Shown here one piece after another: positions 1 to 64,000 of a stretch of 64,000 nucleotides of DNA. A program made the position numbers and the translations under genes. The notes beneath the pieces are model-generated. The model was given only the letters and a program-made list of their open reading frames with translations, searched no databases and had not been told where the DNA came from. Position 1 is the first letter of the stretch; each line of letters begins with the position of its first letter. This stretch comes from an uncultured Bacteroidales bacterium. GTDB lineage: Bacteria; Bacteroidota; Bacteroidia; Bacteroidales; UBA932. Location: positions 21,804 to 85,803 of the forward strand of contig ONXC01000014.1 of assembly GCA_900321715.1 (NCBI GenBank), written 5' to 3'.

Positions 1-816
1 GACAGATGGGAGGGCCGATACGGAGAGCCATACCCCCGCCGCACCTTTGTGAATCACAGGGCTGCCGTGGCAGAGGTTTTCGGCGTTGAGATAGCCTGCG
101 ACAGAAGCACCAACCGGTACTACATAGACTCCGGGGAAAGCGCCGTGGACAGGCGTGCAGCAACGGAATACCTCATAGACACTTTCACGGTAAGGAGCCT
201 CCTCACCCTTGGGCAGGAGCGCCTCAGCGGCCGCGTGAGCGTGGAAGAAATCCCCTCCGGCCACAAATACCTCACATCCATCATGGAAGCCATGCTGGAT
301 AACGCCGTGCTCTCAATAGAATACCGCAAATACCTGAGTCCGGAAACGGACCTCAGGACCATACGCCCCTACGCCCTGAAGGAGTTTGAGAAGCGCTGGT
401 ACGTAGTTGCCTACAGTGAAAGCGCCGGGGATCTCCGCACCTTCGCCCTGGACCGCATTGCCGGCCTAAGGCGCACTGGAGACCATTTCAGGATGCCCGC
501 CGGATTCAACGTGGACACGCTCTTCCAGCAGAGTTTCGGCATCTATCTCCCGGAAGGAGAGAAGCCCGTTCTGGTGAAGATCCGCACAACTCTCCGTGAG
601 GCCGCATACCTTGAAGACCTCCCTCTCCACCCCAGCCAGATGCTTGTATCCAGGGATTCCAAATCATGCGTCTATGCCATGAGACTCATCCCCAACCCGG
701 GCTTCATCATGGAGCTGTGCAAACGCGGAGACCGCCTGGAAGTACTTGAGCCGGAGAGCCTTAGGGACTCCGTTAAGGAAGAATTGAAAAAAGCTTTGAA
801 GCAATATGAGAATTAA
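1..816 (+). CDS. WYL-domain transcriptional regulator (5' end outside window)
   Basis: The reading frame is open from base 1, so the true start lies upstream; a GTG at 49 is internal. The visible part begins with the linker that normally follows an N-terminal helix-turn-helix (a YGE..PRRTF motif) and continues into a WYL domain, with the signature WYV in KRWYVVAYS and the downstream FALDRI segment. The last ~80 residues match the C-terminal extension of this family. WYL proteins are ligand-sensing transcription factors; the ligand and target here cannot be read from the sequence. The stop codon overlaps the start of the next gene, so the two may be co-transcribed. Confidence 0.85.
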   Translation, partial: DRWEGRYGEPYPRRTFVNHRAAVAEVFGVEIACDRSTNRYYIDSGESAVDRRAATEYLIDTFTVRSLLTLGQERLSGRVSVEEIPSGHKYLTSIMEAMLDNAVLSIEYRKYLSPETDLRTIRPYALKEFEKRWYVVAYSESAGDLRTFALDRIAGLRRTGDHFRMPAGFNVDTLFQQSFGIYLPEGEKPVLVKIRTTLREAAYLEDLPLHPSQMLVSRDSKSCVYAMRLIPNPGFIMELCKRGDRLEVLEPESLRDSVKEELKKALKQYEN

Positions 817-3016
817 GTTCACCATTGCGATGGCCGCTGCCGTGTGCGCCGCCCTCGCCTGCAAACAAACACAGATGAAACCACAGCAAGGTTATATCGG
901 CCCTTCTTCAATTGAAATTACGGACGGGCATATGACTCCGGAGGTGCTCCTATCTCTTGGCCGCCTCTCGGATCCCCAGCTTTCCCCTGACGGAAAAACC
1001 ATCCTCTATGGCGTCAGCTACACTTCCATAGCGGAAAACCGCAGCGTCCGTAACCTTTTCACCATCCCCGTGGAAGGCGGTGACCCCACTCCTCTCACAA
1101 TGGACGGAAAGAGCATTTCCGGCGCCCGCTGGAGCCTTGACGGAAAATCCGTCTTCTTCCTTCAGGGAGGGAAGCTCTGGGAGGCCCCGTATAAGAACGG
1201 AAAGCTTGGGAAGCGCACACTAAGGGCCGATGTCCCCGGCGGACTTGACGATTACCTCCTTTCCCCGGACCAGTCCCAGATGATATACGTAAAAGGTGTC
1301 CACAGCCATGTGGAGGTGCCTTCAGACACTGATCCCGCCCTTGACAAGGCCAAGGCCTATGCCACGGAAGACCTAATGTACCGCCACTGGGACCATTGGC
1401 GCACGGAGATTGCCCACAGCTTTGTGGCTCCCCTTGTGAACGGGGTTGTGACTGAGGGCATGGATATCCTTGGGGAAGAAGAGCAGCTGTTTGAGCTTCC
1501 CAACGGCCCGTTCAGTGACATCGCAGACCTTTGCTGGAGCCCCGACGGCCGCTATATCGCATACTCCTGCAAGAAGCTTTCCGGCAAAGAGTACGCCTTC
1601 TCCACCAACACCTGCATCTTCATCTACTGCCCCCTCACCGGAGAAACCTCGGAGGTTACCTTCGATGGCGGCTACGACACTCACCCTGTCTGGAGCCCTG
1701 ACGGCACCCGCCTTGCATGGCTCTCCATGGAAAGGGACGGCTATGAGGCCGATAAAGTGCGCCTCATGCTTGCCGACGTAATCTACGGGGAAGACTCTGA
1801 AGGCCAGAGCGCAAACCCTGCCGTAGAGAACATCCGTGACATATCGGCCTCATTCAAATATAATGTAGACTCTCCCGTCTGGGCCGATGACAGCAAGTCC
1901 ATCTACTTCAGCGCCCTTGCAGAAGGCCTTGGCGCCGTGTACAACGTGGTGCCGGACGCAGGTGAAATCTTCCGCCTCACCGCAGACAACCTGTGGTTTG
2001 ACTTCGGGTCTCCTTTCGGCATCCAGCAGGACGGCACCCTCCTTACCACATTCATGTCCATGGACTTCCCCACGGAGCTTGTGGCAGTGAACGACAACGC
2101 CGTACGCCAGATTACCTTCGAGAACGAGCACATCCTCTCCCAGCTTGATAAGCACGAGACCGAGGCCAGGATGGTGAAGACCGTGGACGGGCAGGACATG
2201 CTCACCTGGGTCCTCTATCCCCCGCAGTTTGACCCCGCAAAGACTTACCCTGCCATTGAGATTACCCTCGGAGGCCCTCAGGGCACGCTTTCCCAGGACT
2301 GGAGCTACCGCTGGAACTACCTCCTCATGTGCCATCAGGGCTATGTGGTGGTGCTTCCCAACAGGCGCGGAACAACGGCCTTCGGGCAGCCCTGGTGCGA
2401 GCAGATTTCCGGAGACTATATCGGCCTTAATATGCAGGATTACCTCTCTGCTGCAAAGGCCATCAAGGCAGAACCCTATATCTCCGGCGTTGCGGCCTGC
2501 GGCGCTTCCTACGGCGGTTACAGCGTGTATTACCTTGCAGGTATCCACGGTGATGTCTATGACTGCTTCATAGCCCATGCGGGTATCTTCAATGAGGAGC
2601 ACATGTACATGACCACTGAGGAGATGTGGTTCCCCAACTGGGACAACGGCGGAACTCCCCTTGAGTATGCATACGCTCCCGGTCAGGTGGGCGCAGCAGG
2701 AGACGGCGTAACCTTTGGCGGCATCCAGCAGGGCGGTTCCCCCTGGAGCTCACTTCCCAAGGCCAGAAGGCACTACGACAACTCCCCTCATAAGCTGGTC
2801 CAGAACTGGCACACGCCCATTCTCTGCATCCACGGCGGCTCAGACTTCCGCGTTCCAGTGGATGAGGGCATGGCAGCCTTCAACGCCGCCCAGATGATGG
2901 GTGTTCCCTCAAAGCTCATAGTGTTCCCTGAGGAAAACCACTGGATCCTCCAGCCCCAGAACGCCCTCTACTGGCACCGCAGCTACTTCGGCTGGCTTGA
3001 CCGCTGGATGAAATAG
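806..3016 (+). CDS. S9 family (prolyl oligopeptidase/DPP type) peptidase, probable lipoprotein
   Basis: This 736-residue protein has a hydrophobic N-terminus ending in LAC, a lipobox, so it is probably an exported lipoprotein. Residues ~50-460 look like a beta-propeller with repeated WSPDG-type blades. The C-terminal alpha/beta-hydrolase domain carries the nucleophile Ser568 in GASYGG, Asp680 in GGSDFRVP and His712 in EENHW, the complete triad of family S9. Length and architecture resemble dipeptidyl-peptidase 5 or acylaminoacyl-peptidase types that trim peptides in the periplasm of Bacteroidota; exact specificity is not predictable. The ATG overlaps the end of the WYL gene by 11 bases. Confidence 0.92.
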   Translation: MRIKFTIAMAAAVCAALACKQTQMKPQQGYIGPSSIEITDGHMTPEVLLSLGRLSDPQLSPDGKTILYGVSYTSIAENRSVRNLFTIPVEGGDPTPLTMDGKSISGARWSLDGKSVFFLQGGKLWEAPYKNGKLGKRTLRADVPGGLDDYLLSPDQSQMIYVKGVHSHVEVPSDTDPALDKAKAYATEDLMYRHWDHWRTEIAHSFVAPLVNGVVTEGMDILGEEEQLFELPNGPFSDIADLCWSPDGRYIAYSCKKLSGKEYAFSTNTCIFIYCPLTGETSEVTFDGGYDTHPVWSPDGTRLAWLSMERDGYEADKVRLMLADVIYGEDSEGQSANPAVENIRDISASFKYNVDSPVWADDSKSIYFSALAEGLGAVYNVVPDAGEIFRLTADNLWFDFGSPFGIQQDGTLLTTFMSMDFPTELVAVNDNAVRQITFENEHILSQLDKHETEARMVKTVDGQDMLTWVLYPPQFDPAKTYPAIEITLGGPQGTLSQDWSYRWNYLLMCHQGYVVVLPNRRGTTAFGQPWCEQISGDYIGLNMQDYLSAAKAIKAEPYISGVAACGASYGGYSVYYLAGIHGDVYDCFIAHAGIFNEEHMYMTTEEMWFPNWDNGGTPLEYAYAPGQVGAAGDGVTFGGIQQGGSPWSSLPKARRHYDNSPHKLVQNWHTPILCIHGGSDFRVPVDEGMAAFNAAQMMGVPSKLIVFPEENHWILQPQNALYWHRSYFGWLDRWMK

Positions 3017-3029
3017 CCCGCGCTTTATG

Positions 3030-3150
3030 GTTCTCCCCTTGCGGTGGAGACCAACTATCTGATTATTAGCAACTTACGGGATTCTCTACCAGAAAAAGTT
3101 CTCCCAGAGAATCCCGTAACTTATTATGTCTCAATGGTTTAGCCTCCACC
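3030..3150 (+). repeat. 121-nt intergenic repeat, left copy (downstream of recG)
   Basis: The segment starts with GTTCTCCCCTTGCGGTGGA and ends with CCTCCACC. An element of exactly the same length lies in inverted orientation at 5325-5445, upstream of recG. Aligned without gaps by eye, 86 of 121 positions match (71%), with the first 19 identical. This copy contains a perfect 14-bp inverted repeat (TTACGGGATTCTCT at 3074-3087, complement at 3106-3119) around an 18-nt loop. The conserved ends contain GGTGGAG and CTCCACC, complementary to each other. I see no coding potential. It could be a small non-autonomous mobile element or a dispersed structured repeat. Confidence 0.75.
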
Positions 3151-3156
3151 CAAAAT

Positions 3157-5286
3157 CTATGATATCTGGGAGTAATCCTTGGTGACGTACTTATCTTTCC
3201 GTAGTTCCGCCGCCAGTGGAGCATTCTGCGGCTGCGATAGCGTAGGATCCTGGTCCAGGATGTGCTGGGCATAGCCCCTGGCATCAGAGAGAATGATGCC
3301 GTCCTTTGCAAGGGATGCAATATTTAGTGAGATGGGAAGACCGCTCTGCTGGGTACCCTCAAGGTCCCCGGGGCCGCGGAGTTTCATGTCTTCTTCGGCC
3401 AGTTCAAAACCGTTTTCAGTGGCGCAGAGAAGGTCCAGGCGCTTCTGTGACTCCTTTGAAACCTTGGTGCCCTTCATCAGGATGCAGTAGGAACGCTCTG
3501 CGCCGCGGCCCACCCTGCCCCTTAACTGGTGCAACTGGCTGAGGCCGAACCTTTCTGCGCTTTCAATCACCATCACTGAAGCGTTGGGAACGTCCACGCC
3601 CACCTCGATCACGGTGGTGGAAACCAGAATATTTGCCCTTCCGGCGGCAAAGGCGCTCATGTTGAAATCCTTCTCCTGATTGCTCTGCTGCCCGTGCACT
3701 ATTGCCACCTTGTACTGGGGCAGCGGGAACGCTTTCACTATCTCTTCATAACCCAGTTCAAGGTTCTTGTAATCCAGTTTCTCGCTCTCAAAGATGAGCG
3801 GGTAAACAATGAACGCCTGGCGTCCCTTTGCTATCTCATCCCTGATGAAATTGTGCATGGCGTGCCGCTTCCCTTCCCCCACACAGATGGTTGTGATGGG
3901 TTTTCTCCCGGGAGGCATCTCATCTATGACGGACACGTCAAGGTCTCCGTACAGGGTCATTGCCAGGGTGCGTGGAATGGGCGTTGCGGTCATAACCAGA
4001 ACGTGCGGAGGAATGCCGTTGTAGCCCTTGCTCCAGAGGCGGGCGCGCTGGTCCACGCCAAAGCGGTGCTGCTCGTCAATGACGGCAAGCCCAAGGGCCT
4101 TGAACTGAACAGTATCTTCAATGAGGGCGTGCGTGCCGATAAGCACTCCTACGCTTCCGTCCTCCAACCCCGCGTGGATGCTCCGTCGCGCCGCAGTACC
4201 GGTAGAACCGGTGAGGAGTTCCACCCTCACGCCGGTGGGCCTGAGGTACTTTGATACATTTGCAAAGTGCTGCTGTGCAAGCACTTCCGTAGGAGCCATA
4301 ATGCAGGCCTGGTAGCCGTTTCCAACAGCGATGAGGGAGCTGAGCACGGCCACCATAGTCTTTCCGGAACCAACGTCTCCCTGCAGGAGGCGGTTCATCT
4401 GATGGCCGCTTTTCATATCCTCACGGATCTCACGGATGACCCTTTTCTGGGCGCCGGTGAGTTCATACGGAAGAGCCCTGAAGCATGCGTTGAAGGCTTC
4501 CCCCACGGCCGGCATCTTAAGGCCCACGGCGCTGCTGCTCCGGATGTATTTTTGCTTGAGAAGACTCAGCTGAAGTAGGAAAAGTTCCTCGAATTTGAGC
4601 CTGTATGTAGCTTTGGCCAGAGCGTCCTGGCTTACCGGAAAATGTATTTGACGCAGTGCGTAAGTTAAAGGCACTAAACCCTTTTCTTTCAATACGTAAT
4701 CCGGAAGGGTATCCTGCAGTACCGGAAGTATTCCTTCAAGTGCAGTGCCTATGATTTTTGTCATGAACCGGCCCGTTATTCCGCCGTTTTTCAGGCGCTC
4801 CGTGGAGGTGTAGATTCCGGTAAGGGTTCCGGTGGCCGATGTATCCGGCGCATCCACTTCCGGATGCACCATATTGAGGTGATTATTGAATACGGCAGGC
4901 TTCCCGAAGAATATAAATGTGGAGCCAGGAACAAGGCGGGTGTGCATCCATTTCACGCCCTTGAAAAACACCACCTCCATCTCACCGGATTCATCGGCCA
5001 CAATGGCGCTTAGACGGGCTACAAGATTGTACTTGAGTTTGTCCGGAGGCAGTTCCGCACCGTTTTTGGCGTAGAGACGCACCTTAGTAACCGTGGCGCG
5101 AACCTGGACCTGGGCAAGATCCGGATGGATATCGGCAATGCGAACAATGCTGCTGCGGTCTATGTAGCGGAAAGGATACAGGCGCACAAGGTCCCCGACG
5201 GTAGCTATTCCAAGCTCCTTCTCAAGTAGTTCCGCCCTTTTGGGCCCGACGCCCGGGAGGTACTGTATGGCAGTGTCCAAGTTCAT
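3157..5286 (-). CDS. recG: ATP-dependent DNA helicase RecG
   Basis: RecG remodels stalled replication forks and Holliday junctions. The 709-residue protein begins with the helix-hairpin-helix-like YLPGVGPKRAELL, followed by the OB-fold wedge domain (~residues 50-150). The superfamily 2 helicase core has Walker A GDVGSGKT (303-310), the DEQH box (404-407), the TATPIPRTLAMT motif and the QLRGRVGRG motif VI, and a typical C-terminal domain follows. The length is normal. The gene stands alone on the minus strand, flanked by two inverted copies of a 121-nt repeat. A TATCTTTG box ends only six bases before its ATG, implying a very short or absent leader. Confidence 0.97.
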   Translation of the reverse strand: MNLDTAIQYLPGVGPKRAELLEKELGIATVGDLVRLYPFRYIDRSSIVRIADIHPDLAQVQVRATVTKVRLYAKNGAELPPDKLKYNLVARLSAIVADESGEMEVVFFKGVKWMHTRLVPGSTFIFFGKPAVFNNHLNMVHPEVDAPDTSATGTLTGIYTSTERLKNGGITGRFMTKIIGTALEGILPVLQDTLPDYVLKEKGLVPLTYALRQIHFPVSQDALAKATYRLKFEELFLLQLSLLKQKYIRSSSAVGLKMPAVGEAFNACFRALPYELTGAQKRVIREIREDMKSGHQMNRLLQGDVGSGKTMVAVLSSLIAVGNGYQACIMAPTEVLAQQHFANVSKYLRPTGVRVELLTGSTGTAARRSIHAGLEDGSVGVLIGTHALIEDTVQFKALGLAVIDEQHRFGVDQRARLWSKGYNGIPPHVLVMTATPIPRTLAMTLYGDLDVSVIDEMPPGRKPITTICVGEGKRHAMHNFIRDEIAKGRQAFIVYPLIFESEKLDYKNLELGYEEIVKAFPLPQYKVAIVHGQQSNQEKDFNMSAFAAGRANILVSTTVIEVGVDVPNASVMVIESAERFGLSQLHQLRGRVGRGAERSYCILMKGTKVSKESQKRLDLLCATENGFELAEEDMKLRGPGDLEGTQQSGLPISLNIASLAKDGIILSDARGYAQHILDQDPTLSQPQNAPLAAELRKDKYVTKDYSQIS

Positions 5287-5292
5287 CAGCTA

Positions 5293-5300
5293 CAAAGATA
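5293..5300 (-). promoter_or_regulatory. recG -7 box (TATCTTTG)
   Basis: TATCTTTG on the minus strand matches the Bacteroidota TAnnTTTG consensus. Only six bases separate it from the recG ATG, so transcription should start at or within a few bases of the start codon. Confidence 0.7.
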
Positions 5301-5324
5301 GTAAAAAAGGGGGAAAAGGTAAGC

Positions 5325-5445
5325 GGTGGAGGTTAAGTTGTTGACATACAATTATTTACAAGATTATCTGGGAGAAGATATTCTGGTAGAAGATTCTATA
5401 ACGCTCTGAAAAACAGCCATTTAAGGTCCACCGCAAGGGGAGAAC
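5325..5445 (-). repeat. 121-nt intergenic repeat, right copy (between recG and gdhA)
   Basis: Read on the minus strand this segment aligns without gaps to 3030-3150 at about 71% identity, with identical 19-nt beginnings and the same CCTCCACC end. Its central hairpin is degenerate (9 of 14 arm positions pair). It lies within the 300-bp divergent gap between recG and gdhA, upstream of the gdhA promoter. The rest of that gap holds the two promoters and nothing else I recognise. Confidence 0.75.
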
Positions 5446-5515
5446 TGTTGTGGAGGGGCAAAGCAAAAAGGGAAAGTGAAGGGCTCGTATATGCGCGCAC
5501 GTGAGAAATTTTTGT

Positions 5516-5523
5516 TATATTTG
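5516..5523 (+). promoter_or_regulatory. gdhA -7 box (TATATTTG)
   Basis: TATATTTG fits the Bacteroidota consensus. It leaves a leader of roughly 55-60 nt before the gdhA ATG, with no Shine-Dalgarno sequence visible. Confidence 0.65.
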
Positions 5524-5586
5524 TGAGATTATACACTTAAAGCGCAAATAGATAAACAAAATACGGTTAGTTAATAGTACTTTTTT

Positions 5587-6942
5587 ATGGACAAATTCAT
5601 CAACAATTACATCGAGGGCTTCATGGGCTCCGTTGTATCCAGGAATCCCGGTGAGAAAGAGTTCCACCAGGCAGTGAGGGAAGTTGTGGAAAGCGTAGCC
5701 CCCTTCATGATGGACTACCCCCACCTCATGGACCAGAAGATCCTGGAAAGGATTGTGGAGCCTGAGCGCATCATCATCTTCCGCGTCCCCTGGATGGACG
5801 ACCGAGGAGAGATCCAGATCAACCGCGGCTTCCGTGTCCAGTGCAATAGCGCTATCGGCCCATATAAGGGCGGTATCCGCTTCCATCCCAGCGTAAACCT
5901 CTCAATCATGAAGTTCCTCGCCTTTGAGCAGACCTTCAAAAACGCCCTCACAACCCTCCCTATGGGCGGTGCAAAGGGCGGCAGTGACTTCAATCCCCGC
6001 GGAAAGTCAGACGCAGAGGTGATGCGTTTCTGCCAGAGCTTCATGACTGAACTTTTCCGTCATATCGGCCCTAATACCGATGTCCCTGCTGGTGACATTG
6101 GCGTAGGCGGCCGTGAGATTGGCTTCCTCTTTGGCCAGTACAAGCGCCTGAGAGACGAATTCTCCGGCACCCTTACCGGCAAGGGCATTGCCTGGGGCGG
6201 CTCTCTGCTTCGTCCGGAGGCCACCGGTTACGGCCTCTGCTACTTTGCAGAGCAGATGCTTGCAACCCGCGGAGAAACCTTCGAGGGCAAGAAAGTGAAC
6301 ATTTCCGGCGCCGGCAACGTGGCCCAGTACGCAGCCCAGAAGGCAATGAGGCTTGGCGCCAAGGTCCAGACACTCTCCGACAGCGACGGCTTCATCTATG
6401 ACCCCGAAGGCCTCAACGAGGAAAAGATGGCATTTGTCCTCCAGCTTAAGAACATCCGCCGCGGCCGAATCAAGGAATACGTCCAGAAATACCCTCAGGC
6501 CCAGTATTTCCCCGGAGAACGCCCCTGGCGCATCCCCTGCGACATAGCCCTCCCCTGCGCAACTCAGAATGAGGTGGAGGTGGCCGATGCCGAGAATATC
6601 GTGAAGGGCGGAGCCATCTGCCTTGCAGAGGGCGCCAACATGCCCACCACCCCCGAGGCAATCAAGATAATCCAGGGCGCAGGCCTGCTGTACTCCCCCG
6701 GTAAGGCATCCAACGCCGGCGGCGTAGCAACTTCCGGCCTGGAGATGAGCCAGAACTCCATGCGCACAAGCTGGACCGCAGAGGAAGTGGACCAGTACCT
6801 CCGCCGCATCATGAGCGACATCCACGCCGCCTGCGTAAAATACGGCACCCGTGAAGACGGCACCGTGAATTACGTCAAGGGCGCAAACATAGCCGGTTTC
6901 ATAAAGGTTGCCGGCGCCATGGCCGATCAAGGACTTGTATAG
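5587..6942 (+). CDS. gdhA: Glutamate dehydrogenase, hexameric class I (probably NADP-dependent)
   Basis: The enzyme interconverts 2-oxoglutarate plus ammonia and glutamate and is the main ammonia-assimilation route in many Bacteroidales. The 451-residue protein shows the substrate-binding segment PYKGGIRFHPSV, the catalytic-lysine region PMGGAKGGSDF, and the nucleotide-binding fold with GAGNVAQYAAQ. Length and the N-terminal NNYIEGFM segment fit the small hexameric type. The cofactor is inferred from family resemblance and not proven. It is the first gene of a long plus-strand run; only six bases separate it from the next gene. Confidence 0.96.
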   Translation: MDKFINNYIEGFMGSVVSRNPGEKEFHQAVREVVESVAPFMMDYPHLMDQKILERIVEPERIIIFRVPWMDDRGEIQINRGFRVQCNSAIGPYKGGIRFHPSVNLSIMKFLAFEQTFKNALTTLPMGGAKGGSDFNPRGKSDAEVMRFCQSFMTELFRHIGPNTDVPAGDIGVGGREIGFLFGQYKRLRDEFSGTLTGKGIAWGGSLLRPEATGYGLCYFAEQMLATRGETFEGKKVNISGAGNVAQYAAQKAMRLGAKVQTLSDSDGFIYDPEGLNEEKMAFVLQLKNIRRGRIKEYVQKYPQAQYFPGERPWRIPCDIALPCATQNEVEVADAENIVKGGAICLAEGANMPTTPEAIKIIQGAGLLYSPGKASNAGGVATSGLEMSQNSMRTSWTAEEVDQYLRRIMSDIHAACVKYGTREDGTVNYVKGANIAGFIKVAGAMADQGLV

Positions 6943-6948
6943 AAAAGT

Positions 6949-9855
6949 ATGACTGAAACCCTTATGGCAAGAAGGATCCGCCGGATCCTGCTGGTTTGCA
7001 ACAACTACGACAACTTCTCCCTGGAGGAGGACGGCCGTCTGGATATGCGTGTCTCACGCGAGTACAGTGAGCTGAACCTCTCCGGACCACCTGTCTTCGA
7101 GCGCGTCTCAACCACCCGTGAGGCCCTTCAGAGGGCCGAATCCGGAGACCGCTGGGACCTTGTGATAACCATGTACAACGTGGGAGAGGTGGACGTATTT
7201 GACTTTGCCTCCCGCATGAAGGTGCTTTCCCCGGAAACCCCGGTGGTGCTCCTCACCTCCTTCTCAAGGGAAGTGTGGCGCCAGCTGGAAAGCCGTGACC
7301 GCTCCTGCATGGACTACATCTTCAACTGGAACGGCTCCACGGACCTCATCATTGCCATAATCAAACTTCTTGAGGACAGCATGAACGCCCCCGTGGATAT
7401 CCTGGAAGGGGGCGTCCAGGCCATTCTCCTGGTGGAAGACTCGGTACGCTACTATTCAACCTACCTTCCGCTCCTTTACAAGCTAGTCCTTCAGCAGAAT
7501 GCCGATGCTATCCTGGATGCTGTGAACGAAGACCAGCAGATCTTCCGTAAGAGGGCAAGGCCAAAGATCCTGATGGCCACAAACTACGACGACGCAGTGG
7601 CTCTGTACGGGAAATACAAGGAGAACCTCCTTGGAGTCATCTCCGACATAGGTTTCGTGCTTCACAGGTATGACAAGCCGGCCGATGAAAAACTGGATGC
7701 CGGCGTAGACCTCTGCCGCCTCATCCGCAAGGAAATCCCCAAGATGCCCATCCTCATGCAGAGCTCCCAGGAGAGCATGCGCACGGTTGCCGAAAGCATA
7801 GGCGCAGGCTTCCTCATGAAGCGCTCCAAGACCCTCACCCATGACCTTGGAGAGTATATAGGCCGTGAATTCGGATTTGGAGACTTTGTGGTCACAAATG
7901 CCCGCGGAAGGGAATCGGCCCGTGCACGGAACCTCCAGGGCGCGGAAGAGATAATAGCCACCATCCCTGAGCCCCAGCTTGAGAAACTCCGCAGCAAGAA
8001 CTACGTCTCCCGATGGCTCCTTGCAAGGGGTATCTTCAAGGAGGGAAACGCCCTGAAGAACACTACTTTTGAGACAACGGAGAAATTCCGCGAGGCCGCC
8101 GTGAAGAGCATCCACTCCTACAGGATTTCCCAGAACCTTGGCGTTGTGGCGCGCTTTGACCCCGCAACCTACAACGACACAGTGTGGTTCTCCCGCTTTG
8201 GAGAGGGCTCCATGGGCGGTAAGGCCCGCGGCCTGGCATTCCTGAACCAGATTCTAGACAAGCACAAACTCTACCACAAGTGGGAAGACGTCCATGTGAT
8301 GGTGCCCCGCACCCTTGTGATAGCAACGGAATACTTTGACCGCTTCATCCTTGAGAACGGTCTCCAGTATGTGATAAACAGCGATATCCAGGACTCTGAG
8401 ATACTGTCGGAATTCGTTTCCTCCAACCTTCCCATGGAACTTACGGAGGCCCTCCGCAGTTTCATCAGGGTGGTCCGCACTCCCCTTGCGGTACGCTCTT
8501 CCTCCAAACTGGAAGATTCCTACTATCAGCCGTTTGCGGGTGTCTACTCCACCTACATGATTCCGGCCGTGGAGAACGAGGACCAGCAGCTGCGCCTTCT
8601 TTCAAAGGCCATAAAGAGCGTGTACGCATCCGTGTACTTTGCCCCTTCAAGGGGTTATATCACAGCCACCGGAAACGTGATTTCAGAGGAGAAGATGGCA
8701 ATCATCATCCAGGAAATCTGCGGTTCAGAGCAGGACGGCTGCTTCTTCCCCACCCTTTCAGGAGTGGCCAGGAGCGTGAATTTCTATCCTATCGGCCATG
8801 AAAGGGCAGAGGAAGGAATTGCCAAGATTGCCTATGGCCTGGGGAAGGCCGTGGTGGACGGAGAGCAGGTTCTGCGCTTCTCCCCGGAATACCCCAAACA
8901 CGTCCTCCAGACTTCCACCCCTGACCTTGCAATGCGTGACACCCAGCAGGTGATGTACGCACTGGATCTCCAGCCGGAGCGCTTCAAGACTTCCCTTGAC
9001 GACGCAGTTAACCTTTCCCGCATCCCCATCACGGAGTGCGGCAGGTTCCCCTCCTTCTCAAAGGTTGTCTCCACATATGACTTTGAGAACCAGCGCATGG
9101 TGGACTCCCCCATCCCGGAGGGTCCCAAGGTGGTGAGCTTTGCCCACATCCTCCGCTACAACACCTTCCCGCTGGCCCCGATAGTGAAGGAACTGCTGGA
9201 GGTGTGCACCGCTGAGATGAAGTCCAGCGTGGAGATAGAATTTGCCGCAGAGCCTTCCACGGGCATTTTCAACGCCCTCCAGATACGTCCAATCTCCTCC
9301 GACAGCCTGAAGGCCGACGTAGACTGGCGCAGCATTGACACCGAAGGAGCCTTTGTGAACTCCTCCAGCGCCCTTGGAACCGGCTGGGTAGAAGGCATCC
9401 AGGATATCATCTACCTCAAGGCCGATGTTTTTGACAAGATGAAGACCCGCGAGATGGCGGCAGAGCTCCGCGATCTCAACGCCCGCATGAGGGCCGAAGG
9501 CCGTCAGTACATCCTCATAGGATATGGAAGGTGGGGCTCCAGCATCCCCACACTGGGCGTACCGGTTGTGTGGAGCGACATCTCGGAGACAAAGGTCCTG
9601 GTGGAGTGCTCCCTGCCGGATTTCCGCGTAGATCCAAGCCAGGGCACTCACTTCTTCCAGAATCTCACCTCCTTCAATGCCGGCTACGTGAACGTAGACC
9701 CTTACACAAGGCAGGGAGACTCCCTGGACCTGAGTGTCCTTGACGCCCTTCCCGCCCAGGAAGAGACCCCCTGGATGAGGCTTGTACACCTTGAAAAGCC
9801 AATATCGGCCTGTGTTGACGGCCGCAGCGGCAGGGCATTTTTGAAACTGGATTAA
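6949..9855 (+). CDS. PEP-synthase-like protein: two receiver-type domains plus PPDK ATP-binding domain, no phospho-His or PEP domain
   Basis: The 968-residue protein starts with a degenerate receiver-like fold (~8-135; NNYDN and LVITMYNV replace the acidic residues). A second receiver (~158-310) keeps its features: ILLVEDS, acceptor Asp233 in GVISDIG, a Ser-rich SSQ strand end and Lys291. Residues ~410-790 match the ATP-binding N-domain of pyruvate phosphate dikinase/PEP synthase (FGEGSMGGKARGL, LAVRSSSKLEDSYYQPFAGVY). The last ~160 residues carry GYGRWGSS and PSQGTHFFQNLTSFNAGY, conserved in Bacteroidota homologues as I recall them. The swivelling histidine domain and the C-terminal PEP/pyruvate barrel are both missing, so the usual name PEP synthase is probably wrong. 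It may be a receiver-controlled phosphotransferase with an unknown target. Confidence 0.85.
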   Translation: MTETLMARRIRRILLVCNNYDNFSLEEDGRLDMRVSREYSELNLSGPPVFERVSTTREALQRAESGDRWDLVITMYNVGEVDVFDFASRMKVLSPETPVVLLTSFSREVWRQLESRDRSCMDYIFNWNGSTDLIIAIIKLLEDSMNAPVDILEGGVQAILLVEDSVRYYSTYLPLLYKLVLQQNADAILDAVNEDQQIFRKRARPKILMATNYDDAVALYGKYKENLLGVISDIGFVLHRYDKPADEKLDAGVDLCRLIRKEIPKMPILMQSSQESMRTVAESIGAGFLMKRSKTLTHDLGEYIGREFGFGDFVVTNARGRESARARNLQGAEEIIATIPEPQLEKLRSKNYVSRWLLARGIFKEGNALKNTTFETTEKFREAAVKSIHSYRISQNLGVVARFDPATYNDTVWFSRFGEGSMGGKARGLAFLNQILDKHKLYHKWEDVHVMVPRTLVIATEYFDRFILENGLQYVINSDIQDSEILSEFVSSNLPMELTEALRSFIRVVRTPLAVRSSSKLEDSYYQPFAGVYSTYMIPAVENEDQQLRLLSKAIKSVYASVYFAPSRGYITATGNVISEEKMAIIIQEICGSEQDGCFFPTLSGVARSVNFYPIGHERAEEGIAKIAYGLGKAVVDGEQVLRFSPEYPKHVLQTSTPDLAMRDTQQVMYALDLQPERFKTSLDDAVNLSRIPITECGRFPSFSKVVSTYDFENQRMVDSPIPEGPKVVSFAHILRYNTFPLAPIVKELLEVCTAEMKSSVEIEFAAEPSTGIFNALQIRPISSDSLKADVDWRSIDTEGAFVNSSSALGTGWVEGIQDIIYLKADVFDKMKTREMAAELRDLNARMRAEGRQYILIGYGRWGSSIPTLGVPVVWSDISETKVLVECSLPDFRVDPSQGTHFFQNLTSFNAGYVNVDPYTRQGDSLDLSVLDALPAQEETPWMRLVHLEKPISACVDGRSGRAFLKLD

Positions 9856-9858
9856 AAG

Positions 9859-11385
9859 ATGAAAGAGTTTGAGATAGCCATAAAGATTGGACGCCCCATC
9901 CCGGAGGAAGACCTCAGGGCTGCGGCGGCCAAGGCTCTTGGCGTAAAGCCGGATAAGGTTGCACGGACCGTCATTGTGAAAAGAAGCATAGACGCCCGCC
10001 AGGACCCCCTTTACCGCTATAGGGTGCAGGCTTTCAGGGAGGGAGAGGAATATGTTCCGTACAAGGTTGCGCCATATCATGACGTGCATAACGCCACTCC
10101 CGTGATAGTTATTGGCGCCGGCCCCGCCGGAATGTTCGCTGCCCTGAAACTCCTCCAGAGAGGTCTCAAGCCCATAATCCTGGAACGCGGCAAGGACGTA
10201 GAGAGAAGGAAGGCCGATATGGCCAGACTCTCCACAAAAGGCATCCTGAACCCGGATTCCAACTACTGCTACGGGGAAGGCGGAGCCGGGGCATTCAGTG
10301 ACGGAAAACTCTACACCCGCTCATCAAAGCGCGGAGATATCAGGGAGGTTCTTTACCAACTTGTGGCATTTGGAGCATCTGAGGACATCCTCATAGACGC
10401 CCACCCGCATATCGGCACAGACCGTCTCCCGGAAATAGTCAAAAACATCCGCAGGTGCATTGAGGAGCACGGAGGTGAATACCACTTTGACAGCCGTGTC
10501 ACGGACATAGAGCCAGGTTTCACTGTGAAATGCGGAGAAAAGGAGTACAAGGCCTCCAAGGTTATCCTAGCAACCGGGCATTCTGCAAGGGATATCTATG
10601 AGATATTTGAGGCAAAGGGATGGGCGCTTGAAGCCAAAGGCTTTGCCCTGGGCGTACGCGTAGAGCATCCCCAGTGGATGATTAACCAGATCCGCTACCA
10701 CGGGAAATACCAGCCGGAGATGCCCACGGCAGAGTATTCATTTGTGCAGCAGGTGGAGGAACGCGGCGTGTTCTCCTTCTGCATGTGCCCGGGAGGCATC
10801 CTGGTGCCGTCCTCCACGGAGGAAGGCACGGTGGTCCTCAACGGGATGTCCAACGCCGCGCGTAACTCAAAATGGGCAAATGCCGGGGTTGTGGTTCAGA
10901 TTGAACCAGGAGACCAGCCTTCAGGATACACCGGACCGTTTGCCCTTATGGATTATCAGAGAGATATAGAAAGGGCTATGTATAACTGGTGCCGTGAGCA
11001 CGGTGCAAAGCACCCCTTCACAGCCCCCGCCCAAAGGATGAAAGACTTCTGCCGCGGCATAGTGTCAAAGGACCTCCCCAAGACATCCTATCACCCCGGC
11101 ACCCTCAGCGCACCCCTTCACGAGCTTCTTCCGGAGCACGTCTCAATGAGGCTCAGAAGGGCCCTGCCGCAGGTAGACCACCAGATGAAGGGCTACTACA
11201 CCAACGACGCCCTTCTCCTTGGAACGGAATCCCGCACATCCTCCCCCGTGAGGCTGCCAAGGGATCCCGAAACCCTTGAGCACGTGGACGTACCTGGCCT
11301 CTACCCCTGCGGGGAAGGCGCTGGATACGCCGGTGGCATTGTTTCATCGGCCCTTGACGGAATTAACTGCGCTGAAAAGATTTAG
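9859..11385 (+). CDS. NAD(P)/FAD-dependent oxidoreductase (COG2509-type)
   Basis: This 508-residue flavoprotein has an N-terminal ~80-residue alpha/beta extension, then a dinucleotide-binding motif GAGPAGMFAALKLL followed by the acidic strand end LERG. Further family segments are the conserved YGEGGAGAFSDGKL and a C-terminal GAGYAGGIVSSALDG that closes the FAD site. The family is widespread in anaerobes and usually annotated only as an FAD-dependent dehydrogenase; the substrate is unknown. It lies three bases after the previous gene and six before tsaD, indicating co-transcription. Confidence 0.88.
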   Translation: MKEFEIAIKIGRPIPEEDLRAAAAKALGVKPDKVARTVIVKRSIDARQDPLYRYRVQAFREGEEYVPYKVAPYHDVHNATPVIVIGAGPAGMFAALKLLQRGLKPIILERGKDVERRKADMARLSTKGILNPDSNYCYGEGGAGAFSDGKLYTRSSKRGDIREVLYQLVAFGASEDILIDAHPHIGTDRLPEIVKNIRRCIEEHGGEYHFDSRVTDIEPGFTVKCGEKEYKASKVILATGHSARDIYEIFEAKGWALEAKGFALGVRVEHPQWMINQIRYHGKYQPEMPTAEYSFVQQVEERGVFSFCMCPGGILVPSSTEEGTVVLNGMSNAARNSKWANAGVVVQIEPGDQPSGYTGPFALMDYQRDIERAMYNWCREHGAKHPFTAPAQRMKDFCRGIVSKDLPKTSYHPGTLSAPLHELLPEHVSMRLRRALPQVDHQMKGYYTNDALLLGTESRTSSPVRLPRDPETLEHVDVPGLYPCGEGAGYAGGIVSSALDGINCAEKI

Positions 11386-11391
11386 AAAGAA

Positions 11392-12414
11392 ATGGCAGAC
11401 ATCATACTTGGAATAGAATCGTCCTGTGACGACACATCGGCGGCAGTCCTCAGAGACGGGGTCCTGCTCTCAAACGTCATTGCGTCGCAGCAGGTTCACA
11501 AGGACTTCGGAGGAGTTGTACCGGAGCTTGCCTCCCGCGCCCATGAGCAGAACATAGTGCCCGTGGTGAGCGAAGCCCTCCGCAAGGCCGGAATATCGGC
11601 AAAGGACCTTACGGCAATTGCCTTCACAAGGGGCCCGGGCCTTCTTGGCTCCCTCCTTGTGGGCACTTCATTCGCCAAGGCCCTGAGCCTCTCCCTGGAC
11701 ATTCCCATGATTATGGTAAACCACCTCCAGGGGCATATCCTGGCCAATTTCGTGCGCCAGGAAGGCGTCCCGGTAAGGGAGCCGGCATTCCCCTACCTCT
11801 GCCTTCTTGTATCAGGCGGCAACTCCCAGATAGTGAAGGTGACAAGTCCCACGGAGTATGAGATCCTTGGCCAGACCATAGATGACGCCGTAGGTGAAGC
11901 CTTTGACAAATGCTCCAAGATGCTGGGCCTTGGTTACCCCGGCGGCCCGGTCATAGACCGCCTTGCAAAGCAGGGTGATCCAAACCGTTTCAAGTTTGCA
12001 ATGCCCAATATCCCCGGCCTGGACTACAGTTTCAGCGGCGTCAAGACTTCCCTCCTCTATTTTGTGAGGGACCAGCTTGCCCTGGACCCGGATTTCATGG
12101 AGAAGAACAAGGAGGACATCTGCGCCAGTTTCCAGAAAACCCTCATAGACATCCTCATGAAAAAGCTCATCCGCGCCTCCAAGGAAACCCGCATCAGGGA
12201 AATCACAATAGGCGGCGGCGTTAGCGCCAACAGCGGCCTCAGGGAGCGCATCACCCTGGAAGGAGAAAAGCGCCACTGGAATGTCTATCTGCCGGAATTC
12301 AAATTCACCACGGACAACGCCGCCATGATAGCCGTGTCCGGATGGTTCCAGTACAAGGCCGGCGTGCGTACGCCCCTTGATGTAGCACCCGTTTCCAGGA
12401 TGGCCGATTTTTAG
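11392..12414 (+). CDS. tsaD: tRNA N6-adenosine threonylcarbamoyltransferase TsaD
   Basis: TsaD transfers the threonylcarbamoyl group to A37 of ANN-decoding tRNAs, giving t6A. The 340-residue protein begins with GIESSCDDTSAAVL. It has the metal-binding HLQGH (His111 and His115), the SGGNSQ phosphate-binding loop, GGGVSANSGLRE, and the metal-ligand Asp in TDNAAMIA. The length is standard. It lies six bases after the oxidoreductase and six before tamB. Downstream in the same run, MtaB methylthiolates the t6A this enzyme makes. Confidence 0.97.
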   Translation: MADIILGIESSCDDTSAAVLRDGVLLSNVIASQQVHKDFGGVVPELASRAHEQNIVPVVSEALRKAGISAKDLTAIAFTRGPGLLGSLLVGTSFAKALSLSLDIPMIMVNHLQGHILANFVRQEGVPVREPAFPYLCLLVSGGNSQIVKVTSPTEYEILGQTIDDAVGEAFDKCSKMLGLGYPGGPVIDRLAKQGDPNRFKFAMPNIPGLDYSFSGVKTSLLYFVRDQLALDPDFMEKNKEDICASFQKTLIDILMKKLIRASKETRIREITIGGGVSANSGLRERITLEGEKRHWNVYLPEFKFTTDNAAMIAVSGWFQYKAGVRTPLDVAPVSRMADF

Positions 12415-12420
12415 AGAAAG

Positions 12421-15400
12421 ATGGCAAAAGGTCTCCGCATACCGCTGAAAGTCCTTGCCGGGATTCTTCTTGTACTCCTGGCGGCACTTGCGGCCATGCA
12501 GTCCCCCAGGGTCCAGTCCTGGGTGGGCGGCAAGGTTGTGGAGAAACTCCGTGACAGCATGGATGCCGATATCTCCTTCAAGATGGTATCCTTCCGCCCC
12601 TTCGAGGCCATCACCCTTGACGATGTAACCGTCATAGACCGTAAACCGGCTGTTCCCGGTGCCGATACAATTGCCACAGTAGGATCCCTTGGAGCCAAGT
12701 TCTCCCTTCTGGGCCTTATAAGCGGCTCCGGGGCATACCTCAGCCACGCCCGCCTGGACAACGCCAGCTTCTTCCTGGTCATGGAGCCGGATTCCCTTGG
12801 AGAAGCCACAACCAACCTCCAGCGGGTATTCCGTATGCCGTCCTCCAAGAATGACACACCCCCCACCTGGGGCAATCTCCTCACCGCCCGTGACCTTGTA
12901 ATCAGTAATTTCAGGTTCCGGATGAAGAGCCTCACCATGGCAGACTACACCCCCGGGAAGATGGATTTCTCCAACCTGGATGTCCTTGTGCACCACCTCC
13001 ACGCCAGGAACTTAAGGGTGGCCGACAGCCATGTCACAGGTGCAGTGGACAGCCTCTCCGCAGTTGAGAAGAGCGGCTTTGAGATACTTGGGGCATCGGC
13101 CCGTAAAGTGAAGGTGGGAATGGGCCGCGTCAGGGTTGATGACATTGACCTCATGGAGAAGGACTCTGAAATTCATCTTAAAACCCTTGAACTAGACGGT
13201 CCACTTGACGATTACTCAGATTTTGTGGAGCGCATACGCATCAGCGGAAACATAAAGCCCGGGACCCTTGTCTCAATGAAGACGGTATCTTTCTTCGGCC
13301 CGCTGGAAGAGAGCATGAACTTCCGCGGCCGCGTCCAGGGCAAGGTAAGCGGATATGTGAACGACCTATCAGTAAAAGACATCATCGCAAATGATGAAGA
13401 CCACCGCTTCTCCGTGAAGGCATCCGGGCGCATAATGAACTGCACGGATATCCAGAACTCATCCCTGGATTTCAAGGTAAAGGAGGCAAAATTCACCCTG
13501 AAGGGCCTGGAAGGCTTCCTCAGGACCTGGGCCAGTGACTTAGACCTTGGCCTTGACGGCTTTGTACCCGGAGAACTCTTCACCTTTGAAGGCAGTGCCA
13601 AGGGCCCTCTCAACAGGCTCGGCGTGAACGGAGGCCTCTCTTCCCGCCTTGGCACCGCCAGGGCCGATATTACAGTGCGGAATACCGTTGACCCCAAGCG
13701 TCCAATCAAAATTGACGGCGGCCTCCGCACCCGGGACCTCAACGTTGGAAAGATTGCGGGAATAGATGCAATCGGCCCTGTTACCCTTGCTTCCGGACTG
13801 GAGGCTTCCCTCCCCAAGGGAGGCGGCATCAACGTGAGGATAGATTCCCTGAGGATTGACCGCCTGAACGCCCTGGGATACGACTACACCAACATTTCTG
13901 CGGCGGGAAACTACGCGGAAGACGCCTTTGACGGCCGAATAATCGCTGCCGATCCAAACCTGAACTTCCTGTTCCAGGGTAAGTTCAACCTCTCAAAGAA
14001 AACCAAGAACCAGGTGTACCGCTTCTACGCCTCCCTTGGCTACGCGGATCTCCATGCCCTCAAGATTGACAAGAGGCCACAGTCCAAGATAAGTTTCCAG
14101 GCCACGTCAAACTTCCTGAGGACCGAGAGTCACGACATCCTTGGAGACGTGAACATCTCCAACCTCACCCTTGTGAGCGCCACCGGCACCCATAACCTTG
14201 GCGCCCTCACTGTCAAGGCTCACGCCAACGAGAACGTCCACAGGATAAACCTCAGTTCCAGCTATCTGGAAGGCACATACCTTGGAGACAAGGCCCTGTT
14301 CGACTTCCTGAACCACCTTCAGAATATCACCCTTGACCGTGAGCTGAGCGCCCTGGATCCCACCCCCGCCCCGGAGTGGGACGGATCCACCTACAACCTT
14401 AACCTCAAAGTCAAGGGAGCCCATGACCTTCTTGACTTCCTTGCCCCTGGCACATACGTAGCAAATCCCACGGAATTTAAGCTGAGCATAGACCGTGAAG
14501 GCATACTGAAGGGAAGCCTGAAAAGCGACAGAATAGCCCTCAATGAGAAATTCATCAGAAATCTGGATCTTTCCATAAGCAATGAAAGCGAGGTCCTGAA
14601 GGCCGATCTTTCCAGCTCCTCCATCCAGCTTTCAAACGGCGTGAAACTACTTGGGAGCCGCATCGCCCTGTTTGCCAACGACAACCACGTGGGTCTTGGT
14701 TACAGCTTTGACAACTCAGAAGAAGACGCCAGCAAGGCAGAGCTTTACTTAAGCGCAGACTTTGACAGGGACGACAGAGACGGCCTCTCGGTGATAGCCC
14801 GCGCCCTGCCTTCAAACCTCTACTACAATGGCGCCGGCTGGGGCATTTCCTCCGGCGATATCTGCTACAAGGGCGGAGACATCAGCGTGGACAGGCTTCG
14901 CGCCATCCACGACGACGAGCTTCTTGAGGTAGACGGCGGTTATTCCCCCTCCAGGGCCGATACCCTGAAAGTGAGGATGGATAAGTTTGACGTAGGTATT
15001 GTCTCCAATTTTATCGGCAACCTCCTTCCCATCAAGGGATACGCCAGCGGCAACGCCGTGGTGATCTCTCCCGCCAGTCCGTTCCCCGGCATCGAGGCAG
15101 GCATTGTGTGCGATTCCACCATGGTCTCCGGCCAGAGAATGGGCACACTGGCACTGAACAGTAACTGGGACGCTCCCGCCAAACGCTTCAACATTGGAGC
15201 CAGAAGCACCCTGGATGGCCGCTCTCCGCTGGATATAACAGGCTACTTTGTCCCGGAAAACCAGACAATATCGGCCCAGGCAAACCTGCAGAGATTCAAC
15301 ATTGCCGTGGCTTCCCCCATCCTCTCAACCGTATTCTCAACGTTTGACGGATTTGTGGACGGAGCCCTCACGGTTAACGGTCCCATCTCAAAGATAGACC

Positions 15401-16986
15401 TTTCAAGCCGTGACCTAAAGCTCTATGACGGCCATGTAGCACTGGATTTCACCCGCGCCCTATATGACGTGGAGGGTGAGCTTGAGGTTACTCATGATGT
15501 TATAGGCCTTAAGGAACTCCGGCTCCGTGACAATGCCGGCGGCAAGGGCACTGTGACCGGTAACGTTATCCTGAACCGCCTTCAGGATATCGGCACTGAT
15601 CTCACCGTAAAACTTGACAGGATTAAGGCCCTGGACCTGAGGCGCGGGGAGAATTCCACGCTCTACGGCTCCCTGCCCGTTTCCGGCGGCCTTACGGTGA
15701 AAGGCCCTCTCAGCCGCATTGTGGTTAATATTGATGCCACCACAAGCGGCCCCGGAGACCTCCATCTCCCCATAGGCGGGGCCAGCGGAGAGATCCAGCG
15801 CAAGATGCTGGTGTTCACGGAACCGCCTGATGAGCTCCAGCAGGATCCCTATGAACTCATGATGGCGGCGTCCACAAAGCAGAAGCAGGAGGAGACAAAC
15901 CTTGTGATAAACCTCAACGCCAGGGCTACGCCAGATGCCACCGTATACATAGACCTTGGAGAGAATACCCTCCACGCAAGAGGAGCCGGCAATATCGGCC
16001 TCAATATGGAAACGGCCCAGCATACGTTCGGGCTCAGCGGAGACTACACCCTCCAGGAGGGCAGCTTCCGCTTCAGCGCCATGAATCTGGTAAGCCGTGA
16101 TTTCACCATCCAGGACGGCAGTTCCGTGCGCTTCAACGGCCCGGTCAATGACACGGACCTCAACGTCAAGGGACTCTACATCACAAAGGCCAGCCTTGAC
16201 AACCTCCTTACCGCAGAAAATGCTCAAGGAGGCTCCGGAGGCGGCGGCCGCCGTACCGTTAACTGCGGAATTGACATCACCGGCAAGCTCAGTAACCCCG
16301 AGGTCCAGTTCTCCATAGACGTTCCGGACCTTAACCCCAGCACCAGGATGGCCCTTGACAATGCACTCAGCACTGAAGACAAGATCCAGAAGCAGTTCCT
16401 CTACCTCCTCATAGCCGGCAGTTTCCTCCCGGACGAAGACAGCGGTATCACAAGTACCGGATCCGACATGCTGTTCTCCAATGTCTCCAGTATCATGAGC
16501 GGCCAGATAAACAACATATTCGACAAGCTGAACATCCCTCTGGACCTTGGTCTCAACTACAAGGCCCATGAGGGCAGGAACATGTTTGACGTTGCCGTGA
16601 GTACGCAGCTGTTCAACAACCGCGTCATCGTGAACGGCGCCGTGGGCAACAAGCAGATGATAGGCAGTTCCACAAGTGAGATTACCGGAGACATAGACGT
16701 TGAAATCAAGCTGAGCAAGAACGGAAACCTCCGTACCACCATATTCTCCCATTCCGCCGACCAATTCTCTTCCTATCTTGACAACAGCCAGAGAAACGGC
16801 GCAGGTATAACCTACCAGATGGAGTTCAATTCCTTCACCCAGCTGTTCCATGAACTATTCATGACAAGGCAGCAGCGTGAAGAGCAGGCTGCAAGGCGCC
16901 TCTCCGGAACCGGAGTGCCTCAGTCCCTGATTCAGATAGACTCCACGGGTAAACCCAAAGTAATTGAAGATGGCTTTGACAGGTAA
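12421..16986 (+). CDS. tamB: TamB-family translocation/assembly protein (DUF490)
   Basis: The 1521-residue protein has one N-terminal membrane segment (~residues 6-27) and a very long repetitive beta-rich region. The C-terminus carries a TamB/DUF490 domain, including the LIAGSFLP segment and the closing amphipathic strands around GLNYKAHEGRNMFDVAVS. Proteins of this group span the periplasm as a beta-groove and are linked to outer-membrane protein insertion or phospholipid transport. No TamA homologue is adjacent. Its 3' end overlaps the following methyltransferase gene. Confidence 0.9.
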   Translation: MAKGLRIPLKVLAGILLVLLAALAAMQSPRVQSWVGGKVVEKLRDSMDADISFKMVSFRPFEAITLDDVTVIDRKPAVPGADTIATVGSLGAKFSLLGLISGSGAYLSHARLDNASFFLVMEPDSLGEATTNLQRVFRMPSSKNDTPPTWGNLLTARDLVISNFRFRMKSLTMADYTPGKMDFSNLDVLVHHLHARNLRVADSHVTGAVDSLSAVEKSGFEILGASARKVKVGMGRVRVDDIDLMEKDSEIHLKTLELDGPLDDYSDFVERIRISGNIKPGTLVSMKTVSFFGPLEESMNFRGRVQGKVSGYVNDLSVKDIIANDEDHRFSVKASGRIMNCTDIQNSSLDFKVKEAKFTLKGLEGFLRTWASDLDLGLDGFVPGELFTFEGSAKGPLNRLGVNGGLSSRLGTARADITVRNTVDPKRPIKIDGGLRTRDLNVGKIAGIDAIGPVTLASGLEASLPKGGGINVRIDSLRIDRLNALGYDYTNISAAGNYAEDAFDGRIIAADPNLNFLFQGKFNLSKKTKNQVYRFYASLGYADLHALKIDKRPQSKISFQATSNFLRTESHDILGDVNISNLTLVSATGTHNLGALTVKAHANENVHRINLSSSYLEGTYLGDKALFDFLNHLQNITLDRELSALDPTPAPEWDGSTYNLNLKVKGAHDLLDFLAPGTYVANPTEFKLSIDREGILKGSLKSDRIALNEKFIRNLDLSISNESEVLKADLSSSSIQLSNGVKLLGSRIALFANDNHVGLGYSFDNSEEDASKAELYLSADFDRDDRDGLSVIARALPSNLYYNGAGWGISSGDICYKGGDISVDRLRAIHDDELLEVDGGYSPSRADTLKVRMDKFDVGIVSNFIGNLLPIKGYASGNAVVISPASPFPGIEAGIVCDSTMVSGQRMGTLALNSNWDAPAKRFNIGARSTLDGRSPLDITGYFVPENQTISAQANLQRFNIAVASPILSTVFSTFDGFVDGALTVNGPISKIDLSSRDLKLYDGHVALDFTRALYDVEGELEVTHDVIGLKELRLRDNAGGKGTVTGNVILNRLQDIGTDLTVKLDRIKALDLRRGENSTLYGSLPVSGGLTVKGPLSRIVVNIDATTSGPGDLHLPIGGASGEIQRKMLVFTEPPDELQQDPYELMMAASTKQKQEETNLVINLNARATPDATVYIDLGENTLHARGAGNIGLNMETAQHTFGLSGDYTLQEGSFRFSAMNLVSRDFTIQDGSSVRFNGPVNDTDLNVKGLYITKASLDNLLTAENAQGGSGGGGRRTVNCGIDITGKLSNPEVQFSIDVPDLNPSTRMALDNALSTEDKIQKQFLYLLIAGSFLPDEDSGITSTGSDMLFSNVSSIMSGQINNIFDKLNIPLDLGLNYKAHEGRNMFDVAVSTQLFNNRVIVNGAVGNKQMIGSSTSEITGDIDVEIKLSKNGNLRTTIFSHSADQFSSYLDNSQRNGAGITYQMEFNSFTQLFHELFMTRQQREEQAARRLSGTGVPQSLIQIDSTGKPKVIEDGFDR

Positions 16987-17680
16987 ACTATATCTCATAC
17001 CCTCCCCTCTTGGAGACGGGGCACCGGAGGATGTTCTCCCGGCGCCGGTATTCCAGATTCTGCCTCAGATTAGGCGCTATGTGGTGGAAGAGGTGCGTAC
17101 GGCGCGCCGTTTCCTCTCATCGGCCGGTCTCAGGGGTCATATTGAAGAGCTGGAATTCCATACGCTGAATGAGCACACTTCCCCGCAGGAAGTGGAGGCG
17201 CTGCTTCCCCTGTTTGAGGACGGCGCCGCCGTGGGGCTCATCTCCGAGGCCGGACTTCCCGCCGTGGCCGATCCCGGCGCCCGCTTGGTTGCCCTCTGCC
17301 ACAGGCACGGCATTGAGGTAGTACCCTTCGTGGGGCCCTCATCCCTTATGATGGCGCTCATGTCTTCCGGACTGGACGGCCAGAGCTTTGCCTTCAACGG
17401 GTACATCCCAGTTAAGCCGGATGAGAGGAAATCGGCCCTGAAAGCCCTTGAGAAGAGGTCTTTCCACCAGACACAGATCCTCATTGAAACCCCTTACCGC
17501 AACGATTCCCTGCTGAAGGACATGCTTTCTGCCCTGAGCCCTTCCACAAGGCTGTGCATTGCGGCAAACATAACCTGCCCGGACCAGTTTATCCGTACGC
17601 TCACAGTGGCGCAGTGGAAAAAGCTGCAGGGCTTTACAATTGGCAAACGTCCTTGTGTATTTCTTATCCAGGCACAATGA
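16970..17680 (+). CDS. SAM-dependent methyltransferase, RsmI/YraL-like
   Basis: The 236-residue protein belongs to the tetrapyrrole-methylase fold family. It shows the N-terminal LYLIPSPLGDG strand, the SAM-binding SEAGLPAVADPG and the VGPSSLMMAL segment, matching the domain of RsmI that 2'-O-methylates C1402 of 16S rRNA. It is shorter than E. coli RsmI and lacks the C-terminal domain, as in the small Bacteroidota form, so equivalence to RsmI is only inferred. I chose the ATG at 16970 because it starts the conserved domain; a TTG two codons upstream is possible. It overlaps tamB at its start and mtaB at its end. Confidence 0.85.
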   Translation: MALTGKLYLIPSPLGDGAPEDVLPAPVFQILPQIRRYVVEEVRTARRFLSSAGLRGHIEELEFHTLNEHTSPQEVEALLPLFEDGAAVGLISEAGLPAVADPGARLVALCHRHGIEVVPFVGPSSLMMALMSSGLDGQSFAFNGYIPVKPDERKSALKALEKRSFHQTQILIETPYRNDSLLKDMLSALSPSTRLCIAANITCPDQFIRTLTVAQWKKLQGFTIGKRPCVFLIQAQ

Positions 17681-18963
17681 AGATAGCATTCACAACACTT
17701 GGATGTAAACTCAATTACGCAGAGACATCCACCTATGAACGCGGTTTTGTGGCCGCGGGCTGGGAGGTTGTGCCCTGGAGCAGCGTGGCCGATGTCTACC
17801 TTGTGAACACCTGCGCCGTTACGGAAACCGCAGAGAAAAAGTCACGTAACTTTATCCGCCGCGCCCATAAGACCAATCCGGATGCCCGTATAGTTGTCAC
17901 CGGCTGCTACGCAGAGCTTCGTCGGGAACAGATTGAGGCCATTGAAGGCGTCTGGCGTGTGTTTGGCGCTTCTGAAAAGAATATGATTCTGGAGGTGGTA
18001 CTGTCTCCTGAATCGTCGGCTACGCCGACCCCTCCCACTGTCATAGGTGCCGGAGGCCAAGCAAGCTTGCCCTCCGCCCCCTCTGCCAGCGGGCCCCTCC
18101 CTTCTACCGGCGAGCGTACGCGTAGTTTCCTGAAGGTGCAGGACGGGTGCAATAACTTCTGTGCATACTGCACTGTGCCGTATGCAAGGGGCCGGAGCAG
18201 GAACATTCCAATCTGCGAGTGCGTGAAGATGGCGCGGGAGATTGCGGCTGCAGGAGTGAAGGAAGTGGTTCTGACGGGCGTGAACACAGGAGACTTTGGC
18301 CGCACCACCGGGGAATCCTTCCTGGATCTGCTGAAGGCCCTGAATGAAGTGGAAGGGATTGAGAGGTTCAGGATATCGTCCATTGAGCCCAACCTCATAA
18401 CTCCGGAGATTGTAGACTGGATTGCTTCCGGGACCAAGTTCCAGCCGCACTTCCACATACCGCTGCAAAGCGGCTCCGACACCCTTTTAAGGCGTGTTGG
18501 GCGCCGATATGATACGGCTCTCTTCGCCTCCAGGATAGACTATATCCGTGAGGCTATGGAAAGACCGGGCGGGCCAAAGGTGTTCTTTGGGATAGACGTG
18601 ATTGTGGGGCTTCCCGGTGAGACGGATGAGCTGTTCCAGGAAACTTATACTTTCCTTAAGGAGCGCATCAAACCCGCGTTCATCCACGTTTTCCCCTACT
18701 CCAGAAGGCCTGGCACAAAGGCCGCGGAGTGGAAGGACCAGGTAAAAGACAGCGTGAAGGCCCAGCGTGTGGCTGCCCTGGAGGAGCTTTGTGATCAGCT
18801 CCACGCAGAGTTTGTATCGGCCAATAAAGGCGTCCGTGAGAAGGTCCTGTGGGAGTCTTCCGTGAAGGGAGGCCTCATGGGCGGCTACACCGGCAATTAT
18901 ATAAGGCTTGAGAAGCCGTTTGACGCGGCTCTTGTTAACACTCTGGAGGAGGTTGAGATATGA
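17677..18963 (+). CDS. mtaB: tRNA t6A37 methylthiotransferase MtaB
   Basis: MtaB converts t6A37 to ms2t6A37 using two Fe-S clusters. The N-terminal domain begins with FTTLGCKLNYAET, and the radical-SAM motif C158-x3-C162-x2-C165 lies in CNNFCAYCTVPYARGRSR. The ATG at 17677 begins the conserved domain and overlaps the previous gene; in-frame codons upstream belong to that gene. The linker between domains (residues ~109-150) is rich in Ser, Pro, Ala and Gly and is encoded by a segment containing two strong palindromes, listed separately. TsaD, which makes its substrate, is encoded upstream in the same run. Confidence 0.94.
   Translation: MKIAFTTLGCKLNYAETSTYERGFVAAGWEVVPWSSVADVYLVNTCAVTETAEKKSRNFIRRAHKTNPDARIVVTGCYAELRREQIEAIEGVWRVFGASEKNMILEVVLSPESSATPTPPTVIGAGGQASLPSAPSASGPLPSTGERTRSFLKVQDGCNNFCAYCTVPYARGRSRNIPICECVKMAREIAAAGVKEVVLTGVNTGDFGRTTGESFLDLLKALNEVEGIERFRISSIEPNLITPEIVDWIASGTKFQPHFHIPLQSGSDTLLRRVGRRYDTALFASRIDYIREAMERPGGPKVFFGIDVIVGLPGETDELFQETYTFLKERIKPAFIHVFPYSRRPGTKAAEWKDQVKDSVKAQRVAALEELCDQLHAEFVSANKGVREKVLWESSVKGGLMGGYTGNYIRLEKPFDAALVNTLEEVEI
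18011..18118 (+). repeat. Palindrome-rich in-frame segment within mtaB
   Basis: Two hairpins are visible. GTCGGC-TAC-GCCGAC occupies 18015-18029. An 11-bp stem with one C-C mismatch occupies 18051-18076, with arms CGGAGG-C-CAAGC and GCTTG-C-CCTCCG around an AA loop. The segment is C/T- and G-rich unlike the flanking coding sequence and encodes low-complexity Ser/Pro/Ala/Gly. It falls exactly in the linker between the methylthiotransferase and radical-SAM domains. This looks like an inserted palindromic element tolerated in frame; boundaries are approximate. Confidence 0.5.
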
Positions 18964-19844
18964 CTAGGCTGAGGTTTTTGGGAACTGGAACATCGCAGGG
19001 CGTGCCCATCATAGCATGCCAGTGCCCGGTGTGTAAAAGCCAGGATCCCCGGGACAAGAGGTTCCGGTCATCGGCCTTTGTGGAGTATGAGGGGATGAAT
19101 ATCCTCATTGACGCCGGGCCGGATTTCCGCAGCCAGATGCTCCAGGCCGATATCCGTCACCTTGACGCCATCCTCCTCACCCACAACCACAAGGACCACA
19201 CCGGCGGCCTTGACGACGTCCGCTCCTTTAACTATATAGACCGCAAGGCGGCAGAGATCTACTGCGAAGAAAGGGTCCTGAGGAGTCTTAAGAACGACTA
19301 CGCCTACGCCTTTGAGGAGGAGAAATATCCCGGTGCGCCGGAGTGGCACGTCCATCTCATAGATGAGAGGCCTTTCCGCGTGGATTCCCTGGAGCATTCC
19401 GGAGAACTGGTGTGGGTTCATGACAAGGGATATTTCTACAGGCAGCCTGACGGCAGCCTGGCTCATACCGGAGAGATAGTCTCAGAGGCCTCCCACATGA
19501 ACCCCAACGTGATTCCAATCCGCGGCCTTCACGGCCAGATGCCGGTGCTGGGATTCCGTTTTGGGAACATAGCCTACATAACGGACATGAGCCACATAGA
19601 GGACTCCGAACTTGAAAAGCTCCGCGGGCTTAAGCACCTCACCCTGAATACGGTGAGTTATCATCCGCACCACTCCCACTTCTCCCTTCAGGAGGCCGTG
19701 GAACTGGCGCAGAGGATTGGCGCAGAGCACACCTGGCTTACGCACCTGAGCCACACCTTCCCCACCCACGGGGAGTTTGTGAGAGAGCTCAGACAATATG
19801 GAAACATTGAGCCTGCTTACGACGGGCTTGTGATAGAAGACTGA
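18960..19844 (+). CDS. MBL-fold metallo-hydrolase, PhnP/RNase Z-like
   Basis: The 294-residue protein starts with FLGTGTSQGVPIIACQCPVC, typical of the PhnP-like branch of metallo-beta-lactamases, which has a Cys-rich motif for a structural metal. The catalytic metal motif HNHKDHTGG (HxHxDH) is intact, and further His residues follow (SHMNPN, ITDMSH, LTHLSH). PhnP cleaves cyclic phosphodiesters, but in Bacteroidota these homologues are not tied to phosphonate genes and the substrate is unknown. The start overlaps the end of mtaB. Confidence 0.87.
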   Translation: MTRLRFLGTGTSQGVPIIACQCPVCKSQDPRDKRFRSSAFVEYEGMNILIDAGPDFRSQMLQADIRHLDAILLTHNHKDHTGGLDDVRSFNYIDRKAAEIYCEERVLRSLKNDYAYAFEEEKYPGAPEWHVHLIDERPFRVDSLEHSGELVWVHDKGYFYRQPDGSLAHTGEIVSEASHMNPNVIPIRGLHGQMPVLGFRFGNIAYITDMSHIEDSELEKLRGLKHLTLNTVSYHPHHSHFSLQEAVELAQRIGAEHTWLTHLSHTFPTHGEFVRELRQYGNIEPAYDGLVIED

Positions 19845-21268
19845 TGAAAGAGAAAGTAATAATAGTTGGCGGCGGCATTTCCGGCCTTACTGCGGGTATC
19901 TATGCGCAGAGGTCCGGATTTGACGTCCTGATACTTGAAAAATGCGCCACGCCCGGCGGGGTTTCCACCTGCTGGAAGCGCAAGGGATACCTGTTTGAAG
20001 GCGGTGTCCACTGGCTCAACGGCTCTGGAAGCCACCTGGACCTCCACAAGGTATGGAAGGAGGTTGGCGCGCTGCAGGAGAACAACCCCATCTATTTCAA
20101 GGACCCCGTGTATGTCCTCAAGAACGGGAAGGCCGATCTTGCGATTTACAGGGATGCGGAGCGCACTCTCAAGGAATTATCGGCCTATTCCCCCCGTGAC
20201 AGGAAGGTCCTGAGGAGCATTTTCCGCGATGTCAGGATGTTCCGCTACTTCCAGTCACCCGTGGAAGGAGAGACCTCTATCCTTGACTATATCCGCATGT
20301 TCCCGGCCATACTCATCACCCCGCGCCTTTGGATGCAGTCCATTTCCTTCTACCTTTCACGCATCAAGGATGATGACGTCCGCACCCTCCTTGAGGCCAT
20401 TGTGGCGCCGGTGAACAACGCCATGACGTTTGCATATACCCTCAGCGGCTTTTTCACCGGAGACAGCGGCTACCCCAGCGGAGGTTCCCTCAGGATGGCC
20501 CTCAATATGGCCGATTCTTTTGTGAAGGCAGGTGGTGAGATCCGCTACAATACGGCCGTGGAGAAGGTTGTGGACGGAGGCGTCTATGTAAATGGAGAGC
20601 TTATGAAGGCCGATGCCGTGATTGTCACGGTTGATGCCCGTACAGCCATTGACAAACTCTTTGAAAAGCCCATCCAGGACAGCTGGGCACGCAGGATGAG
20701 GAAACTTCTTGTCACCACCCAGACCGTGTTTGTGGGCGTTGGCGTAGAGGCCGACCTTAATAATTATCCCAAGTCCATGGTATTCAAGGTCCCGTTCAAG
20801 GACGGCGGAGTGGACCTCCCCTTCTTTGTGGTGAGCAATTACGCCCGTGACCATTATTCTCCGGAGGGTTGCACCACCCTTACTGGCCTATTCCCCGGCT
20901 ATTCATACGATTGGTGGAAGGCTGCAAAGGAAGACGGCACCTATGATGCACAAAAGGAAGCCGTGGCCAGGAGGTTTATCGGCATTCTTGAAGAGCAGAT
21001 CCCTGAGACTAAAGGCAAGATTGCCGTTGTAGATGTGGCTACGCCCCTCACATATCAGCGCTACTGCGACACCTATGAGGGAAGTTACATGAGCGAATGG
21101 ATGCCTTTCACCCTCACCACAAACGCCCCCAACCGCTACCGCCGCGGCCTGTACTTTGCCGGCCAGCGCACGGCGTATTCCGGAGGCCTTCCCCCGGCAG
21201 TGATAAGCGGCCGGCTTGCGGTACGCCTCCTCTGCAAGGACTTCGGACATAGTTTCACCAAAGAATAA
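19844..21268 (+). CDS. FAD-dependent oxidoreductase, phytoene desaturase/CrtISO-like
   Basis: The 474-residue protein begins with the FAD-binding motif VGGGISGLTAGIYAQ and continues with LILEKCATPGGVSTCWKRKG, typical of the CrtI/carotenoid isomerase/retinol saturase superfamily. The C-terminal GLYFAGQRTAYSGGLPPAVISG completes the FAD site. No other carotenoid genes are nearby, so a role in carotenoid synthesis is not supported; a lipid or quinone substrate is equally possible. Its ATG overlaps the stop codon of the preceding gene. Confidence 0.85.
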   Translation: MKEKVIIVGGGISGLTAGIYAQRSGFDVLILEKCATPGGVSTCWKRKGYLFEGGVHWLNGSGSHLDLHKVWKEVGALQENNPIYFKDPVYVLKNGKADLAIYRDAERTLKELSAYSPRDRKVLRSIFRDVRMFRYFQSPVEGETSILDYIRMFPAILITPRLWMQSISFYLSRIKDDDVRTLLEAIVAPVNNAMTFAYTLSGFFTGDSGYPSGGSLRMALNMADSFVKAGGEIRYNTAVEKVVDGGVYVNGELMKADAVIVTVDARTAIDKLFEKPIQDSWARRMRKLLVTTQTVFVGVGVEADLNNYPKSMVFKVPFKDGGVDLPFFVVSNYARDHYSPEGCTTLTGLFPGYSYDWWKAAKEDGTYDAQKEAVARRFIGILEEQIPETKGKIAVVDVATPLTYQRYCDTYEGSYMSEWMPFTLTTNAPNRYRRGLYFAGQRTAYSGGLPPAVISGRLAVRLLCKDFGHSFTKE

Positions 21269-21282
21269 TAAATCATTATCAT

Positions 21283-22230
21283 ATGGCACCTGACGTTATT
21301 AAAACCATTGACAGCATCAACGTGACGCTGAATGCCGGCGGGATGAACACAATCAACATCATCCTTGCCTTTGTGATGTACGGCGTTGCGCTGGGCATTA
21401 AACCAGGCATCTTCGTAGAAGTTTTCAAAAAGCCAAAGTCCGTGCTTCTTGGAATGCTGAGCCAGCTTGTGCTGCTGCCTGCATTCACCTGTGGCCTGGC
21501 AATCCTCATGACCGGATGGATCTCTCCCATGATGGCCATGGGTATGATCCTCGTGGCTGCCTGCCCGGGCGGAAACATCTCCAATTTCATGAGTTCCCTG
21601 GGAAAGGCCAATATTGAGCTTTCCGTGAGCCTCACGGCCATCTCTACGGCCCTGGCTGTGTTCATGACGCCCTTCAACTTCTGGTGCTGGGGCAGCATCT
21701 ACATGCACTTCGCAGGTGTCCACGGAGACATCCCCACCCTTGTGATTCCCCTCTGGGACGTCTTCAAGACCATCTTCATTCTCCTTGGAATTCCGCTTAT
21801 CCTTGGCATACTCACAAGCCAGTTCCTTCCCAAGGTTGCAGCCTTCCTCAAAAAGCCCCTGCAGTGGCTATCAATCGTGATTTTTGTGGCAATGGTGGTG
21901 TTGTCCTTCTCCGGTAACATAGATGCGTTCCTCCTGAGCGTGAAGTACATCTTCCTGGTGGTGCTCATCCATAACCTCCTGGCACTTACCCTTGGCTTCA
22001 GCGTTGCAACTGTTGCAAAACTCCCCTACCGAGACCGCCGCACCCTTACCATTGAAACCGGTATCCAGAACAGCGGCCTGGGCCTTGCCCTTATGCTGGG
22101 AACAAGCCTCTTCGCAAACTTCCCCCCTCACGGAGGAATGCTTGTCATCACCGCCTGGTGGGGTATATGGCACATCATCTCCGGCCTTACCGTAGCAACT
22201 ATCTTCAACAGGACCAGGAAAGATGCGTGA
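21283..22230 (+). CDS. Bile acid:sodium symporter family (BASS) transporter
   Basis: The 315-residue protein is almost entirely hydrophobic, with about nine or ten membrane segments. It carries the family signatures CPGGNISNFMSSLGKANIELS and ETGIQNSGLGLAL, which form the crossover and sodium-site regions of BASS proteins. Members move organic anions (bile acids, pantoate, pyruvate and others) with sodium; the substrate is not predictable. It follows the CrtI-like gene by 14 bases and overlaps the next gene by 8. Confidence 0.9.
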   Translation: MAPDVIKTIDSINVTLNAGGMNTINIILAFVMYGVALGIKPGIFVEVFKKPKSVLLGMLSQLVLLPAFTCGLAILMTGWISPMMAMGMILVAACPGGNISNFMSSLGKANIELSVSLTAISTALAVFMTPFNFWCWGSIYMHFAGVHGDIPTLVIPLWDVFKTIFILLGIPLILGILTSQFLPKVAAFLKKPLQWLSIVIFVAMVVLSFSGNIDAFLLSVKYIFLVVLIHNLLALTLGFSVATVAKLPYRDRRTLTIETGIQNSGLGLALMLGTSLFANFPPHGGMLVITAWWGIWHIISGLTVATIFNRTRKDA

Positions 22231-23251
22231 ATTCTGGGATAAAGACTGGCTGTACAGCACTCTAAGGCGTTACGTGGATTTCACCACGCGCCGCAGTTAC
22301 CGCCGCCTCACCGTGGAGGGGAAGCTCCCTCCGGATAATGACGGCATAGCCACAATCTATGCTCCAAACCACACCAACACGCTTATGGACGCGCTGGTGG
22401 TGCTGCAGCTAAGGCACGGCGGTACCCTCTTTGGCGCCAGGGCCGATGTCTTCCGTAAGCCCGCCATAGCCCGCATCCTTCGTTTCCTCAAGATGCTCCC
22501 GCTTGCGCGTCACAACCGTGACAGGGCTGAAGAAGTGGCCCATAACCGCATCGCATTCGATGAGATTGACCGTGCACTTGCCCACGGACTCCCCTTCTGC
22601 CTTTTCCCTGAAGGGCGCCACAGACCCATGCACTCCCTTCTGCCCATACGCCGCGGCATAGCCACAATGGCCTTCAGAAGCGCTACCCAGCGCCCCACAC
22701 GGATTGTTCCTATCGGCATAGATTATTCCGACTGGTTCCACTACAGGGGTGAAGCAGTTGTACGCATCGGTGAACCCTTCAACGTGAATGAGTTCGCCGC
22801 CGGAATCCCTCAGGGCATCCCCGACAGCGAGCGTGATGCTCTCCTCCAGGAAGAGATGTACCGCCGCCTTTCTTCCCTCATCTTCTTCATTCCGGATGAT
22901 GAGCATTATGAGGAGACCCTGGCCGATATCCGCGCTTCCCACCCCGCTCCCGCCAGGTGGCCCCGCATCCTCCTCGCAGCCGTCACCTTCCCCCTGTGGC
23001 TGGCGTTTGCGGTACTGTCGGCCCCGCTGTGGGTTCTTGCAGAGTTCCTCTGCCGCAGGATGGTCAAGGACCCTGCTTTCCAGAACACCACCCGCTTTGG
23101 CGTGAGGCTCATACTCTGGCCCATCTGGGCGCTGATCTGGCTCATTATCGGCCTATGTACAATGCCCTGGTGGGGTGCCCTTCTGCTTGTTGCAGCCTAC
23201 CTCCCCTCCTACAGTCTCTTCTACGACTGGCTTAACCTGGCCCGTAACTAG
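22223..23251 (+). CDS. 1-acylglycerol-3-phosphate acyltransferase-like (PlsC family) membrane protein
   Basis: The 342-residue protein has the PlsC motif I NHTNTLMDAL (HX4D), the FPEGRHR motif III-like block and VPIGIDY downstream. The C-terminal ~100 residues form two or three membrane segments not found in minimal PlsC. It probably acylates a lysophospholipid or related acceptor at the inner membrane. It is the last gene of the plus-strand run that began at gdhA and overlaps the BASS gene. Confidence 0.88.
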   Translation: MREFWDKDWLYSTLRRYVDFTTRRSYRRLTVEGKLPPDNDGIATIYAPNHTNTLMDALVVLQLRHGGTLFGARADVFRKPAIARILRFLKMLPLARHNRDRAEEVAHNRIAFDEIDRALAHGLPFCLFPEGRHRPMHSLLPIRRGIATMAFRSATQRPTRIVPIGIDYSDWFHYRGEAVVRIGEPFNVNEFAAGIPQGIPDSERDALLQEEMYRRLSSLIFFIPDDEHYEETLADIRASHPAPARWPRILLAAVTFPLWLAFAVLSAPLWVLAEFLCRRMVKDPAFQNTTRFGVRLILWPIWALIWLIIGLCTMPWWGALLLVAAYLPSYSLFYDWLNLARN

Positions 23252-23273
23252 CTGACACTCACCCATATACACA

Positions 23274-23305
23274 AAGTCGGGTGCACCTGCAGGTGCACCC
23301 GACTT
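23274..23305. repeat. Perfect 32-nt palindrome with GGGTGCACC arms, copy 1
   Basis: A perfect 32-nt palindrome centred on CTGCAG lies between convergent plsC-like and pckA. The same core (GGGTGCACC...GGTGCACCC) recurs at 43628-43653 and 45812-45841. A further hairpin, GGCAGCTA-TT-TAGCTGCC, is at 23323-23340. The position suits a bidirectional terminator, although no clean T-tract follows. Confidence 0.75.
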
Positions 23306-23352
23306 GTTGTAAGTAATTGAAAGGCAGCTATTTAGCTGCCAACTCAAAAAAA

Positions 23353-24969
23353 CTAGAGCTTAGGACCAGCCTTTACAAGGGCCTTACCTGCGCGGTTGCT
23401 TTCATACTTGTGGAAGTTCTTGATGAAGCGGCCGGCAAGATCCTTTGCCTTCTCTTCCCATTCTGCTGCGTTCTTGTAGGTGTCACGGGGATCAAGGATA
23501 CCGGTGTCCACGCCTTCAAGCTTGGTGGGAACGGTGAAGTTGAAGTAAGGGATGACCTTGGTGGGAGCCTTGTCGATGGCGCCGTTAAGGATGGCGTCGA
23601 TGATACCGCGGGTGTCACGGATGGAGATACGCTTTCCGGTACCGTTCCAGCCGGTGTTCACGAGGTATGCCTTTGCTCCGCTCTTCTTCATCTTCTTCAC
23701 AAGCTCCTCTGCGTACTTGGTGGGATGCAGCTCCAGGAAGGCCTGGCCGAAGCATGCGCTGAAGGTGGGAGTGGGCTCTGTGATGCCGCGCTCTGTACCT
23801 GCAAGCTTTGCAGTGAAGCCGGAGAGGAAGTAGTACTTGGTCTGCTCAGGGGTGAGGATGGAAACGGGAGGAAGGACGCCGAATGCATCTGCGCTGAGGA
23901 AGATAACCTGCTTTGCTGCCGGTCCGTGGCTTTCAGGGCGCACGATCTTCTCAATGTGATAGATAGGATAGCTTACGCGGGTGTTCTCGGTGACACTCTT
24001 GTCGTTGAAGTCAATCTTACCGTTCTTGTCCACGGTTACGTTCTCAAGGAGAGCGTCACGGCGGATAGCGTTGTAGATGTCCGGTTCAGACTCCTTGTCA
24101 AGTTTGATGACCTTTGCATAGCAGCCGCCTTCGAAGTTGAACACGCCCTTGTTGTCCCAGCCGTGTTCGTCGTCACCGATAAGGAGACGCTTGGGGTCTG
24201 TGGAAAGGGTGGTTTTACCGGTGCCGGAGAGGCCGAAGAAGATGGCGGTGTTCTCACCGTTCATATCAGTGTTTGCAGAGCAGTGCATGGCGGCGATGCC
24301 CTTCAGAGGGAGGTAGTAGTTCATCATTGAGAACATACCCTTCTTCATCTCACCGCCGTACCAGGTGTTGAGGATAACCTGCTCACGGGAAGTCACGTTG
24401 AATGCAACGCAGGTCTCTGAGCGGAGGCCGAGTTCCTCGTAGTTCTCCACCTTTGCCTTTGCTGCGCAGTACACTACGAAATCCGGCTCCTGATCAAACT
24501 CCTTCTGGTTCTTGGGACGGATGAACATGTTGGTCACGAAGTGGGCCTGCCATGCAACCTCCATGATGAAGCGAACCTTCATGCGGGTATCGGCATGGGT
24601 ACCGCAGAAGCCGTCTACCACAAAGAGGCGCTTGCCGCTGAGCTGCTGCTGGGCAAGTTTCTTGACTGCCTTCCATGTGCTTACGGACATCTTGTGGTTG
24701 TCGTTGGGATAACCCTCGGTGGTCCACCAGATTTCACCGGGCTTGCCTTCCTTGGTGGTGTTGTCGTAGACAATGTATTTGTCTTTAGGGGAACGGCCGG
24801 TATAGACGCCTGTCATGACGTTGATAGCGCCAAGCTCAGTTACCTGACCCTTGTCAAAACCCTCAAGGCCGGGCTTTGTCTCCTCATTGTAAAGAACCTC
24901 GTACGTGGGGTTGTAAAGGATTTCCTTAACGCCCTTGATGCCGTACTTCTTGAGATCGATGTTTGCCAT
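23353..24969 (-). CDS. pckA: Phosphoenolpyruvate carboxykinase (ATP)
   Basis: The enzyme interconverts oxaloacetate plus ATP and PEP plus CO2; in fermenting Bacteroidales it usually runs in the carboxylating direction on the way to succinate. The 538-residue protein has the ATP-type kinase-1 loop [11 protein letters not shown], the IGDDEHGWD metal-binding segment, and [11 protein letters not shown] near the C-terminus. The length is standard. It is a single-gene unit with its own TATATTTG box. Unlike most genes here it contains no copy of the GGCCGAT heptamer. Confidence 0.98.
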
Positions 24970-25004
24970 AATGACTATATGATTAAAGATTTAATTCCAG
25001 TCTA

Positions 25005-25012
25005 CAAATATA
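25005..25012 (-). promoter_or_regulatory. pckA -7 box (TATATTTG)
   Basis: TATATTTG on the minus strand lies 35 bases before the pckA ATG, within the short gap to the upstream gene. It fits the Bacteroidota consensus. Confidence 0.7.
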
Positions 25013-25023
25013 CCTATTTTCCC

Positions 25024-25845
25024 TTACTTTTCCAAACGGGATTTAATCCTTTTTCTAAGCCCCGGAGAGAGTGAGAGATTCTCAAGGGAATCGGCCATAT
25101 CCAGCCATTTTGCGGCCATCTCGTAGTCTTCCAGGAGGTAGAACGCCATGGCAATGTTATAGGATGCCGAAGCCCTTTTGATGGCGCTTCCCTCCTTCAC
25201 AAACTGAGTCCATACGTCTATGGCCTTCCCGAACTTATTCTCATAGGCAAGTTTGAGGGCCTTCTCCCAGGTGTAGGAATTAAAGTCGTCAAAATAATAC
25301 AGGCTGAAGCTCTCTGTCTTCCAGGTGGAGAGGAAGCGGGTGGCTACGCGGCTTCCCACTTTCTCGGCTTCGTCGGAAAGGTCCGAGGCTGCGTCCTTGG
25401 GCGTAAGGAAGGCGTTTCCCTTGAATCTATGGACCTTGTCCTCACCCATGCTGTCGTAGACGCTGAGATTGGTCCTGAGGGGCAGGCGGGCCTGATTGTC
25501 GGGCATGCCGATTACCGATGACATCAGGAACACTACATCGGCCTCGGTATCCATCACAAGGGAATGCATCAGGTCAAGGGTGACTGTATCGGCCGCAGGG
25601 ACACGGAACATCTGCACCACTTCATCTCCGCCGAAGTAATCCTGCTCCAGCACGCGGGCCATGGCCGATGCCGAGTTCCGGTCGAAGGTAGAGTCGGGAG
25701 TTTCCATGGTCACGATGGCCATGGATTTACGGGCAAGGTCCAGTCCTGACGGCGACGGTTGCCTGACATCAAGGACAAGCGAATACACCTGGGGTGAGCA
25801 GGAGACCGCGAAGATCGCAAGAAGCGGGAAAAGGAGTTTTTTCAT
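25024..25845 (-). CDS. DUF6340 family lipoprotein
   Basis: The 273-residue protein has a lipoprotein signal (LLAIFAVSCSP) and is exported. The N-terminal two thirds match the Bacteroidota family DUF6340. The C-terminal ~90 residues contain a helical TPR-like repeat (FGKAIDVWTQFVKEG, ASYNIAMAFYLLEDYEMAAKWLDMAD). Function is unknown; the TPR region suggests a protein-binding role in the envelope. Its start overlaps the rimO stop (ATGA arrangement), so it is translated as the last gene of the nusB-rimO cluster. Confidence 0.85.
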   Translation of the reverse strand: MKKLLFPLLAIFAVSCSPQVYSLVLDVRQPSPSGLDLARKSMAIVTMETPDSTFDRNSASAMARVLEQDYFGGDEVVQMFRVPAADTVTLDLMHSLVMDTEADVVFLMSSVIGMPDNQARLPLRTNLSVYDSMGEDKVHRFKGNAFLTPKDAASDLSDEAEKVGSRVATRFLSTWKTESFSLYYFDDFNSYTWEKALKLAYENKFGKAIDVWTQFVKEGSAIKRASASYNIAMAFYLLEDYEMAAKWLDMADSLENLSLSPGLRKRIKSRLEK

Positions 25846-27143
25846 ATTATTTCCGCAATTAAATCGTACTCATCGGCACCGGTGATCCTCACATTGAAGA
25901 AGGTCCCCACAAGGGAGGCCGCATCAATGCCTGAAGGAGCCTTGACAAGGATTTCCCCGTCAACCTCCGGACTCTCAAACTCTGAACGGCACACAAGGAC
26001 GCCGTCCTGAAGGGAGTCTGCGAGCACTTTTTCTTCCGTGCCGATTCTGGACTGATTATATGCAAGAGAAATGCCACGCTGGGCTTCCATAAGGGCGTCC
26101 AGGCGTTTTTTCTTTGTAGAAGGGCGCACGGAATCCCTGAGATTCTCTGCGCCGTAGGTTCCTTCCTCCTCCGAGTATGTGAAAGCCCCAAGCCTGGGGA
26201 AGCGGGCTTCCTTCACAAACTTAAGGAGTTCATTGAATTCACGGGTACCTTCTCCGGGGTGGCCCACTATCATGGTGGTGCGGAGCACAACGCCCGGGAC
26301 GCGTTCCCTCATACGCCCAATGAGGGCCCTTGTCCAGGCGCCGTCCACTCCCCTGTGCATGGCGGCAAGAACGCCGTCTGAGATATGCTGGAGAGGGATA
26401 TCCATGTAGCGGCACACTTTTGGATTGGAGGCCATCTCATCCAGGACGTCCTCCGGGAAATCGGCCGGATAGGAGTAATGGATGCGGAGCCACTCTATGC
26501 CTTCCACCTTGGAAAGCTCCCTCAGGAGCTGCGCCAGGCAGCGCTTTCCGTAAATATCCAGGCCGTAATAGGTGGTGTCCTGGGCAATGATCACAAGCTC
26601 CCTTATACCCTGAGCGGCAAGTTCACGGGCCTCTGCCACCAGGGTCTCAATGGGGACTGATTTGTGAGGGCCGCGGATGAAAGGGATGGCGCAGTAGGAG
26701 CAGCGCCTGTTGCAGCCTTCAGAGATCTTGAAGAAGGCGTAGGGCCTTCCAGGGCTTGTAAGGATACGTTTCTGGGCCGATTCCGGGGAGGGCCTGCAGC
26801 CAAGCGCCGTCACCAGTGAATCCAGTTCACGGGCGCCGAACCATCCGTCCACCTCCGGGATAAGGTCCGGAAGCTCAGTTGGATACCGCTGGGACAGGCA
26901 GCCAAAGACAAGAAGGCGGCCCACAAGGCCATCCTTCTTCTTCTGGGCGGCCTCCAGGATAACCTGGATGGACTGCTCCTTGGCATCTCCTATGAAGCCG
27001 CAGGTGTTGATGGCCTCAACGTCTACAGGGCAGGGATCATCCTCCGGGACTATCTCATAGGAATCCCGTACCTGATACAGAAGGTGCTCAGTGTCTACGG
27101 TGTTCTTTGAACAGCCAAGCGTTATGACCCTGAGGGTCTTCAT
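25842..27143 (-). CDS. rimO: Ribosomal protein uS12 methylthiotransferase RimO
   Basis: RimO adds a methylthio group to an aspartate of ribosomal protein S12. The 433-residue protein has the N-terminal domain (VITLGCSKNTVDTEHL), the radical-SAM cluster motif in CNRRCSYCAIPFIRG and a C-terminal TRAM domain. The GCSKN and CSYCAIPFIRG variants distinguish RimO from MiaB and MtaB. Its start overlaps the stop of the DUF5606 gene. With MtaB, it is the second methylthiotransferase in the window. Confidence 0.95.
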   Translation of the reverse strand: MKTLRVITLGCSKNTVDTEHLLYQVRDSYEIVPEDDPCPVDVEAINTCGFIGDAKEQSIQVILEAAQKKKDGLVGRLLVFGCLSQRYPTELPDLIPEVDGWFGARELDSLVTALGCRPSPESAQKRILTSPGRPYAFFKISEGCNRRCSYCAIPFIRGPHKSVPIETLVAEARELAAQGIRELVIIAQDTTYYGLDIYGKRCLAQLLRELSKVEGIEWLRIHYSYPADFPEDVLDEMASNPKVCRYMDIPLQHISDGVLAAMHRGVDGAWTRALIGRMRERVPGVVLRTTMIVGHPGEGTREFNELLKFVKEARFPRLGAFTYSEEEGTYGAENLRDSVRPSTKKKRLDALMEAQRGISLAYNQSRIGTEEKVLADSLQDGVLVCRSEFESPEVDGEILVKAPSGIDAASLVGTFFNVRITGADEYDLIAEII

Positions 27144-27580
27144 TAAGCCTCCTCGTTCTTTGCAGCCTCTGCCTCACGCTCCTCATCTGTGAGGAAATCA
27201 AGTGAAGCGTACTTTGAAAGGATGTTGTACCATTCTGCCACTTTCTTCATGTGGGACACATAGAAGCGGTCCGGGTCATAATCCGGCAGGGCCTTGGCAA
27301 AAAGGTCCAGGAACTCCTTATCGGCAGCTTTGGGGGCGGGAGCCGATGCAGCGCCAAGCACTTCCTTAATCTTCAGGAGCACTTCCTGGAGCTTGATCTC
27401 CTCCTCTGTGGTGTAGATGGAGATGTCGGCAAGGGAAGTGATGCCGGCCGATGCACTTACGTTAAGGCGCTTCTTTGTGTCAAGAGCCTCTACGATAGCG
27501 CCCTGGCGGGACTGTGCGATATAATTGAAAAGGCCGTGCTGACCACGGACGGAAAGGATTTTTGCAAGATCTGTTTTCAT
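27143..27580 (-). CDS. DUF5606 family protein
   Basis: The 145-residue soluble protein begins with LAKILSVRGQHGLFNYIAQSR, characteristic of the Bacteroidota-restricted DUF5606. An Ala/Pro-rich linker (~95-105) separates this part from a helical C-terminus. The function is not known. It lies nine bases after coaE but also has a TATATTTG box within the end of coaE, so it can be expressed separately. It overlaps rimO by one base. Confidence 0.85.
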   Translation of the reverse strand: MKTDLAKILSVRGQHGLFNYIAQSRQGAIVEALDTKKRLNVSASAGITSLADISIYTTEEEIKLQEVLLKIKEVLGAASAPAPKAADKEFLDLFAKALPDYDPDRFYVSHMKKVAEWYNILSKYASLDFLTDEEREAEAAKNEEA

Positions 27581-27588
27581 ATTTTGAA

Positions 27589-28161
27589 TTATTTTCTTTC
27601 TAACCTACAAATATAACTATTTTTGCCGAAAAAGACACGTCCTACCCGGCGGGAAAGGTTCTGGAGGGTGCCGTCGTTGTGAATGAGTGCATCGGCCTTT
27701 GAAAGGTCTATGCACTGGGAGGCCATTCGGCGGCGGGCGTCTTCTTCCGTTAGGCCGCGGCCGATAAGGCGCTTAAGGCGAACATCTTCGGAGGCGGTGA
27801 CGGCAACTACGGCATCGGCCAGCCCGTCAAAAATGGGTTTGGAAAGGATTATGGCCGATTCCAGCACCACGAATGGAGCGTCCTGCGCGTCCCGCCAGGC
27901 CTCGAAATCGGCCCTGACAAGCGGATATACTATGGCCTCAAGTTTTTCCCTTGCTTCAGAATTGGAGAATATGATTTTTGCAAGGCTTGAAAACGGCACA
28001 CCCAATTCGGCCTCTATCCTCTCTTTCAGCCCCGGGACGCTGTCATACAGCGCCTTTGTGCGGGAGTCCGAGTCATATACAGGAATGCCCCTCTTTGAAA
28101 GAAGGGCGCATACAGCGGATTTTCCGCTGCCTATTCCTCCTGTGACAATTACGGTGAGCAT
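27589..28161 (-). CDS. coaE: Dephospho-CoA kinase
   Basis: CoaE performs the last step of coenzyme A synthesis, phosphorylating the 3'-hydroxyl of dephospho-CoA. The 190-residue protein has a Walker A loop in VTGGIGSGKSAVC, followed by YDSDSRTKALY. The later VVAVTASEDVRLKRLIGR segment is typical of the lid region. The length is normal. It starts three bases after the YbbR-like gene. Confidence 0.94.
   Translation of the reverse strand: MLTVIVTGGIGSGKSAVCALLSKRGIPVYDSDSRTKALYDSVPGLKERIEAELGVPFSSLAKIIFSNSEAREKLEAIVYPLVRADFEAWRDAQDAPFVVLESAIILSKPIFDGLADAVVAVTASEDVRLKRLIGRGLTEEDARRRMASQCIDLSKADALIHNDGTLQNLSRRVGRVFFGKNSYICRLERK
27608..27615 (-). promoter_or_regulatory. Internal -7 box upstream of DUF5606 gene (TATATTTG)
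   Basis: TATATTTG lies inside the last codons of coaE, 27 bases before the DUF5606 start. It could give separate expression of DUF5606, rimO and the DUF6340 gene. Confidence 0.55.
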
Positions 28162-28163
28162 CC

Positions 28164-29132
28164 CTACTTCACCTCCACGCAGTCAAAGACCTCAGGATCC
28201 ACCTGGTACTCCAGCACCCCGGAAGGGAGGCGGAGCGTGCGGGGGGCGCATCGGCCAGAAAGGGAAGCGCTGAAATCACGGTAGTCTATGTACAGCTTGA
28301 ATGAGGCCACAGGGTCCTTCTTAAGAGGGAAGGCGCAGCGCATCACAACGGATGCCGTAGGAGGGAAAACCTGCAGCTGGTGGCCTGCAGGCAAGTTCCA
28401 CACCTCAATTGGAACCGTGGTCCTGAGTTCCACATACCTTGAAACCGGAACTTCATAGCTCACCTCCGTCTTTGACATCCTCACGCCAGGAATCTCCTCA
28501 AGCCTCAGGATACCATGCTGGGAGGTGTGGAGATCCGTCATTACAAGGCGGGCCGATGTAACCTTCTCTATACCCTCCAGAACGTCACTCTGGGCATACA
28601 CAGTAACGGAATCCGGGGAATAGCTGAAAGGAGCCTCAAGCATGTACTGGGAGCGGCAATGAAGGGAGCGGGGCACCTCTACGGGCACTTTCTTATGCAT
28701 TTCCGTAGGGAAGATGAAACGGAGGGTGTCCGTAATGAAGGCCTCAACGGCCGTGCCTTCACCGAAGAACTGACTGACGTAGTTGTTCTTTGCGCCGCCT
28801 ATCACACAGAATGTCTCGGGGCCGGTACGGCGAAGGTCTCCGCGGTCGAAGGCCACGGTTACCACCCTCTTCTCCTTGCGGCTGTGCTCCCTCACAAGGC
28901 GGAAGCCGTCCGTGCGGCAGCGGGCGCTCACCACAACGGTATTGGCCGATGTTCCCCTGTGGCCGTCAATATTGCACTGAGCCACAACGGGGACACTGAT
29001 TGTGCCCGTATAGACATTGGAGAGCTGGGACAGGAACCAGATGAGGCCCGCAATGAGAACGGAGGCGGCCAGGATGACCCACTCCCTTCCAAGGGCTTTC
29101 TTATGCCTGCCTATTCTCTCCCTGAGGGACAT
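28164..29132 (-). CDS. YbbR-like domain protein
   Basis: The 322-residue protein has one membrane helix (~residues 19-38) followed by an extracytoplasmic part that fits YbbR-type beta repeats. In Firmicutes YbbR-domain proteins (CdaR) regulate a diadenylate cyclase. In Bacteroidota a YbbR protein commonly sits between yajC and coaE, as here, with no cyclase adjacent, so that role is not implied. Confidence 0.78.
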   Translation of the reverse strand: MSLRERIGRHKKALGREWVILAASVLIAGLIWFLSQLSNVYTGTISVPVVAQCNIDGHRGTSANTVVVSARCRTDGFRLVREHSRKEKRVVTVAFDRGDLRRTGPETFCVIGGAKNNYVSQFFGEGTAVEAFITDTLRFIFPTEMHKKVPVEVPRSLHCRSQYMLEAPFSYSPDSVTVYAQSDVLEGIEKVTSARLVMTDLHTSQHGILRLEEIPGVRMSKTEVSYEVPVSRYVELRTTVPIEVWNLPAGHQLQVFPPTASVVMRCAFPLKKDPVASFKLYIDYRDFSASLSGRCAPRTLRLPSGVLEYQVDPEVFDCVEVK

Positions 29133-29152
29133 GGCTTACTCTCTCTCTGATA

Positions 29153-29470
29153 CTACTTCTGGACCTCTGAGTAGTCCTTCTGGAGGCCCTGCTTGTCTAC
29201 GCGGAGCTTGACGTCTCCGTCCACTTTGAGGAGGGCGGTTTTCTCATTTACCTCCACAATCTCTCCGTAGATACCACCGACGGTAACAACCTTATCACCC
29301 TTCTTGAGGGAGTTACGGAACTCCTGGAGTTCCTTCTGCTGCTTGCGCTGGGGACGGATCATAAAGAGCCACATCACAAGGATAATGGCTGCGAACATGA
29401 TGATTGTGGGGAGGGCGCTGCCCTGCGGCTGGCCCTGAGCTGCCTGAAGTGCAAAGAAAAGTGTGTTCAT
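29153..29470 (-). CDS. yajC: Preprotein translocase subunit YajC
   Basis: The 105-residue protein has one membrane helix (~residues 20-40) followed by the family signature MIRPQRKQQKELQEFRNSLKKGDKVVTVGGIYG spread over ~residues 37-70, only partly reproduced here as RPQRKQQKELQEF and GDKVVTVGGIYG. YajC associates with SecDF at the inner membrane. It lies between nusB and the YbbR-like gene, the usual Bacteroidota arrangement. Confidence 0.93.
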   Translation of the reverse strand: MNTLFFALQAAQGQPQGSALPTIIMFAAIILVMWLFMIRPQRKQQKELQEFRNSLKKGDKVVTVGGIYGEIVEVNEKTALLKVDGDVKLRVDKQGLQKDYSEVQK

Positions 29471-29476
29471 TATTAA

Positions 29477-30433
29477 TTAGATATTGTTTTTTACTATGAT
29501 TCCCTCTGCCTCACGCTGCTTTATGAGACGGTCAAGGATGCCGTTCACGAAGCCGCGGCTCTTGGGGGTGGAATAATACTTGGAGATTTCCACGTATTCG
29601 TTGATGGTCACCTTTACGGGGATGTCCGGGAAGGCCTCTGCTTCTGCAAGGCCCATTGCTATGAGAACTATGTCCGTGGTGTACAGGCGGTCCTGGTCCC
29701 ATTTGGAGACGGAGCCGGCGATAAGACTGTTATACTCCGAAAAACGGCCGTAGGCGGTTGTGAGAAGCTTTTTCACAAACTCCGAGTCACTGCTTGCATC
29801 CCGGCCCTGGGCAATGAGGATGTCGCTTTGATACAGAGGAGGGAAACTCCACCTTCCAAGGCGGCCTATCTCATCCAGGGAGCGTATGCATGTTCCAAGG
29901 GCATAGGCAAGGTCATCGGCCCAATGGATGGAAGTATCCTCAAGGATGGCTGCAAGGGAAGGATCGTCCTCGAACTCTTCCTCGAAGATGCACTTCCAGA
30001 GGGCGGCGTCTTCCTTTATGGAAGAAGTCTCCGATGCCATATAATCAATGAAGTACTGACGGGACCTCAAACGGGTGTAAAGATCGGACAGGAATGCGTC
30101 CTGCTGGGCCCATGAGAGCTTTTTCTTCTCTATAAGCCTCTGGAAATCAGGATCTCCTTCAAGAAGGGCCGATACACCGTTACGGACGAACTTCATATTG
30201 GGATTGAGGTCCTCCTGAGTGGGATTGAACTTTCCGCGGGCAGCCTCTATACGGCGTGCTGCCACCCCGGTAAGGGCGGGGATGACGGACAACATAAAAA
30301 GATACAGGTCCCTGGTGGCTTCCTCAGATGTTTCAAGGCTGGCAAGCGCTTCTTTCAACGTAAGGTCCGGATTCTCTGCATAAGAATACAACACCTTGAA
30401 AGCCTTGATACGTAAGATTCGTCTGTTAAGCAT
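29477..30433 (-). CDS. nusB: Transcription antitermination factor NusB (long Bacteroidota form)
   Basis: The 318-residue protein is about twice the length of E. coli NusB. The C-terminal ~140 residues hold the RNA-binding helical domain, ending in the conserved KVTINEYVEISKYYSTPKSRGFVNGILD. The N-terminal half is an extension typical of Bacteroidota NusB. NusB with NusE binds boxA RNA and supports rRNA transcription. It heads a cluster continuing through yajC to the DUF6340 gene and has its own -7 box. Confidence 0.93.
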   Translation of the reverse strand: MLNRRILRIKAFKVLYSYAENPDLTLKEALASLETSEEATRDLYLFMLSVIPALTGVAARRIEAARGKFNPTQEDLNPNMKFVRNGVSALLEGDPDFQRLIEKKKLSWAQQDAFLSDLYTRLRSRQYFIDYMASETSSIKEDAALWKCIFEEEFEDDPSLAAILEDTSIHWADDLAYALGTCIRSLDEIGRLGRWSFPPLYQSDILIAQGRDASSDSEFVKKLLTTAYGRFSEYNSLIAGSVSKWDQDRLYTTDIVLIAMGLAEAEAFPDIPVKVTINEYVEISKYYSTPKSRGFVNGILDRLIKQREAEGIIVKNNI

Positions 30434-30450
30434 ATGTCAAATAATTTGTA

Positions 30451-30458
30451 CAAAGATA
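30451..30458 (-). promoter_or_regulatory. nusB -7 box (TATCTTTG)
   Basis: TATCTTTG on the minus strand ends 17 bases before the nusB ATG. It shares an AT-rich divergent gap with the plus-strand box at 30482. Confidence 0.7.
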
Positions 30459-30481
30459 GCTTTTTTTTAAATAATAATAGT

Positions 30482-30489
30482 TATATTTG
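30482..30489 (+). promoter_or_regulatory. -7 box of DUF3276 gene (TATATTTG)
   Basis: TATATTTG on the plus strand, 32 bases before the DUF3276 ATG, forms a divergent promoter pair with the nusB box. Confidence 0.68.
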
Positions 30490-30521
30490 TGTTCACAATA
30501 GTTTAAAATCAGACAAGAGAG

Positions 30522-30872
30522 ATGTACAGTGAAGATTTTGAAAGGTCACATGACCGTGAGCGGGGCTCGGAAGACGTTTACTCAAAGCCTGTGAGGGCCG
30601 GTAAGCGCACTTATTTCTTTGATGTCAAAAGCACCAAAGGAAACAATGACTTCTATCTTACCATAACGGAGAGCAAGCGCCGCACAGAGCGTGACGGCTC
30701 ATTCGTATATGACAAGCATAAGATATTCCTTTATAAGGAAGATTTTGAAAAGTTCTCCGAGGGCCTTCAGGAAGCGGTGCAGTATATCATGCACAACCTC
30801 CTCCATGACCAACCCATCCGCCAGTACCCCTCCCGGGAGGAGCAGGACGGTGGTGAGGAGACTGAGTTTTAA
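30522..30872 (+). CDS. DUF3276 (PUR-alpha-like) nucleic-acid-binding protein
   Basis: The 116-residue protein matches DUF3276, a Bacteroidota/Spirochaetes family with the PUR fold, which binds single-stranded DNA or RNA. The core is visible in AGKRTYFFDVKSTKGNNDFY and the basic ITESKRR strand, with a helix at ~75-95. Its N-terminus is charged and likely disordered. It is a single-gene unit closed by a strong terminator. The biological role in bacteria is not settled. Confidence 0.88.
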   Translation: MYSEDFERSHDRERGSEDVYSKPVRAGKRTYFFDVKSTKGNNDFYLTITESKRRTERDGSFVYDKHKIFLYKEDFEKFSEGLQEAVQYIMHNLLHDQPIRQYPSREEQDGGEETEF

Positions 30873-30879
30873 ACCTTGA

Positions 30880-30906
30880 CCCGGCACATATTGCGCCGGG
30901 TTTTTT
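30880..30906 (+). terminator. Rho-independent terminator after DUF3276 gene
   Basis: A CCCGGC/GCCGGG stem with a 9-nt loop is followed directly by six T residues, seven bases after the DUF3276 stop codon. Confidence 0.88.
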
Positions 30907-30923
30907 GAATCCACATTACCGCC

Positions 30924-32171
30924 ATGCTGCTCAAAAATGTTCTCTGGGAAGATTCCCGGGCCGACATCCTCATTCAGGGCAACCTCATCGCAAAGGTGAG
31001 CAGGGAGCCCCTGGACATCCCCTCTTCAGAAGTAATCATTGACTGCAGCGGCAAGGCTGTAATCCCCGGATTCGTAAACTCCCACACCCACGCGGCAATG
31101 ATTATGCTGCGCGGCATCAACGAGGACCTCACCCTTTACCAGTGGCTGGATAAAGTGTGGGCATCTGAGGCCAAGATGGACGGAGAGTTCATCTACTGGG
31201 GCACCAAGGCTGCCTGCCTTGAGATGATAAAGAGCGGCACCACCACTTTCAATGACCAGTACTGGTTCCCGTCCCACGCCCGCAAGGCCGCCGTGGAAAT
31301 GGGCCTGAGGCCGGCGGTATCTTTCATCTTCCTGGACTCCCAGGACCCCAAGATGGCCGCAATGCAGCGCATCGCCTGCCAGAAACTCTATGAAAAGTCC
31401 CTGGACTGGGGCCAGAAGTCCATTTTCACAATCTCCATCCACTCCGTCTACACGGTAACTGAGGAGAACATCCTGTGGGCGGCGGATTTCGCCCGTGACC
31501 GCGGCCTCAGGATCCACATGCACCTTGCAGAGACAGCCCAGGAAGACCAGGACTGCCGCAGGCTCCACAAGGGCCTCTCCCCCACTGAGTATTTTGATGC
31601 CCTGGGCATCTTCGGCCCTGATGTAATTGCAGCTCACTGCCTGTTCCTCTCCGATAAAGACATCCAGATCCTTGGAGACCACAAGGTGAGCTGTGTCCAC
31701 AACATAAACTCAAACCTCAAGCTCGCTTCCGGTTATCAGTTCCGCTTCAAGGAGCTGCAGGAGGCCGGCGCCAACGTATGCCTTGGCACGGACGGCGCCG
31801 CTTCTTCCAACACCGTAGACATGCTTGAGCACATGAAAAACAGCGCCATGGTCCAGAAGGCCTGGAGAAAGGATCCCGCCGCTCTCCCGCTCAATGACCT
31901 CCTTTCAAGCGCCACCGTAAACGGTGCCAGGGCCCTTGGCATCAACACCGGTGAGATAAAGGAGGGGAAGCTGGCCGACCTATCTCTCATAGACCTTGGC
32001 GGCACTGCTTTCATCTCCCCCGCCCCCACCCTTGCAAACCTTGTGTACGCCGCTCACAGTGATGTGATTACGGATGTGATGGCAGGCGGAAAATGGATCA
32101 TGAGAGACCGCACCGTTCCCAACGAGGCAGAGATTCTCCATGAGGCCAGGAAAGTTCTGAAGCAAATCTAA
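30924..32171 (+). CDS. Amidohydrolase: probable 5-methylthioadenosine/S-adenosylhomocysteine (adenosine) deaminase
   Basis: The 415-residue protein is a TRZ/ATZ-type amidohydrolase. Metal and catalytic residues are visible in NSHTHAAMIMLRG, HMHLAET, AAHCLFL and GTDGAASSN. This combination fits the MtaD/SAH deaminase group, which deaminates methylthioadenosine, SAH or adenosine to inosyl compounds. Two purine nucleoside phosphorylase genes follow directly, supporting a purine-salvage role. The exact substrate among these adenosyl compounds is uncertain. Confidence 0.87.
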   Translation: MLLKNVLWEDSRADILIQGNLIAKVSREPLDIPSSEVIIDCSGKAVIPGFVNSHTHAAMIMLRGINEDLTLYQWLDKVWASEAKMDGEFIYWGTKAACLEMIKSGTTTFNDQYWFPSHARKAAVEMGLRPAVSFIFLDSQDPKMAAMQRIACQKLYEKSLDWGQKSIFTISIHSVYTVTEENILWAADFARDRGLRIHMHLAETAQEDQDCRRLHKGLSPTEYFDALGIFGPDVIAAHCLFLSDKDIQILGDHKVSCVHNINSNLKLASGYQFRFKELQEAGANVCLGTDGAASSNTVDMLEHMKNSAMVQKAWRKDPAALPLNDLLSSATVNGARALGINTGEIKEGKLADLSLIDLGGTAFISPAPTLANLVYAAHSDVITDVMAGGKWIMRDRTVPNEAEILHEARKVLKQI

Positions 32172-32180
32172 CCACAAAAT

Positions 32181-33008
32181 ATGAACCCCAAAATTCAAAA
32201 GATAAAGGATATTGTCTCCGTACTGCAGGAGAGGCTTGGAGGTTTTACTCCGGAAATAGGAATTGTCCTTGGAAGCGGCCTTGGTTCTCTTGCCAATGCC
32301 ATTGAAAACCCCATCACTGTACCCTACAAGGAACTCCCCGGCTTCCCTGTGTCCACCGCAACGGGGCACAAAGGCAATTACATCGCCGGCACCCTTTCCG
32401 GAAAGAAGGTCCTTGCAATGCAGGGACGTATCCACTACTACGAGGGCTACGGCATGGACATGGTGGTTCTCCCCATCCGCGTGATGCTGATGATGGGAAT
32501 CAAGTACCTGTTCGTATCCAACGCTGCCGGAGGCACAAACCTTGGTTTTCACGTGGGTGACCTGATGATCATCAAGGACCATATCAACCTTCTTCCCAAC
32601 CCCCTTATCGGCCCTAATTTCGACGAAATAGGCCCGCGTTTCCCAGACATGACGCGTCCCTATGACCCCTCGCTCATAAGGCTGGCGGAAAGCCTGGCAC
32701 TGGAACTTGGAATAAAGCTCCAGAAAGGCGTCTATGTTGGCGGCACCGGCCCGTCTTATGAGACTCCCGCGGAGTACAAGTACTTCCGTATCATCGGCGG
32801 TGATGCAGTGGGCATGAGCACCATTCCGGAGGTGATTGTGGCACGCCACGCCGGAATTCCCGTCTTCGGAATCTCCGTAATCACCAACGAGGCCCACGAC
32901 GATTATGCCGACGACTATGTCAACGACGGCCAGGACGTAGTTGACGCCGCAAATGCCGCTGCTGCAAAGATGACGCAGCTAATTGGCAAAATGATTGAAA
33001 AGCTCTGA
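32181..33008 (+). CDS. Purine nucleoside phosphorylase, tandem copy 1
   Basis: The 275-residue protein is a trimeric-type PNP that cleaves inosine and guanosine with phosphate. Signatures are [13 protein letters not shown], the phosphate-binding [20 protein letters not shown] and [14 protein letters not shown]. The base-recognition Glu/Asn region lies in [10 protein letters not shown], with Asn before the acidic residue. It follows the deaminase by nine bases. A paralogue of very similar length and sequence follows immediately, so this is a tandem duplication. Confidence 0.94.
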
Positions 33009-33024
33009 AACCAAACACCTTGAT

Positions 33025-33849
33025 ATGACTTACGTTGAGACTATATACGCCGCAACTGATTTTGTGCGGGAAAAACTTGGCGGGCTCAAGCCCACAAACG
33101 GCATTATCCTTGGCAGCGGCCTTGGAAAGCTGGCCGATGAAATAGAAAACCCCATTGAGATACCCTACGGCACCATTCCGGGATTCCCCGTTTCCACGGC
33201 TATCGGCCATAAGGGCTGCTTCATTGTTGGCACCCTTTCCGGGAAAACGGTCATTGCAATGCAGGGCCGCATCCACTATTATGAGGGCTACGGCACCGCC
33301 ATGGCAACCCTTCCCGTGCGCGTGATGATACTCCTCGGCATCCGGAGGCTCTTCGTTTCCAACGCCGCCGGAGGTACCAACCTTGGATACCATGTGGGAG
33401 ACCTCATGATAATCAAGGACCATATCAACCTTATCCCCAATCCGCTTATCGGCCCCAACCTTTCAGAATTCGGCCCGCGTTTCCCGGATATGACGCGTCC
33501 CTATGATCCCGGTCTTATCAGGATGGCAGAGGAAATTGCCGCAGAGAAAGGCATCAAGCTCCAGAAGGGCGTGTACGTTGCCTGCTCAGGCCCGTCCTAT
33601 GAGACGCCTGCGGAATACCGCTATTTCCGCTCAATAGGGGCCGATGCAGTTGGCATGAGTACCACCCCGGAGGTGATTGTGGCACGTCACAGCAGCATTC
33701 CCGTGTTTGGAATGTCCGTCATAACGGATGTTGCTCATGACACGGAAAACGACGATTACGTGACTGACGGAGAGGCCATAGTGAAGGCCGCAGACGCCGC
33801 AGCAGACAAAATGACTGCACTGATAAAAGAAATGTTAGCGCAGCTTTAA
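33025..33849 (+). CDS. Purine nucleoside phosphorylase, tandem copy 2
   Basis: The 274-residue protein aligns throughout with the preceding gene ([45 protein letters not shown]). One clear difference lies in the base-recognition loop: copy 1 has VITNEAHDD, this copy has VITDVAHDT, with Asn replaced by Asp. That position helps discriminate 6-oxo from 6-amino purines in characterised PNPs, so the copies may differ in substrate. I chose the ATG at 33025; a TTG at 32995 would overlap copy 1. Confidence 0.92.
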   Translation: MTYVETIYAATDFVREKLGGLKPTNGIILGSGLGKLADEIENPIEIPYGTIPGFPVSTAIGHKGCFIVGTLSGKTVIAMQGRIHYYEGYGTAMATLPVRVMILLGIRRLFVSNAAGGTNLGYHVGDLMIIKDHINLIPNPLIGPNLSEFGPRFPDMTRPYDPGLIRMAEEIAAEKGIKLQKGVYVACSGPSYETPAEYRYFRSIGADAVGMSTTPEVIVARHSSIPVFGMSVITDVAHDTENDDYVTDGEAIVKAADAAADKMTALIKEMLAQL

Positions 33850-33859
33850 AAATTTTTTG

Positions 33860-33867
33860 TATTTTTG
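33860..33867 (+). promoter_or_regulatory. -7 box upstream of coiled-coil/zapA pair (TATTTTTG)
   Basis: TATTTTTG fits TAnnTTTG and ends 16 bases before the ATG of the small coiled-coil gene, in a short AT-rich gap after the second PNP. Confidence 0.65.
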
Positions 33868-33883
33868 CATAATGTAACCGGTT

Positions 33884-34153
33884 ATGCTGGAAAGTATTAG
33901 GAATAATATAGAACAGCTGATTGCGCGCTATGAGGCTGTGAAGGCGGAAAATGAGAAACTCCGCCTGGAGTTACAAGCGTGCAAGGATACCGGTTCTGCC
34001 CAAAAGGCAAAGATAATGGAACTGGAGGAAGAGGTATCGTCCCTCCTTCTGTCACAAGCTTTTAACGCCGCTCCCGGCTCAGATGCCAAGGCCCGGCTGG
34101 ATTCACTTATAAAGGAGATAGACAAGTGCATCTCCGCTCTGGAGGAATCGTAA
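33884..34153 (+). CDS. Small coiled-coil protein upstream of zapA (ZapB-like)
   Basis: The 89-residue protein is mostly heptad-patterned coiled coil (EQLIARYEAVKAENEKLRLE, then IMELEEEVSSLL), with a second short helix at the C-terminus. It resembles the small coiled-coil proteins that precede zapA in Bacteroidota. By size and position it could be a ZapB-type division factor, but there is no sequence motif proving this. Its stop codon overlaps the zapA ATG by one base, indicating translational coupling. Confidence 0.78.
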   Translation: MLESIRNNIEQLIARYEAVKAENEKLRLELQACKDTGSAQKAKIMELEEEVSSLLLSQAFNAAPGSDAKARLDSLIKEIDKCISALEES

Positions 34154-34437
34154 TGGGTCAGAAGATAACACTGAAAATAGCCGGTCGTGATTATAGCCTC
34201 ACTGCTCAGTCCGAAGAGCAGGAAGCAACCCTCCGCCGTGCAGCGGATGCAATAAACAACCGCCTGGATGCTTATACACTCAGTCATCCCGGCAAAACTG
34301 CACTGGAACTGATGTCCCTTGTGGCGCTCAACGAAACCCTGTTCCGTATGAACGTCCAGAAGGAGATAGAGCAGTATAAATCATCGGAAGAGCAGCTTGG
34401 ACAAGACCTGGACCGCTACCTCAAAGACACGCAATAA
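34153..34437 (+). CDS. zapA: Cell division protein ZapA
   Basis: ZapA bundles FtsZ filaments at the division site. The 94-residue protein has the N-terminal IAGRDYSLTAQSEEQ segment, the AADAINNRLD helix and the LMSLVALNETLFR block, followed by a C-terminal coiled coil. The ATG at 34153 overlaps the previous stop codon; an upstream GTG in the same frame would lie inside the previous gene. A probable 6S RNA gene follows directly, as in many bacteria where ssrS is next to zapA. Confidence 0.92.
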   Translation: MGQKITLKIAGRDYSLTAQSEEQEATLRRAADAINNRLDAYTLSHPGKTALELMSLVALNETLFRMNVQKEIEQYKSSEEQLGQDLDRYLKDTQ

Positions 34438-34591
34438 GCCGCCGGAATCGATGGCTGAAATCAACACGTTCGATTGAACCGGGCGCATCTCAGGCCGTGG
34501 ATGGCGGGCCCTCCTTGAAGGGATACCTGAATCGGCCGGACCCCAAATCTTATCCAATAAGATTTTCTGACTGGATACGGCGGCTTTTTTT
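34436..34591 (+). ncRNA. ssrS: Probable 6S RNA (Bacteroidales type), ending in its own terminator
   Basis: A closing helix joins AAGCCGCCG (34436-34444, overlapping the zapA stop) and CGGCGGCTT (34578-34586), a perfect 9-bp pairing around ~135 nt, followed by a T7 run. Internal helices include AATCGA/TCGATT (34446-34451 with 34470-34475) and a perfect 9-bp hairpin AAATCTTAT-CCA-ATAAGATTT (34545-34565). There is no open reading frame. A long closing stem with a large interior, located between zapA and rny, fits 6S RNA, known in this order as the Bacteroidales-1 motif. A covariance-model search would settle it. Confidence 0.75.
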
Positions 34592-34634
34592 CCATATCTG
34601 TTGCCTGTTAGCAAGCACATAACACACAATATAT

Positions 34635-36155
34635 ATGGACATCATATCTTTAATAATCGGATTTGTAGCCGGAGCAGCAATTGCCCTGGCGGCTTACATA
34701 GTGATAAGGCGCTCTATCCTCAAGGGGAAGCGCGACGAAATCATTGAGAAGGCAGAGGTAGAAGCAGAAAAGATCAAGAACGATCGAATACTCCAGGCAA
34801 AGGAGAAGTACCTCTCCCTCAAGAGCGAGCACGAGAAAATGGTCAACGAGTCAAATGCCCGCATCCATGACGCAGAGAACCGCGTGAGGCAGAAAGAGAA
34901 TACCCTTAACCAGAAGATGGGTGAAGCAGACCGCAAAAACCGTGACCTGGATGCACAGAAAGCTGCCCTTAAGGCACGCGAGGATGAGTATGACCGCCTC
35001 CGTGACCAGGCAATCCGCCAGATAGAGGAGGTTGCCGGCATGACTGCCCAGGATGCCAAGACCCAGCTCATGGAGCAGATGAAGGCCGAGGCCCGCACTG
35101 AGGCCCAGGCATACATCAACGACTGCATAGACGAGGCCCGCCTCAACGCCGCCAAGGAAGCAAAGCGCATTGTGATCAACACCATCCAGCGCACCGCAAC
35201 GGAAACTGCTATCGAGAATGCCGTTACCACATTCCCTATTGAAAACGACGAAATAAAGGGACGTATAATCGGCCGTGAAGGACGTAATATACGTGCTCTG
35301 GAGGCCGCTACGGGCGTAGAGATTGTGGTAGACGACACCCCTGACGCCATCCTTCTCAGCGCATTTGACCCCGTGCGCAGGGAGGTGGCCCGCCTTGCCC
35401 TCCACCAGCTTGTGGTAGACGGCCGCATCCACCCCGCACGCATCGAGGAAGTGGTCACAAAGGTGTCCAAACAGCTTGAGGAAGAGATCCTTGAAACCGG
35501 TAAGCGCACCTGCATAGACCTTGGAATCCACGGTCTCTCCATGGAGCTTGTCCGTCTTATCGGCCGAATGAAATACCGTTCATCCTACGGCCAGAACCTC
35601 CTCCAGCACTCCCGTGAGGTAGCAAACATCTGCGCCATCATGGCCAGTGAGCTTGGCCTCAACCCCAAGATTGCAAAGAGGGCCGGCCTCCTGCACGATA
35701 TAGGAAAGGTATCGGAAGAGGATCCGGATCTTCCTCACGCCCTTCTGGGTATGAAGCTGGCCGAGCAGTACAAGGAGAAACCGGAAATCTGCAATGCTAT
35801 CGGCGCCCACCACGAGGAAACCGAAATGACTTCCCTCTACGCTCCCCTGGTGCTGGTTGGAGACGCCATCTCAGGAGCCCGTCCCGGTGCACGCCGTGAG
35901 GTGATTGAGAGCTACATCAAGAGACTCCGCGGCATGGAGAACCTTGCAGGCGCATATCCCGGAGTAACCAAGGCCTATGCCATCCAGGCCGGCCGTGAGC
36001 TCCGCGTGATCGTAGGAGCAGAACAGGTCTCTGACCACGACGCAGAGGTCCTTTCTGGAGAGATTGCAAAGAAGATCCAGGACGAGATGACCTATCCCGG
36101 CCAGGTTAAAATCACGGTTATCCGTGAAACCAGGTCCGTTGCTTACGCAAAGTAG
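34635..36155 (+). CDS. rny: Ribonuclease Y
   Basis: RNase Y is a membrane-anchored endoribonuclease that starts mRNA decay. The 506-residue protein has an N-terminal membrane helix (~3-25), a long charged coiled coil (~30-190), a KH domain around [19 protein letters not shown] and an HD domain with [11 protein letters not shown] and GAHHEETE. The length is standard. It begins 43 bases after the probable 6S RNA terminator; I see no clear -7 box in that gap. It converges with the 5'-nucleotidase gene with only two bases between stop codons. Confidence 0.96.
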
Positions 36156-36157
36156 TT

Positions 36158-37903
36158 TTACTTCCCAAACATCAGTTCCATATCGGAAGCGATTGCAGGG
36201 CCGGCAAGTGACTCCGGAATAAACTTCCAGGAGCCTATCACGGAAGGATTGCCTATTACCTCAGGATCAATGGAGCCATTCTCCATAAGGTAATCGTAAA
36301 GGATATTACGGATCTCAGGATAGCGCGCCACAACACGGTCTCCTATGCGGTCTGTGTCTATCCCCACTTCCTGCAGGAGGTTGCCGCCGCCGCTTGCGCG
36401 GTAGGAGGTCATGGCAACGTTGTAGATGCGGGAAGGATCGAATGCGCTGCCGTCTGCCATGGAACTTACAGAAATGCGTGAACCCCGGGGCTTTGTAACA
36501 TCCACGGTGTAATTGATGCCGGCGGCAGAGTCAAAGTTGTAGGAATGCCCCACAAACGACCATCCTTTCTGCATTGTGCGTGGATTGTCCCTCTGGACTA
36601 TGTTGAGGACGTGGTCACCTGGCTTTGACGCGGTGACGATCCAGCGGTCATAGGATGCTTCCAGATACCTTACAATCTCATCTCCCGACATCTTGACCAC
36701 GTAAAGCTGATTTTCAAACGGGTAGATGGTGAAAAGGTCGTTGAACAGGAGGACGCCAGCCTTCACGGTGCCGTTGTAAGTGAGGGGTGCCGCAATGGAA
36801 ATCTCTGCGGGCTCCTGGGTGATGCAGAGCGTATGGATGAGGTTTATGTAGGGGTTCATGCCGGTGTAGGCATCCCTGGTGCGGAGATCCACGTTCAGGA
36901 CACCCACTTCCTGGAGGGTGAACGCCTTCACTGCCTCATATTCCTTGCGGAAGTGATCACGCATCTGAGGGTCTGCATCTTTGGCCTTGACGGGGATAAG
37001 GCCGGCCTCATAGGATTTACTGACAATCTTACGGTCTTTGACACTGAGATGGATCTTACCGCAGGCAAGGAAGCGAGTGTGGCTGCCGGAGTTCATAAGG
37101 ACTATCGAGTCACGTTTTTCCACAAAAGGACGGTGGTCGTGGCTGCAGATGACAAAATCGGCCCCTCTCACGCTATTAAGTACGTCCAATGCCTCAGCTT
37201 CAGGGTTATTGCCGTCTCCTGTGCCTGTGGCTGAATGAACGCCCAGTATAACCACGTCAGGATGCTCTTTTGCACGGACATAGTCCACATCCTTCTGCAC
37301 GCGGGGAGCAATACGTTCAAAGTGCATTCCGCTCCAGAGCTCCTCTCCCAGCCAGGCGTTGATGTTGGCGTTCTGATAGCCAAGCACGGCAACCTTAAGA
37401 CCACCTTTCTTTACTATTGTATAGAGGGGGAAGTAGGGTTTTCCGTTGTCGTTGCGGATTGCATTGCCGGCAAGAAGCGGTATGCCGTAGGCCTGCATCT
37501 CACGGTTTACGCGGTCGTAGACCTTATGGCCAGTCTCTACGTCATGGTTCCCCCACACCACTGCATCGTAGTCCATATAGTGAAGGATGCGCGGGAAAAG
37601 ATGGGGAGAGAGGGTGTCTATATAATTGTAGTAGTATGCGGCGTTGTCACCCTGCAGGCAGTCTCCGGCATCAATGAGAAGGACATTATCCTTGCCATCG
37701 GCCTTACGTACACTGTCTACGTACGTGTTGACGGAGCAAAGGGAATTCTTGATACGGCCGCCTACGTAGGTGGAATCAAACCAGGAGCCGTGGACGTCGT
37801 TGGTGGATAGCACCGTGAGGGTGTAGTCTCCGTCCTTGGGACCACGTGCACAGGAGAAAAGCGTAAGGCAGAGAGCCGGAATGATGAGTGCGCGGATTTT
37901 CAT
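36158..37903 (-). CDS. 5'-nucleotidase/UshA-family metallophosphatase lipoprotein
   Basis: The 581-residue protein has a lipoprotein signal (LTLFSCARG). The N-terminal metallophosphatase domain holds STNDVHG, DAGDCLQG and VVWGNHDVE and binds two metals. The C-terminal 5'-nucleotidase domain shows the GDEIVRYLEASYDRW and YRASGGGN segments. Such proteins release nucleosides or other phospho-ester products in the periplasm. The nearby deaminase and phosphorylases could process nucleosides released by it, though they are on the other strand. It lies six bases after ffh and is probably co-transcribed. Confidence 0.9.
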   Translation of the reverse strand: MKIRALIIPALCLTLFSCARGPKDGDYTLTVLSTNDVHGSWFDSTYVGGRIKNSLCSVNTYVDSVRKADGKDNVLLIDAGDCLQGDNAAYYYNYIDTLSPHLFPRILHYMDYDAVVWGNHDVETGHKVYDRVNREMQAYGIPLLAGNAIRNDNGKPYFPLYTIVKKGGLKVAVLGYQNANINAWLGEELWSGMHFERIAPRVQKDVDYVRAKEHPDVVILGVHSATGTGDGNNPEAEALDVLNSVRGADFVICSHDHRPFVEKRDSIVLMNSGSHTRFLACGKIHLSVKDRKIVSKSYEAGLIPVKAKDADPQMRDHFRKEYEAVKAFTLQEVGVLNVDLRTRDAYTGMNPYINLIHTLCITQEPAEISIAAPLTYNGTVKAGVLLFNDLFTIYPFENQLYVVKMSGDEIVRYLEASYDRWIVTASKPGDHVLNIVQRDNPRTMQKGWSFVGHSYNFDSAAGINYTVDVTKPRGSRISVSSMADGSAFDPSRIYNVAMTSYRASGGGNLLQEVGIDTDRIGDRVVARYPEIRNILYDYLMENGSIDPEVIGNPSVIGSWKFIPESLAGPAIASDMELMFGK

Positions 37904-37909
37904 ATGCTG

Positions 37910-39232
37910 CTATCTTCTGAATCTTGACATCTGCTGCATGAGGGAGCCGGTGACGGCGCCCTTCATGAGTTTTCGGGTGCCCTCGAACTGCTTCAGGAGC
38001 TTGTTCACATCTGGGAGGGTGGTACCGGAGCCATCGGCAATCCTCTTGCGGCGGGAGCCGTTGATTGCCTCAGGGTGCTCCCTCTCATAGGGAGTCATGG
38101 AAAGGATTATGGCTTCTGTAGACTTGAAGGCGTCGTCCGGGATATCCACATCCTTCATGGCCTTGTCCATACCTGGAATCATGCCTGCAAGGTCCTTGAT
38201 GTTACCCATCTTCTTGACCTGCTGGATCTGCTGATAGAAATCCCAGAGGGTGAACTGGTCCTTGGCAAGTTTTTTCTTGAGGGCACGGGCCTCTTTTTCG
38301 TCGTACTGCTCCTGGGCCTTCTCAACAAGGGAAACAACGTCTCCCATGCCAAGGATACGGTCTGCCACACGCTCAGGGTGGAAGACGTCAAGAGCTTCAA
38401 GTTTTTCTCCGGAAGAGACAAACTTGATGGGCTTTCCTACCACGGCCTTGATGGAAAGGGCTGCACCGCCGCGGGTGTCACCGTCCATCTTGGTGAGGAC
38501 AACGCCGTCAAAGTCCAGGCGGTCGTTGAACACCCTTGCGGTTTCCACGGCATCCTGACCTGTCATTGCATCCACCACAAAGAGGGTTTCAGTAGGGTTC
38601 AGGGCCTTATGTAGGGCCGATATCTCATTCATCAGCTCATCATCCACGGCAAGGCGGCCGGCGGTATCCACAATCACTACGGGGAAGCCTTCTGCCTTGG
38701 CTTTCTTCACAGCCTCCTGGGCAATCCTGATGGGATCCTTCTCCCCTTCAATTGTGAAAACTGGAACCTCAATGCTATCTCCCAGCACTTTCAACTGCTC
38801 GATGGCGGCTGGACGGAAGGTGTCGCAGGCTGCAAGAAGGACTTTCATTCCCTTCTTGGACTTGAGGTGAAGGGCAAGCTTTGCGCTGAAGGTAGTCTTA
38901 CCGGAACCGTTGAGACCCGCAACCAGAACAATGCCGGGATTTCCCTTAATGTTGATCTCCTGGGCCGATGAACCCATGAAATCGGCCAGCTCATCCCTCA
39001 TGATCTTGACCATCATCTGCTGGGGCTTCACGGCGGTAAGCACACCGGTGCCTATGGCTTTGTCCTTCACGCGGTTACAGAAATCTTTTGCAACCTTATA
39101 GCTTACATCGGCATCCAGAAGGGCCTTGCGGATGTCCTTGACGGTTTCCGCTATGTTGATCTCAGTTATTTTTCCTTCTCCCTTGAGGATCTTGAAAGAC
39201 CTCTCAAGTCTCTCTTGCAGGTTCTCGAACAT
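37910..39232 (-). CDS. ffh: Signal recognition particle protein Ffh
   Basis: Ffh binds signal sequences of nascent membrane proteins and delivers ribosomes to FtsY. The 440-residue protein has the N domain, the GTPase P-loop in AGLNGSGKTTFSAKLALH, DTAGRLAVDDELM, TKMDGDTRGGAALS and a C-terminal M domain with the RNA-binding GSRRKRIADGSGT. The length is typical. A TATATTTG box lies 18 bases upstream of the ATG. Confidence 0.97.
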   Translation of the reverse strand: MFENLQERLERSFKILKGEGKITEINIAETVKDIRKALLDADVSYKVAKDFCNRVKDKAIGTGVLTAVKPQQMMVKIMRDELADFMGSSAQEINIKGNPGIVLVAGLNGSGKTTFSAKLALHLKSKKGMKVLLAACDTFRPAAIEQLKVLGDSIEVPVFTIEGEKDPIRIAQEAVKKAKAEGFPVVIVDTAGRLAVDDELMNEISALHKALNPTETLFVVDAMTGQDAVETARVFNDRLDFDGVVLTKMDGDTRGGAALSIKAVVGKPIKFVSSGEKLEALDVFHPERVADRILGMGDVVSLVEKAQEQYDEKEARALKKKLAKDQFTLWDFYQQIQQVKKMGNIKDLAGMIPGMDKAMKDVDIPDDAFKSTEAIILSMTPYEREHPEAINGSRRKRIADGSGTTLPDVNKLLKQFEGTRKLMKGAVTGSLMQQMSRFRR

Positions 39233-39250
39233 ACGTACATTTTTAGTTTA

Positions 39251-39258
39251 CAAATATA
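39251..39258 (-). promoter_or_regulatory. ffh -7 box (TATATTTG)
   Basis: TATATTTG on the minus strand ends 18 bases before the ffh ATG in the divergent gap that also holds the parS-like site. Confidence 0.7.
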
Positions 39259-39300
39259 GCAATTTCTGCGTTTATAAGAAAGAAGAAACGTTTCCCGCGT

Positions 39301-39316
39301 TGTTTCACGTGAATCC
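39301..39316. other. parS-like ParB-binding site candidate
   Basis: TGTTTCACGTGAATCC matches the bacterial parS consensus TGTTTCACGTGAAACA at 14 of 16 positions and has the perfect inner palindrome TTCACGTGAA. It lies in the intergenic region between ffh and the DUF4493 gene. By simple counting, a match this good is expected about 0.02 times by chance in 64 kb. Only binding data or clustering of such sites near the origin would confirm it. Confidence 0.5.
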
Positions 39317-39373
39317 CAAAAAACATCTCGGAAAGTTTTTACGTTTCAAGGGCTCTGTTCCAATAAAGGGCTT

Positions 39374-39381
39374 TACCTTTG
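39374..39381 (+). promoter_or_regulatory. -7 box of DUF4493 gene (TACCTTTG)
   Basis: TACCTTTG fits TAnnTTTG and ends 16 bases before the ATG of the lipoprotein gene. Confidence 0.6.
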
Positions 39382-39397
39382 GCAAAACGCTTGAGAT

Positions 39398-40489
39398 ATG
39401 GAAAAACTATTGAAATGGATGGCTATGATCCCGCTGGTGGCGGGGATCGCCGCATGCGATGATTTTGGAAAATTCCCATCGGCCGACACCCACGGGGAGC
39501 TTCAATGGGAGATTGACAGGGAGTCCGTTGCAAAAGCCGGGGCTCAGCTTCCGGATATCAACGACTTCCTCCTTACCATTACTGACAGTAAGGGTGTAAC
39601 CCTGTATGACGGTCCTTATGGAGACTCCCCTGCCTCTCTCACGGTTCCGGCCGGGAGCTATACAATAAGCGTAGTCTCCGGGCAGTTCACTTCCCCCGCC
39701 TTTGCGCACCCCGTATACGGAGATGAGGAGGTGGTGATAATAAAGGCCGGGGAAAGCGCCACCGTGAACCTGAACTGCACCCTCCTCAACTGCGGCATAA
39801 GGCTGAGGATCGCCTCTGATTTCCTCACCAGCTTCCCGGGCGGAGTGATGTATGTGAAACAGGGAGCGGCCAAACTGATGTATGCCTACATGGAGGACAG
39901 GATAGCATATTTCAAACCGGGAGAGATTGCAGTTGTCCTCTATGACGAAGGCAAGGAGGAGACCCTTTTCACCCGCACACTGGAGCCACGTCAAATCCTT
40001 ACTGTGAGCATATCGGCCCCCGGAAAGGCCGATGGCGGAGCTTCGTCCGTGAGGGTGTCTCTTGACACCAGCAAGACCTGGCTTTCGGAGAACTGGGTAA
40101 TAGGCGGGGAGAATTCCGGCGGCGGCCAGGGCGGAGGATCGGTTCCGGAAGCCTGCTCGGTGGCCGAGGCCCGTGAAAAGACCGGTCAGAAAGACGTCTG
40201 GGTGTATGGATATATAGTCGGAGGAGACCTCACCACATCTGCAACGGGAGAGGTAAAGACATCCGGAATCACAAAGGCAACACACCTTGCCATGGCCGAC
40301 CGCTCAACTATCAGGGACAAATCGGCCTGCATTGCCGTGGAACTTCCGGCAGGTAAGGTGCGTGACGCCCTGAACCTTGTGGCTCACCCGGACCTTATAG
40401 GGACAAGGGTGTACGTGAAAGGAGAGATCGCAGAGAAATACTTTGGCACCGTAGGGCTCAAAGGGACCAGTGACTATGTGATGAAATAG
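39398..40489 (+). CDS. DUF4493/DUF6359 two-domain lipoprotein
   Basis: The 363-residue protein has a lipoprotein signal (VAGIAACDD). Residues ~30-210 match the DUF4493 pattern: a small beta domain with YTISVVSG and FAHPVYGDEEVV. A Gly-rich linker (NSGGGQGGGS) follows. The C-terminal ~110 residues fit DUF6359, an OB-fold-like domain (VYGYIVGGDL, a region ending CIAVELPAGKVRDALNL, GTRVYVKGEIAEKYF). Both families are common on Bacteroidota surface lipoproteins; function is unknown. Its stop codon abuts that of cls on the other strand. Confidence 0.82.
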   Translation: MEKLLKWMAMIPLVAGIAACDDFGKFPSADTHGELQWEIDRESVAKAGAQLPDINDFLLTITDSKGVTLYDGPYGDSPASLTVPAGSYTISVVSGQFTSPAFAHPVYGDEEVVIIKAGESATVNLNCTLLNCGIRLRIASDFLTSFPGGVMYVKQGAAKLMYAYMEDRIAYFKPGEIAVVLYDEGKEETLFTRTLEPRQILTVSISAPGKADGGASSVRVSLDTSKTWLSENWVIGGENSGGGQGGGSVPEACSVAEAREKTGQKDVWVYGYIVGGDLTTSATGEVKTSGITKATHLAMADRSTIRDKSACIAVELPAGKVRDALNLVAHPDLIGTRVYVKGEIAEKYFGTVGLKGTSDYVMK

Positions 40490-41938
40490 CTAGAACTCCC
40501 TGTAGAACAGGCGCACAAAGGATGAAACTATGATTTCCTTCAGGGTTCTTGAGCCGAGCCATGACTCCAGGGTCCACTCCGTTGCGCCGTCCATAAGGTC
40601 CTCGAAGGCCTTCCTGAAACCAACGGCGGTTTCACGGTCATAGATGAAACTGTTAACCTCGTTGTTGATGGTGAAACTCCTCACGTCCAGATTTGTGGCG
40701 CCCACAACGGAGAGGTAGTCATCGGCCACCATTGTCTTGGAATGGTTGAACTCCCCTTCACTCTCAATGATCCTGACGCCGGCTTCAAGGCATTCCGTGT
40801 AATAACCGCGGTTGAAAGGGCCCAGGATGGGGGTATCCACATTTCTTGGAAGCATTACCCTTACGTCTACACCCCTGAGGGCAGCGGTCTTGAGGGCAAG
40901 GAGGAATGATGCAGGTGGGACAAAGTAGGGAGTCTGGAAATAGACGTATTTACGGGCATTTCCAAGCATCCATTCATATGCCATCTGGGTGGTGGGCCAG
41001 GGAAAATCTGCTTCGTCCGTAACTATTTGGATGGTTTTACCACCCTCAAGAGGCCTTACTGGCTGGAAATAATCCCCGAGAGGCTTCTCCACACTGCCTT
41101 TGCAACTGATCCAGGTGTCAAGGAAAGACGCCTGAAGCCGGGCAACGGCAGGGCCTTCTATCCTAAGATGGGTATCATGCCAAACATTAAAGTAATTGTC
41201 ACTGACGTTCATCCCGCCGGTATAGGCTATGCGGCCGTCTATGACCACTATCTTCCGGTGCTGCTGACAGTTGAGCCTCATGATGAAAAGCGGCAGGCCC
41301 TGACTAATGGATGTGTAGCGGACAACCTCAATTCTGGCTTCCTCCATGGGCTTCCAGAATTTGCGTGGAATACGCCTTGCCACAAAACTGTTGAGGAGGA
41401 AACGGACCTCTACTCCCTGACGGGCTTTCTCTATGAGAAGGTCCCGGACCTCCCTTCCAGAGGCGTCATTTCCAAAGCGGAAATACTCCAGATGAACGGA
41501 ATGACGGGCATTCCTTATATCCTCCATAAGGAGTTCCTTCTTGCGTGCGCCTGAGGAAATGACTTCCATTTTATTTCCCACGTAGAGCCGGTTCCCGTCT
41601 CCGCATGCACGGTTGAGACTGGCAAGGGGGCGGAAGGACTCTTCCAGGCCGTCCTCAGGGATACCATCGGGAAAAAGGAGGCCGGCGGCTTCCGGGGTGA
41701 TTTCCTCATTCAACCTTCTCCGGGCCTCTCCGTGGATGTAATTCCTGGCCTTCACGGTACGATAATCCTTGCCGAAGATAAGGTACAGGACAAAACCGAC
41801 GAGAGGGACAAATAACATGAGAAGCACCCAGGCCATGGCGGTTTCCTGCACCCTCTTGTCCCTCAGGACCATGTAGCATAGTGCCAGACGAAGAATGGCC
41901 GGCAGAAGTACAACAATTATGTTCAGGATACTGCTCAT
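40490..41938 (-). CDS. cls: Cardiolipin synthase (phospholipase D family)
   Basis: The enzyme condenses phosphatidylglycerol into cardiolipin at the inner membrane. The 482-residue protein has two N-terminal membrane helices with the PLDc_N pattern (MLFVPLVGFVLYLIFGKDY). Two HKD motifs follow, in HRKIVVIDGRIAYTGG and HSKTMVADDYLSVVG. I chose the ATG at 41938; a longer frame from a TTG would begin inside the -7 box and is rejected. The box ends nine bases before this ATG, so the leader is very short. Confidence 0.92.
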   Translation of the reverse strand: MSSILNIIVVLLPAILRLALCYMVLRDKRVQETAMAWVLLMLFVPLVGFVLYLIFGKDYRTVKARNYIHGEARRRLNEEITPEAAGLLFPDGIPEDGLEESFRPLASLNRACGDGNRLYVGNKMEVISSGARKKELLMEDIRNARHSVHLEYFRFGNDASGREVRDLLIEKARQGVEVRFLLNSFVARRIPRKFWKPMEEARIEVVRYTSISQGLPLFIMRLNCQQHRKIVVIDGRIAYTGGMNVSDNYFNVWHDTHLRIEGPAVARLQASFLDTWISCKGSVEKPLGDYFQPVRPLEGGKTIQIVTDEADFPWPTTQMAYEWMLGNARKYVYFQTPYFVPPASFLLALKTAALRGVDVRVMLPRNVDTPILGPFNRGYYTECLEAGVRIIESEGEFNHSKTMVADDYLSVVGATNLDVRSFTINNEVNSFIYDRETAVGFRKAFEDLMDGATEWTLESWLGSRTLKEIIVSSFVRLFYREF

Positions 41939-41947
41939 GTAGTTACA

Positions 41948-41955
41948 CAAAGATA
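41948..41955 (-). promoter_or_regulatory. cls -7 box (TATCTTTG)
   Basis: TATCTTTG on the minus strand, nine bases before the cls ATG. It forms a compact divergent promoter with the box at 41970. Confidence 0.7.
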
Positions 41956-41969
41956 ACAAAAAATATTCG

Positions 41970-41977
41970 TATATTTG
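41970..41977 (+). promoter_or_regulatory. -7 box of first acyl-CoA synthetase (TATATTTG)
   Basis: TATATTTG on the plus strand ends 21 bases before the GTG start of the synthetase, back to back with the cls promoter. Confidence 0.68.
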
Positions 41978-41998
41978 TAGTCCTTATACTTACTGCAA

Positions 41999-43585
41999 GT
42001 GAAGAACTACCTGAAGAAACTTGAAGACCAGATTCATCAGAATCCTGAGAAACCCGCTCTATGTGACTACGAAGGAGCAGTTTACACATATGCCCAGTTT
42101 GCTCAGATCATAGAGCGCTACCATATCTTTTTCCAGACGGCCGGCATCAAGCCCGGAGACAAGATAGCCATCTGCGCCAAAAACTCGGCCCGTTGGGGCA
42201 TCCTCTTCTTTGCGGTAAACACCTATGAAGCTGTAGTGGTCCCTATTCTGGCCGATTTCACTGCCAGCGGCGCCACCAAGCTCATCGGCCACTCAGACAG
42301 CGTGCTCCTTATCTCAGACCCTGAAATCTGGAGTCAGATGCAGCCCGATGACATGCCTCTCCTCAGGGGCGTCATCAATTCCCGTGAAGAGGGCCTTCTG
42401 TGGCATAAGGACCACGATATAGCCCGTGCCTGGGAAGACCGTGACAGTCTGTTTGAGCAGTGTTATCCGGACGGATTCAACCCCCGGGATGTAATCTACC
42501 CCGATAATGAAAAGGCCCTGGCCTTCATAAACTACACTTCCGGTACGTCAGGAGATCCAAAGGGCGTAATGCTCAGTTACGGCGCCATGTCCGACATAGT
42601 GGAGCAGTGCCAGCAGAAGCTCTCTAATACGCCGGACAAACTGGTCTCAATGCTGCCCCTGGCCCACATGTACGGCCTTGCTATGGAGTTTGTTTATCCC
42701 TGCTGCACCGGCTTCACCATCTATTTCCTTGGAAAGCTCCCTTCCCCTTCACTTCTCATGAAGGCCTGCGCAGAGATTCAGCCCAGCATCATGATCACGG
42801 TACCGCTGGTGATGGAAAAGCTCTACCAGACCCAGATACAGCCTCAGCTTGTTGGTCTTGCAGCAAGGGTCCCCTACCTCAGGATACCCTTCTTCAAAGG
42901 CCTTGGCAAAAAGCTCCTGCAGTCGCTTGGCGGCAGGCTGGAGACCATCCTCATCGGAGGCGCTCCGCTTACCTGGGAGGTAGAGAGCGGTTTCCGTAAA
43001 ATCGGCCTTCCATATGCCGTAGGCTATGGTATGACGGAGGCCTGTCCCCTGCTTTCGCTGGAAACCCCGGAGCATTTTGAGCCGGGTTCCTGCGGAAAAC
43101 CCACCCACCGCCTCAGGATTGAATCCTCAGACCCTGAACGAATCCCTGGAGAAATCCAGGCTCAGGGTCCCAACCTCACCATGGGGTATTATAAGAATCC
43201 GGAGGCCGATGCCAAGGCCTGGACACCCGATGGCTGGTTCCGCACCGGAGACCTCGGTATCATGGACGAAGACGGAAACGTGTTCATAAAGGGCCGCATC
43301 AAGGCCATCATCCTGTCTTCTTCCGGTCAGAACATCTATCCGGAAGAAGTGGAGCAGGTTCTCTCCAAGCACCCCATGGTGCAGGAGTCCCTGGTAATTG
43401 AGCGTGCCGGCAAGGTTGTTGCCCTGGTATATCCCAAACCCGGAGTTGTTCCCTCAGAGGACCATATCCGGGACTACACAAACCGCTCACTCCCCGTCTT
43501 CAGCCAGATTTTCCGCGTAGAGCTTGTAGACCTCCCCTTCCAGCGCACTGCCAAAGGCACAATCAAGCGACATCTCTATCAATAG
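41999..43585 (+). CDS. AMP-binding long-chain fatty acid-CoA ligase, paralogue 1
   Basis: The enzyme activates fatty acids as acyl-AMP and then acyl-CoA. The 528-residue protein has the P-loop-like INYTSGTSGDPKGVML, the YGMTEACPLLS motif, the hinge region GDLGIMDEDGNVFIKGR and the C-terminal catalytic Lys in RTAKGTIKRHLYQ. The start is GTG; it opens with KNYLKKLEDQIHQNPEKPAL, aligning with the start of its paralogue at 45882-47528. The two paralogues flank htpG in opposite orientations. Confidence 0.92.
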   Translation: MKNYLKKLEDQIHQNPEKPALCDYEGAVYTYAQFAQIIERYHIFFQTAGIKPGDKIAICAKNSARWGILFFAVNTYEAVVVPILADFTASGATKLIGHSDSVLLISDPEIWSQMQPDDMPLLRGVINSREEGLLWHKDHDIARAWEDRDSLFEQCYPDGFNPRDVIYPDNEKALAFINYTSGTSGDPKGVMLSYGAMSDIVEQCQQKLSNTPDKLVSMLPLAHMYGLAMEFVYPCCTGFTIYFLGKLPSPSLLMKACAEIQPSIMITVPLVMEKLYQTQIQPQLVGLAARVPYLRIPFFKGLGKKLLQSLGGRLETILIGGAPLTWEVESGFRKIGLPYAVGYGMTEACPLLSLETPEHFEPGSCGKPTHRLRIESSDPERIPGEIQAQGPNLTMGYYKNPEADAKAWTPDGWFRTGDLGIMDEDGNVFIKGRIKAIILSSSGQNIYPEEVEQVLSKHPMVQESLVIERAGKVVALVYPKPGVVPSEDHIRDYTNRSLPVFSQIFRVELVDLPFQRTAKGTIKRHLYQ

Positions 43586-43627
43586 CCCTGCCCGGCAAGT
43601 CACTGTTTCTCAGCGAGTTACACATTA

Positions 43628-43653
43628 TCGGGTGCACCTGCAGGTGCACCCGA
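43628..43653. repeat. GGGTGCACC palindrome, copy 2 (upstream of htpG)
   Basis: A perfect 26-nt palindrome with the same core and CTGCAG centre as copy 1 lies 43 bases after the acyl-CoA synthetase stop. A short CGACTTTGT follows the right arm, similar to CGACTTGTT at copy 1. It may terminate the synthetase transcript. Confidence 0.75.
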
Positions 43654-43702
43654 CTTTGTATAAGTGCTTGGCTCACAGCACATTACGCGCCAGGGAACAC
43701 GA

Positions 43703-43735
43703 CCTGCCAATATGGCAGGAAAGGCCAATATGGCT
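43703..43735. promoter_or_regulatory. Tandem GCCAATATGGC inverted repeats upstream of htpG
   Basis: CCTGCCA-ATA-TGGCAGG at 43703-43719 is followed 18 bases further (centre to centre) by GCCA-ATA-TGGC at 43724-43734. Both share the 11-bp palindromic core GCCAATATGGC. Two operator-like copies about two helical turns apart, 50-80 bases before a chaperone gene that lacks a TAnnTTTG box, suggest heat-shock control by a dimeric regulator. This is inference. Confidence 0.5.
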
Positions 43736-43785
43736 CAAGTTTTGACTTATAATCGGCCGGAATACAATAAAAACAACATATAACT

Positions 43786-45771
43786 ATGGCAAACAAAGGA
43801 CAGATTGGTGTAACCACGGAAAACATATTTCCGGTTATCAAGCAGTTTCTTTACAGTGACCACGAGATTTTCCTTCGGGAACTTGTGGCAAACGCAGTTG
43901 ACGCAACCCAGAAGATCAAGGCCCTGGCCGCTTCCGGAGACTGCAAGGAGGAACTTGGAGACCTCAAGGTCCACATTGAACTGGATGAAAAGGCCAAGAC
44001 CCTGAAAATTATCGATAACGGTATCGGCATGACTGAGGAGGAGGTTGACAAATACATCAACCAGATTGCCTTCTCCAGCGCCGGAGAGTTCCTTGAGAAG
44101 TACAAGGATCAGATCCAGAATATCATCGGCCACTTTGGCCTTGGATTCTACAGCGCCTTCATGGTTTCAAAGAAGGTGACCATTGAAACGCTATCCTGGA
44201 AGGAGGGCGCAAAGGCCGTGAAATGGACCTGCGACGGTTCTCCTGAATACACCATGGAGGAATGTGACAAGGCCGATAGAGGAACCGTCATCACCCTTTA
44301 CCTTGACGACGATTCCTCTGAATACGCAGAGAAATCCCGCATAGAGGCCCTTCTCCAGAAATACTGCAAGTTCATGCCAGTTCCCATCGTCTTTGGAAAG
44401 GAGCAGGAATGGAAGGACGGAAAGTACGTGGACACGGATAAGGACAAGGTCATCAACTCAGTGGAGCCCCTCTGGACCAAGGCACCTTCAGAGCTCAAGG
44501 ACGAGGATTACCTTGGATTCTACCGCACCCTCTTCCCCATGAACGAGGAGCCGCTTTTCTGGATTCACCTCAACGTGGACTATCCTTTCAACCTCACCGG
44601 AATCCTCTACTTCCCTAAACTGAAGGACCGCGTGGCGGTAGAGCGCAACAAGATCTCCCTCTACTGCAACCAGATGTTCGTGACAGACCACGTGGACAAC
44701 ATAGTCCCTGACTTCATGACCCTCCTTCACGGCGTCATTGACTCTCCGGACATTCCTCTTAACGTGAGCCGCAGCTATCTCCAGAGCGACGCAGCGGTGA
44801 AGAAGATCTCCACCTACATCACAAAGAAGGTTGCAGACCGCCTGGAAGGCATCTTCAAGGATGAAAGGGAGCAGCTGGAAGCCAAGTGGGACAACCTCAA
44901 GCTGTTCATAGAGTACGGCATGCTCTCCGATGAAAAGTTCTGCGAGAGAGCCCTCAAATTTGCACTCCTCAAGAATGTGGAAGGCAAGTTCTTCAGCTTT
45001 GATGAGTACAAGGAGGCCGTAAAGGACGCCCAGACAGACAAGGACAAGAAGCTTGTGTATCTGTATGCCACAAAGGCCGATGACCAGTACGCCTACATCC
45101 AGGCCGCAAAGGACAAGGGCTATGACGTCCTCCTGATGGACTGCGAGCTTGACGCCCACTACGTGAATCTCCTGGAGCAGAAACTCACTGACACCCGCTT
45201 TGCCCGCGTGGACTCCGACGCCGTTGAGAACCTCATCCCCAAGGAAGACAAGGTTAAGCTTGAGATGAAGGAAGACGAGCGCTATGACCTTGAGAACATG
45301 TTCAAGGCCGTTCTCCCGGAAGGCAACGACTACTTTGTCCAGGGAGACAACCTTGGCGCAGAATCGGCCCCCGTCCTTATCACCCAGAACGAATTCATGC
45401 GCCGTTACCGTGAGATGAGCGCCCTTGGCGGCGGAATGAACTTCTACGGAGAAATGCCAAAGAGCTACAACATAACCGTGAATATGGAGAACCCTCTGGT
45501 GGCAAAGATATGGGCTTCCAAGAAGGCCGATGTGCAGCCTCAGGGAGAGCTTCCCGCCGAGGCTCCTTCAGATGCCCCCGAGGAAGAGAAGACCAAGGCG
45601 CGCGAAGCCCGCGAGGCTGTCCGCAAGGCCCACAGGGCCGATGTAGAGGCCTTTGCTCATGCCAATGACCTCCTGCATCAGATTGCAGACCTTGCCCTCC
45701 TCTCCAACGGCATGCTGAAGGGCAAGGCCCTCAGCGATTTCATCGCAAGAAGCTACGCCATCATGAAATAA
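43786..45771 (+). CDS. htpG: Molecular chaperone HtpG (Hsp90)
   Basis: The 661-residue protein has the GHKL ATPase motifs ELVANAVDATQKI, DNGIGMTEEEV and GHFGLGFYSAFMVS. The middle domain follows (FPMNEEPLFWIHLNVDYPF, RNKISLYCNQMFVTD), and the C-terminal dimerisation domain is long and charged. The length is typical for Bacteroidota. No Bacteroidota -7 box is visible upstream; instead there are two copies of a GCCAATATGGC palindrome. GGGTGCACC palindromes flank the gene on both sides, with acyl-CoA synthetase paralogues beyond them. Confidence 0.97.
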   Translation: MANKGQIGVTTENIFPVIKQFLYSDHEIFLRELVANAVDATQKIKALAASGDCKEELGDLKVHIELDEKAKTLKIIDNGIGMTEEEVDKYINQIAFSSAGEFLEKYKDQIQNIIGHFGLGFYSAFMVSKKVTIETLSWKEGAKAVKWTCDGSPEYTMEECDKADRGTVITLYLDDDSSEYAEKSRIEALLQKYCKFMPVPIVFGKEQEWKDGKYVDTDKDKVINSVEPLWTKAPSELKDEDYLGFYRTLFPMNEEPLFWIHLNVDYPFNLTGILYFPKLKDRVAVERNKISLYCNQMFVTDHVDNIVPDFMTLLHGVIDSPDIPLNVSRSYLQSDAAVKKISTYITKKVADRLEGIFKDEREQLEAKWDNLKLFIEYGMLSDEKFCERALKFALLKNVEGKFFSFDEYKEAVKDAQTDKDKKLVYLYATKADDQYAYIQAAKDKGYDVLLMDCELDAHYVNLLEQKLTDTRFARVDSDAVENLIPKEDKVKLEMKEDERYDLENMFKAVLPEGNDYFVQGDNLGAESAPVLITQNEFMRRYREMSALGGGMNFYGEMPKSYNITVNMENPLVAKIWASKKADVQPQGELPAEAPSDAPEEEKTKAREAREAVRKAHRADVEAFAHANDLLHQIADLALLSNGMLKGKALSDFIARSYAIMK

Positions 45772-45811
45772 TGCTGGCGTGCAAGATGCTGACTATCAGC
45801 TAATTATTAAC

Positions 45812-45841
45812 AATCGGGTGCACCTGCCGGTGCACCCGATT
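45812..45841. repeat. GGGTGCACC palindrome, copy 3 (downstream of htpG)
   Basis: A 13-bp perfect stem (AATCGGGTGCACC and its complement) around a TGCC loop lies between convergent htpG and the second acyl-CoA synthetase. It is flanked by smaller hairpins (GCTGA-CTA-TCAGC to the left, AACAC-GCTGA-GTGTT to the right). It is likely a bidirectional terminator as well as a repeat-family member. Confidence 0.75.
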
Positions 45842-45881
45842 ATTTGTAACACGCTGAGTGTTAAGTATTTACGAGCCAGTA

Positions 45882-47528
45882 TTACTTATAGAGGAACCTT
45901 CTGATACTCATCTTGGGAGTTTTCTCGAAGGGCTTGTCCATGAGTTCAACCTTGGCTATCTGGCTGTAGGAAGGAAGCTGGCGGTTTGCACCCAGGCGGA
46001 TGTTCTCAGGGATTTCTGCCTTGGCTTCATTGTCCAGGAGGGCCTTGGCTATTGACTGCTCATCAAGGAATACAAGGGCAACAAGCTTGCCGCCGCGCTC
46101 TACCACCACAGATTCCATCACGTAAGGCTGGTTGTTAACCACAGCCTCAAGCTCCTCAGGGTAGATGTTCTGGCCTGAAGGACCCAGGATCATGTTCTTT
46201 GAACGGCCACGGATGAAGATGTTGCCTTCCGCGTCAATGATACCAAGGTCTCCGGTGCGTAGCCAGCCGTCCTCTGTGAATGCGTTGGCGGTTGCCTCTT
46301 CATTCTTATAGTAGCCTATTGTGATGTTCTCACCGCGGGCCTGGATTTCTCCCACAACGTGCTGAGGGTCATCGGAGTCTATGCGGACTTCGGCCACATC
46401 AACTGCCTTACCGCAGGAACCGGCCACATACTTGGTCCAGTGCTCATAGGCAAGCAGCGGGCAGGCCTCGGTCATGCCGTAACCCACAAGGTAAGGGAAC
46501 TTGATCTTCTTGAAAAGGCGCTCCACCTCAGGGTTGAGGGCAGCACCGCCCATGATGAATTCCTGCACATTGCCGCCGAAAGCCTGCACAAGGCCGTCCT
46601 TCACCTTCTTGTAAATCACATTGTTAAGGACAGGAACTTTTGTGAGGAACTTAATGAGGGGCTTGTCAAGGGTGGGCTTTACCTTGCTCTTGTATATCTT
46701 CTCCATCACAAGCGGAACGGTTATGAGGAGGTAGGGCTTAACATCGGCAAAAGCCTTGAGAAGGGTTGCCGGGGTGGGAGCCTTACCCATCCAGTAGATG
46801 GACGTACCGTTACAAAGAGGATAGAGGAACTCAATCACAAGGCCGTACATATGGGCCATGGGGAGCATAGAGACCATCTTGTCTCCGGCAGGGACGTTAC
46901 GCTGGGAGTAATCCACGTTTGCGCTGAAGTTGCGGTAAGTGAGCATTACGCCCTTAGGGTCTCCTGTACTGCCGGAAGTGTAGTTGATGGTGGAAAGGTT
47001 GTCCCAGTTGTCCGTAGGGAACACAACGTCATCGGGGCCGAATCCCTTGGGATATTTTTCCGCGAAAAGCTGGTCCAGGTTGTCAACTGCTTCCTGGATC
47101 TTGGCATCACGGCAGAAGAGGACCTTCCAGTTGTCTACGTCAAAGACCACCTTGAGGGCGGGCATCTTCTCCGGATCCATCTTTGCCCAGCGGGCGGCGT
47201 TGGTGAAAAGGGCGATACTGTCACTATGGTTGACAAGGCCCATTACGCTTTCCGGGGTGAAATCGGCCAGAATGGGGACGATAACGGTTTCATATGTGTT
47301 GACGGCGAGGTAGGCGAAGCCCCACTTGGCACCGTTGTTGGCGCACAGGGCAATCTTATCTCCCTTCTTGAAGCCGGCTTTTTCAAAGACAATGTGGAAA
47401 CGGGCGATATCCGTTGCCATTTGGGCGTAAGTGAATGAGTCTCCGCCGATTGTGTTCAGCGCGGGTTTATCCCAGAACTTACGTGTTGCGTCCTGAAGGC
47501 GCTGAAGATAATGAGGATAATTTGACAT
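45882..47528 (-). CDS. AMP-binding long-chain fatty acid-CoA ligase, paralogue 2
   Basis: The 548-residue protein aligns throughout with the synthetase at 41999-43585: INYTSGSTGDPKGVML, YGMTEACPLLAYE, GDLGIIDAEGNIFIRGRSKNMIL, and a C-terminal FEKTPKMSIRRFLYK. The catalytic Lys region differs: TPKMSIRR here against TAKGTIKR in paralogue 1. Both are soluble enzymes of the FadD-like group. The gene is divergent from the HAD hydrolase gene, with a -7 box on each strand in the gap. Confidence 0.92.
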   Translation of the reverse strand: MSNYPHYLQRLQDATRKFWDKPALNTIGGDSFTYAQMATDIARFHIVFEKAGFKKGDKIALCANNGAKWGFAYLAVNTYETVIVPILADFTPESVMGLVNHSDSIALFTNAARWAKMDPEKMPALKVVFDVDNWKVLFCRDAKIQEAVDNLDQLFAEKYPKGFGPDDVVFPTDNWDNLSTINYTSGSTGDPKGVMLTYRNFSANVDYSQRNVPAGDKMVSMLPMAHMYGLVIEFLYPLCNGTSIYWMGKAPTPATLLKAFADVKPYLLITVPLVMEKIYKSKVKPTLDKPLIKFLTKVPVLNNVIYKKVKDGLVQAFGGNVQEFIMGGAALNPEVERLFKKIKFPYLVGYGMTEACPLLAYEHWTKYVAGSCGKAVDVAEVRIDSDDPQHVVGEIQARGENITIGYYKNEEATANAFTEDGWLRTGDLGIIDAEGNIFIRGRSKNMILGPSGQNIYPEELEAVVNNQPYVMESVVVERGGKLVALVFLDEQSIAKALLDNEAKAEIPENIRLGANRQLPSYSQIAKVELMDKPFEKTPKMSIRRFLYK

Positions 47529-47560
47529 ATCTTAGGTTTTAGGTTTCTCAATACTATCTA

Positions 47561-47568
47561 CAAAGATA
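47561..47568 (-). promoter_or_regulatory. -7 box of second acyl-CoA synthetase (TATCTTTG)
   Basis: TATCTTTG on the minus strand, 32 bases before the ATG of the second synthetase gene. Confidence 0.7.
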
Positions 47569-47596
47569 ACAATTATTTTGGTAAGCAAAAAATCCG

Positions 47597-47604
47597 TATC
47601 TTTG
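47597..47604 (+). promoter_or_regulatory. -7 box of HAD gene (TATCTTTG)
   Basis: TATCTTTG on the plus strand ends 19 bases before the HAD hydrolase ATG and would drive the HAD-aguB pair. Confidence 0.7.
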
Positions 47605-47623
47605 CACACTGAAAGATATTCAG

Positions 47624-48463
47624 ATGAGAAGAAAACCTATCATAGCACTTATCTACGACTTCGACGGCACCCTTTCCCCCGGCAACATGCAGGAGTTCGG
47701 GTTCATCCAGGCTATCGGCCAGACGCCCGCAGAATTCTGGGCAAAAAGTGACGGCATAGCCAAAGGCCAGGACGCCTCCAACATCCTGGCTTATATGAAA
47801 CTCATGCACGACGAAGCCCGTAAGAACCATATCAAGCTCACCCGCGAAGGCTTCAAGAAGTACGGGGCCGATATAAAGCTCTACGAAGGCGTCCGTGACT
47901 GGTTCCAGAATGTAAACGCCTACGGCAAGGCCCACGGAGTGATCATTGAGCACTATATCAACTCCTCCGGCCTTACGGAGATAATAGAGGGATGCCCCAT
48001 TGCAAAGGAATTCAAGCACATCTTTGCCGGAAGCTTCATCTACGACGACAAAGGCGTGGCGGAATGGCCCGGCATAGCCGTAGACTACACCGGCAAAACC
48101 CAGTACCTCTATAAGATACAGAAGGGAATCTTTTCGGCCCGTGATTCAAAGCTTGTCAATGAAAGTTGGGCCGATGCCGACAAACGTATCTCCATGGACC
48201 ACATGATCTACTTCGGAGACGGGGAAACGGATATCCCTTCCATGAAACTTGTAAGCCTTTCCGGAGGCAATGCAATTGCCGTTTTTGACCCTACCCGTCC
48301 TGGCAAGAAAGACACTGCCCGTAAACTCCTGAGGCAGGGACGCGTGAATTTCATCACCCCGGCTTCCTATACCAAGGACAGCCGCACCTTCCGCCTTGTG
48401 TGTGCCATCATAGACAAGATCAAGGCCGAAACAGAACTCCGTCAATTCTCCAGATACAAGTAA
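47624..48463 (+). CDS. HAD-superfamily phosphatase
   Basis: The 279-residue protein has motif I DFDGTL near the N-terminus, motif II Ser in YINSSG, a Lys in the TGKTQYLYKI region and motif IV GDGETD, so the catalytic set looks complete. The order and cap size suggest a phosphoserine-phosphatase-like member, but the substrate is unknown. Its stop codon overlaps the aguB ATG (TAATG), so translation is probably coupled to polyamine synthesis genes. Confidence 0.88.
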   Translation: MRRKPIIALIYDFDGTLSPGNMQEFGFIQAIGQTPAEFWAKSDGIAKGQDASNILAYMKLMHDEARKNHIKLTREGFKKYGADIKLYEGVRDWFQNVNAYGKAHGVIIEHYINSSGLTEIIEGCPIAKEFKHIFAGSFIYDDKGVAEWPGIAVDYTGKTQYLYKIQKGIFSARDSKLVNESWADADKRISMDHMIYFGDGETDIPSMKLVSLSGGNAIAVFDPTRPGKKDTARKLLRQGRVNFITPASYTKDSRTFRLVCAIIDKIKAETELRQFSRYK

Positions 48464-49347
48464 TGAGAAAGTTAAAAGTTGGCATGGTGCAGCAGCACTG
48501 CACCGCAGACATTCCCGGGAACATAGCCCGGCTTCAGGAAGGGATCCGCGCCTGCGCAGCCAAAGGCGCAGAGCTTGTGGTACTTCAGGAACTTCACAAC
48601 AGCCTCTATTTCTGCCAGGAGGAGAACGCAAAGCTCTGTGACCTTGCAGAGCCCATCCCCGGGCCTTCCACCGAGAGTTTCGGTGCACTGGCCCGTGAGC
48701 TTGGAATAGTTCTGGTGCTGTCCCTTTTCGAGCGCCGCACCCCCGGCATCTACCACAACACCGCAGTCGTCCTGGAGAAGGACGGAAGCATTGCCGGCAC
48801 CTACCGCAAGATGCATATTCCGGACGATCCCCTCTTCTATGAGAAATTCTACTTCACCCCTGGAGACCTTGGCTTCCAGCCCATAAAAACCTCCGTGGGT
48901 ACCCTTGGAGTGCTTGTATGCTGGGATCAGTGGTATCCTGAGGCCGCCCGTGCCATGGCCCTTGGCGGAGCGGAGATGCTTATCTACCCCACCGCTATCG
49001 GCGGCGTCCCCACAGACCCGGACTGGGAGCAGGCACAGCAGCGCCAGGCATGGCAGCTGGTCCAGAGAGGGCATTCCGTTGCCAATGGTCTGCCGGTCAT
49101 CACAGTGAACCGCACTGGCGTGGAGCCAGACCCCACCGGCCATTCCACCGGCATAGATTTCTGGGGCCATTCATTCGCCACCGGCGCCCAGGGAGAGCTC
49201 CTCACTGAGTTTGAGAAAAATGAAGAAGGTGTCCGCGTTGTGGAACTTGACATGGAGCAGAGTGAATACGTCCGCCGCGGCTGGCCTTTCCTCCGTGACC
49301 GCCGCATTGACGCCTACGACGTCCTCCTAAAACGTTTTGGGAAATAA
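48463..49347 (+). CDS. aguB: N-carbamoylputrescine amidase
   Basis: AguB hydrolyses N-carbamoylputrescine to putrescine, CO2 and ammonia. The 294-residue nitrilase-fold protein shows the catalytic triad: Glu in VVLQELHNSLYF, Lys in YRKMHIPDDPLFYEKFYF and Cys in VLVCWDQWYPEAARA. The ATG at 48463 begins the conserved domain and overlaps the HAD stop; upstream in-frame codons belong to the HAD gene. The gene for the preceding enzyme, aguA, lies convergently just downstream. Confidence 0.95.
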   Translation: MRKLKVGMVQQHCTADIPGNIARLQEGIRACAAKGAELVVLQELHNSLYFCQEENAKLCDLAEPIPGPSTESFGALARELGIVLVLSLFERRTPGIYHNTAVVLEKDGSIAGTYRKMHIPDDPLFYEKFYFTPGDLGFQPIKTSVGTLGVLVCWDQWYPEAARAMALGGAEMLIYPTAIGGVPTDPDWEQAQQRQAWQLVQRGHSVANGLPVITVNRTGVEPDPTGHSTGIDFWGHSFATGAQGELLTEFEKNEEGVRVVELDMEQSEYVRRGWPFLRDRRIDAYDVLLKRFGK

Positions 49348-49381
49348 CCCCGCTGGCACATAACTAGCTCACTATTAACGT

Positions 49382-49428
49382 TTTATAAAAAACTGATTGT
49401 GCAAAATGTACAATCAGTTTTTTATAAA
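49382..49428. terminator. Bidirectional terminator between aguB and aguA
   Basis: A 19-bp perfect stem with a 9-nt loop has arms of the form TTTATAAAAAACTGATTGT and complement. The A/T-rich outer halves supply a U-tract for transcripts arriving from either side. It sits midway between the convergent stop codons. Confidence 0.88.
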
Positions 49429-49458
49429 GTACAGTATTTCAAGCGGTTAAGCACCAGG

Positions 49459-50472
49459 CTAGAAACTGGCAGGGTAATTCATTGTGACGCAGTGGAGGCC
49501 GCCGTGGCCGGATAGAAGGGGGCGGCAATCTATGACTTCAACTTTGCGGTCAGGGAAGGCTTCCTGGAGGCGTGAAGCTGCCACATCATCCAGGGGTGAG
49601 CCTGCACCCGGCATAAGGACAGCCCCATTTATAATAAGGAAATTGGCATATGAAGCCGGGAGCCTGTAATCGTCCAGATAAAGAGGCTCTGGAAGAGGAA
49701 GCGGGATGAGCCTATAGGGCTTGCCCTCAAGAGTACGGAAGCTCCTCAACTGCTCCTCCATTGCTTTAAGGGATGCATAATTCTCATCCTCAGGGTCTTC
49801 ACATGACGTATATGCAATTGTATCATAACTGCAGAAACGTGCCAGGATATCAACGTGGGAATCTGTGTCATCCCCTGCTATGCCGCCGTAATCTATCCAA
49901 AGAATGCGCTTGAGCCCGAAGGCCGATTTGAGCCGCTGCTCAACCTCTTCCTTTGAGAGATATTCATTTCTGTTAAGAGACAGGAGGCATTCCGATGTAG
50001 TGAGAAGAGTCCCGGCTCCGTCTGTGTCTATGCTACCGCCTTCAAGGACATACGGACGCATATCACGGTAAATGGCATTGAAAGCACCGGCTTCAAATGC
50101 ACGGCGCGTAATCTGATTGTCAAAGTCCGATGCAAACTTGAGCCCCCACCCGTTGAACACAAAATCCAGCACATACTTCTTTCCATCATCTCCAAAAACG
50201 GATATGCCACCGTGGTCACGCGCCCAGGTATCATTGATGGGAGCCTGAACAAAGCGGATTCCGGAAACATCCTCAAGGCCGCAGCGCTTCAGATCCTCCT
50301 CTGTTTCCCGACGGTCACGGCAAACCATAAGGACGGGCTCATACCTGAGTATGGCCGATACTATGCGGGTATAGCATTCCTGAACCTTTTCAACTTCATA
50401 CCAGAGTGAATCCTTGTGCGGCCATGTAAGCTGCACAAAACCTTGCGGTTCCCATTCGGCAGGTAGTCTCAT
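49459..50472 (-). CDS. aguA: Agmatine deiminase
   Basis: AguA converts agmatine to N-carbamoylputrescine, the substrate of AguB. The 337-residue protein has the start MRLPAEWEPQGFVQLTWPH, substrate-binding NDTWARDHGG, and the catalytic residues in LEGGSIDTDG, GDDTDSHVDI and the C-terminal GLHCVTMN Cys. I chose the ATG at 50472; a longer frame from a TTG would start inside the -7 box and is rejected. The promoter directly abuts the terminator of ompA. Confidence 0.95.
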   Translation of the reverse strand: MRLPAEWEPQGFVQLTWPHKDSLWYEVEKVQECYTRIVSAILRYEPVLMVCRDRRETEEDLKRCGLEDVSGIRFVQAPINDTWARDHGGISVFGDDGKKYVLDFVFNGWGLKFASDFDNQITRRAFEAGAFNAIYRDMRPYVLEGGSIDTDGAGTLLTTSECLLSLNRNEYLSKEEVEQRLKSAFGLKRILWIDYGGIAGDDTDSHVDILARFCSYDTIAYTSCEDPEDENYASLKAMEEQLRSFRTLEGKPYRLIPLPLPEPLYLDDYRLPASYANFLIINGAVLMPGAGSPLDDVAASRLQEAFPDRKVEVIDCRPLLSGHGGLHCVTMNYPASF

Positions 50473-50493
50473 CACAAATACAATTAACAGGTG

Positions 50494-50501
50494 CAAAGAT
50501 A
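50494..50501 (-). promoter_or_regulatory. aguA -7 box (TATCTTTG)
   Basis: TATCTTTG on the minus strand begins immediately after the T-tract of the ompA terminator and ends 21 bases before the aguA ATG. Confidence 0.7.
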
Positions 50502-50503
50502 AC

Positions 50504-50534
50504 AAAAAAAGACATCCCCCGAAAGAGGGATGCC
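50504..50534 (-). terminator. Rho-independent terminator after ompA-like gene
   Basis: On the minus strand a ten-pair stem (two G-U pairs) with a UUUC loop is followed by seven T residues. It lies about 20 bases after the ompA stop and runs straight into the aguA promoter. Confidence 0.85.
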
Positions 50535-50556
50535 TTTAGATAAGGTAAGATAAATC

Positions 50557-51765
50557 TTACTGGAGTTCAACGGTAACTACGCGGTTCTTAGCAGCGCCGT
50601 CGAAGAGCTGTACGGTTGCACCGTGAGCTGCGCTCTCGATGTTCTCTTCCTTGGCACCGGCCTTCAGGAGAAGGTCAACCACGGTCTTAACACGCTGCTC
50701 GGAGAGCTGCTGGTTGCGCTTTGCAGAACCGGTCTGCTTGTCTGCATAACCATTGACTGCGAGCTTGCTGTTCTCATCAACAACGGTGTTGGCGAAGTAC
50801 TCGAAGTGTGCTTTCTCACGCTCTGAGAGTTTTGCGCTGCCGCAATCGAAGTAGAGGGTGATAGGGCTGCCGGGCTTCACGTCAACAGCAGTGAACTTAC
50901 CGTTCTCATAGAGGTAGGTCTGGCCGTCGGTGAGCTGACGCAGAGGAGCAACTTCTTCCTCGAGGGCAGCGATCTTGTCCTTAAGCTCTGCATTCTCTTT
51001 CTCCAGGGCTGCCACCTTGTCTGCAAGGGCGTTGTACTGCTCTGTGGTGAAAGGAACAGGGATAACAACAGGAGTGATTGAGCTGTGACGGTTGAAACCG
51101 GTCTTGCCAAGCTTGATAGCTACACCGATGGTAGCGGAAAGAGGGAACTCGAAGTGGCCGATACTCTTTTCAACAGTTACGCCATACCAGGAAGCCTTAG
51201 CTACCATTGCACGGAAGTCAAGGAGGAGGTCTACGCGGTTGCTGAGGTAGAAGCGGTTGAGGATACCACCACCGTAGATCCATTCAGCTGCTGCAACAGG
51301 AGTGATTGCAAGACCACCGGATACGTAAGGAGCAACATTCCAAACGCGGGTCTCTTTGTAACCCCAGAATGTGTCAGTGAGGCTCCAGAGGAGGTCACCG
51401 GTGATGAAGTGCTGCTGAGGATTTAGCGGAACACCGTCTTTACCAAGAACATTGTTTGCAAGGCCAAGCCAGTTGATACGGCCGCCGATGAAGGGAGTCC
51501 ACCATTTGCCGAGGGATACGTCTACTGCGAGACCGCCAATACCCTGTGCAAAGGGAATACCGGTTGTGTTCTGAAGATTCAGACCTGCATTCCAACCAGC
51601 GCCAAGGCCAATCCAGGTGTTGTCAAAAGCCCTGTTGGTCTCATAAGCACCACGAACGATTTTACCGTTCTCATCACGATTTGCATTCTCCTGAGCGAAA
51701 GCATTCACGGAGAAGAGGAGGCTTGCTGCTGCAAGAGCTCCAAGAATCATTTTGATACCTTTCAT
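50557..51765 (-). CDS. OmpA family outer-membrane protein
   Basis: The 402-residue protein has a cleavable signal peptide (LLFSVNAFA-QE), an N-terminal region of amphipathic strands likely to form a small barrel (~25-225), a coiled coil (YNALADKVAALEKENAELKD) and a C-terminal OmpA peptidoglycan-binding domain (~300-402, with YFDCGSAKLSE and AKRNQQLSEQRVKTV). It resembles the major OmpA-like proteins of Bacteroidales that anchor the outer membrane to peptidoglycan. A strong promoter, terminator and absence of the GGCCGAT heptamer suggest high expression. Confidence 0.92.
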   Translation of the reverse strand: MKGIKMILGALAAASLLFSVNAFAQENANRDENGKIVRGAYETNRAFDNTWIGLGAGWNAGLNLQNTTGIPFAQGIGGLAVDVSLGKWWTPFIGGRINWLGLANNVLGKDGVPLNPQQHFITGDLLWSLTDTFWGYKETRVWNVAPYVSGGLAITPVAAAEWIYGGGILNRFYLSNRVDLLLDFRAMVAKASWYGVTVEKSIGHFEFPLSATIGVAIKLGKTGFNRHSSITPVVIPVPFTTEQYNALADKVAALEKENAELKDKIAALEEEVAPLRQLTDGQTYLYENGKFTAVDVKPGSPITLYFDCGSAKLSEREKAHFEYFANTVVDENSKLAVNGYADKQTGSAKRNQQLSEQRVKTVVDLLLKAGAKEENIESAAHGATVQLFDGAAKNRVVTVELQ

Positions 51766-51772
51766 AATTTTG

Positions 51773-51786
51773 TATTAACGTTAATA
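51773..51786. promoter_or_regulatory. 14-bp palindrome in the ompA leader
   Basis: TATTAACGTTAATA is a perfect palindrome eight bases upstream of the ompA start codon, inside the predicted leader. It could be an operator or a translational element; no function is known. Confidence 0.35.
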
Positions 51787-51828
51787 GATTTTGCCGTTAT
51801 TTGTATACCCTATAAAGGATTATCAGTG

Positions 51829-51836
51829 CAAATTTA
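51829..51836 (-). promoter_or_regulatory. ompA promoter (TAAATTTG with upstream TTTG)
   Basis: TAAATTTG on the minus strand is preceded, with a 19-base gap, by TTTG. This is the clearest two-part Bacteroidota promoter in the window. It leaves a leader of about 55-60 nt. Confidence 0.78.
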
Positions 51837-51896
51837 AGCATTTTTCTGCATAGAACAAATTTTTACGGCTTTTTTTTAAATTTTTTGCGAAATAAG

Positions 51897-51904
51897 TATC
51901 TTTG
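51897..51904 (+). promoter_or_regulatory. uvrB -7 box (TATCTTTG)
   Basis: TATCTTTG ends 16 bases before the uvrB ATG at 51921. An in-frame ATG at 51885 lies upstream of this box and is therefore unlikely to be used. Confidence 0.7.
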
Positions 51905-51920
51905 TAAAAAGTCCCAGAGA

Positions 51921-54116
51921 ATGAATTTCAAGCTCAATTCGCCATACTCCCCCTCCGGAGATCAGCCGGAAGCCATAGACCAGCTATGCAGCGCCCTCAG
52001 TCAGGGCGTGCAGGATGTCACTCTGCTTGGCGTAACAGGATCCGGCAAAACTTTCACAATGGCAAACGTGATCCAGAGGCTCCAGAGGCCGGCACTCATC
52101 CTCAGCCACAACAAAACCCTGGCCGCCCAGCTTTACGGTGAATTCAAGGCTTTCTTCCCTGAAAACGCCGTGGAGTACTTTGTATCCTATTATGATTATT
52201 ACCAGCCGGAGGCATACATTCCCACCACGGACACCTATATTGAGAAGGACCTGAGCATCAACGACAAAATTGACGAGCTTCGTGTAAGCGCAGCATCGGC
52301 CCTTATGAGCGGAAGAAGGGATGTCATTGTCATCAGCTCCGTCTCCTGCCTATACGGTATTGGCAACCCCGACGATTTCCATGACCAGACCGTCACCGTC
52401 CATAAGGGAGAGCGAATGTCCATGACCCGCCTCCTCTACAAGATAGTGGACGCACTCTACTACCGCACGGAGACTGATTTCAAGCGCGGCAGCTTCCGCG
52501 TACGCGGGGATACAGTGGATATCTTCCTGGGAGGGGCCGATTACGCCGCCCGCATAGAGTTCTTCGGGGACGAGGTTGACCGGATTGCCCTCATAGACCC
52601 CGTCACGGGGGCCATCTTCGAGGAAATGGAGAAGATTGACCTTTACCCCGCAAAGAACTTCGTAACCTCCAAGGAAAAGGGCGCAAAGGCCGTGAGCCAG
52701 ATCCAGGACGACCTTGTGAAGCAGGTGGAGTACTTTGAGTCAATTGGCAAATACCTTGAGGCTAAACGCCTGAAACAGAGGGTGGAATACGACATAGAGA
52801 TGATAAAGGAGATGGGCTACTGCCCTGGCGTTGAGAACTATTCCCGTTACTTTGACGGGAGAAAGCCCGGCCAGCGTCCCTTCACCCTCATAGACTACTT
52901 CCCCAAGGATTTCCTGGTGTTCATAGACGAGTCCCACGTCACCCTCCCCCAGATCCGCGCAATGTATGGCGGAGACCACTCCCGCAAGGAAACCCTGGTG
53001 GAATACGGTTTCCGCCTCCCCGCCGCCAGTGACAACCGTCCCCTCACATTTGACGAATTCGAATCCATAACCGGCCAGACGGTATACGTGAGCGCCACTC
53101 CGGCCGATTATGAGCTTGAGAAGTCCGAAGGCCTTGTGGTGGAGCAGATCGTGCGCCCCACCGGCCTCCTGGACCCTCCCATCGAGGTCCGTCCCACCAA
53201 AAACCAGGTGGACGACCTTATGGAAGAAATCCGTGTAAGGGCCGAAAGGGACGAAAGAGTGCTTGTGACCACCCTCACCAAGCGCATGGCCGAGGAACTG
53301 GACAGCTACTTCCAGAAGGCCGGCATCCGCTGCAGGTATATCCACTCGGACGTAGACACGGCGGAACGCGTAGAGATCATAGAAGATTTCAAGAACGGCC
53401 TCTTTGACGTACTTATCGGCGTAAACCTCCTGAGGGAAGGCCTGGACATCCCCACCGTATCCCTTGTGGCCATTCTGGATGCCGATAAAGAAGGGTTCCT
53501 CCGGAGCGGACGCGCCCTTACCCAGACCGCCGGCCGCGCAGCCCGTAACCTCAACGGCCTTGTGATAATGTATGCCGATTCAGTTACGGAATCCATGGAC
53601 GAGACAATCCGTGAAACCGCCCGCCGCCGTAAGAAGCAGCAGGAATACAACAAGCTCCACGGCATCACGCCAAAGCAGGTTGCGGCCCATGCCAATCCTC
53701 TTATGACGGAACTGGTGCGTTCCGGAGACGACACAACCCACGTGTCCGGCTTCCTGAACCCGGTACTCCAGAACAGCGTCACCGGCCATGTAAGCGCCAG
53801 AGACAGCGTCTCCAACCCGGAATACGTGCCATCGGCCTCAGAACTTGGAAAGGGAGATGTCAAGGTGGGCCTTGGCCACGACGCCCGGAGGGAATCTTCA
53901 TCGGCCTATGTTGACGGCTATATTGCCGCAGACCTTGCCGCCGTGCTCCAGGATCCCGTCATACGCTCCATGTCCCGTGAACAGGTGGAGAAAGCCGCCG
54001 AAGAAGCCAAACGAAAGATGCAGAAAGCTGCAGCGGACCTTGATTTCACCGCCGCCGCCCGTTACCGCGACGAGATGTGGGCCCTGCAGGAATACCTGAA
54101 AGTCTGGAAGGTCTGA
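51921..54116 (+). CDS. uvrB: Excinuclease ABC subunit B
   Basis: UvrB verifies DNA damage in nucleotide excision repair. The 731-residue protein has the Walker [17 protein letters not shown], the beta-hairpin region around [21 protein letters not shown], the [19 protein letters not shown] and QTAGRAARN motifs, and a C-terminal UVR helix pair. It is about 60 residues longer than usual: a low-complexity stretch (~residues 600-670) lies between the helicase end and the UVR motif. The start follows a TATCTTTG box. It ends back to back with the Rel gene. Confidence 0.97.
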
Positions 54117-56216
54117 TCAGGCCCTTGTGACCTTGATGATGTGTTTGAGATTCTTTATCTGGGACACAACCTTGTCCAGTTCCAGATTGGAGGGTACGGA
54201 TAGCTTCAGCGCAACCTCATAGGTGCCGTTGCGGGGATTGTCCGTGACGGTGAAGGAGCGGATGCTGGCCTTGAACTGGCCTATCACTTCAAGGATACGG
54301 CCGGAGGCGCTCTCTTCATCGGCGATAACCTTAAGAGCCACCTGGAAACTGCCGCTGGACGGACTGTCGGCCCATTTTACCTTCTGGATCCTATAGGGAT
54401 AGAGCTCCAGCAGACGGGCTGCGTTGGGGCAGGTAATGCGGTGGATCTTGATGCCGTCAGTGCGGGTGACAAAGCCAAATACGTCGTCTCCAAAAACAGG
54501 GTTGCAGCACTTTGACATCCTGTAATCCAGACCCTTGACATTTTTGGCGTTCAGAACCAGTATATCATCCTTTGACTCATAGTGGCGGGCGGCTTTGGCC
54601 GATGCCTGCACGGCCTCTGCGGCCTCTACCGATGCCGCGTGACGGGCTGCCTCCCCAAGGATATAGTCCTTGATAGCATTGACGTCCAGGGTTCCTGCGC
54701 CGATTGCGGCGTAAAACGCTGTGAGAGTGGGATAATTGTTCTTCTTACGGAACTCCGTGAGCATGTCGTCGGGAAGCTCAAGCTTCCAGTTCTTGAGGCG
54801 GCGTTCAAGGAGTTCCTTGCCATCCACGGCACGGGTTTGCTCCTGGAGGGCAAGGGCCTGCTTCACCTTTGAGCGGGCCTTGGAGCTCACAACCCAGTTC
54901 ATCCAGTCTGGCGTGGGACGCTGGTTCCTGGACGTCTGGATTTCCACCACATCTCCTGTTGAGAGCTTCTCACGGATGGATACTGCCTTGCCGTTGACCT
55001 TTGCGCCAACGCAGTGTGAACCTATGTTTGTATGTATGCCAAAAGCAAAGTCAAGGACGGTTGCACCGGCAGTGAGAATCCTCAGTTCACCGGTGGGGGT
55101 GAACACGAATATCTCCTTTGAAGGAGGCTGAGGGAGGTCCTCGGTGTCGTCGTCAGGGTGCTCCAGGGCATAGCGGACATTGGTGAGCCATTTATCCAGG
55201 CTTTCCTCCCGCTTGATTCCCTTATAGGCCCAGTGTGAGGCAAAGCCGTTTTCGGCCATATCGTCCATGCGCTGGGTGCGTATCTGGACTTCTATATATG
55301 CTCCCTCGCGGTTCTTGACCGTTATGTGGAGGCTTTCGTAGCCATTGGGTTTGGGATTGGTAACCCAGTCCCTCAGGCGCTTGGTGTCCTGCTCATACTC
55401 CTCCGTCACAAACCCAAAGACCTTCCAGCACAGTTCCTTCTCCAGCACGTGGTTCTCACCGTCGCACTCTATGATAAAGCGCATGGCAAAAACGTCGTAG
55501 ACGCCTTCGAAGGGCACTTTCTGCTTGCACATCTTCTGCCAGATGGAATAGGCCGATTTTGTGCGGACCTTCAGCTTGTACCTGATTCCGGCGCCGTCCA
55601 GTTTGCCCTTGAGCGGTTCTATGAATTCCTGCATGAGCTTCTCACGGTCCTTCTCCCCTGCCTTCAGTTTATTTGTGATGAGGCGGTACTGCTCAGGCTC
55701 TGCGTAATTAAGGTAGATATCCTCCATCTCACGCTTCATCTTGTAAAGGCCCAGCTGATGGGCAAGAGGAATATAGAGAAGAAGGGTCTCCAGGATCTTC
55801 TGCTCCCTGTTACTCTTTGGGAACATCCTGAGGCTCCGCATCACCTCAAGGCGGTCGGCCAGCTTCAGGACCGTCACGCGAGGGTCCCTGGAGTACTGGA
55901 TGATGAGTTTCTTGTAGTTCTCCGCCTCAAGGCGCGTGTCCTTGGGCTTAATAGTGGATATCTTGTTGAGGCCGTCTACAAGGGTGCATATGGAAGCGCC
56001 CCAGTCTGCCTCCTTCACCTCATATCCGGCAATACGGCTGGCCTCATGGAGATATACGGCGGCTATGCACTCCTCCGGAAGGCCAATTTCATCGGCCACA
56101 ATTGCCGCTACGGCATCAGGATGGCCGATAAAGGGTGTTCCGTCGTGACGGGTCTGATCCTTCAGGGCGTCTGCCGCTGCCGCGCGGGCTCTGTCTATGA
56201 GGGGTGTGCTTGTCAT
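54117..56216 (-). CDS. RelA/SpoT family protein with degenerate hydrolase site
   Basis: The 699-residue protein has HD, synthetase, TGS, helical and ACT domains. The synthetase looks intact (RTKSAYSIWQKM, GVYDVFAMRFI, NPKPNGYESLHITV, EVQIRTQRMDDMAE). In the HD domain His32 and Asp121 remain, but the HD pair is His57-Glu58, the following ED pair is Arg61-Ile62, and the LHNM Asn is Val125. I infer a (p)ppGpp synthetase without hydrolase activity, so a second SpoT-type enzyme should exist elsewhere. Its start overlaps the mltG stop. Confidence 0.9.
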   Translation of the reverse strand: MTSTPLIDRARAAAADALKDQTRHDGTPFIGHPDAVAAIVADEIGLPEECIAAVYLHEASRIAGYEVKEADWGASICTLVDGLNKISTIKPKDTRLEAENYKKLIIQYSRDPRVTVLKLADRLEVMRSLRMFPKSNREQKILETLLLYIPLAHQLGLYKMKREMEDIYLNYAEPEQYRLITNKLKAGEKDREKLMQEFIEPLKGKLDGAGIRYKLKVRTKSAYSIWQKMCKQKVPFEGVYDVFAMRFIIECDGENHVLEKELCWKVFGFVTEEYEQDTKRLRDWVTNPKPNGYESLHITVKNREGAYIEVQIRTQRMDDMAENGFASHWAYKGIKREESLDKWLTNVRYALEHPDDDTEDLPQPPSKEIFVFTPTGELRILTAGATVLDFAFGIHTNIGSHCVGAKVNGKAVSIREKLSTGDVVEIQTSRNQRPTPDWMNWVVSSKARSKVKQALALQEQTRAVDGKELLERRLKNWKLELPDDMLTEFRKKNNYPTLTAFYAAIGAGTLDVNAIKDYILGEAARHAASVEAAEAVQASAKAARHYESKDDILVLNAKNVKGLDYRMSKCCNPVFGDDVFGFVTRTDGIKIHRITCPNAARLLELYPYRIQKVKWADSPSSGSFQVALKVIADEESASGRILEVIGQFKASIRSFTVTDNPRNGTYEVALKLSVPSNLELDKVVSQIKNLKHIIKVTRA

Positions 56217-57232
56217 TTTGCGTTACGCTGGCGTATGGTAAGGGCTTTCTGGAACTCCCGGGCATTCTGAAGATGCTGGGCATAAGTGGTGGCGAAACGG
56301 TGGGTACCGTTGAAGGAAGGATCCGCGCAGAAGAAGATGTAGCTGTGGGAATCCGGGTGCAGGACGGCCTCCAGGCAGCTCTTGGGAGGGCATGAGATGG
56401 GGCCCGGAGGCAGGCCGAAATGCTTGTACGTGTTGTACGGGGAGTCCACCTCAAGATGCCTCTTGAGGATGCGGTTTGGCTCATAGTCAAAGCAGAAGGC
56501 AATTGTGGGATCGGCCTGAAGTTTCATGCCGGATTTGAGCCTGTTGAGATACACTGCGGCAATGGCCGGCTGCTCCGGGACATAACGGGTTTCACCGTTC
56601 ACGATTGATGCAAGGGTACAGGCCTCGGCAACGGTAAGGCCCTGTTTACCGGCTGCGGCCTTGCGTTCAGGTGTCCACCAGGAATCGGCCTCACGGAAGA
56701 GTTTTTCCATTATCTCCCTCACGGACGCAGTCCAAAGGATCTGGTATGTATCCGGGATGATCCTTGTGAAAAGCATGGAAGGCCTGAAGCCCAGGGAATC
56801 GGGCGATGAGATGAAGACGGCAACATCAAGCGAATCCACAAGCATCTGGGCGCCCACCTTCCTTGCAAGGACGGCAGGGGTGCGGATGGAAGACAGCGTC
56901 AGGTTAACGGGAGTTTGCCAGCCCTTGTGGACCATACGCATGGCGTACATGCTGGTGCAGGTGGAGTCTATGGTGTAATGGCCCACCTCAAAGGTATTAA
57001 CGCCTTTGAAGGCGCGTTTTACGCTTGATGGCTTACGGACGTTGCCGCTTGCGATAATACTGTCACAGACTGCCTCAGGGTCTGTCCAGGGATAGATATA
57101 AAGTTCCGTGGTCCCATTGAAATTAGGGGCCTTGCGGTCATACCAGTAGCGGTAGGCCTTGATGCCCACAACAGTTAGAAGCGTCACCGCCAGGACTGCG
57201 GCTACGCTTATGGCTATTTGCCTGGAAGTCAT
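56213..57232 (-). CDS. mltG: Endolytic murein transglycosylase MltG
   Basis: MltG cleaves nascent glycan strands and sets their length. The 339-residue protein has one N-terminal membrane helix (~8-26), a LysM-like region and the YceG/MltG domain. The catalytic Glu lies in ASIVNGET, followed by AAVYLNRLKSGMKLQADPT, NTYKHFGLPPGPISCP and YIFFCADPSFNGTHRFATTY. The length is normal. It lies between a glucosaminidase gene and the Rel gene and overlaps the latter by four bases. Confidence 0.95.
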   Translation of the reverse strand: MTSRQIAISVAAVLAVTLLTVVGIKAYRYWYDRKAPNFNGTTELYIYPWTDPEAVCDSIIASGNVRKPSSVKRAFKGVNTFEVGHYTIDSTCTSMYAMRMVHKGWQTPVNLTLSSIRTPAVLARKVGAQMLVDSLDVAVFISSPDSLGFRPSMLFTRIIPDTYQILWTASVREIMEKLFREADSWWTPERKAAAGKQGLTVAEACTLASIVNGETRYVPEQPAIAAVYLNRLKSGMKLQADPTIAFCFDYEPNRILKRHLEVDSPYNTYKHFGLPPGPISCPPKSCLEAVLHPDSHSYIFFCADPSFNGTHRFATTYAQHLQNAREFQKALTIRQRNAK

Positions 57233-57236
57233 AACC

Positions 57237-58208
57237 TTATCTTAGTTTTATCTCGTCGCCTTCCTCAAGTTCCACGGGAGGCACCCAGCCGTTGAGTTTG
57301 AGGATAGCCTTCTCCTTTACGGCAAAGCGCTGGCAGATTGCGTGGAAATCCTCTCCGTCCTCTGAGACAATGTACATCTCAAGGCCTTTGGGAGCCTTTT
57401 TCTTCTTTGCCTGGAGGTAAACTATGGAACCGGGAAGAAGGGGCTGGTCCTTCCTCAGGTCATTGTATTTCAGGATTTCCCACTTGAAGAGATGGTACTG
57501 CTTTGCAATGGAAGCATAGGTTTCCCCCTCCATGGAATACACAAAGGGGACGTCGTTGAGGGAATACAGAAGACGTGAAAGCTGGAAGTGGAATTCCTCC
57601 GAGGGAGAAACTTTCTCGCCGTTTCTCACTGCCGGGGCAGCCACAGGCTGCTCTATCTGGAGCGGGGATTCCGGAAGGACGGCCTCTTCCTGGGTGGTGA
57701 GGATGTCAAAGCGGGACAGATTGTAGTCCTCTATATATTTAATGAGTTTGGAGGCGTACTTGGGGTCCGTGGCGTAGCCTGCCTTCTTGAGGCCTGTTGC
57801 CCAGCCTTTGTAGTCCGTGCGCTCTAGGTCGAAGAGGAACTTGTAGCGGTCACGGTAACGGAGGAAATCGGAGTGGTCACGGAAGCTTTCCTCTACGGAG
57901 CCATACACGCGGAAGCATTCCCCGCGGCGGTCATCGTCCATATACATGGTGTCTCCGGTCCAGCCCTTGTGGCACTTTATGCCAAAGTGGTTTTTGCCGT
58001 TAACGGCAAGGGTGGAGAGACCGGAACCGGACTCCAGGATACCCTGGGCAAGGGTGATACTGGCCGGAACGCCGGTACGGAGCATCTCCTGCACGGCAAT
58101 ATCGGAATAAGTTTCAATGTATTTCTGCTGGGCCTGACCCGTCCTCTGGGCCTGTGCGGTAATGGTGACGCATAGCACAGTGAGGGCCGATATGAGGAAC
58201 TTCTTCAT
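57237..58208 (-). CDS. Exported N-acetylglucosaminidase with LysM domain
   Basis: The 323-residue protein has a signal peptide (ALTVLCVTITAQA). A glucosaminidase domain (~25-170) follows, with the catalytic Glu in ITLAQGILESGSGLSTLA and the HFGIKCHKGWTGDT segment typical of FlgJ/autolysin-type enzymes. The C-terminal half has a LysM-like region (GETYASIAKQYHLFKWEILKYNDL) and probably a second degenerate one. It should cut peptidoglycan glycan strands in the periplasm. It lies four bases before mltG. Confidence 0.9.
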   Translation of the reverse strand: MKKFLISALTVLCVTITAQAQRTGQAQQKYIETYSDIAVQEMLRTGVPASITLAQGILESGSGLSTLAVNGKNHFGIKCHKGWTGDTMYMDDDRRGECFRVYGSVEESFRDHSDFLRYRDRYKFLFDLERTDYKGWATGLKKAGYATDPKYASKLIKYIEDYNLSRFDILTTQEEAVLPESPLQIEQPVAAPAVRNGEKVSPSEEFHFQLSRLLYSLNDVPFVYSMEGETYASIAKQYHLFKWEILKYNDLRKDQPLLPGSIVYLQAKKKKAPKGLEMYIVSEDGEDFHAICQRFAVKEKAILKLNGWVPPVELEEGDEIKLR

Positions 58209-58248
58209 CTTGCAACAATTTACAAGATGCTAAGTTAAGAAGAAAATT

Positions 58249-59178
58249 TCAGAACTCATAACTCTCGCCGTCGGAAGTGGCGTAAGTTTGAGGGAAAATA
58301 CCGCGGCATTCGGCCTCATATGCCCGGATATCAGAATTCCTGGAAGAATAATGGCCGATAAGAAGTTTGGCGGCGCCGGCATCCCTTGCCACAGTAGCAG
58401 CCTCAACTGTTGTGGAGTGATGCCTCAGGGCCGCCTGATCCGAGAGTTCCTGCAGATAGGTGGTCTCATGGTAGATCACCGTGGTGCCCCGGAGCCACAG
58501 AGCCTCCTCCGGGAACGGAGCGGTGTCTGAGACATATGCGTAACTTCTGGGGGCAAACGGCTTGTAGGCGGCTTTGGAAACGGGGATTACGGTACCATCG
58601 GCCCTCACTACATCCTCTCCGCGCTTGAGGGAGCCAATCTCCGTGAGCGTGAGCCCGTACTCCCCTATTGCCTCCTTATGCACGTTGAAGGGCGGTTCCT
58701 TCTCAAGGATGCGGAACCCGAAGGTCTCTATGGCGTGATTGAGCGGGAAGGCCTCAACGCGGATGGATTTGGTTTCAAGCACTGTCTCCGGCGCCCTCAT
58801 CTTGAGCGGCGTGAAACGGATTTCATAGCCTACTCCGTCACCATAATAACTGAGGAAGAACTTGAGGATGGGGCCGAATGAGGGAGGTGCAAAAATGTTC
58901 AGCGGCATCTGTCGGCCTTTCATTCCAAGTGTGGAAAGAAGGCCGAAGATACCGAAAACGTGATCACCGTGAATGTGTGAGATGAAGACGGTGTCCAGCT
59001 TCATCATGGGGACGCGGTAACGGGCCATGGCATACTGCGTGCCCTCACCGCAATCCAAAAGGAACAAGCGCCCGTGCACGTGAAGTGCCTGGGCGCTTTG
59101 GTTCCGGTCTCCTGCTGGCATGGCAGATGCCGTGCCCAGCATTGTGACCTTAAAGATATTGGAAGAAGGATTATTCAC
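58249..59178 (-). CDS. rnz: Ribonuclease Z
   Basis: RNase Z removes the 3' trailer of tRNA precursors. The 309-residue protein has LGTASAMP, the metal motif HIHGDHVFG, LLDCGEGTQYAM, and later His residues in SDTAPFPEE and GHYSSRNSD. I chose the GTG at 59178, which overlaps the rpsA stop (GTGAATAA); a longer frame upstream encodes an Arg/Pro-rich shadow of rpsA and is not real. Co-transcription with rpsA is likely. Confidence 0.93.
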   Translation of the reverse strand: MNNPSSNIFKVTMLGTASAMPAGDRNQSAQALHVHGRLFLLDCGEGTQYAMARYRVPMMKLDTVFISHIHGDHVFGIFGLLSTLGMKGRQMPLNIFAPPSFGPILKFFLSYYGDGVGYEIRFTPLKMRAPETVLETKSIRVEAFPLNHAIETFGFRILEKEPPFNVHKEAIGEYGLTLTEIGSLKRGEDVVRADGTVIPVSKAAYKPFAPRSYAYVSDTAPFPEEALWLRGTTVIYHETTYLQELSDQAALRHHSTTVEAATVARDAGAAKLLIGHYSSRNSDIRAYEAECRGIFPQTYATSDGESYEF

Positions 59179-60964
59179 CCTTTTCCATCTTGTCCTTGAG
59201 GGCTGCAAGAGCGGAGATGTCACCGAGGGTGGTCTTCTCCACGTTGCTCTGGACCTTCTTGATGGCCTTCTTTGCGGTCTCGGCCTCTGCGGTTTCCTTG
59301 GCTGCCTTTGCCTCCTGGTAAGTGCGGACGTGGGAAACGCGGATGGTGCGGGTTGCACGGCGGAGATCAACAACCTTCACGGGAAGGGTCTCACCTACAA
59401 GAGCCTGCTTGCCGTCTTCCTTAACGAGCTCACGGTTGAAGGCGGTAACCTCAGTGCCGTCAGCGAGGGTAAGGGTGGCGTTCTTGTCACCGATAACGGA
59501 CACGGTAGCGTCCACGACGGTGCCAACAGGATATTTAGCCTCAAGTTCATCCCAAGGGTTGGGAGTGAGCTGCTTGTGACCGAGGGAAAGCTTGTGGCTG
59601 TTCTCGTCGAAGTCAAGGATGACTACGTCGATGACGTCACCGCTCTGGACCATCTCTGCGGGGTGCTTGATCTTGTTCCAGCTGAGATCGGAGATGTGGA
59701 TCAGGCCTTCTACGCCGTCCTCAAGCTCTGCGAATACACCGAAGTTGGTGATGTTGCGTACGGTAGCCTTGTGCTGGGAACCCACGGGATATTTCTCGCG
59801 GATGCTCTCCCAAGGATTGGTGGTGAGCTGCTTGATGCCAAGGGACATCTTGCGGGCCTCACGGTCAAGGGTGAGGATCTGGGCCTCTACCTCGTCGCCA
59901 ACCTTAAGGAATTCCTGTGCACTGTGGAGACGGGGGCTCCAGGACATCTCGGAAACATGTACGAGACCCTCTACGCCGGGCTCTACCTCGATGAATGCGC
60001 CGTAATCGGCCACTGCAACTACCTTACCCTTAACGGTGTCACCAACCTTGAGGTCTGCGCTGAGAGCCTCCCAAGGATGGGGGCTGAGCTGCTTGAGACC
60101 AAGGGCGATGCGCTTCTGCTGCTCGTTGAAGTCAAGGACGACGACGTTGATCTTCTGATCAAGGGCGACAACCTCTTCCGGATGTGAGATGCGGCCCCAG
60201 CTGAGGTCTGTGATGTGGATGAGACCGTCCACGCCACCGAGGTCTACGAACACGCCGTAGTTGGTGATGTTCTTCACCACACCCTCCAGGACCTGGCCCT
60301 TCTCCAGCTTGGAGATGAGCTCTGAGCGCTTCTGCTCCTGCTCGGCCTCGAGGAGTGCCTTGTGGGAAACCACAACGTTCTTGAACTCCTGGTTGATCTT
60401 CACGATCTTGAAGTCCATGGTGGTGTCCACGAATACGTCATAATCACGGATGGGCTTGATGTCGATCTGGGAACCGGGGAGGAAGGCCTCAATTCCGAAC
60501 ACGTCAACGATCATACCACCCTTTGTGCGGGTCTTTACGTAACCCTTCACAATCTCACCGCTCTCATATGCGGCGTTAACCATATCCCAAGATTTGAGCT
60601 GGCGGGCTTTCTTGTGGGAGATGATGAGCTGGCCCTTGCGGTCCTCTGCGCTCTCTACAAGGACTTCCACCTTGTCACCCACTTTGAGGTCCGGATTGTA
60701 ACGGAACTCAGGGGCGGAGATGACGCCTTCTGATTTGGCGCCGATGTTAACAACAACCTCACGCTTGTTGATGGAGGTGACGACACCCTCAACTACCTCA
60801 TTTTCGGTAACTTTGTTGAGAGTCTGCTCGTACTGAGCCATGGCTTCCTTCTTGGATTCACCGGTCTCAGCACCGTCGTTCTCAAAGGCTTCCCAATCGA
60901 ACTCCTCGGGAGCTACGGAAGCGTTCAGAACGGCCTTCTTGGCTTCTTTAATTTCTTCTGACAT
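59171..60964 (-). CDS. rpsA: 30S ribosomal protein S1
   Basis: S1 binds mRNA on the 30S subunit. The 597-residue protein has an acidic N-terminus and six S1 repeats. The third to fifth are the most canonical ([62 protein letters not shown]); the sixth is divergent. The length is usual for Bacteroidota. The leader of ~75 nt contains a perfect hairpin. The start has no Shine-Dalgarno sequence. It contains one GGCCGAT heptamer. Confidence 0.97.
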
Positions 60965-61015
60965 AATTGATTTTTTAGAAAAAACTAGTAGTTAAACATT
61001 ATGTTTTGTGCCTCA

Positions 61016-61033
61016 TCGCACATACCCGTGCGA
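61016..61033 (-). promoter_or_regulatory. Hairpin in the rpsA leader
   Basis: TCGCAC and GTGCGA form a perfect 6-bp stem with a 6-nt loop near the 5' end of the predicted rpsA transcript. Ribosomal protein S1 is autoregulated in other bacteria, so an RNA control element is conceivable, but I see no known motif. Confidence 0.4.
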
Positions 61034-61036
61034 ATT

Positions 61037-61738
61037 TTAGCGCGCAAAGATAGGTATAATTATTTGATTCTGCAAATGTTTCTTTTTGCGGTAGTGCTTC
61101 CAGGCCAGGGTGGCGTAACAGTAGCGCTTAGTGCGGGCCGAGGGGATGAAGGCGTAGTGGAAGTGTTTTTCTGAGGCATGTTCCCGCAGACGATCCAGAT
61201 CTCCGTAGCCGGGGGCAGCCCAGACTACGCCGCGGTTGTAGGCGGTGGCGGCAAGGCGAACCTGCTCCTTAAGCGGCAGAGTCTCAATACCTTCCTGAGT
61301 ACGCTCCCCTTTTTTATTATAGGAGCCGTAGGAGGCATACAGCAGCCTCAAAAACACTCCCACGTATATCACCTGCCACTCTTCTTTCTGCAAGCGCGAA
61401 ATGCGTATGCGGCGCGCGGTGGCATTATCGGCCGTGTCAAACCATAGCTCATACTCCCGGGCAAGGCCGCTTCTCATCCAGGCCTTTTCCATTTCTTCAA
61501 CAAAGGAAGGTTTCATCTGGAACAGGCCGATTGAAAAGTCCGGCCCTCCGCCCGTGGTGATGTAGGTGCCGTAGTTGGCAGCCGTCTCCAGTGCGTCCTG
61601 AAGGCGGGAATAGCGTTCCACTTCCGGCCACACCACGGACTCCGCCACCAGGGGGTCAACGTCAAAGGAGCGCCACGTATCGTAGGCGCTCCCAGGTATG
61701 ACTACGGCCAAAGCCAGTATTAGAGCATATAGGTGCAA
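61037..61738 (-). CDS. Exported lysozyme/lytic-transglycosylase-like protein
   Basis: The 233-residue protein has a hydrophobic N-terminus (LYALILALAVVIPGSA). It carries AESVVWPEVERYSRLQDALET with a candidate catalytic Glu, then GGGPDFSIGLFQMKPSFVEE, reminiscent of the S-x-G-x-x-Q motif of lysozyme-like transglycosylases, and a later AATAYNRG block like the family's AYNAG. The start appears to be TTG, overlapping the previous gene by 19 bases; no ATG or GTG precedes the signal peptide. Peptidoglycan cleavage is inferred from motifs only. Confidence 0.65.
   Translation of the reverse strand: MHLYALILALAVVIPGSAYDTWRSFDVDPLVAESVVWPEVERYSRLQDALETAANYGTYITTGGGPDFSIGLFQMKPSFVEEMEKAWMRSGLAREYELWFDTADNATARRIRISRLQKEEWQVIYVGVFLRLLYASYGSYNKKGERTQEGIETLPLKEQVRLAATAYNRGVVWAAPGYGDLDRLREHASEKHFHYAFIPSARTKRYCYATLAWKHYRKKKHLQNQIIIPIFAR
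61045..61052 (-). promoter_or_regulatory. rpsA -7 box (TATCTTTG)
   Basis: TATCTTTG on the minus strand lies inside the last codons of the lysozyme-like gene, 80 bases before the rpsA ATG. Confidence 0.68.
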
Positions 61739-63618
61739 AGCACAAGCTGGTACTTGTAGTTGCCGTTGCCGGTGTCTTCAGTGGCCTCGTGGTACCACTG
61801 GAGCTTGTTGCCGGTCTTCTTCCATGCGGTAGGGAATACCTGGTCCCCTTCAGGCATCTGGAGGAAACCACCCTCGGCATTGTAGAAAACTTTGCGCTTG
61901 CCGTCAGAGGAGGTCCAGCTGGCGCTCTTGGGTGAAGAGGCGTCCTTGCGCTTGCCGTTGAGCTTCTGGAATTCCTCGTCAGAAACGGGGCTCCAGCTTC
62001 CGCCGGAGAAGTGGTAAACCTTACCGTCCTCATCCATTGAGTAGATGTGCTTGCCGCTGCCGATGGCGTCAAAATCGGCCTGACCAAATACGGCGAATTC
62101 CGGCCACCATGGGCGTACGCTCTTGCCACCGACCTTGGCGGCACTCACATTAATCTCACGCACGATTTCCTCCTTGTACATCTTGGGATAGTTTGAAGGG
62201 AACTCGCTATAAGCCTCGGCCAGGATGTCACCGGCCTGGATAACAACGTTGAGCGGCTCACGGTAAAGGGCGCACTCAGGGATAAGGCCGTCCTCAATGG
62301 CCTGACGGTTGATCTTGATAATCTTTCCAAGGGATTCCTTGCGGGCGTTGAAACGCTTCTGGACGTCCTCTACCCACACCTTTGCAGCGCGCTCACGATA
62401 GCTCATAATGCGCTCCAGGGCCTGGGCGTAAAGCGGATTGTAAACGGAAGGATCCTCAGTCTGGTATATCTTATTCTTGATTTCAATGAGTTTCTTGCGC
62501 TCGGATGCGGCAAAGTTCACGTCGGCCGTAGCGTCCTTGAGATCATAGCAAGCCTGGATATCCTGTATGTACTTGGACATCTTGACCTGCATATCGTTAA
62601 TACCGGCGGTCTTCTGGTTCATCTTTTCCATCATGTCCATAGCCGAGCCCATACCGCCCATCATTGAACGGGAGCTCTTCTGCTGGGCAAGCTTCTGCTC
62701 TTCCATGAAGCGCTTCTGGAAAGCATCGGCCTCCTTCTTGAAGGAAGGATCTTTGGCCGATTGGGCTTTCTGATATGCCTCCATCTTCTTGTTGCAGGCC
62801 TGCATCTTGGGACTGGCCTCCATATAGTTGGAAGAGGTCATCTGCTCACGGGCGGCGGCCTTCAGTTCAAACACCTCAAGACCCATATACTTGCGAATAT
62901 CGGAAGCATTGCGGTCATAAACCTGGAATGTTGCCTCCAGGGACTTCTCCGACATCATCTTTACGGCGTCGGCCTCTGACATATTCTCATATCTGGCGGC
63001 ATCGGCCTCAAGGGCGCTCACGTCAAGGTCTCCAAGGATTGACTTCTCAATCTTCTGGGAGACGCGCTCCTTGTCTGCCTCCGAAGCATTGTCGTCTGTG
63101 AGGATGGCAACCTCCGCGTCTGTAAGGCCAAAGGCCGATTTGAGGCCGTCGTTGGCCTTCTTGCGCCACATTAGGGTTTCCGCGTCCTCGCAGGTTGCGT
63201 CCTCATTGAGTTCTTCTGCGCGGATGGTGACGGCCTTGATGGCTTTGTAATAAGCTATCTGATTGGCCTCAACGGGGTTAATGAGTTCCTGGGCGCTAGG
63301 CACTGCCGGGAATTCATTCATCAGAGGAATGGGGAATTTGGCCGATGAAGGGGTAACCGGGCCGTCCCAGCCAAAGGTGCTGGCACGCTTTGCAGGAAGG
63401 GCCTGCTCTCCGGTGACGACATTGACGGAATTGGGATCATCGTTATCCTGACCGGCCATCTGGGACATTCCTTCAGGGATCATTCCCTGCATGGTTTCAC
63501 CAAGTGAACCGCCAATGGCGCTTTCTGCTTTCTGCTTGATCTTGTCAAGGAAACTCTGGGCCTGGGCCTGGCCGCAGATGAGGGCCAGGGCGGCAATAAT
63601 TATGGTAATACGTTTCAT
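61720..63618 (-). CDS. Exported protein of unknown function, 632 residues
   Basis: I do not recognise a named family. The protein has a clear signal peptide (LALICGQAQA-QS). Residues ~100-380 are helical and charged, with Met/Gln-rich stretches and probable coiled coil (QKFMEEQ-like segments near 300). The last ~110 residues form a beta-rich module with repeated short strands (KHIYSMDEDGKVYHFSGGSW, SDGKRKVFYNAEGGFLQMP), ending in QLVLCTYML. It is preceded by an OmpA-domain gene three bases away and followed by an overlapping lysozyme-like gene, which suggests a periplasmic role at the cell wall. Confidence 0.8.
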   Translation of the reverse strand: MKRITIIIAALALICGQAQAQSFLDKIKQKAESAIGGSLGETMQGMIPEGMSQMAGQDNDDPNSVNVVTGEQALPAKRASTFGWDGPVTPSSAKFPIPLMNEFPAVPSAQELINPVEANQIAYYKAIKAVTIRAEELNEDATCEDAETLMWRKKANDGLKSAFGLTDAEVAILTDDNASEADKERVSQKIEKSILGDLDVSALEADAARYENMSEADAVKMMSEKSLEATFQVYDRNASDIRKYMGLEVFELKAAAREQMTSSNYMEASPKMQACNKKMEAYQKAQSAKDPSFKKEADAFQKRFMEEQKLAQQKSSRSMMGGMGSAMDMMEKMNQKTAGINDMQVKMSKYIQDIQACYDLKDATADVNFAASERKKLIEIKNKIYQTEDPSVYNPLYAQALERIMSYRERAAKVWVEDVQKRFNARKESLGKIIKINRQAIEDGLIPECALYREPLNVVIQAGDILAEAYSEFPSNYPKMYKEEIVREINVSAAKVGGKSVRPWWPEFAVFGQADFDAIGSGKHIYSMDEDGKVYHFSGGSWSPVSDEEFQKLNGKRKDASSPKSASWTSSDGKRKVFYNAEGGFLQMPEGDQVFPTAWKKTGNKLQWYHEATEDTGNGNYKYQLVLCTYML

Positions 63619-63621
63619 AGT

Positions 63622-64000
63622 TTACTTTTTAACGAATTCAACCCTACGGTTCTTGGCGCGGCCTTCGTCAGTGCTGTTGGATGCGATGGGAACATGCGAA
63701 CCCTTGCCAACAGGGGTAAGGCGGGCCTGGGCAATTCCCTGCTCAACCAGGGCGGCCACAATGGCCTCTGCACGTTTCTGGGACAGAGGATCGTTCACCT
63801 TGTCAGAGCCGGTGGCGTCGCAGTGGCCCTGGACCTCGAAGGAGATGCCGGGGTTATCCTGCATAAGCTTTGCTATGCGGTTGATTTCTATCATTGACTC
63901 AGGCTTAAGGTCTGCCTTGCCGGTTTCAAAAGTAATGGCATAGGTGATGATCTTGCCGTCTGAAGAGAGGCGGTCATATAGCGGAACGGCACCCTTTGCC
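63622..64000 (-). CDS. OmpA-domain protein (5' end outside window)
   Basis: The frame is open to the end of the window, so the N-terminus is missing. The visible ~125 residues are an OmpA C-terminal peptidoglycan-binding domain: ITFETGKADLKPESMIEI, VQGHCDATGSDKVNDPLSQK, RAEAIVAALVEQGI and the NRRVEFVKK end. The Asp and Arg residues that bind diaminopimelate appear present. It lies three bases before the unknown 632-residue gene, so the two should be co-expressed. Confidence 0.9.
   Translation of the reverse strand, partial: AKGAVPLYDRLSSDGKIITYAITFETGKADLKPESMIEINRIAKLMQDNPGISFEVQGHCDATGSDKVNDPLSQKRAEAIVAALVEQGIAQARLTPVGKGSHVPIASNSTDEGRAKNRRVEFVKK

What the first reader, a model, noticed from the sequence alone, without database searches (positions are those of the whole stretch)
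1..64000. Heptamer GGCCGAT/ATCGGCC about tenfold over-represented on both strands
Reading the whole window I counted about 56 GGCCGAT and 61 ATCGGCC (hand count, perhaps 10 off), one per ~550 bp. For a sequence near 56% GC I would expect about 11. Near neighbours are rare: GGCCGAC/GTCGGCC about a dozen, GGCCGAA a handful. The motif ignores coding strand and frame: in plus genes it appears both as Ala-Asp GCC GAT and as Ser-Ala TCG GCC or Ile-Gly ATC GGC. The base before GGCCGAT is seldom C. It is absent from pckA and the OmpA gene (50557-51765) and occurs once in rpsA. Examples: 13, 896, 1225, 1747, 9420, 22441, 22921, 49921, 63001. Density resembles DNA uptake sequences, HIP1-type iterated motifs or Chi. 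I know of no such motif described for this group.
Basis: seen in the sequence. Interest (0 to 1): 0.85.

Follow-up and report, generated by a model that had tools for sequence, protein, structure and literature searches.

The report
Seven-letter DNA word peppering rumen bacteria
A group of uncultured gut bacteria carries one exact seven-letter DNA word about every 600 letters, far more often than chance or codon use explains and conserved site by site between close relatives, which suggests that the cells read it as a mark of their own DNA, although what reads it is unknown.

Summary
The window holds 57 GGCCGAT and 61 ATCGGCC against 10.7 expected; the 2.04 Mb assembly holds 3,279 against 226 for the reversed word. 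Codon shuffling in 596 ORFs predicts 179 coding copies, 1,286 are found; noncoding DNA is ten-fold enriched. Copies are strand-symmetric, randomly spaced and bounded at 7 bp. High density marks one clade of gut Bacteroidales near Candidatus Cryptobacteroides; two sister lineages are intermediate. Against a relative at 91% identity 175 of 203 copies are intact (86%; all 7-mers 56%) and gains equal losses. Codon excess and reduced loss roughly fit one per-site advantage, 2Nes about 2-4. None of four methyltransferase families tested is shared by the 14 clade genomes tested, no pilus-type ATPase passes the cut-off in them, and no Chi-like strand bias is seen; ComEC and AddB-like proteins occur in every genome searched. 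It behaves like an uptake sequence or HIP1 but meets the definition of neither. Best guess: a self-DNA mark read in DNA import or recombination; that function is inferred.

The parts
1..64000 (.). 118 exact copies of the motif (57 GGCCGAT on +, 61 on -); every position is listed in the full report
13..19 (+). GGCCGAT copy
896..902 (-). motif copy (reads ATCGGCC on +)
4834..4840 (+). motif copy inside recG (ORF 3157-5286, - strand)
   Evidence: recG named by NCBIfam
4993..4999 (-). motif copy inside recG
5854..5860 (-). motif copy inside the glutamate dehydrogenase gene (ORF 5587-6942)
25663..25669 (+). motif copy, ORF 25024-25845
26460..26466 (-). motif copy inside rimO (ORF 25842-27143)
38615..38621 (+). 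motif copy inside ffh (ORF 37910-39232)
44125..44131 (-). motif copy inside htpG (ORF 43786-45771)
52295..52301 (-). motif copy inside uvrB (ORF 51885-54116)
63001..63007 (-). motif copy (reads ATCGGCC on +)

Best explanation
GGCCGAT is a clade-specific, genome-wide iterated DNA motif. Each copy is kept, and new copies are created, by selection or a selection-like drive of strength about 2Nes = 2-4 per site, independent of strand and frame and nearly independent of neighbouring copies. SHOWN: the excess, its DNA-level nature, the 7-bp boundary, the near-restriction to one clade, balanced gains and losses, the reduced loss between close relatives. INFERRED: a sequence-specific DNA-binding protein reads it. 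INFERRED, and the reading I commit to: it works as a self-DNA mark in the way uptake sequences or Chi-type sites do. Conspecific DNA carrying the word is preferentially imported, spared or recombined, so alleles with the word replace alleles without it.
For: Codon shuffle: 1,286 coding copies vs 179 expected; by context TCG|GCC 413 vs 11.7, GCC|GAT 550 vs 78, ATC|GGC 245 vs 76; noncoding 106 vs 10.7. The word fills 245 of 331 (Ile-Gly), 550 of 994 (Ala-Asp), 413 of 1,154 (Ser-Ala) and 53 of 281 (Gly-Arg) of the places where the protein sequence allows it. In stretches of four relatives (the genomes of L031-L034) codons inside copies are kept far more than the same codons outside: GAT 116/122 vs 483/696, TCG 68/70 vs 65/113, GCC 191/196 vs 1512/1802; the identity profile rises at the seven bases only. 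S from codon odds (2.25 Ile-Gly, 2.68 Ala-Asp, 4.00 Ser-Ala, 3.14 Gly-Arg) predicts relative loss of 0.26, 0.20, 0.075, 0.14; ratios that I compute are 0.16 (GAT), 0.16 (GCC), 0.07 (TCG), 0.32 (ATC), and 0 of 61 lost (GGC). Gains 26, losses 28 against G333, with 17 single-base losses of eleven kinds. Lineages differ in the version used (L057/L058 favour TGCCGAT; L036 uses GGCCGAA as much as GGCCGAT, small samples), which recalls the DUS dialects of Neisseriaceae (abstract of PMC3630211). ComEC in 27 of 27 genomes, AddB-like protein in 31 of 31. A competent member of Bacteroidota, Riemerella columbina, prefers its own DNA (PMC7965970 section 16). Genes with GC3 below 0.5, as recent arrivals may have, carry the word in 8 of 82 allowed places against 1,253 of 2,678 in the rest.
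Against: No receptor was identified and no uptake or recombination data exist. Type IV pilus/T2S ATPases (PF00437) pass the cut-off in 0 of 14 clade genomes (12 of the 14 show weak sub-cut-off matches to one 80-residue stretch), so the classical uptake machine was not found. ComEC and AddB are equally present outside the clade, so neither explains the clade restriction. An uptake mark should show diminishing returns between nearby copies; the effect found is weak and not monotonic (logit -0.105 per other copy within 500 bp, interval -0.178 to -0.045, n = 2,450) and spacing is Poisson. No Chi-like strand bias. Against more distant clade members single copies are kept no better than some control words (137 of 499). 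Seven bases without conserved flanks is shorter than known uptake sequences (recalled). The low-GC3 result may reflect codon usage rather than foreign origin.
Confidence: 0.4

Rival explanations
1. HIP1-like methylation/repair ratchet: a modification of the motif biases mismatch repair so that mutations creating it are kept and those destroying it are repaired, without any benefit of the motif itself.
For: Copies are placed almost independently of each other; the best tolerated variants sit at the two ends of the word, G1>T and T7>A, like the end-biased deviations reported for HIP1 (PMC4390886 section 13; ratchet model in section 18).
Against: None of four methyltransferase families is common to the clade: matches over the cut-off in 3 of 14 clade genomes for PF00145, 6 of 14 for PF02384, 3 of 14 for PF01555, 9 of 14 for PF07669; the densest genome, G341, has none of the four. 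The word is not a palindrome. MAG gaps and untested families leave room.
Confidence: 0.15
2. Chi-like site of the AddAB helicase-nuclease, without import: it protects broken chromosomes and marks self against foreign DNA.
For: AddB-like protein in 31 of 31 genomes; PDDEXK_1 proteins in 27 of 27, two of them in 22; high density; versions of the word differ between lineages.
Against: No significant strand bias in any contig examined (C15 163/170, C10 155/161, C21 72/79), whereas known Chi sites are biased (recalled). AddB is as common outside the clade, and its identities fall off gradually.
Confidence: 0.2
3. Architectural site: thousands of weak sites for a nucleoid-associated protein, with additive benefit.
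For: Random spacing, both strands, coding and noncoding, near independence between copies.
Against: No periodicity beyond the codon period of 3 stood out; no protein identified; the clade restriction needs a new protein.
Confidence: 0.15
4. Very-short-patch-like repair or another single mutation bias creates the word from a C-to-T neighbour.
For: GGTCGAT and GACCGAT are depleted (0.23 and 0.20 of codon-shuffle expectation).
Against: The depletion is general to CGA (GGTCGAG 0.02, GGTCGAA 0.39, GACCGAG 0.29, TCGA 0.23); single-base losses fall in eleven classes; the C5 methyltransferase family is missing from 11 of 14 clade genomes, G000 among them.
Confidence: 0.03
5. By-product of codon or dinucleotide usage.
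For: Ala-Asp and Ile-Gly contexts use common codons (codon-shuffle expectations of 78 and 76 copies).
Against: Codon-shuffle ratio about 7, noncoding ratio about 10, TCG|GCC 35-fold.
Confidence: 0.01

Closest known systems
DNA uptake sequences (DUS of Neisseriaceae, USS of Pasteurellaceae)
   Same: Non-palindromic short word, both strands equally, thousands of copies, lineage dialects (abstract of PMC3630211), perfect copies far in excess over one-off copies (passages of PMC1939737).
   Different: Only 7 bp with no conserved flanks; no type IV pilus ATPase over the cut-off in 14 clade genomes; no uptake evidence; one-off copies as a whole are not in excess (the 21 neighbours sum to 2,334 observed and 2,438 expected), whereas single-mismatch uptake sequences are reported as over-represented.
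HIP1 and alternate HIP motifs of cyanobacteria
   Same: Iterated word about once per kilobase, clade-bound, deviations biased to the end positions (PMC4390886 abstract and sections 13, 18).
   Different: Not a palindrome; no clade-shared methyltransferase among four families tested; different phylum.
Chi sites (RecBCD/AddAB)
   Same: Short GC-rich word, over-represented, AddAB-type enzyme present.
   Different: No strand bias; enrichment and per-site constraint much stronger than I recall for Chi.

Membership tests
DNA uptake sequence (DUS/USS) | Promotes uptake or transformation of DNA that carries it | not testable with these tools
   needs a cultured strain
DNA uptake sequence (DUS/USS) | Thousands of non-palindromic copies on both strands, not explained by codons | tested here: met
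   3,279 copies, 1,662/1,617; codon shuffle
DNA uptake sequence (DUS/USS) | Type IV pilus or related secretion ATPase for uptake | tested here: not met
   PF00437 over the cut-off in 0 of 14 clade genomes and 4 of 13 others; weak sub-cut-off matches in 12 of the 14; the genomes are incomplete
DNA uptake sequence (DUS/USS) | Inner-membrane channel ComEC | tested here: met
   27 of 27 genomes, so not specific to the clade
DNA uptake sequence (DUS/USS) | Diminishing return between neighbouring copies (expected, not strictly defining) | tested here: inconclusive
   weak negative effect, Poisson spacing
HIP1 | Palindromic word | tested here: not met
   GGCCGAT is not its own reverse complement
HIP1 | Cognate orphan methyltransferase in the carriers | tested here: not met
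   none of PF00145, PF02384, PF01555, PF07669 is shared by the 14 clade genomes; other families untested
HIP1 | Density near one per kilobase, clade-restricted | tested here: met
   two sister lineages are intermediate
Chi site | Orientation bias along replication arms | tested here: not met
   21 contigs of G000, whole or in part: none departs significantly from 50:50; GC skew of this genome is weak, so replication arms could not be drawn
Chi site | RecBCD/AddAB present | tested here: met
Chi site | Word changes the activity of the enzyme | not testable with these tools
   biochemistry needed
VSP-repair over-representation | Specific depletion of the T:G-derived neighbour and a C5 methyltransferase | tested here: not met
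   the Vsr family itself was not searched

The most novel reading that the evidence does not exclude
A self-DNA recognition code in Bacteroidales that works without type IV pili and without a DNA methyltransferase shared by its carriers: an unknown protein reads a bare 7-bp word, and its changing preference (KGCCGAW variants) sets species dialects and so barriers to gene exchange among rumen species. The same process may have purged CGA/TCG elsewhere in the genome, which would sharpen the code.
Probability: 0.3. Interest if true: 0.9.

Novelty: new variant of a known kind. Interest (0 to 1): 0.77.

Why it matters
Genome-wide iterated motifs are rare, and those whose reader is known (DUS, Chi) illuminated transformation and recombination. 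This one lies in an uncultured gut lineage of a phylum for which my searches found no such motif in print (open-access library only). It has measurable per-site selection or drive, is spread over about 40 sampled species genomes with differing versions, and the known machinery was not found. It makes the open question of why such words accumulate (selection, drive or repair bias) testable with existing metagenomic population data.

Tried and rejected
Codon usage and composition: rejected by codon shuffling. VSP-like repair: looked attractive because GGTCGAT and GACCGAT are depleted, rejected when the depletion proved general to CGA and the loss spectrum proved broad. C5, N6 (HsdM), N6/N4 and Eco57I methyltransferases as the common cause: sporadic in and outside the clade. 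Chi polarity: none. Extended consensus: none beyond 7 bp after codon correction (GGCCGATC is only 2.5x, but CGATC is itself 0.25x). Helical or longer periodicity: none clear. AddB divergence as a sign of a Chi switch: identities fall off gradually, nothing special at the clade (read from identities only, no tree built). Lipobox-bearing and SusC-like genes, picked by simple patterns, are only slightly poorer in motif (171 of 418 and 16 of 44 allowed places against 1,074 of 2,298). Ser-Ala sites with the motif lie at less conserved protein positions (7 sites, mean pair conservation 0.17, against 22 sites, 0.59, p = 0.03), but Ala-Asp (13 and 11 sites, p = 0.77) and Ile-Gly (5 and 2, p = 0.67) do not show it; three tests, so suggestive at most. 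Not tested: Vsr, Dnd phosphorothioation, D12 (Dam) methyltransferases, phage avoidance of the word, whole-genome gene content. Literature searches. Papers seen: PMC4390886 abstract, outline, section 13 and part 1 of 2 of section 18; PMC1939737 12 of 48 passages; PMC7965970 8 passages and section 16; PMC2843746 6 passages; PMC3630211 abstract and outline; all others as search listings only. Statements about Chi bias, DUS/USS lengths and the Vsr system are recalled.
Full report
OBSERVATION. In the 64-kb window GGCCGAT occurs 57 times and ATCGGCC 61 times, 118 in all, against 10.7 from a dinucleotide model; it is the most over-represented 7-mer under that model. Positions of the first base, + strand reading GGCCGAT: 13, 1225, 1747, 1882, 4834, 6582, 6921, 7680, 9420, 10212, 12402, 13662, 14601, 14955, 17266, 17787, 19145, 20131, 20509, 20608, 22441, 22921, 25663, 26775, 27446, 27759, 27853, 28551, 28944, 30167, 33132, 33639, 38615, 38963, 40027, 42250, 43204, 44271, 45075, 45525, 45636, 47866, 48169, 49921, 50353, 51156, 52535, 53102, 54597, 55551, 56123, 58185, 58353, 61525, 62755, 63133, 63340; reading ATCGGCC: 896, 1843, 2420, 4993, 5854, 6064, 7914, 8791, 9804, 11346, 13095, 13771, 15270, 15994, 17119, 17431, 18816, 19070, 20179, 23147, 25090, 25537, 25588, 26460, 27691, 27814, 27907, 28250, 29915, 32607, 33202, 33448, 34531, 35268, 35559, 37157, 37697, 38981, 39478, 40012, 40321, 40721, 42284, 43001, 43752, 44125, 45363, 47262, 47714, 52295, 53831, 53900, 56091, 56510, 56684, 58597, 60005, 61427, 62074, 62725, 63001.

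WHOLE GENOME. The assembly that holds the window (G000, 2,044,722 bases, 29 contigs, 80.6% complete) has 1,662 + 1,617 = 3,279 copies; the word read backwards has 226. In the 812 kb of G000 that I held (21 contigs, whole or in part) GGCCGAT has 1,397 copies against 232 under a third-order model, the top 7-mer; TGCCGAT (453) and GGCCGAA (302) are secondary.

NOT CODON USAGE. In 596 ORFs called by a script of mine, synonymous codon shuffling within genes (20 shuffles) predicts 89 + 90 copies; 617 (coding strand) + 669 (template strand) occur. By context: G|GCC|GAT 550 vs 78, ATC|GGC|C 245 vs 76, A|TCG|GCC 413 vs 11.7, GGC|CGA|T 54 vs 2.8; the two contexts that split the word otherwise are rare (13 vs 8.0 and 11 vs 2.1). 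Control words TAGCCGG and CCGGCTA come out at 0.86 and 0.93 of expectation. Noncoding DNA holds 106 against 10.7. Counting only places where the amino acids allow the word, it fills 245 of 331 Ile-Gly, 550 of 994 Ala-Asp, 413 of 1,154 Ser-Ala and 53 of 281 Gly-Arg places.

ANATOMY. Spacing is that of random placement (1,375 gaps, mean 561, CV 1.04). Orientation is balanced: the long contigs stand at 163/170 (C15), 155/161 (C10) and 72/79 (C21), the largest departures are the short stretches C2 11/4 and C4 13/23 (p = 0.12 and 0.13), and orientation does not follow GC skew (Spearman 0.09, p = 0.57). Flanks add nothing clear after codon correction. Divergent intergenic regions hold fewer copies (13 in 16,065 bp) than convergent ones (27 in 15,851). 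Genes with GC3 under 0.5 carry the word in 8 of 82 allowed places against 1,253 of 2,678 in the rest.

DISTRIBUTION. Within the genus counts range from 103 to 3,333 (36 genus relatives). In a draw of 295 genomes of the order, G000 included, no genome outside the genus exceeds about 400 per Mb by my arithmetic on the listed, rounded sizes (G214, 920 in 2.3 Mb), against 1,604 per Mb in G000. RecG relatives with record titles are MAGs of Bacteroidales, many titled as rumen, forestomach or faecal, several Candidatus Cryptobacteroides (80 kept of 429). On a RecG tree of 57 of these 80 loci plus the window, 39 rows have at least 5 copies per 10 kb; 38 of them fall in one supported clade of 40 rows. 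The two clade rows under that line are L038, a 3.4-kb contig, and L077 (4.9); the 39th row is L078 (5.0), outside; L067, next to the clade, has 0.9. The tool counts 4 changes of the label on the tree, so the clade is not perfectly clean. Whole-genome counts for 42 genomes: the 27 that I place in the clade have 1,273-4,066 copies; of the 15 others 13 have 188-621, the genome of L108 754 and that of L078 1,425. So two sister lineages are intermediate, and the onset may be older or gradual.

CONSERVATION. G000 against G333 (104,852 aligned bases, 90.75% identity): 175 of 203 copies intact (86%), against 56% for all 7-mers; the word ranks second of 29 frequent 7-mers, the first being an overlapping shift of itself. 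28 copies are only in G000, 26 only in G333. The 17 single-base losses are of eleven kinds; single-base changes make up 61% of changed copies against 68% for all 7-mers, so one-off intermediates are not specially rare. In smaller samples 26 of 27, 24 of 27 and 22 of 24 copies are intact in G332, G331 and G334. Pooled over the four relatives (so some copies count more than once), codons kept when the amino acid is kept, inside versus outside copies: GCC 191/196 vs 1512/1802, GAT 116/122 vs 483/696, TCG 68/70 vs 65/113, ATC 55/58 vs 1114/1330, GGC 61/61 vs 1547/1813, CGA 4/4 vs 9/36; noncoding motif bases 82 of 83 identical against 92.9% of others. The identity profile is codon-periodic outside and 0.95-0.99 on the seven bases. 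Against more distant clade members single copies turn over: 137 of 499 kept, within the range of the seven control words (0.05-0.38).

A SINGLE NUMBER ROUGHLY FITS. If a copy has advantage S = 2Nes, equilibrium odds rise by exp(S) and losses fall to S/(exp(S)-1). Codon odds give S = 2.25 (Ile-Gly), 2.68 (Ala-Asp), 4.00 (Ser-Ala), 3.14 (Gly-Arg), predicting relative losses of 0.26, 0.20, 0.075, 0.14. From the ratios are 0.16 for GAT, 0.16 for GCC, 0.07 for TCG, 0.32 for ATC and 0 of 61 for GGC. Frequency and divergence, two separate measurements, thus agree in size. This does not separate selection from an equivalent drive. Copies are nearly independent: others within 500 bp lower the odds slightly (logit -0.105 each, -0.178 to -0.045, local GC in the model), and the raw fractions for 0, 1, 2, 3 and 4 or more neighbours are 0.44, 0.53, 0.51, 0.50, 0.38.

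MACHINERY. On a panel of 27 genomes (14 clade, 13 not), matches over the family cut-off: C5 methyltransferase PF00145 in 3 and 2; PF02384 in 6 and 6; PF01555 in 3 and 6; PF07669 in 9 and 6; ComEC in all; PDDEXK_1 in all; PilB/PilT-type ATPase PF00437 in 0 and 4, with weak sub-cut-off matches in most genomes. AddB of G000 has a counterpart in 31 of 31 genomes searched. These MAGs are incomplete, so single absences mean little; the patterns over the panel mean more.

VERSIONS OF THE WORD. In loci of 22 to 125 kb per lineage, against dinucleotide expectation: L036 has GGCCGAT 24, GGCCGAA 29, TGCCGAA 19; L057/L058 have TGCCGAT 42 and GGCCGAT 30; L041/L042/L051/L061 have GGCCGAA 74 and GGCCGAT 69. 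TGCCGAA is also 2.3-fold in the loci outside the clade, so part of that excess is background.

CGA AVOIDANCE. In G000 CGA/TCG falls far below the codon-shuffle expectation (TCGA 0.23, GCGA 0.35, CGAG 0.31; GTCGAC 2 vs 136), while CCGAT is 1.55. CGA o/e with the motif masked: G000 0.49, G333 0.55, clade loci pooled (L067 included) 0.74, outside loci 0.89; across 56 loci it falls with motif density (Spearman -0.70), within the clade less (-0.40, n = 39). It may be the other face of the same process; unexplained.

READING. A sequence-recognised, per-site favoured word that shifts between sister lineages is best explained by a DNA-binding reader. Among known systems the pattern is nearest to uptake sequences and HIP1; each fails at least one defining feature here. 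I commit to a self-DNA mark acting in DNA import or end-processing (0.4), with Chi-only (0.2), HIP-like ratchet (0.15) and architectural site (0.15) as rivals. The only precedent in the phylum that I found is preferential uptake of own DNA by Riemerella columbina, whose mark is unknown (PMC7965970 section 16).

Noticed in passing
genome stretches L131-L170 and window: CGA/TCG is strongly avoided (TCGA 0.23 of codon-shuffle expectation, GTCGAC 2 vs 136) except inside the motif; the avoidance is weaker in sister lineages.
   Followed up: partly
genome stretches L131-L170; one copy at window 44227: GTCGCAGGT, 64 copies in 812 kb against 2.3 expected, 55 noncoding, often in tandem (22 bp) and inverted (25 and 36 bp) pairs: looks like a REP-type intergenic element.
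   Followed up: partly
L036, L041/L042/L051/L061, L057/L058: Sister lineages use other versions of the word as much or more: GGCCGAA in L036 and in L041/42/51/61, TGCCGAT in L057/58 (small samples).
   Followed up: partly
window, whole: GTCTATG/CATAGAC is also over-represented (32 vs 5.0 expected).
   Followed up: no
G358, G364, G366, G368: Strong type II/IV secretion ATPase matches occur in four of 13 genomes outside the motif clade and in none of 14 inside it.
   Followed up: no
L078 (G363) and L108 (G371): Sister lineages outside the clade with intermediate whole-genome counts (1,425 and 754): possible early or parallel stage.
   Followed up: no
G000 contig C12 (L142:14034-16796 and around): AddB-like protein, ComEC and a second PDDEXK_1 match lie within about 20 kb of each other.
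   Followed up: no
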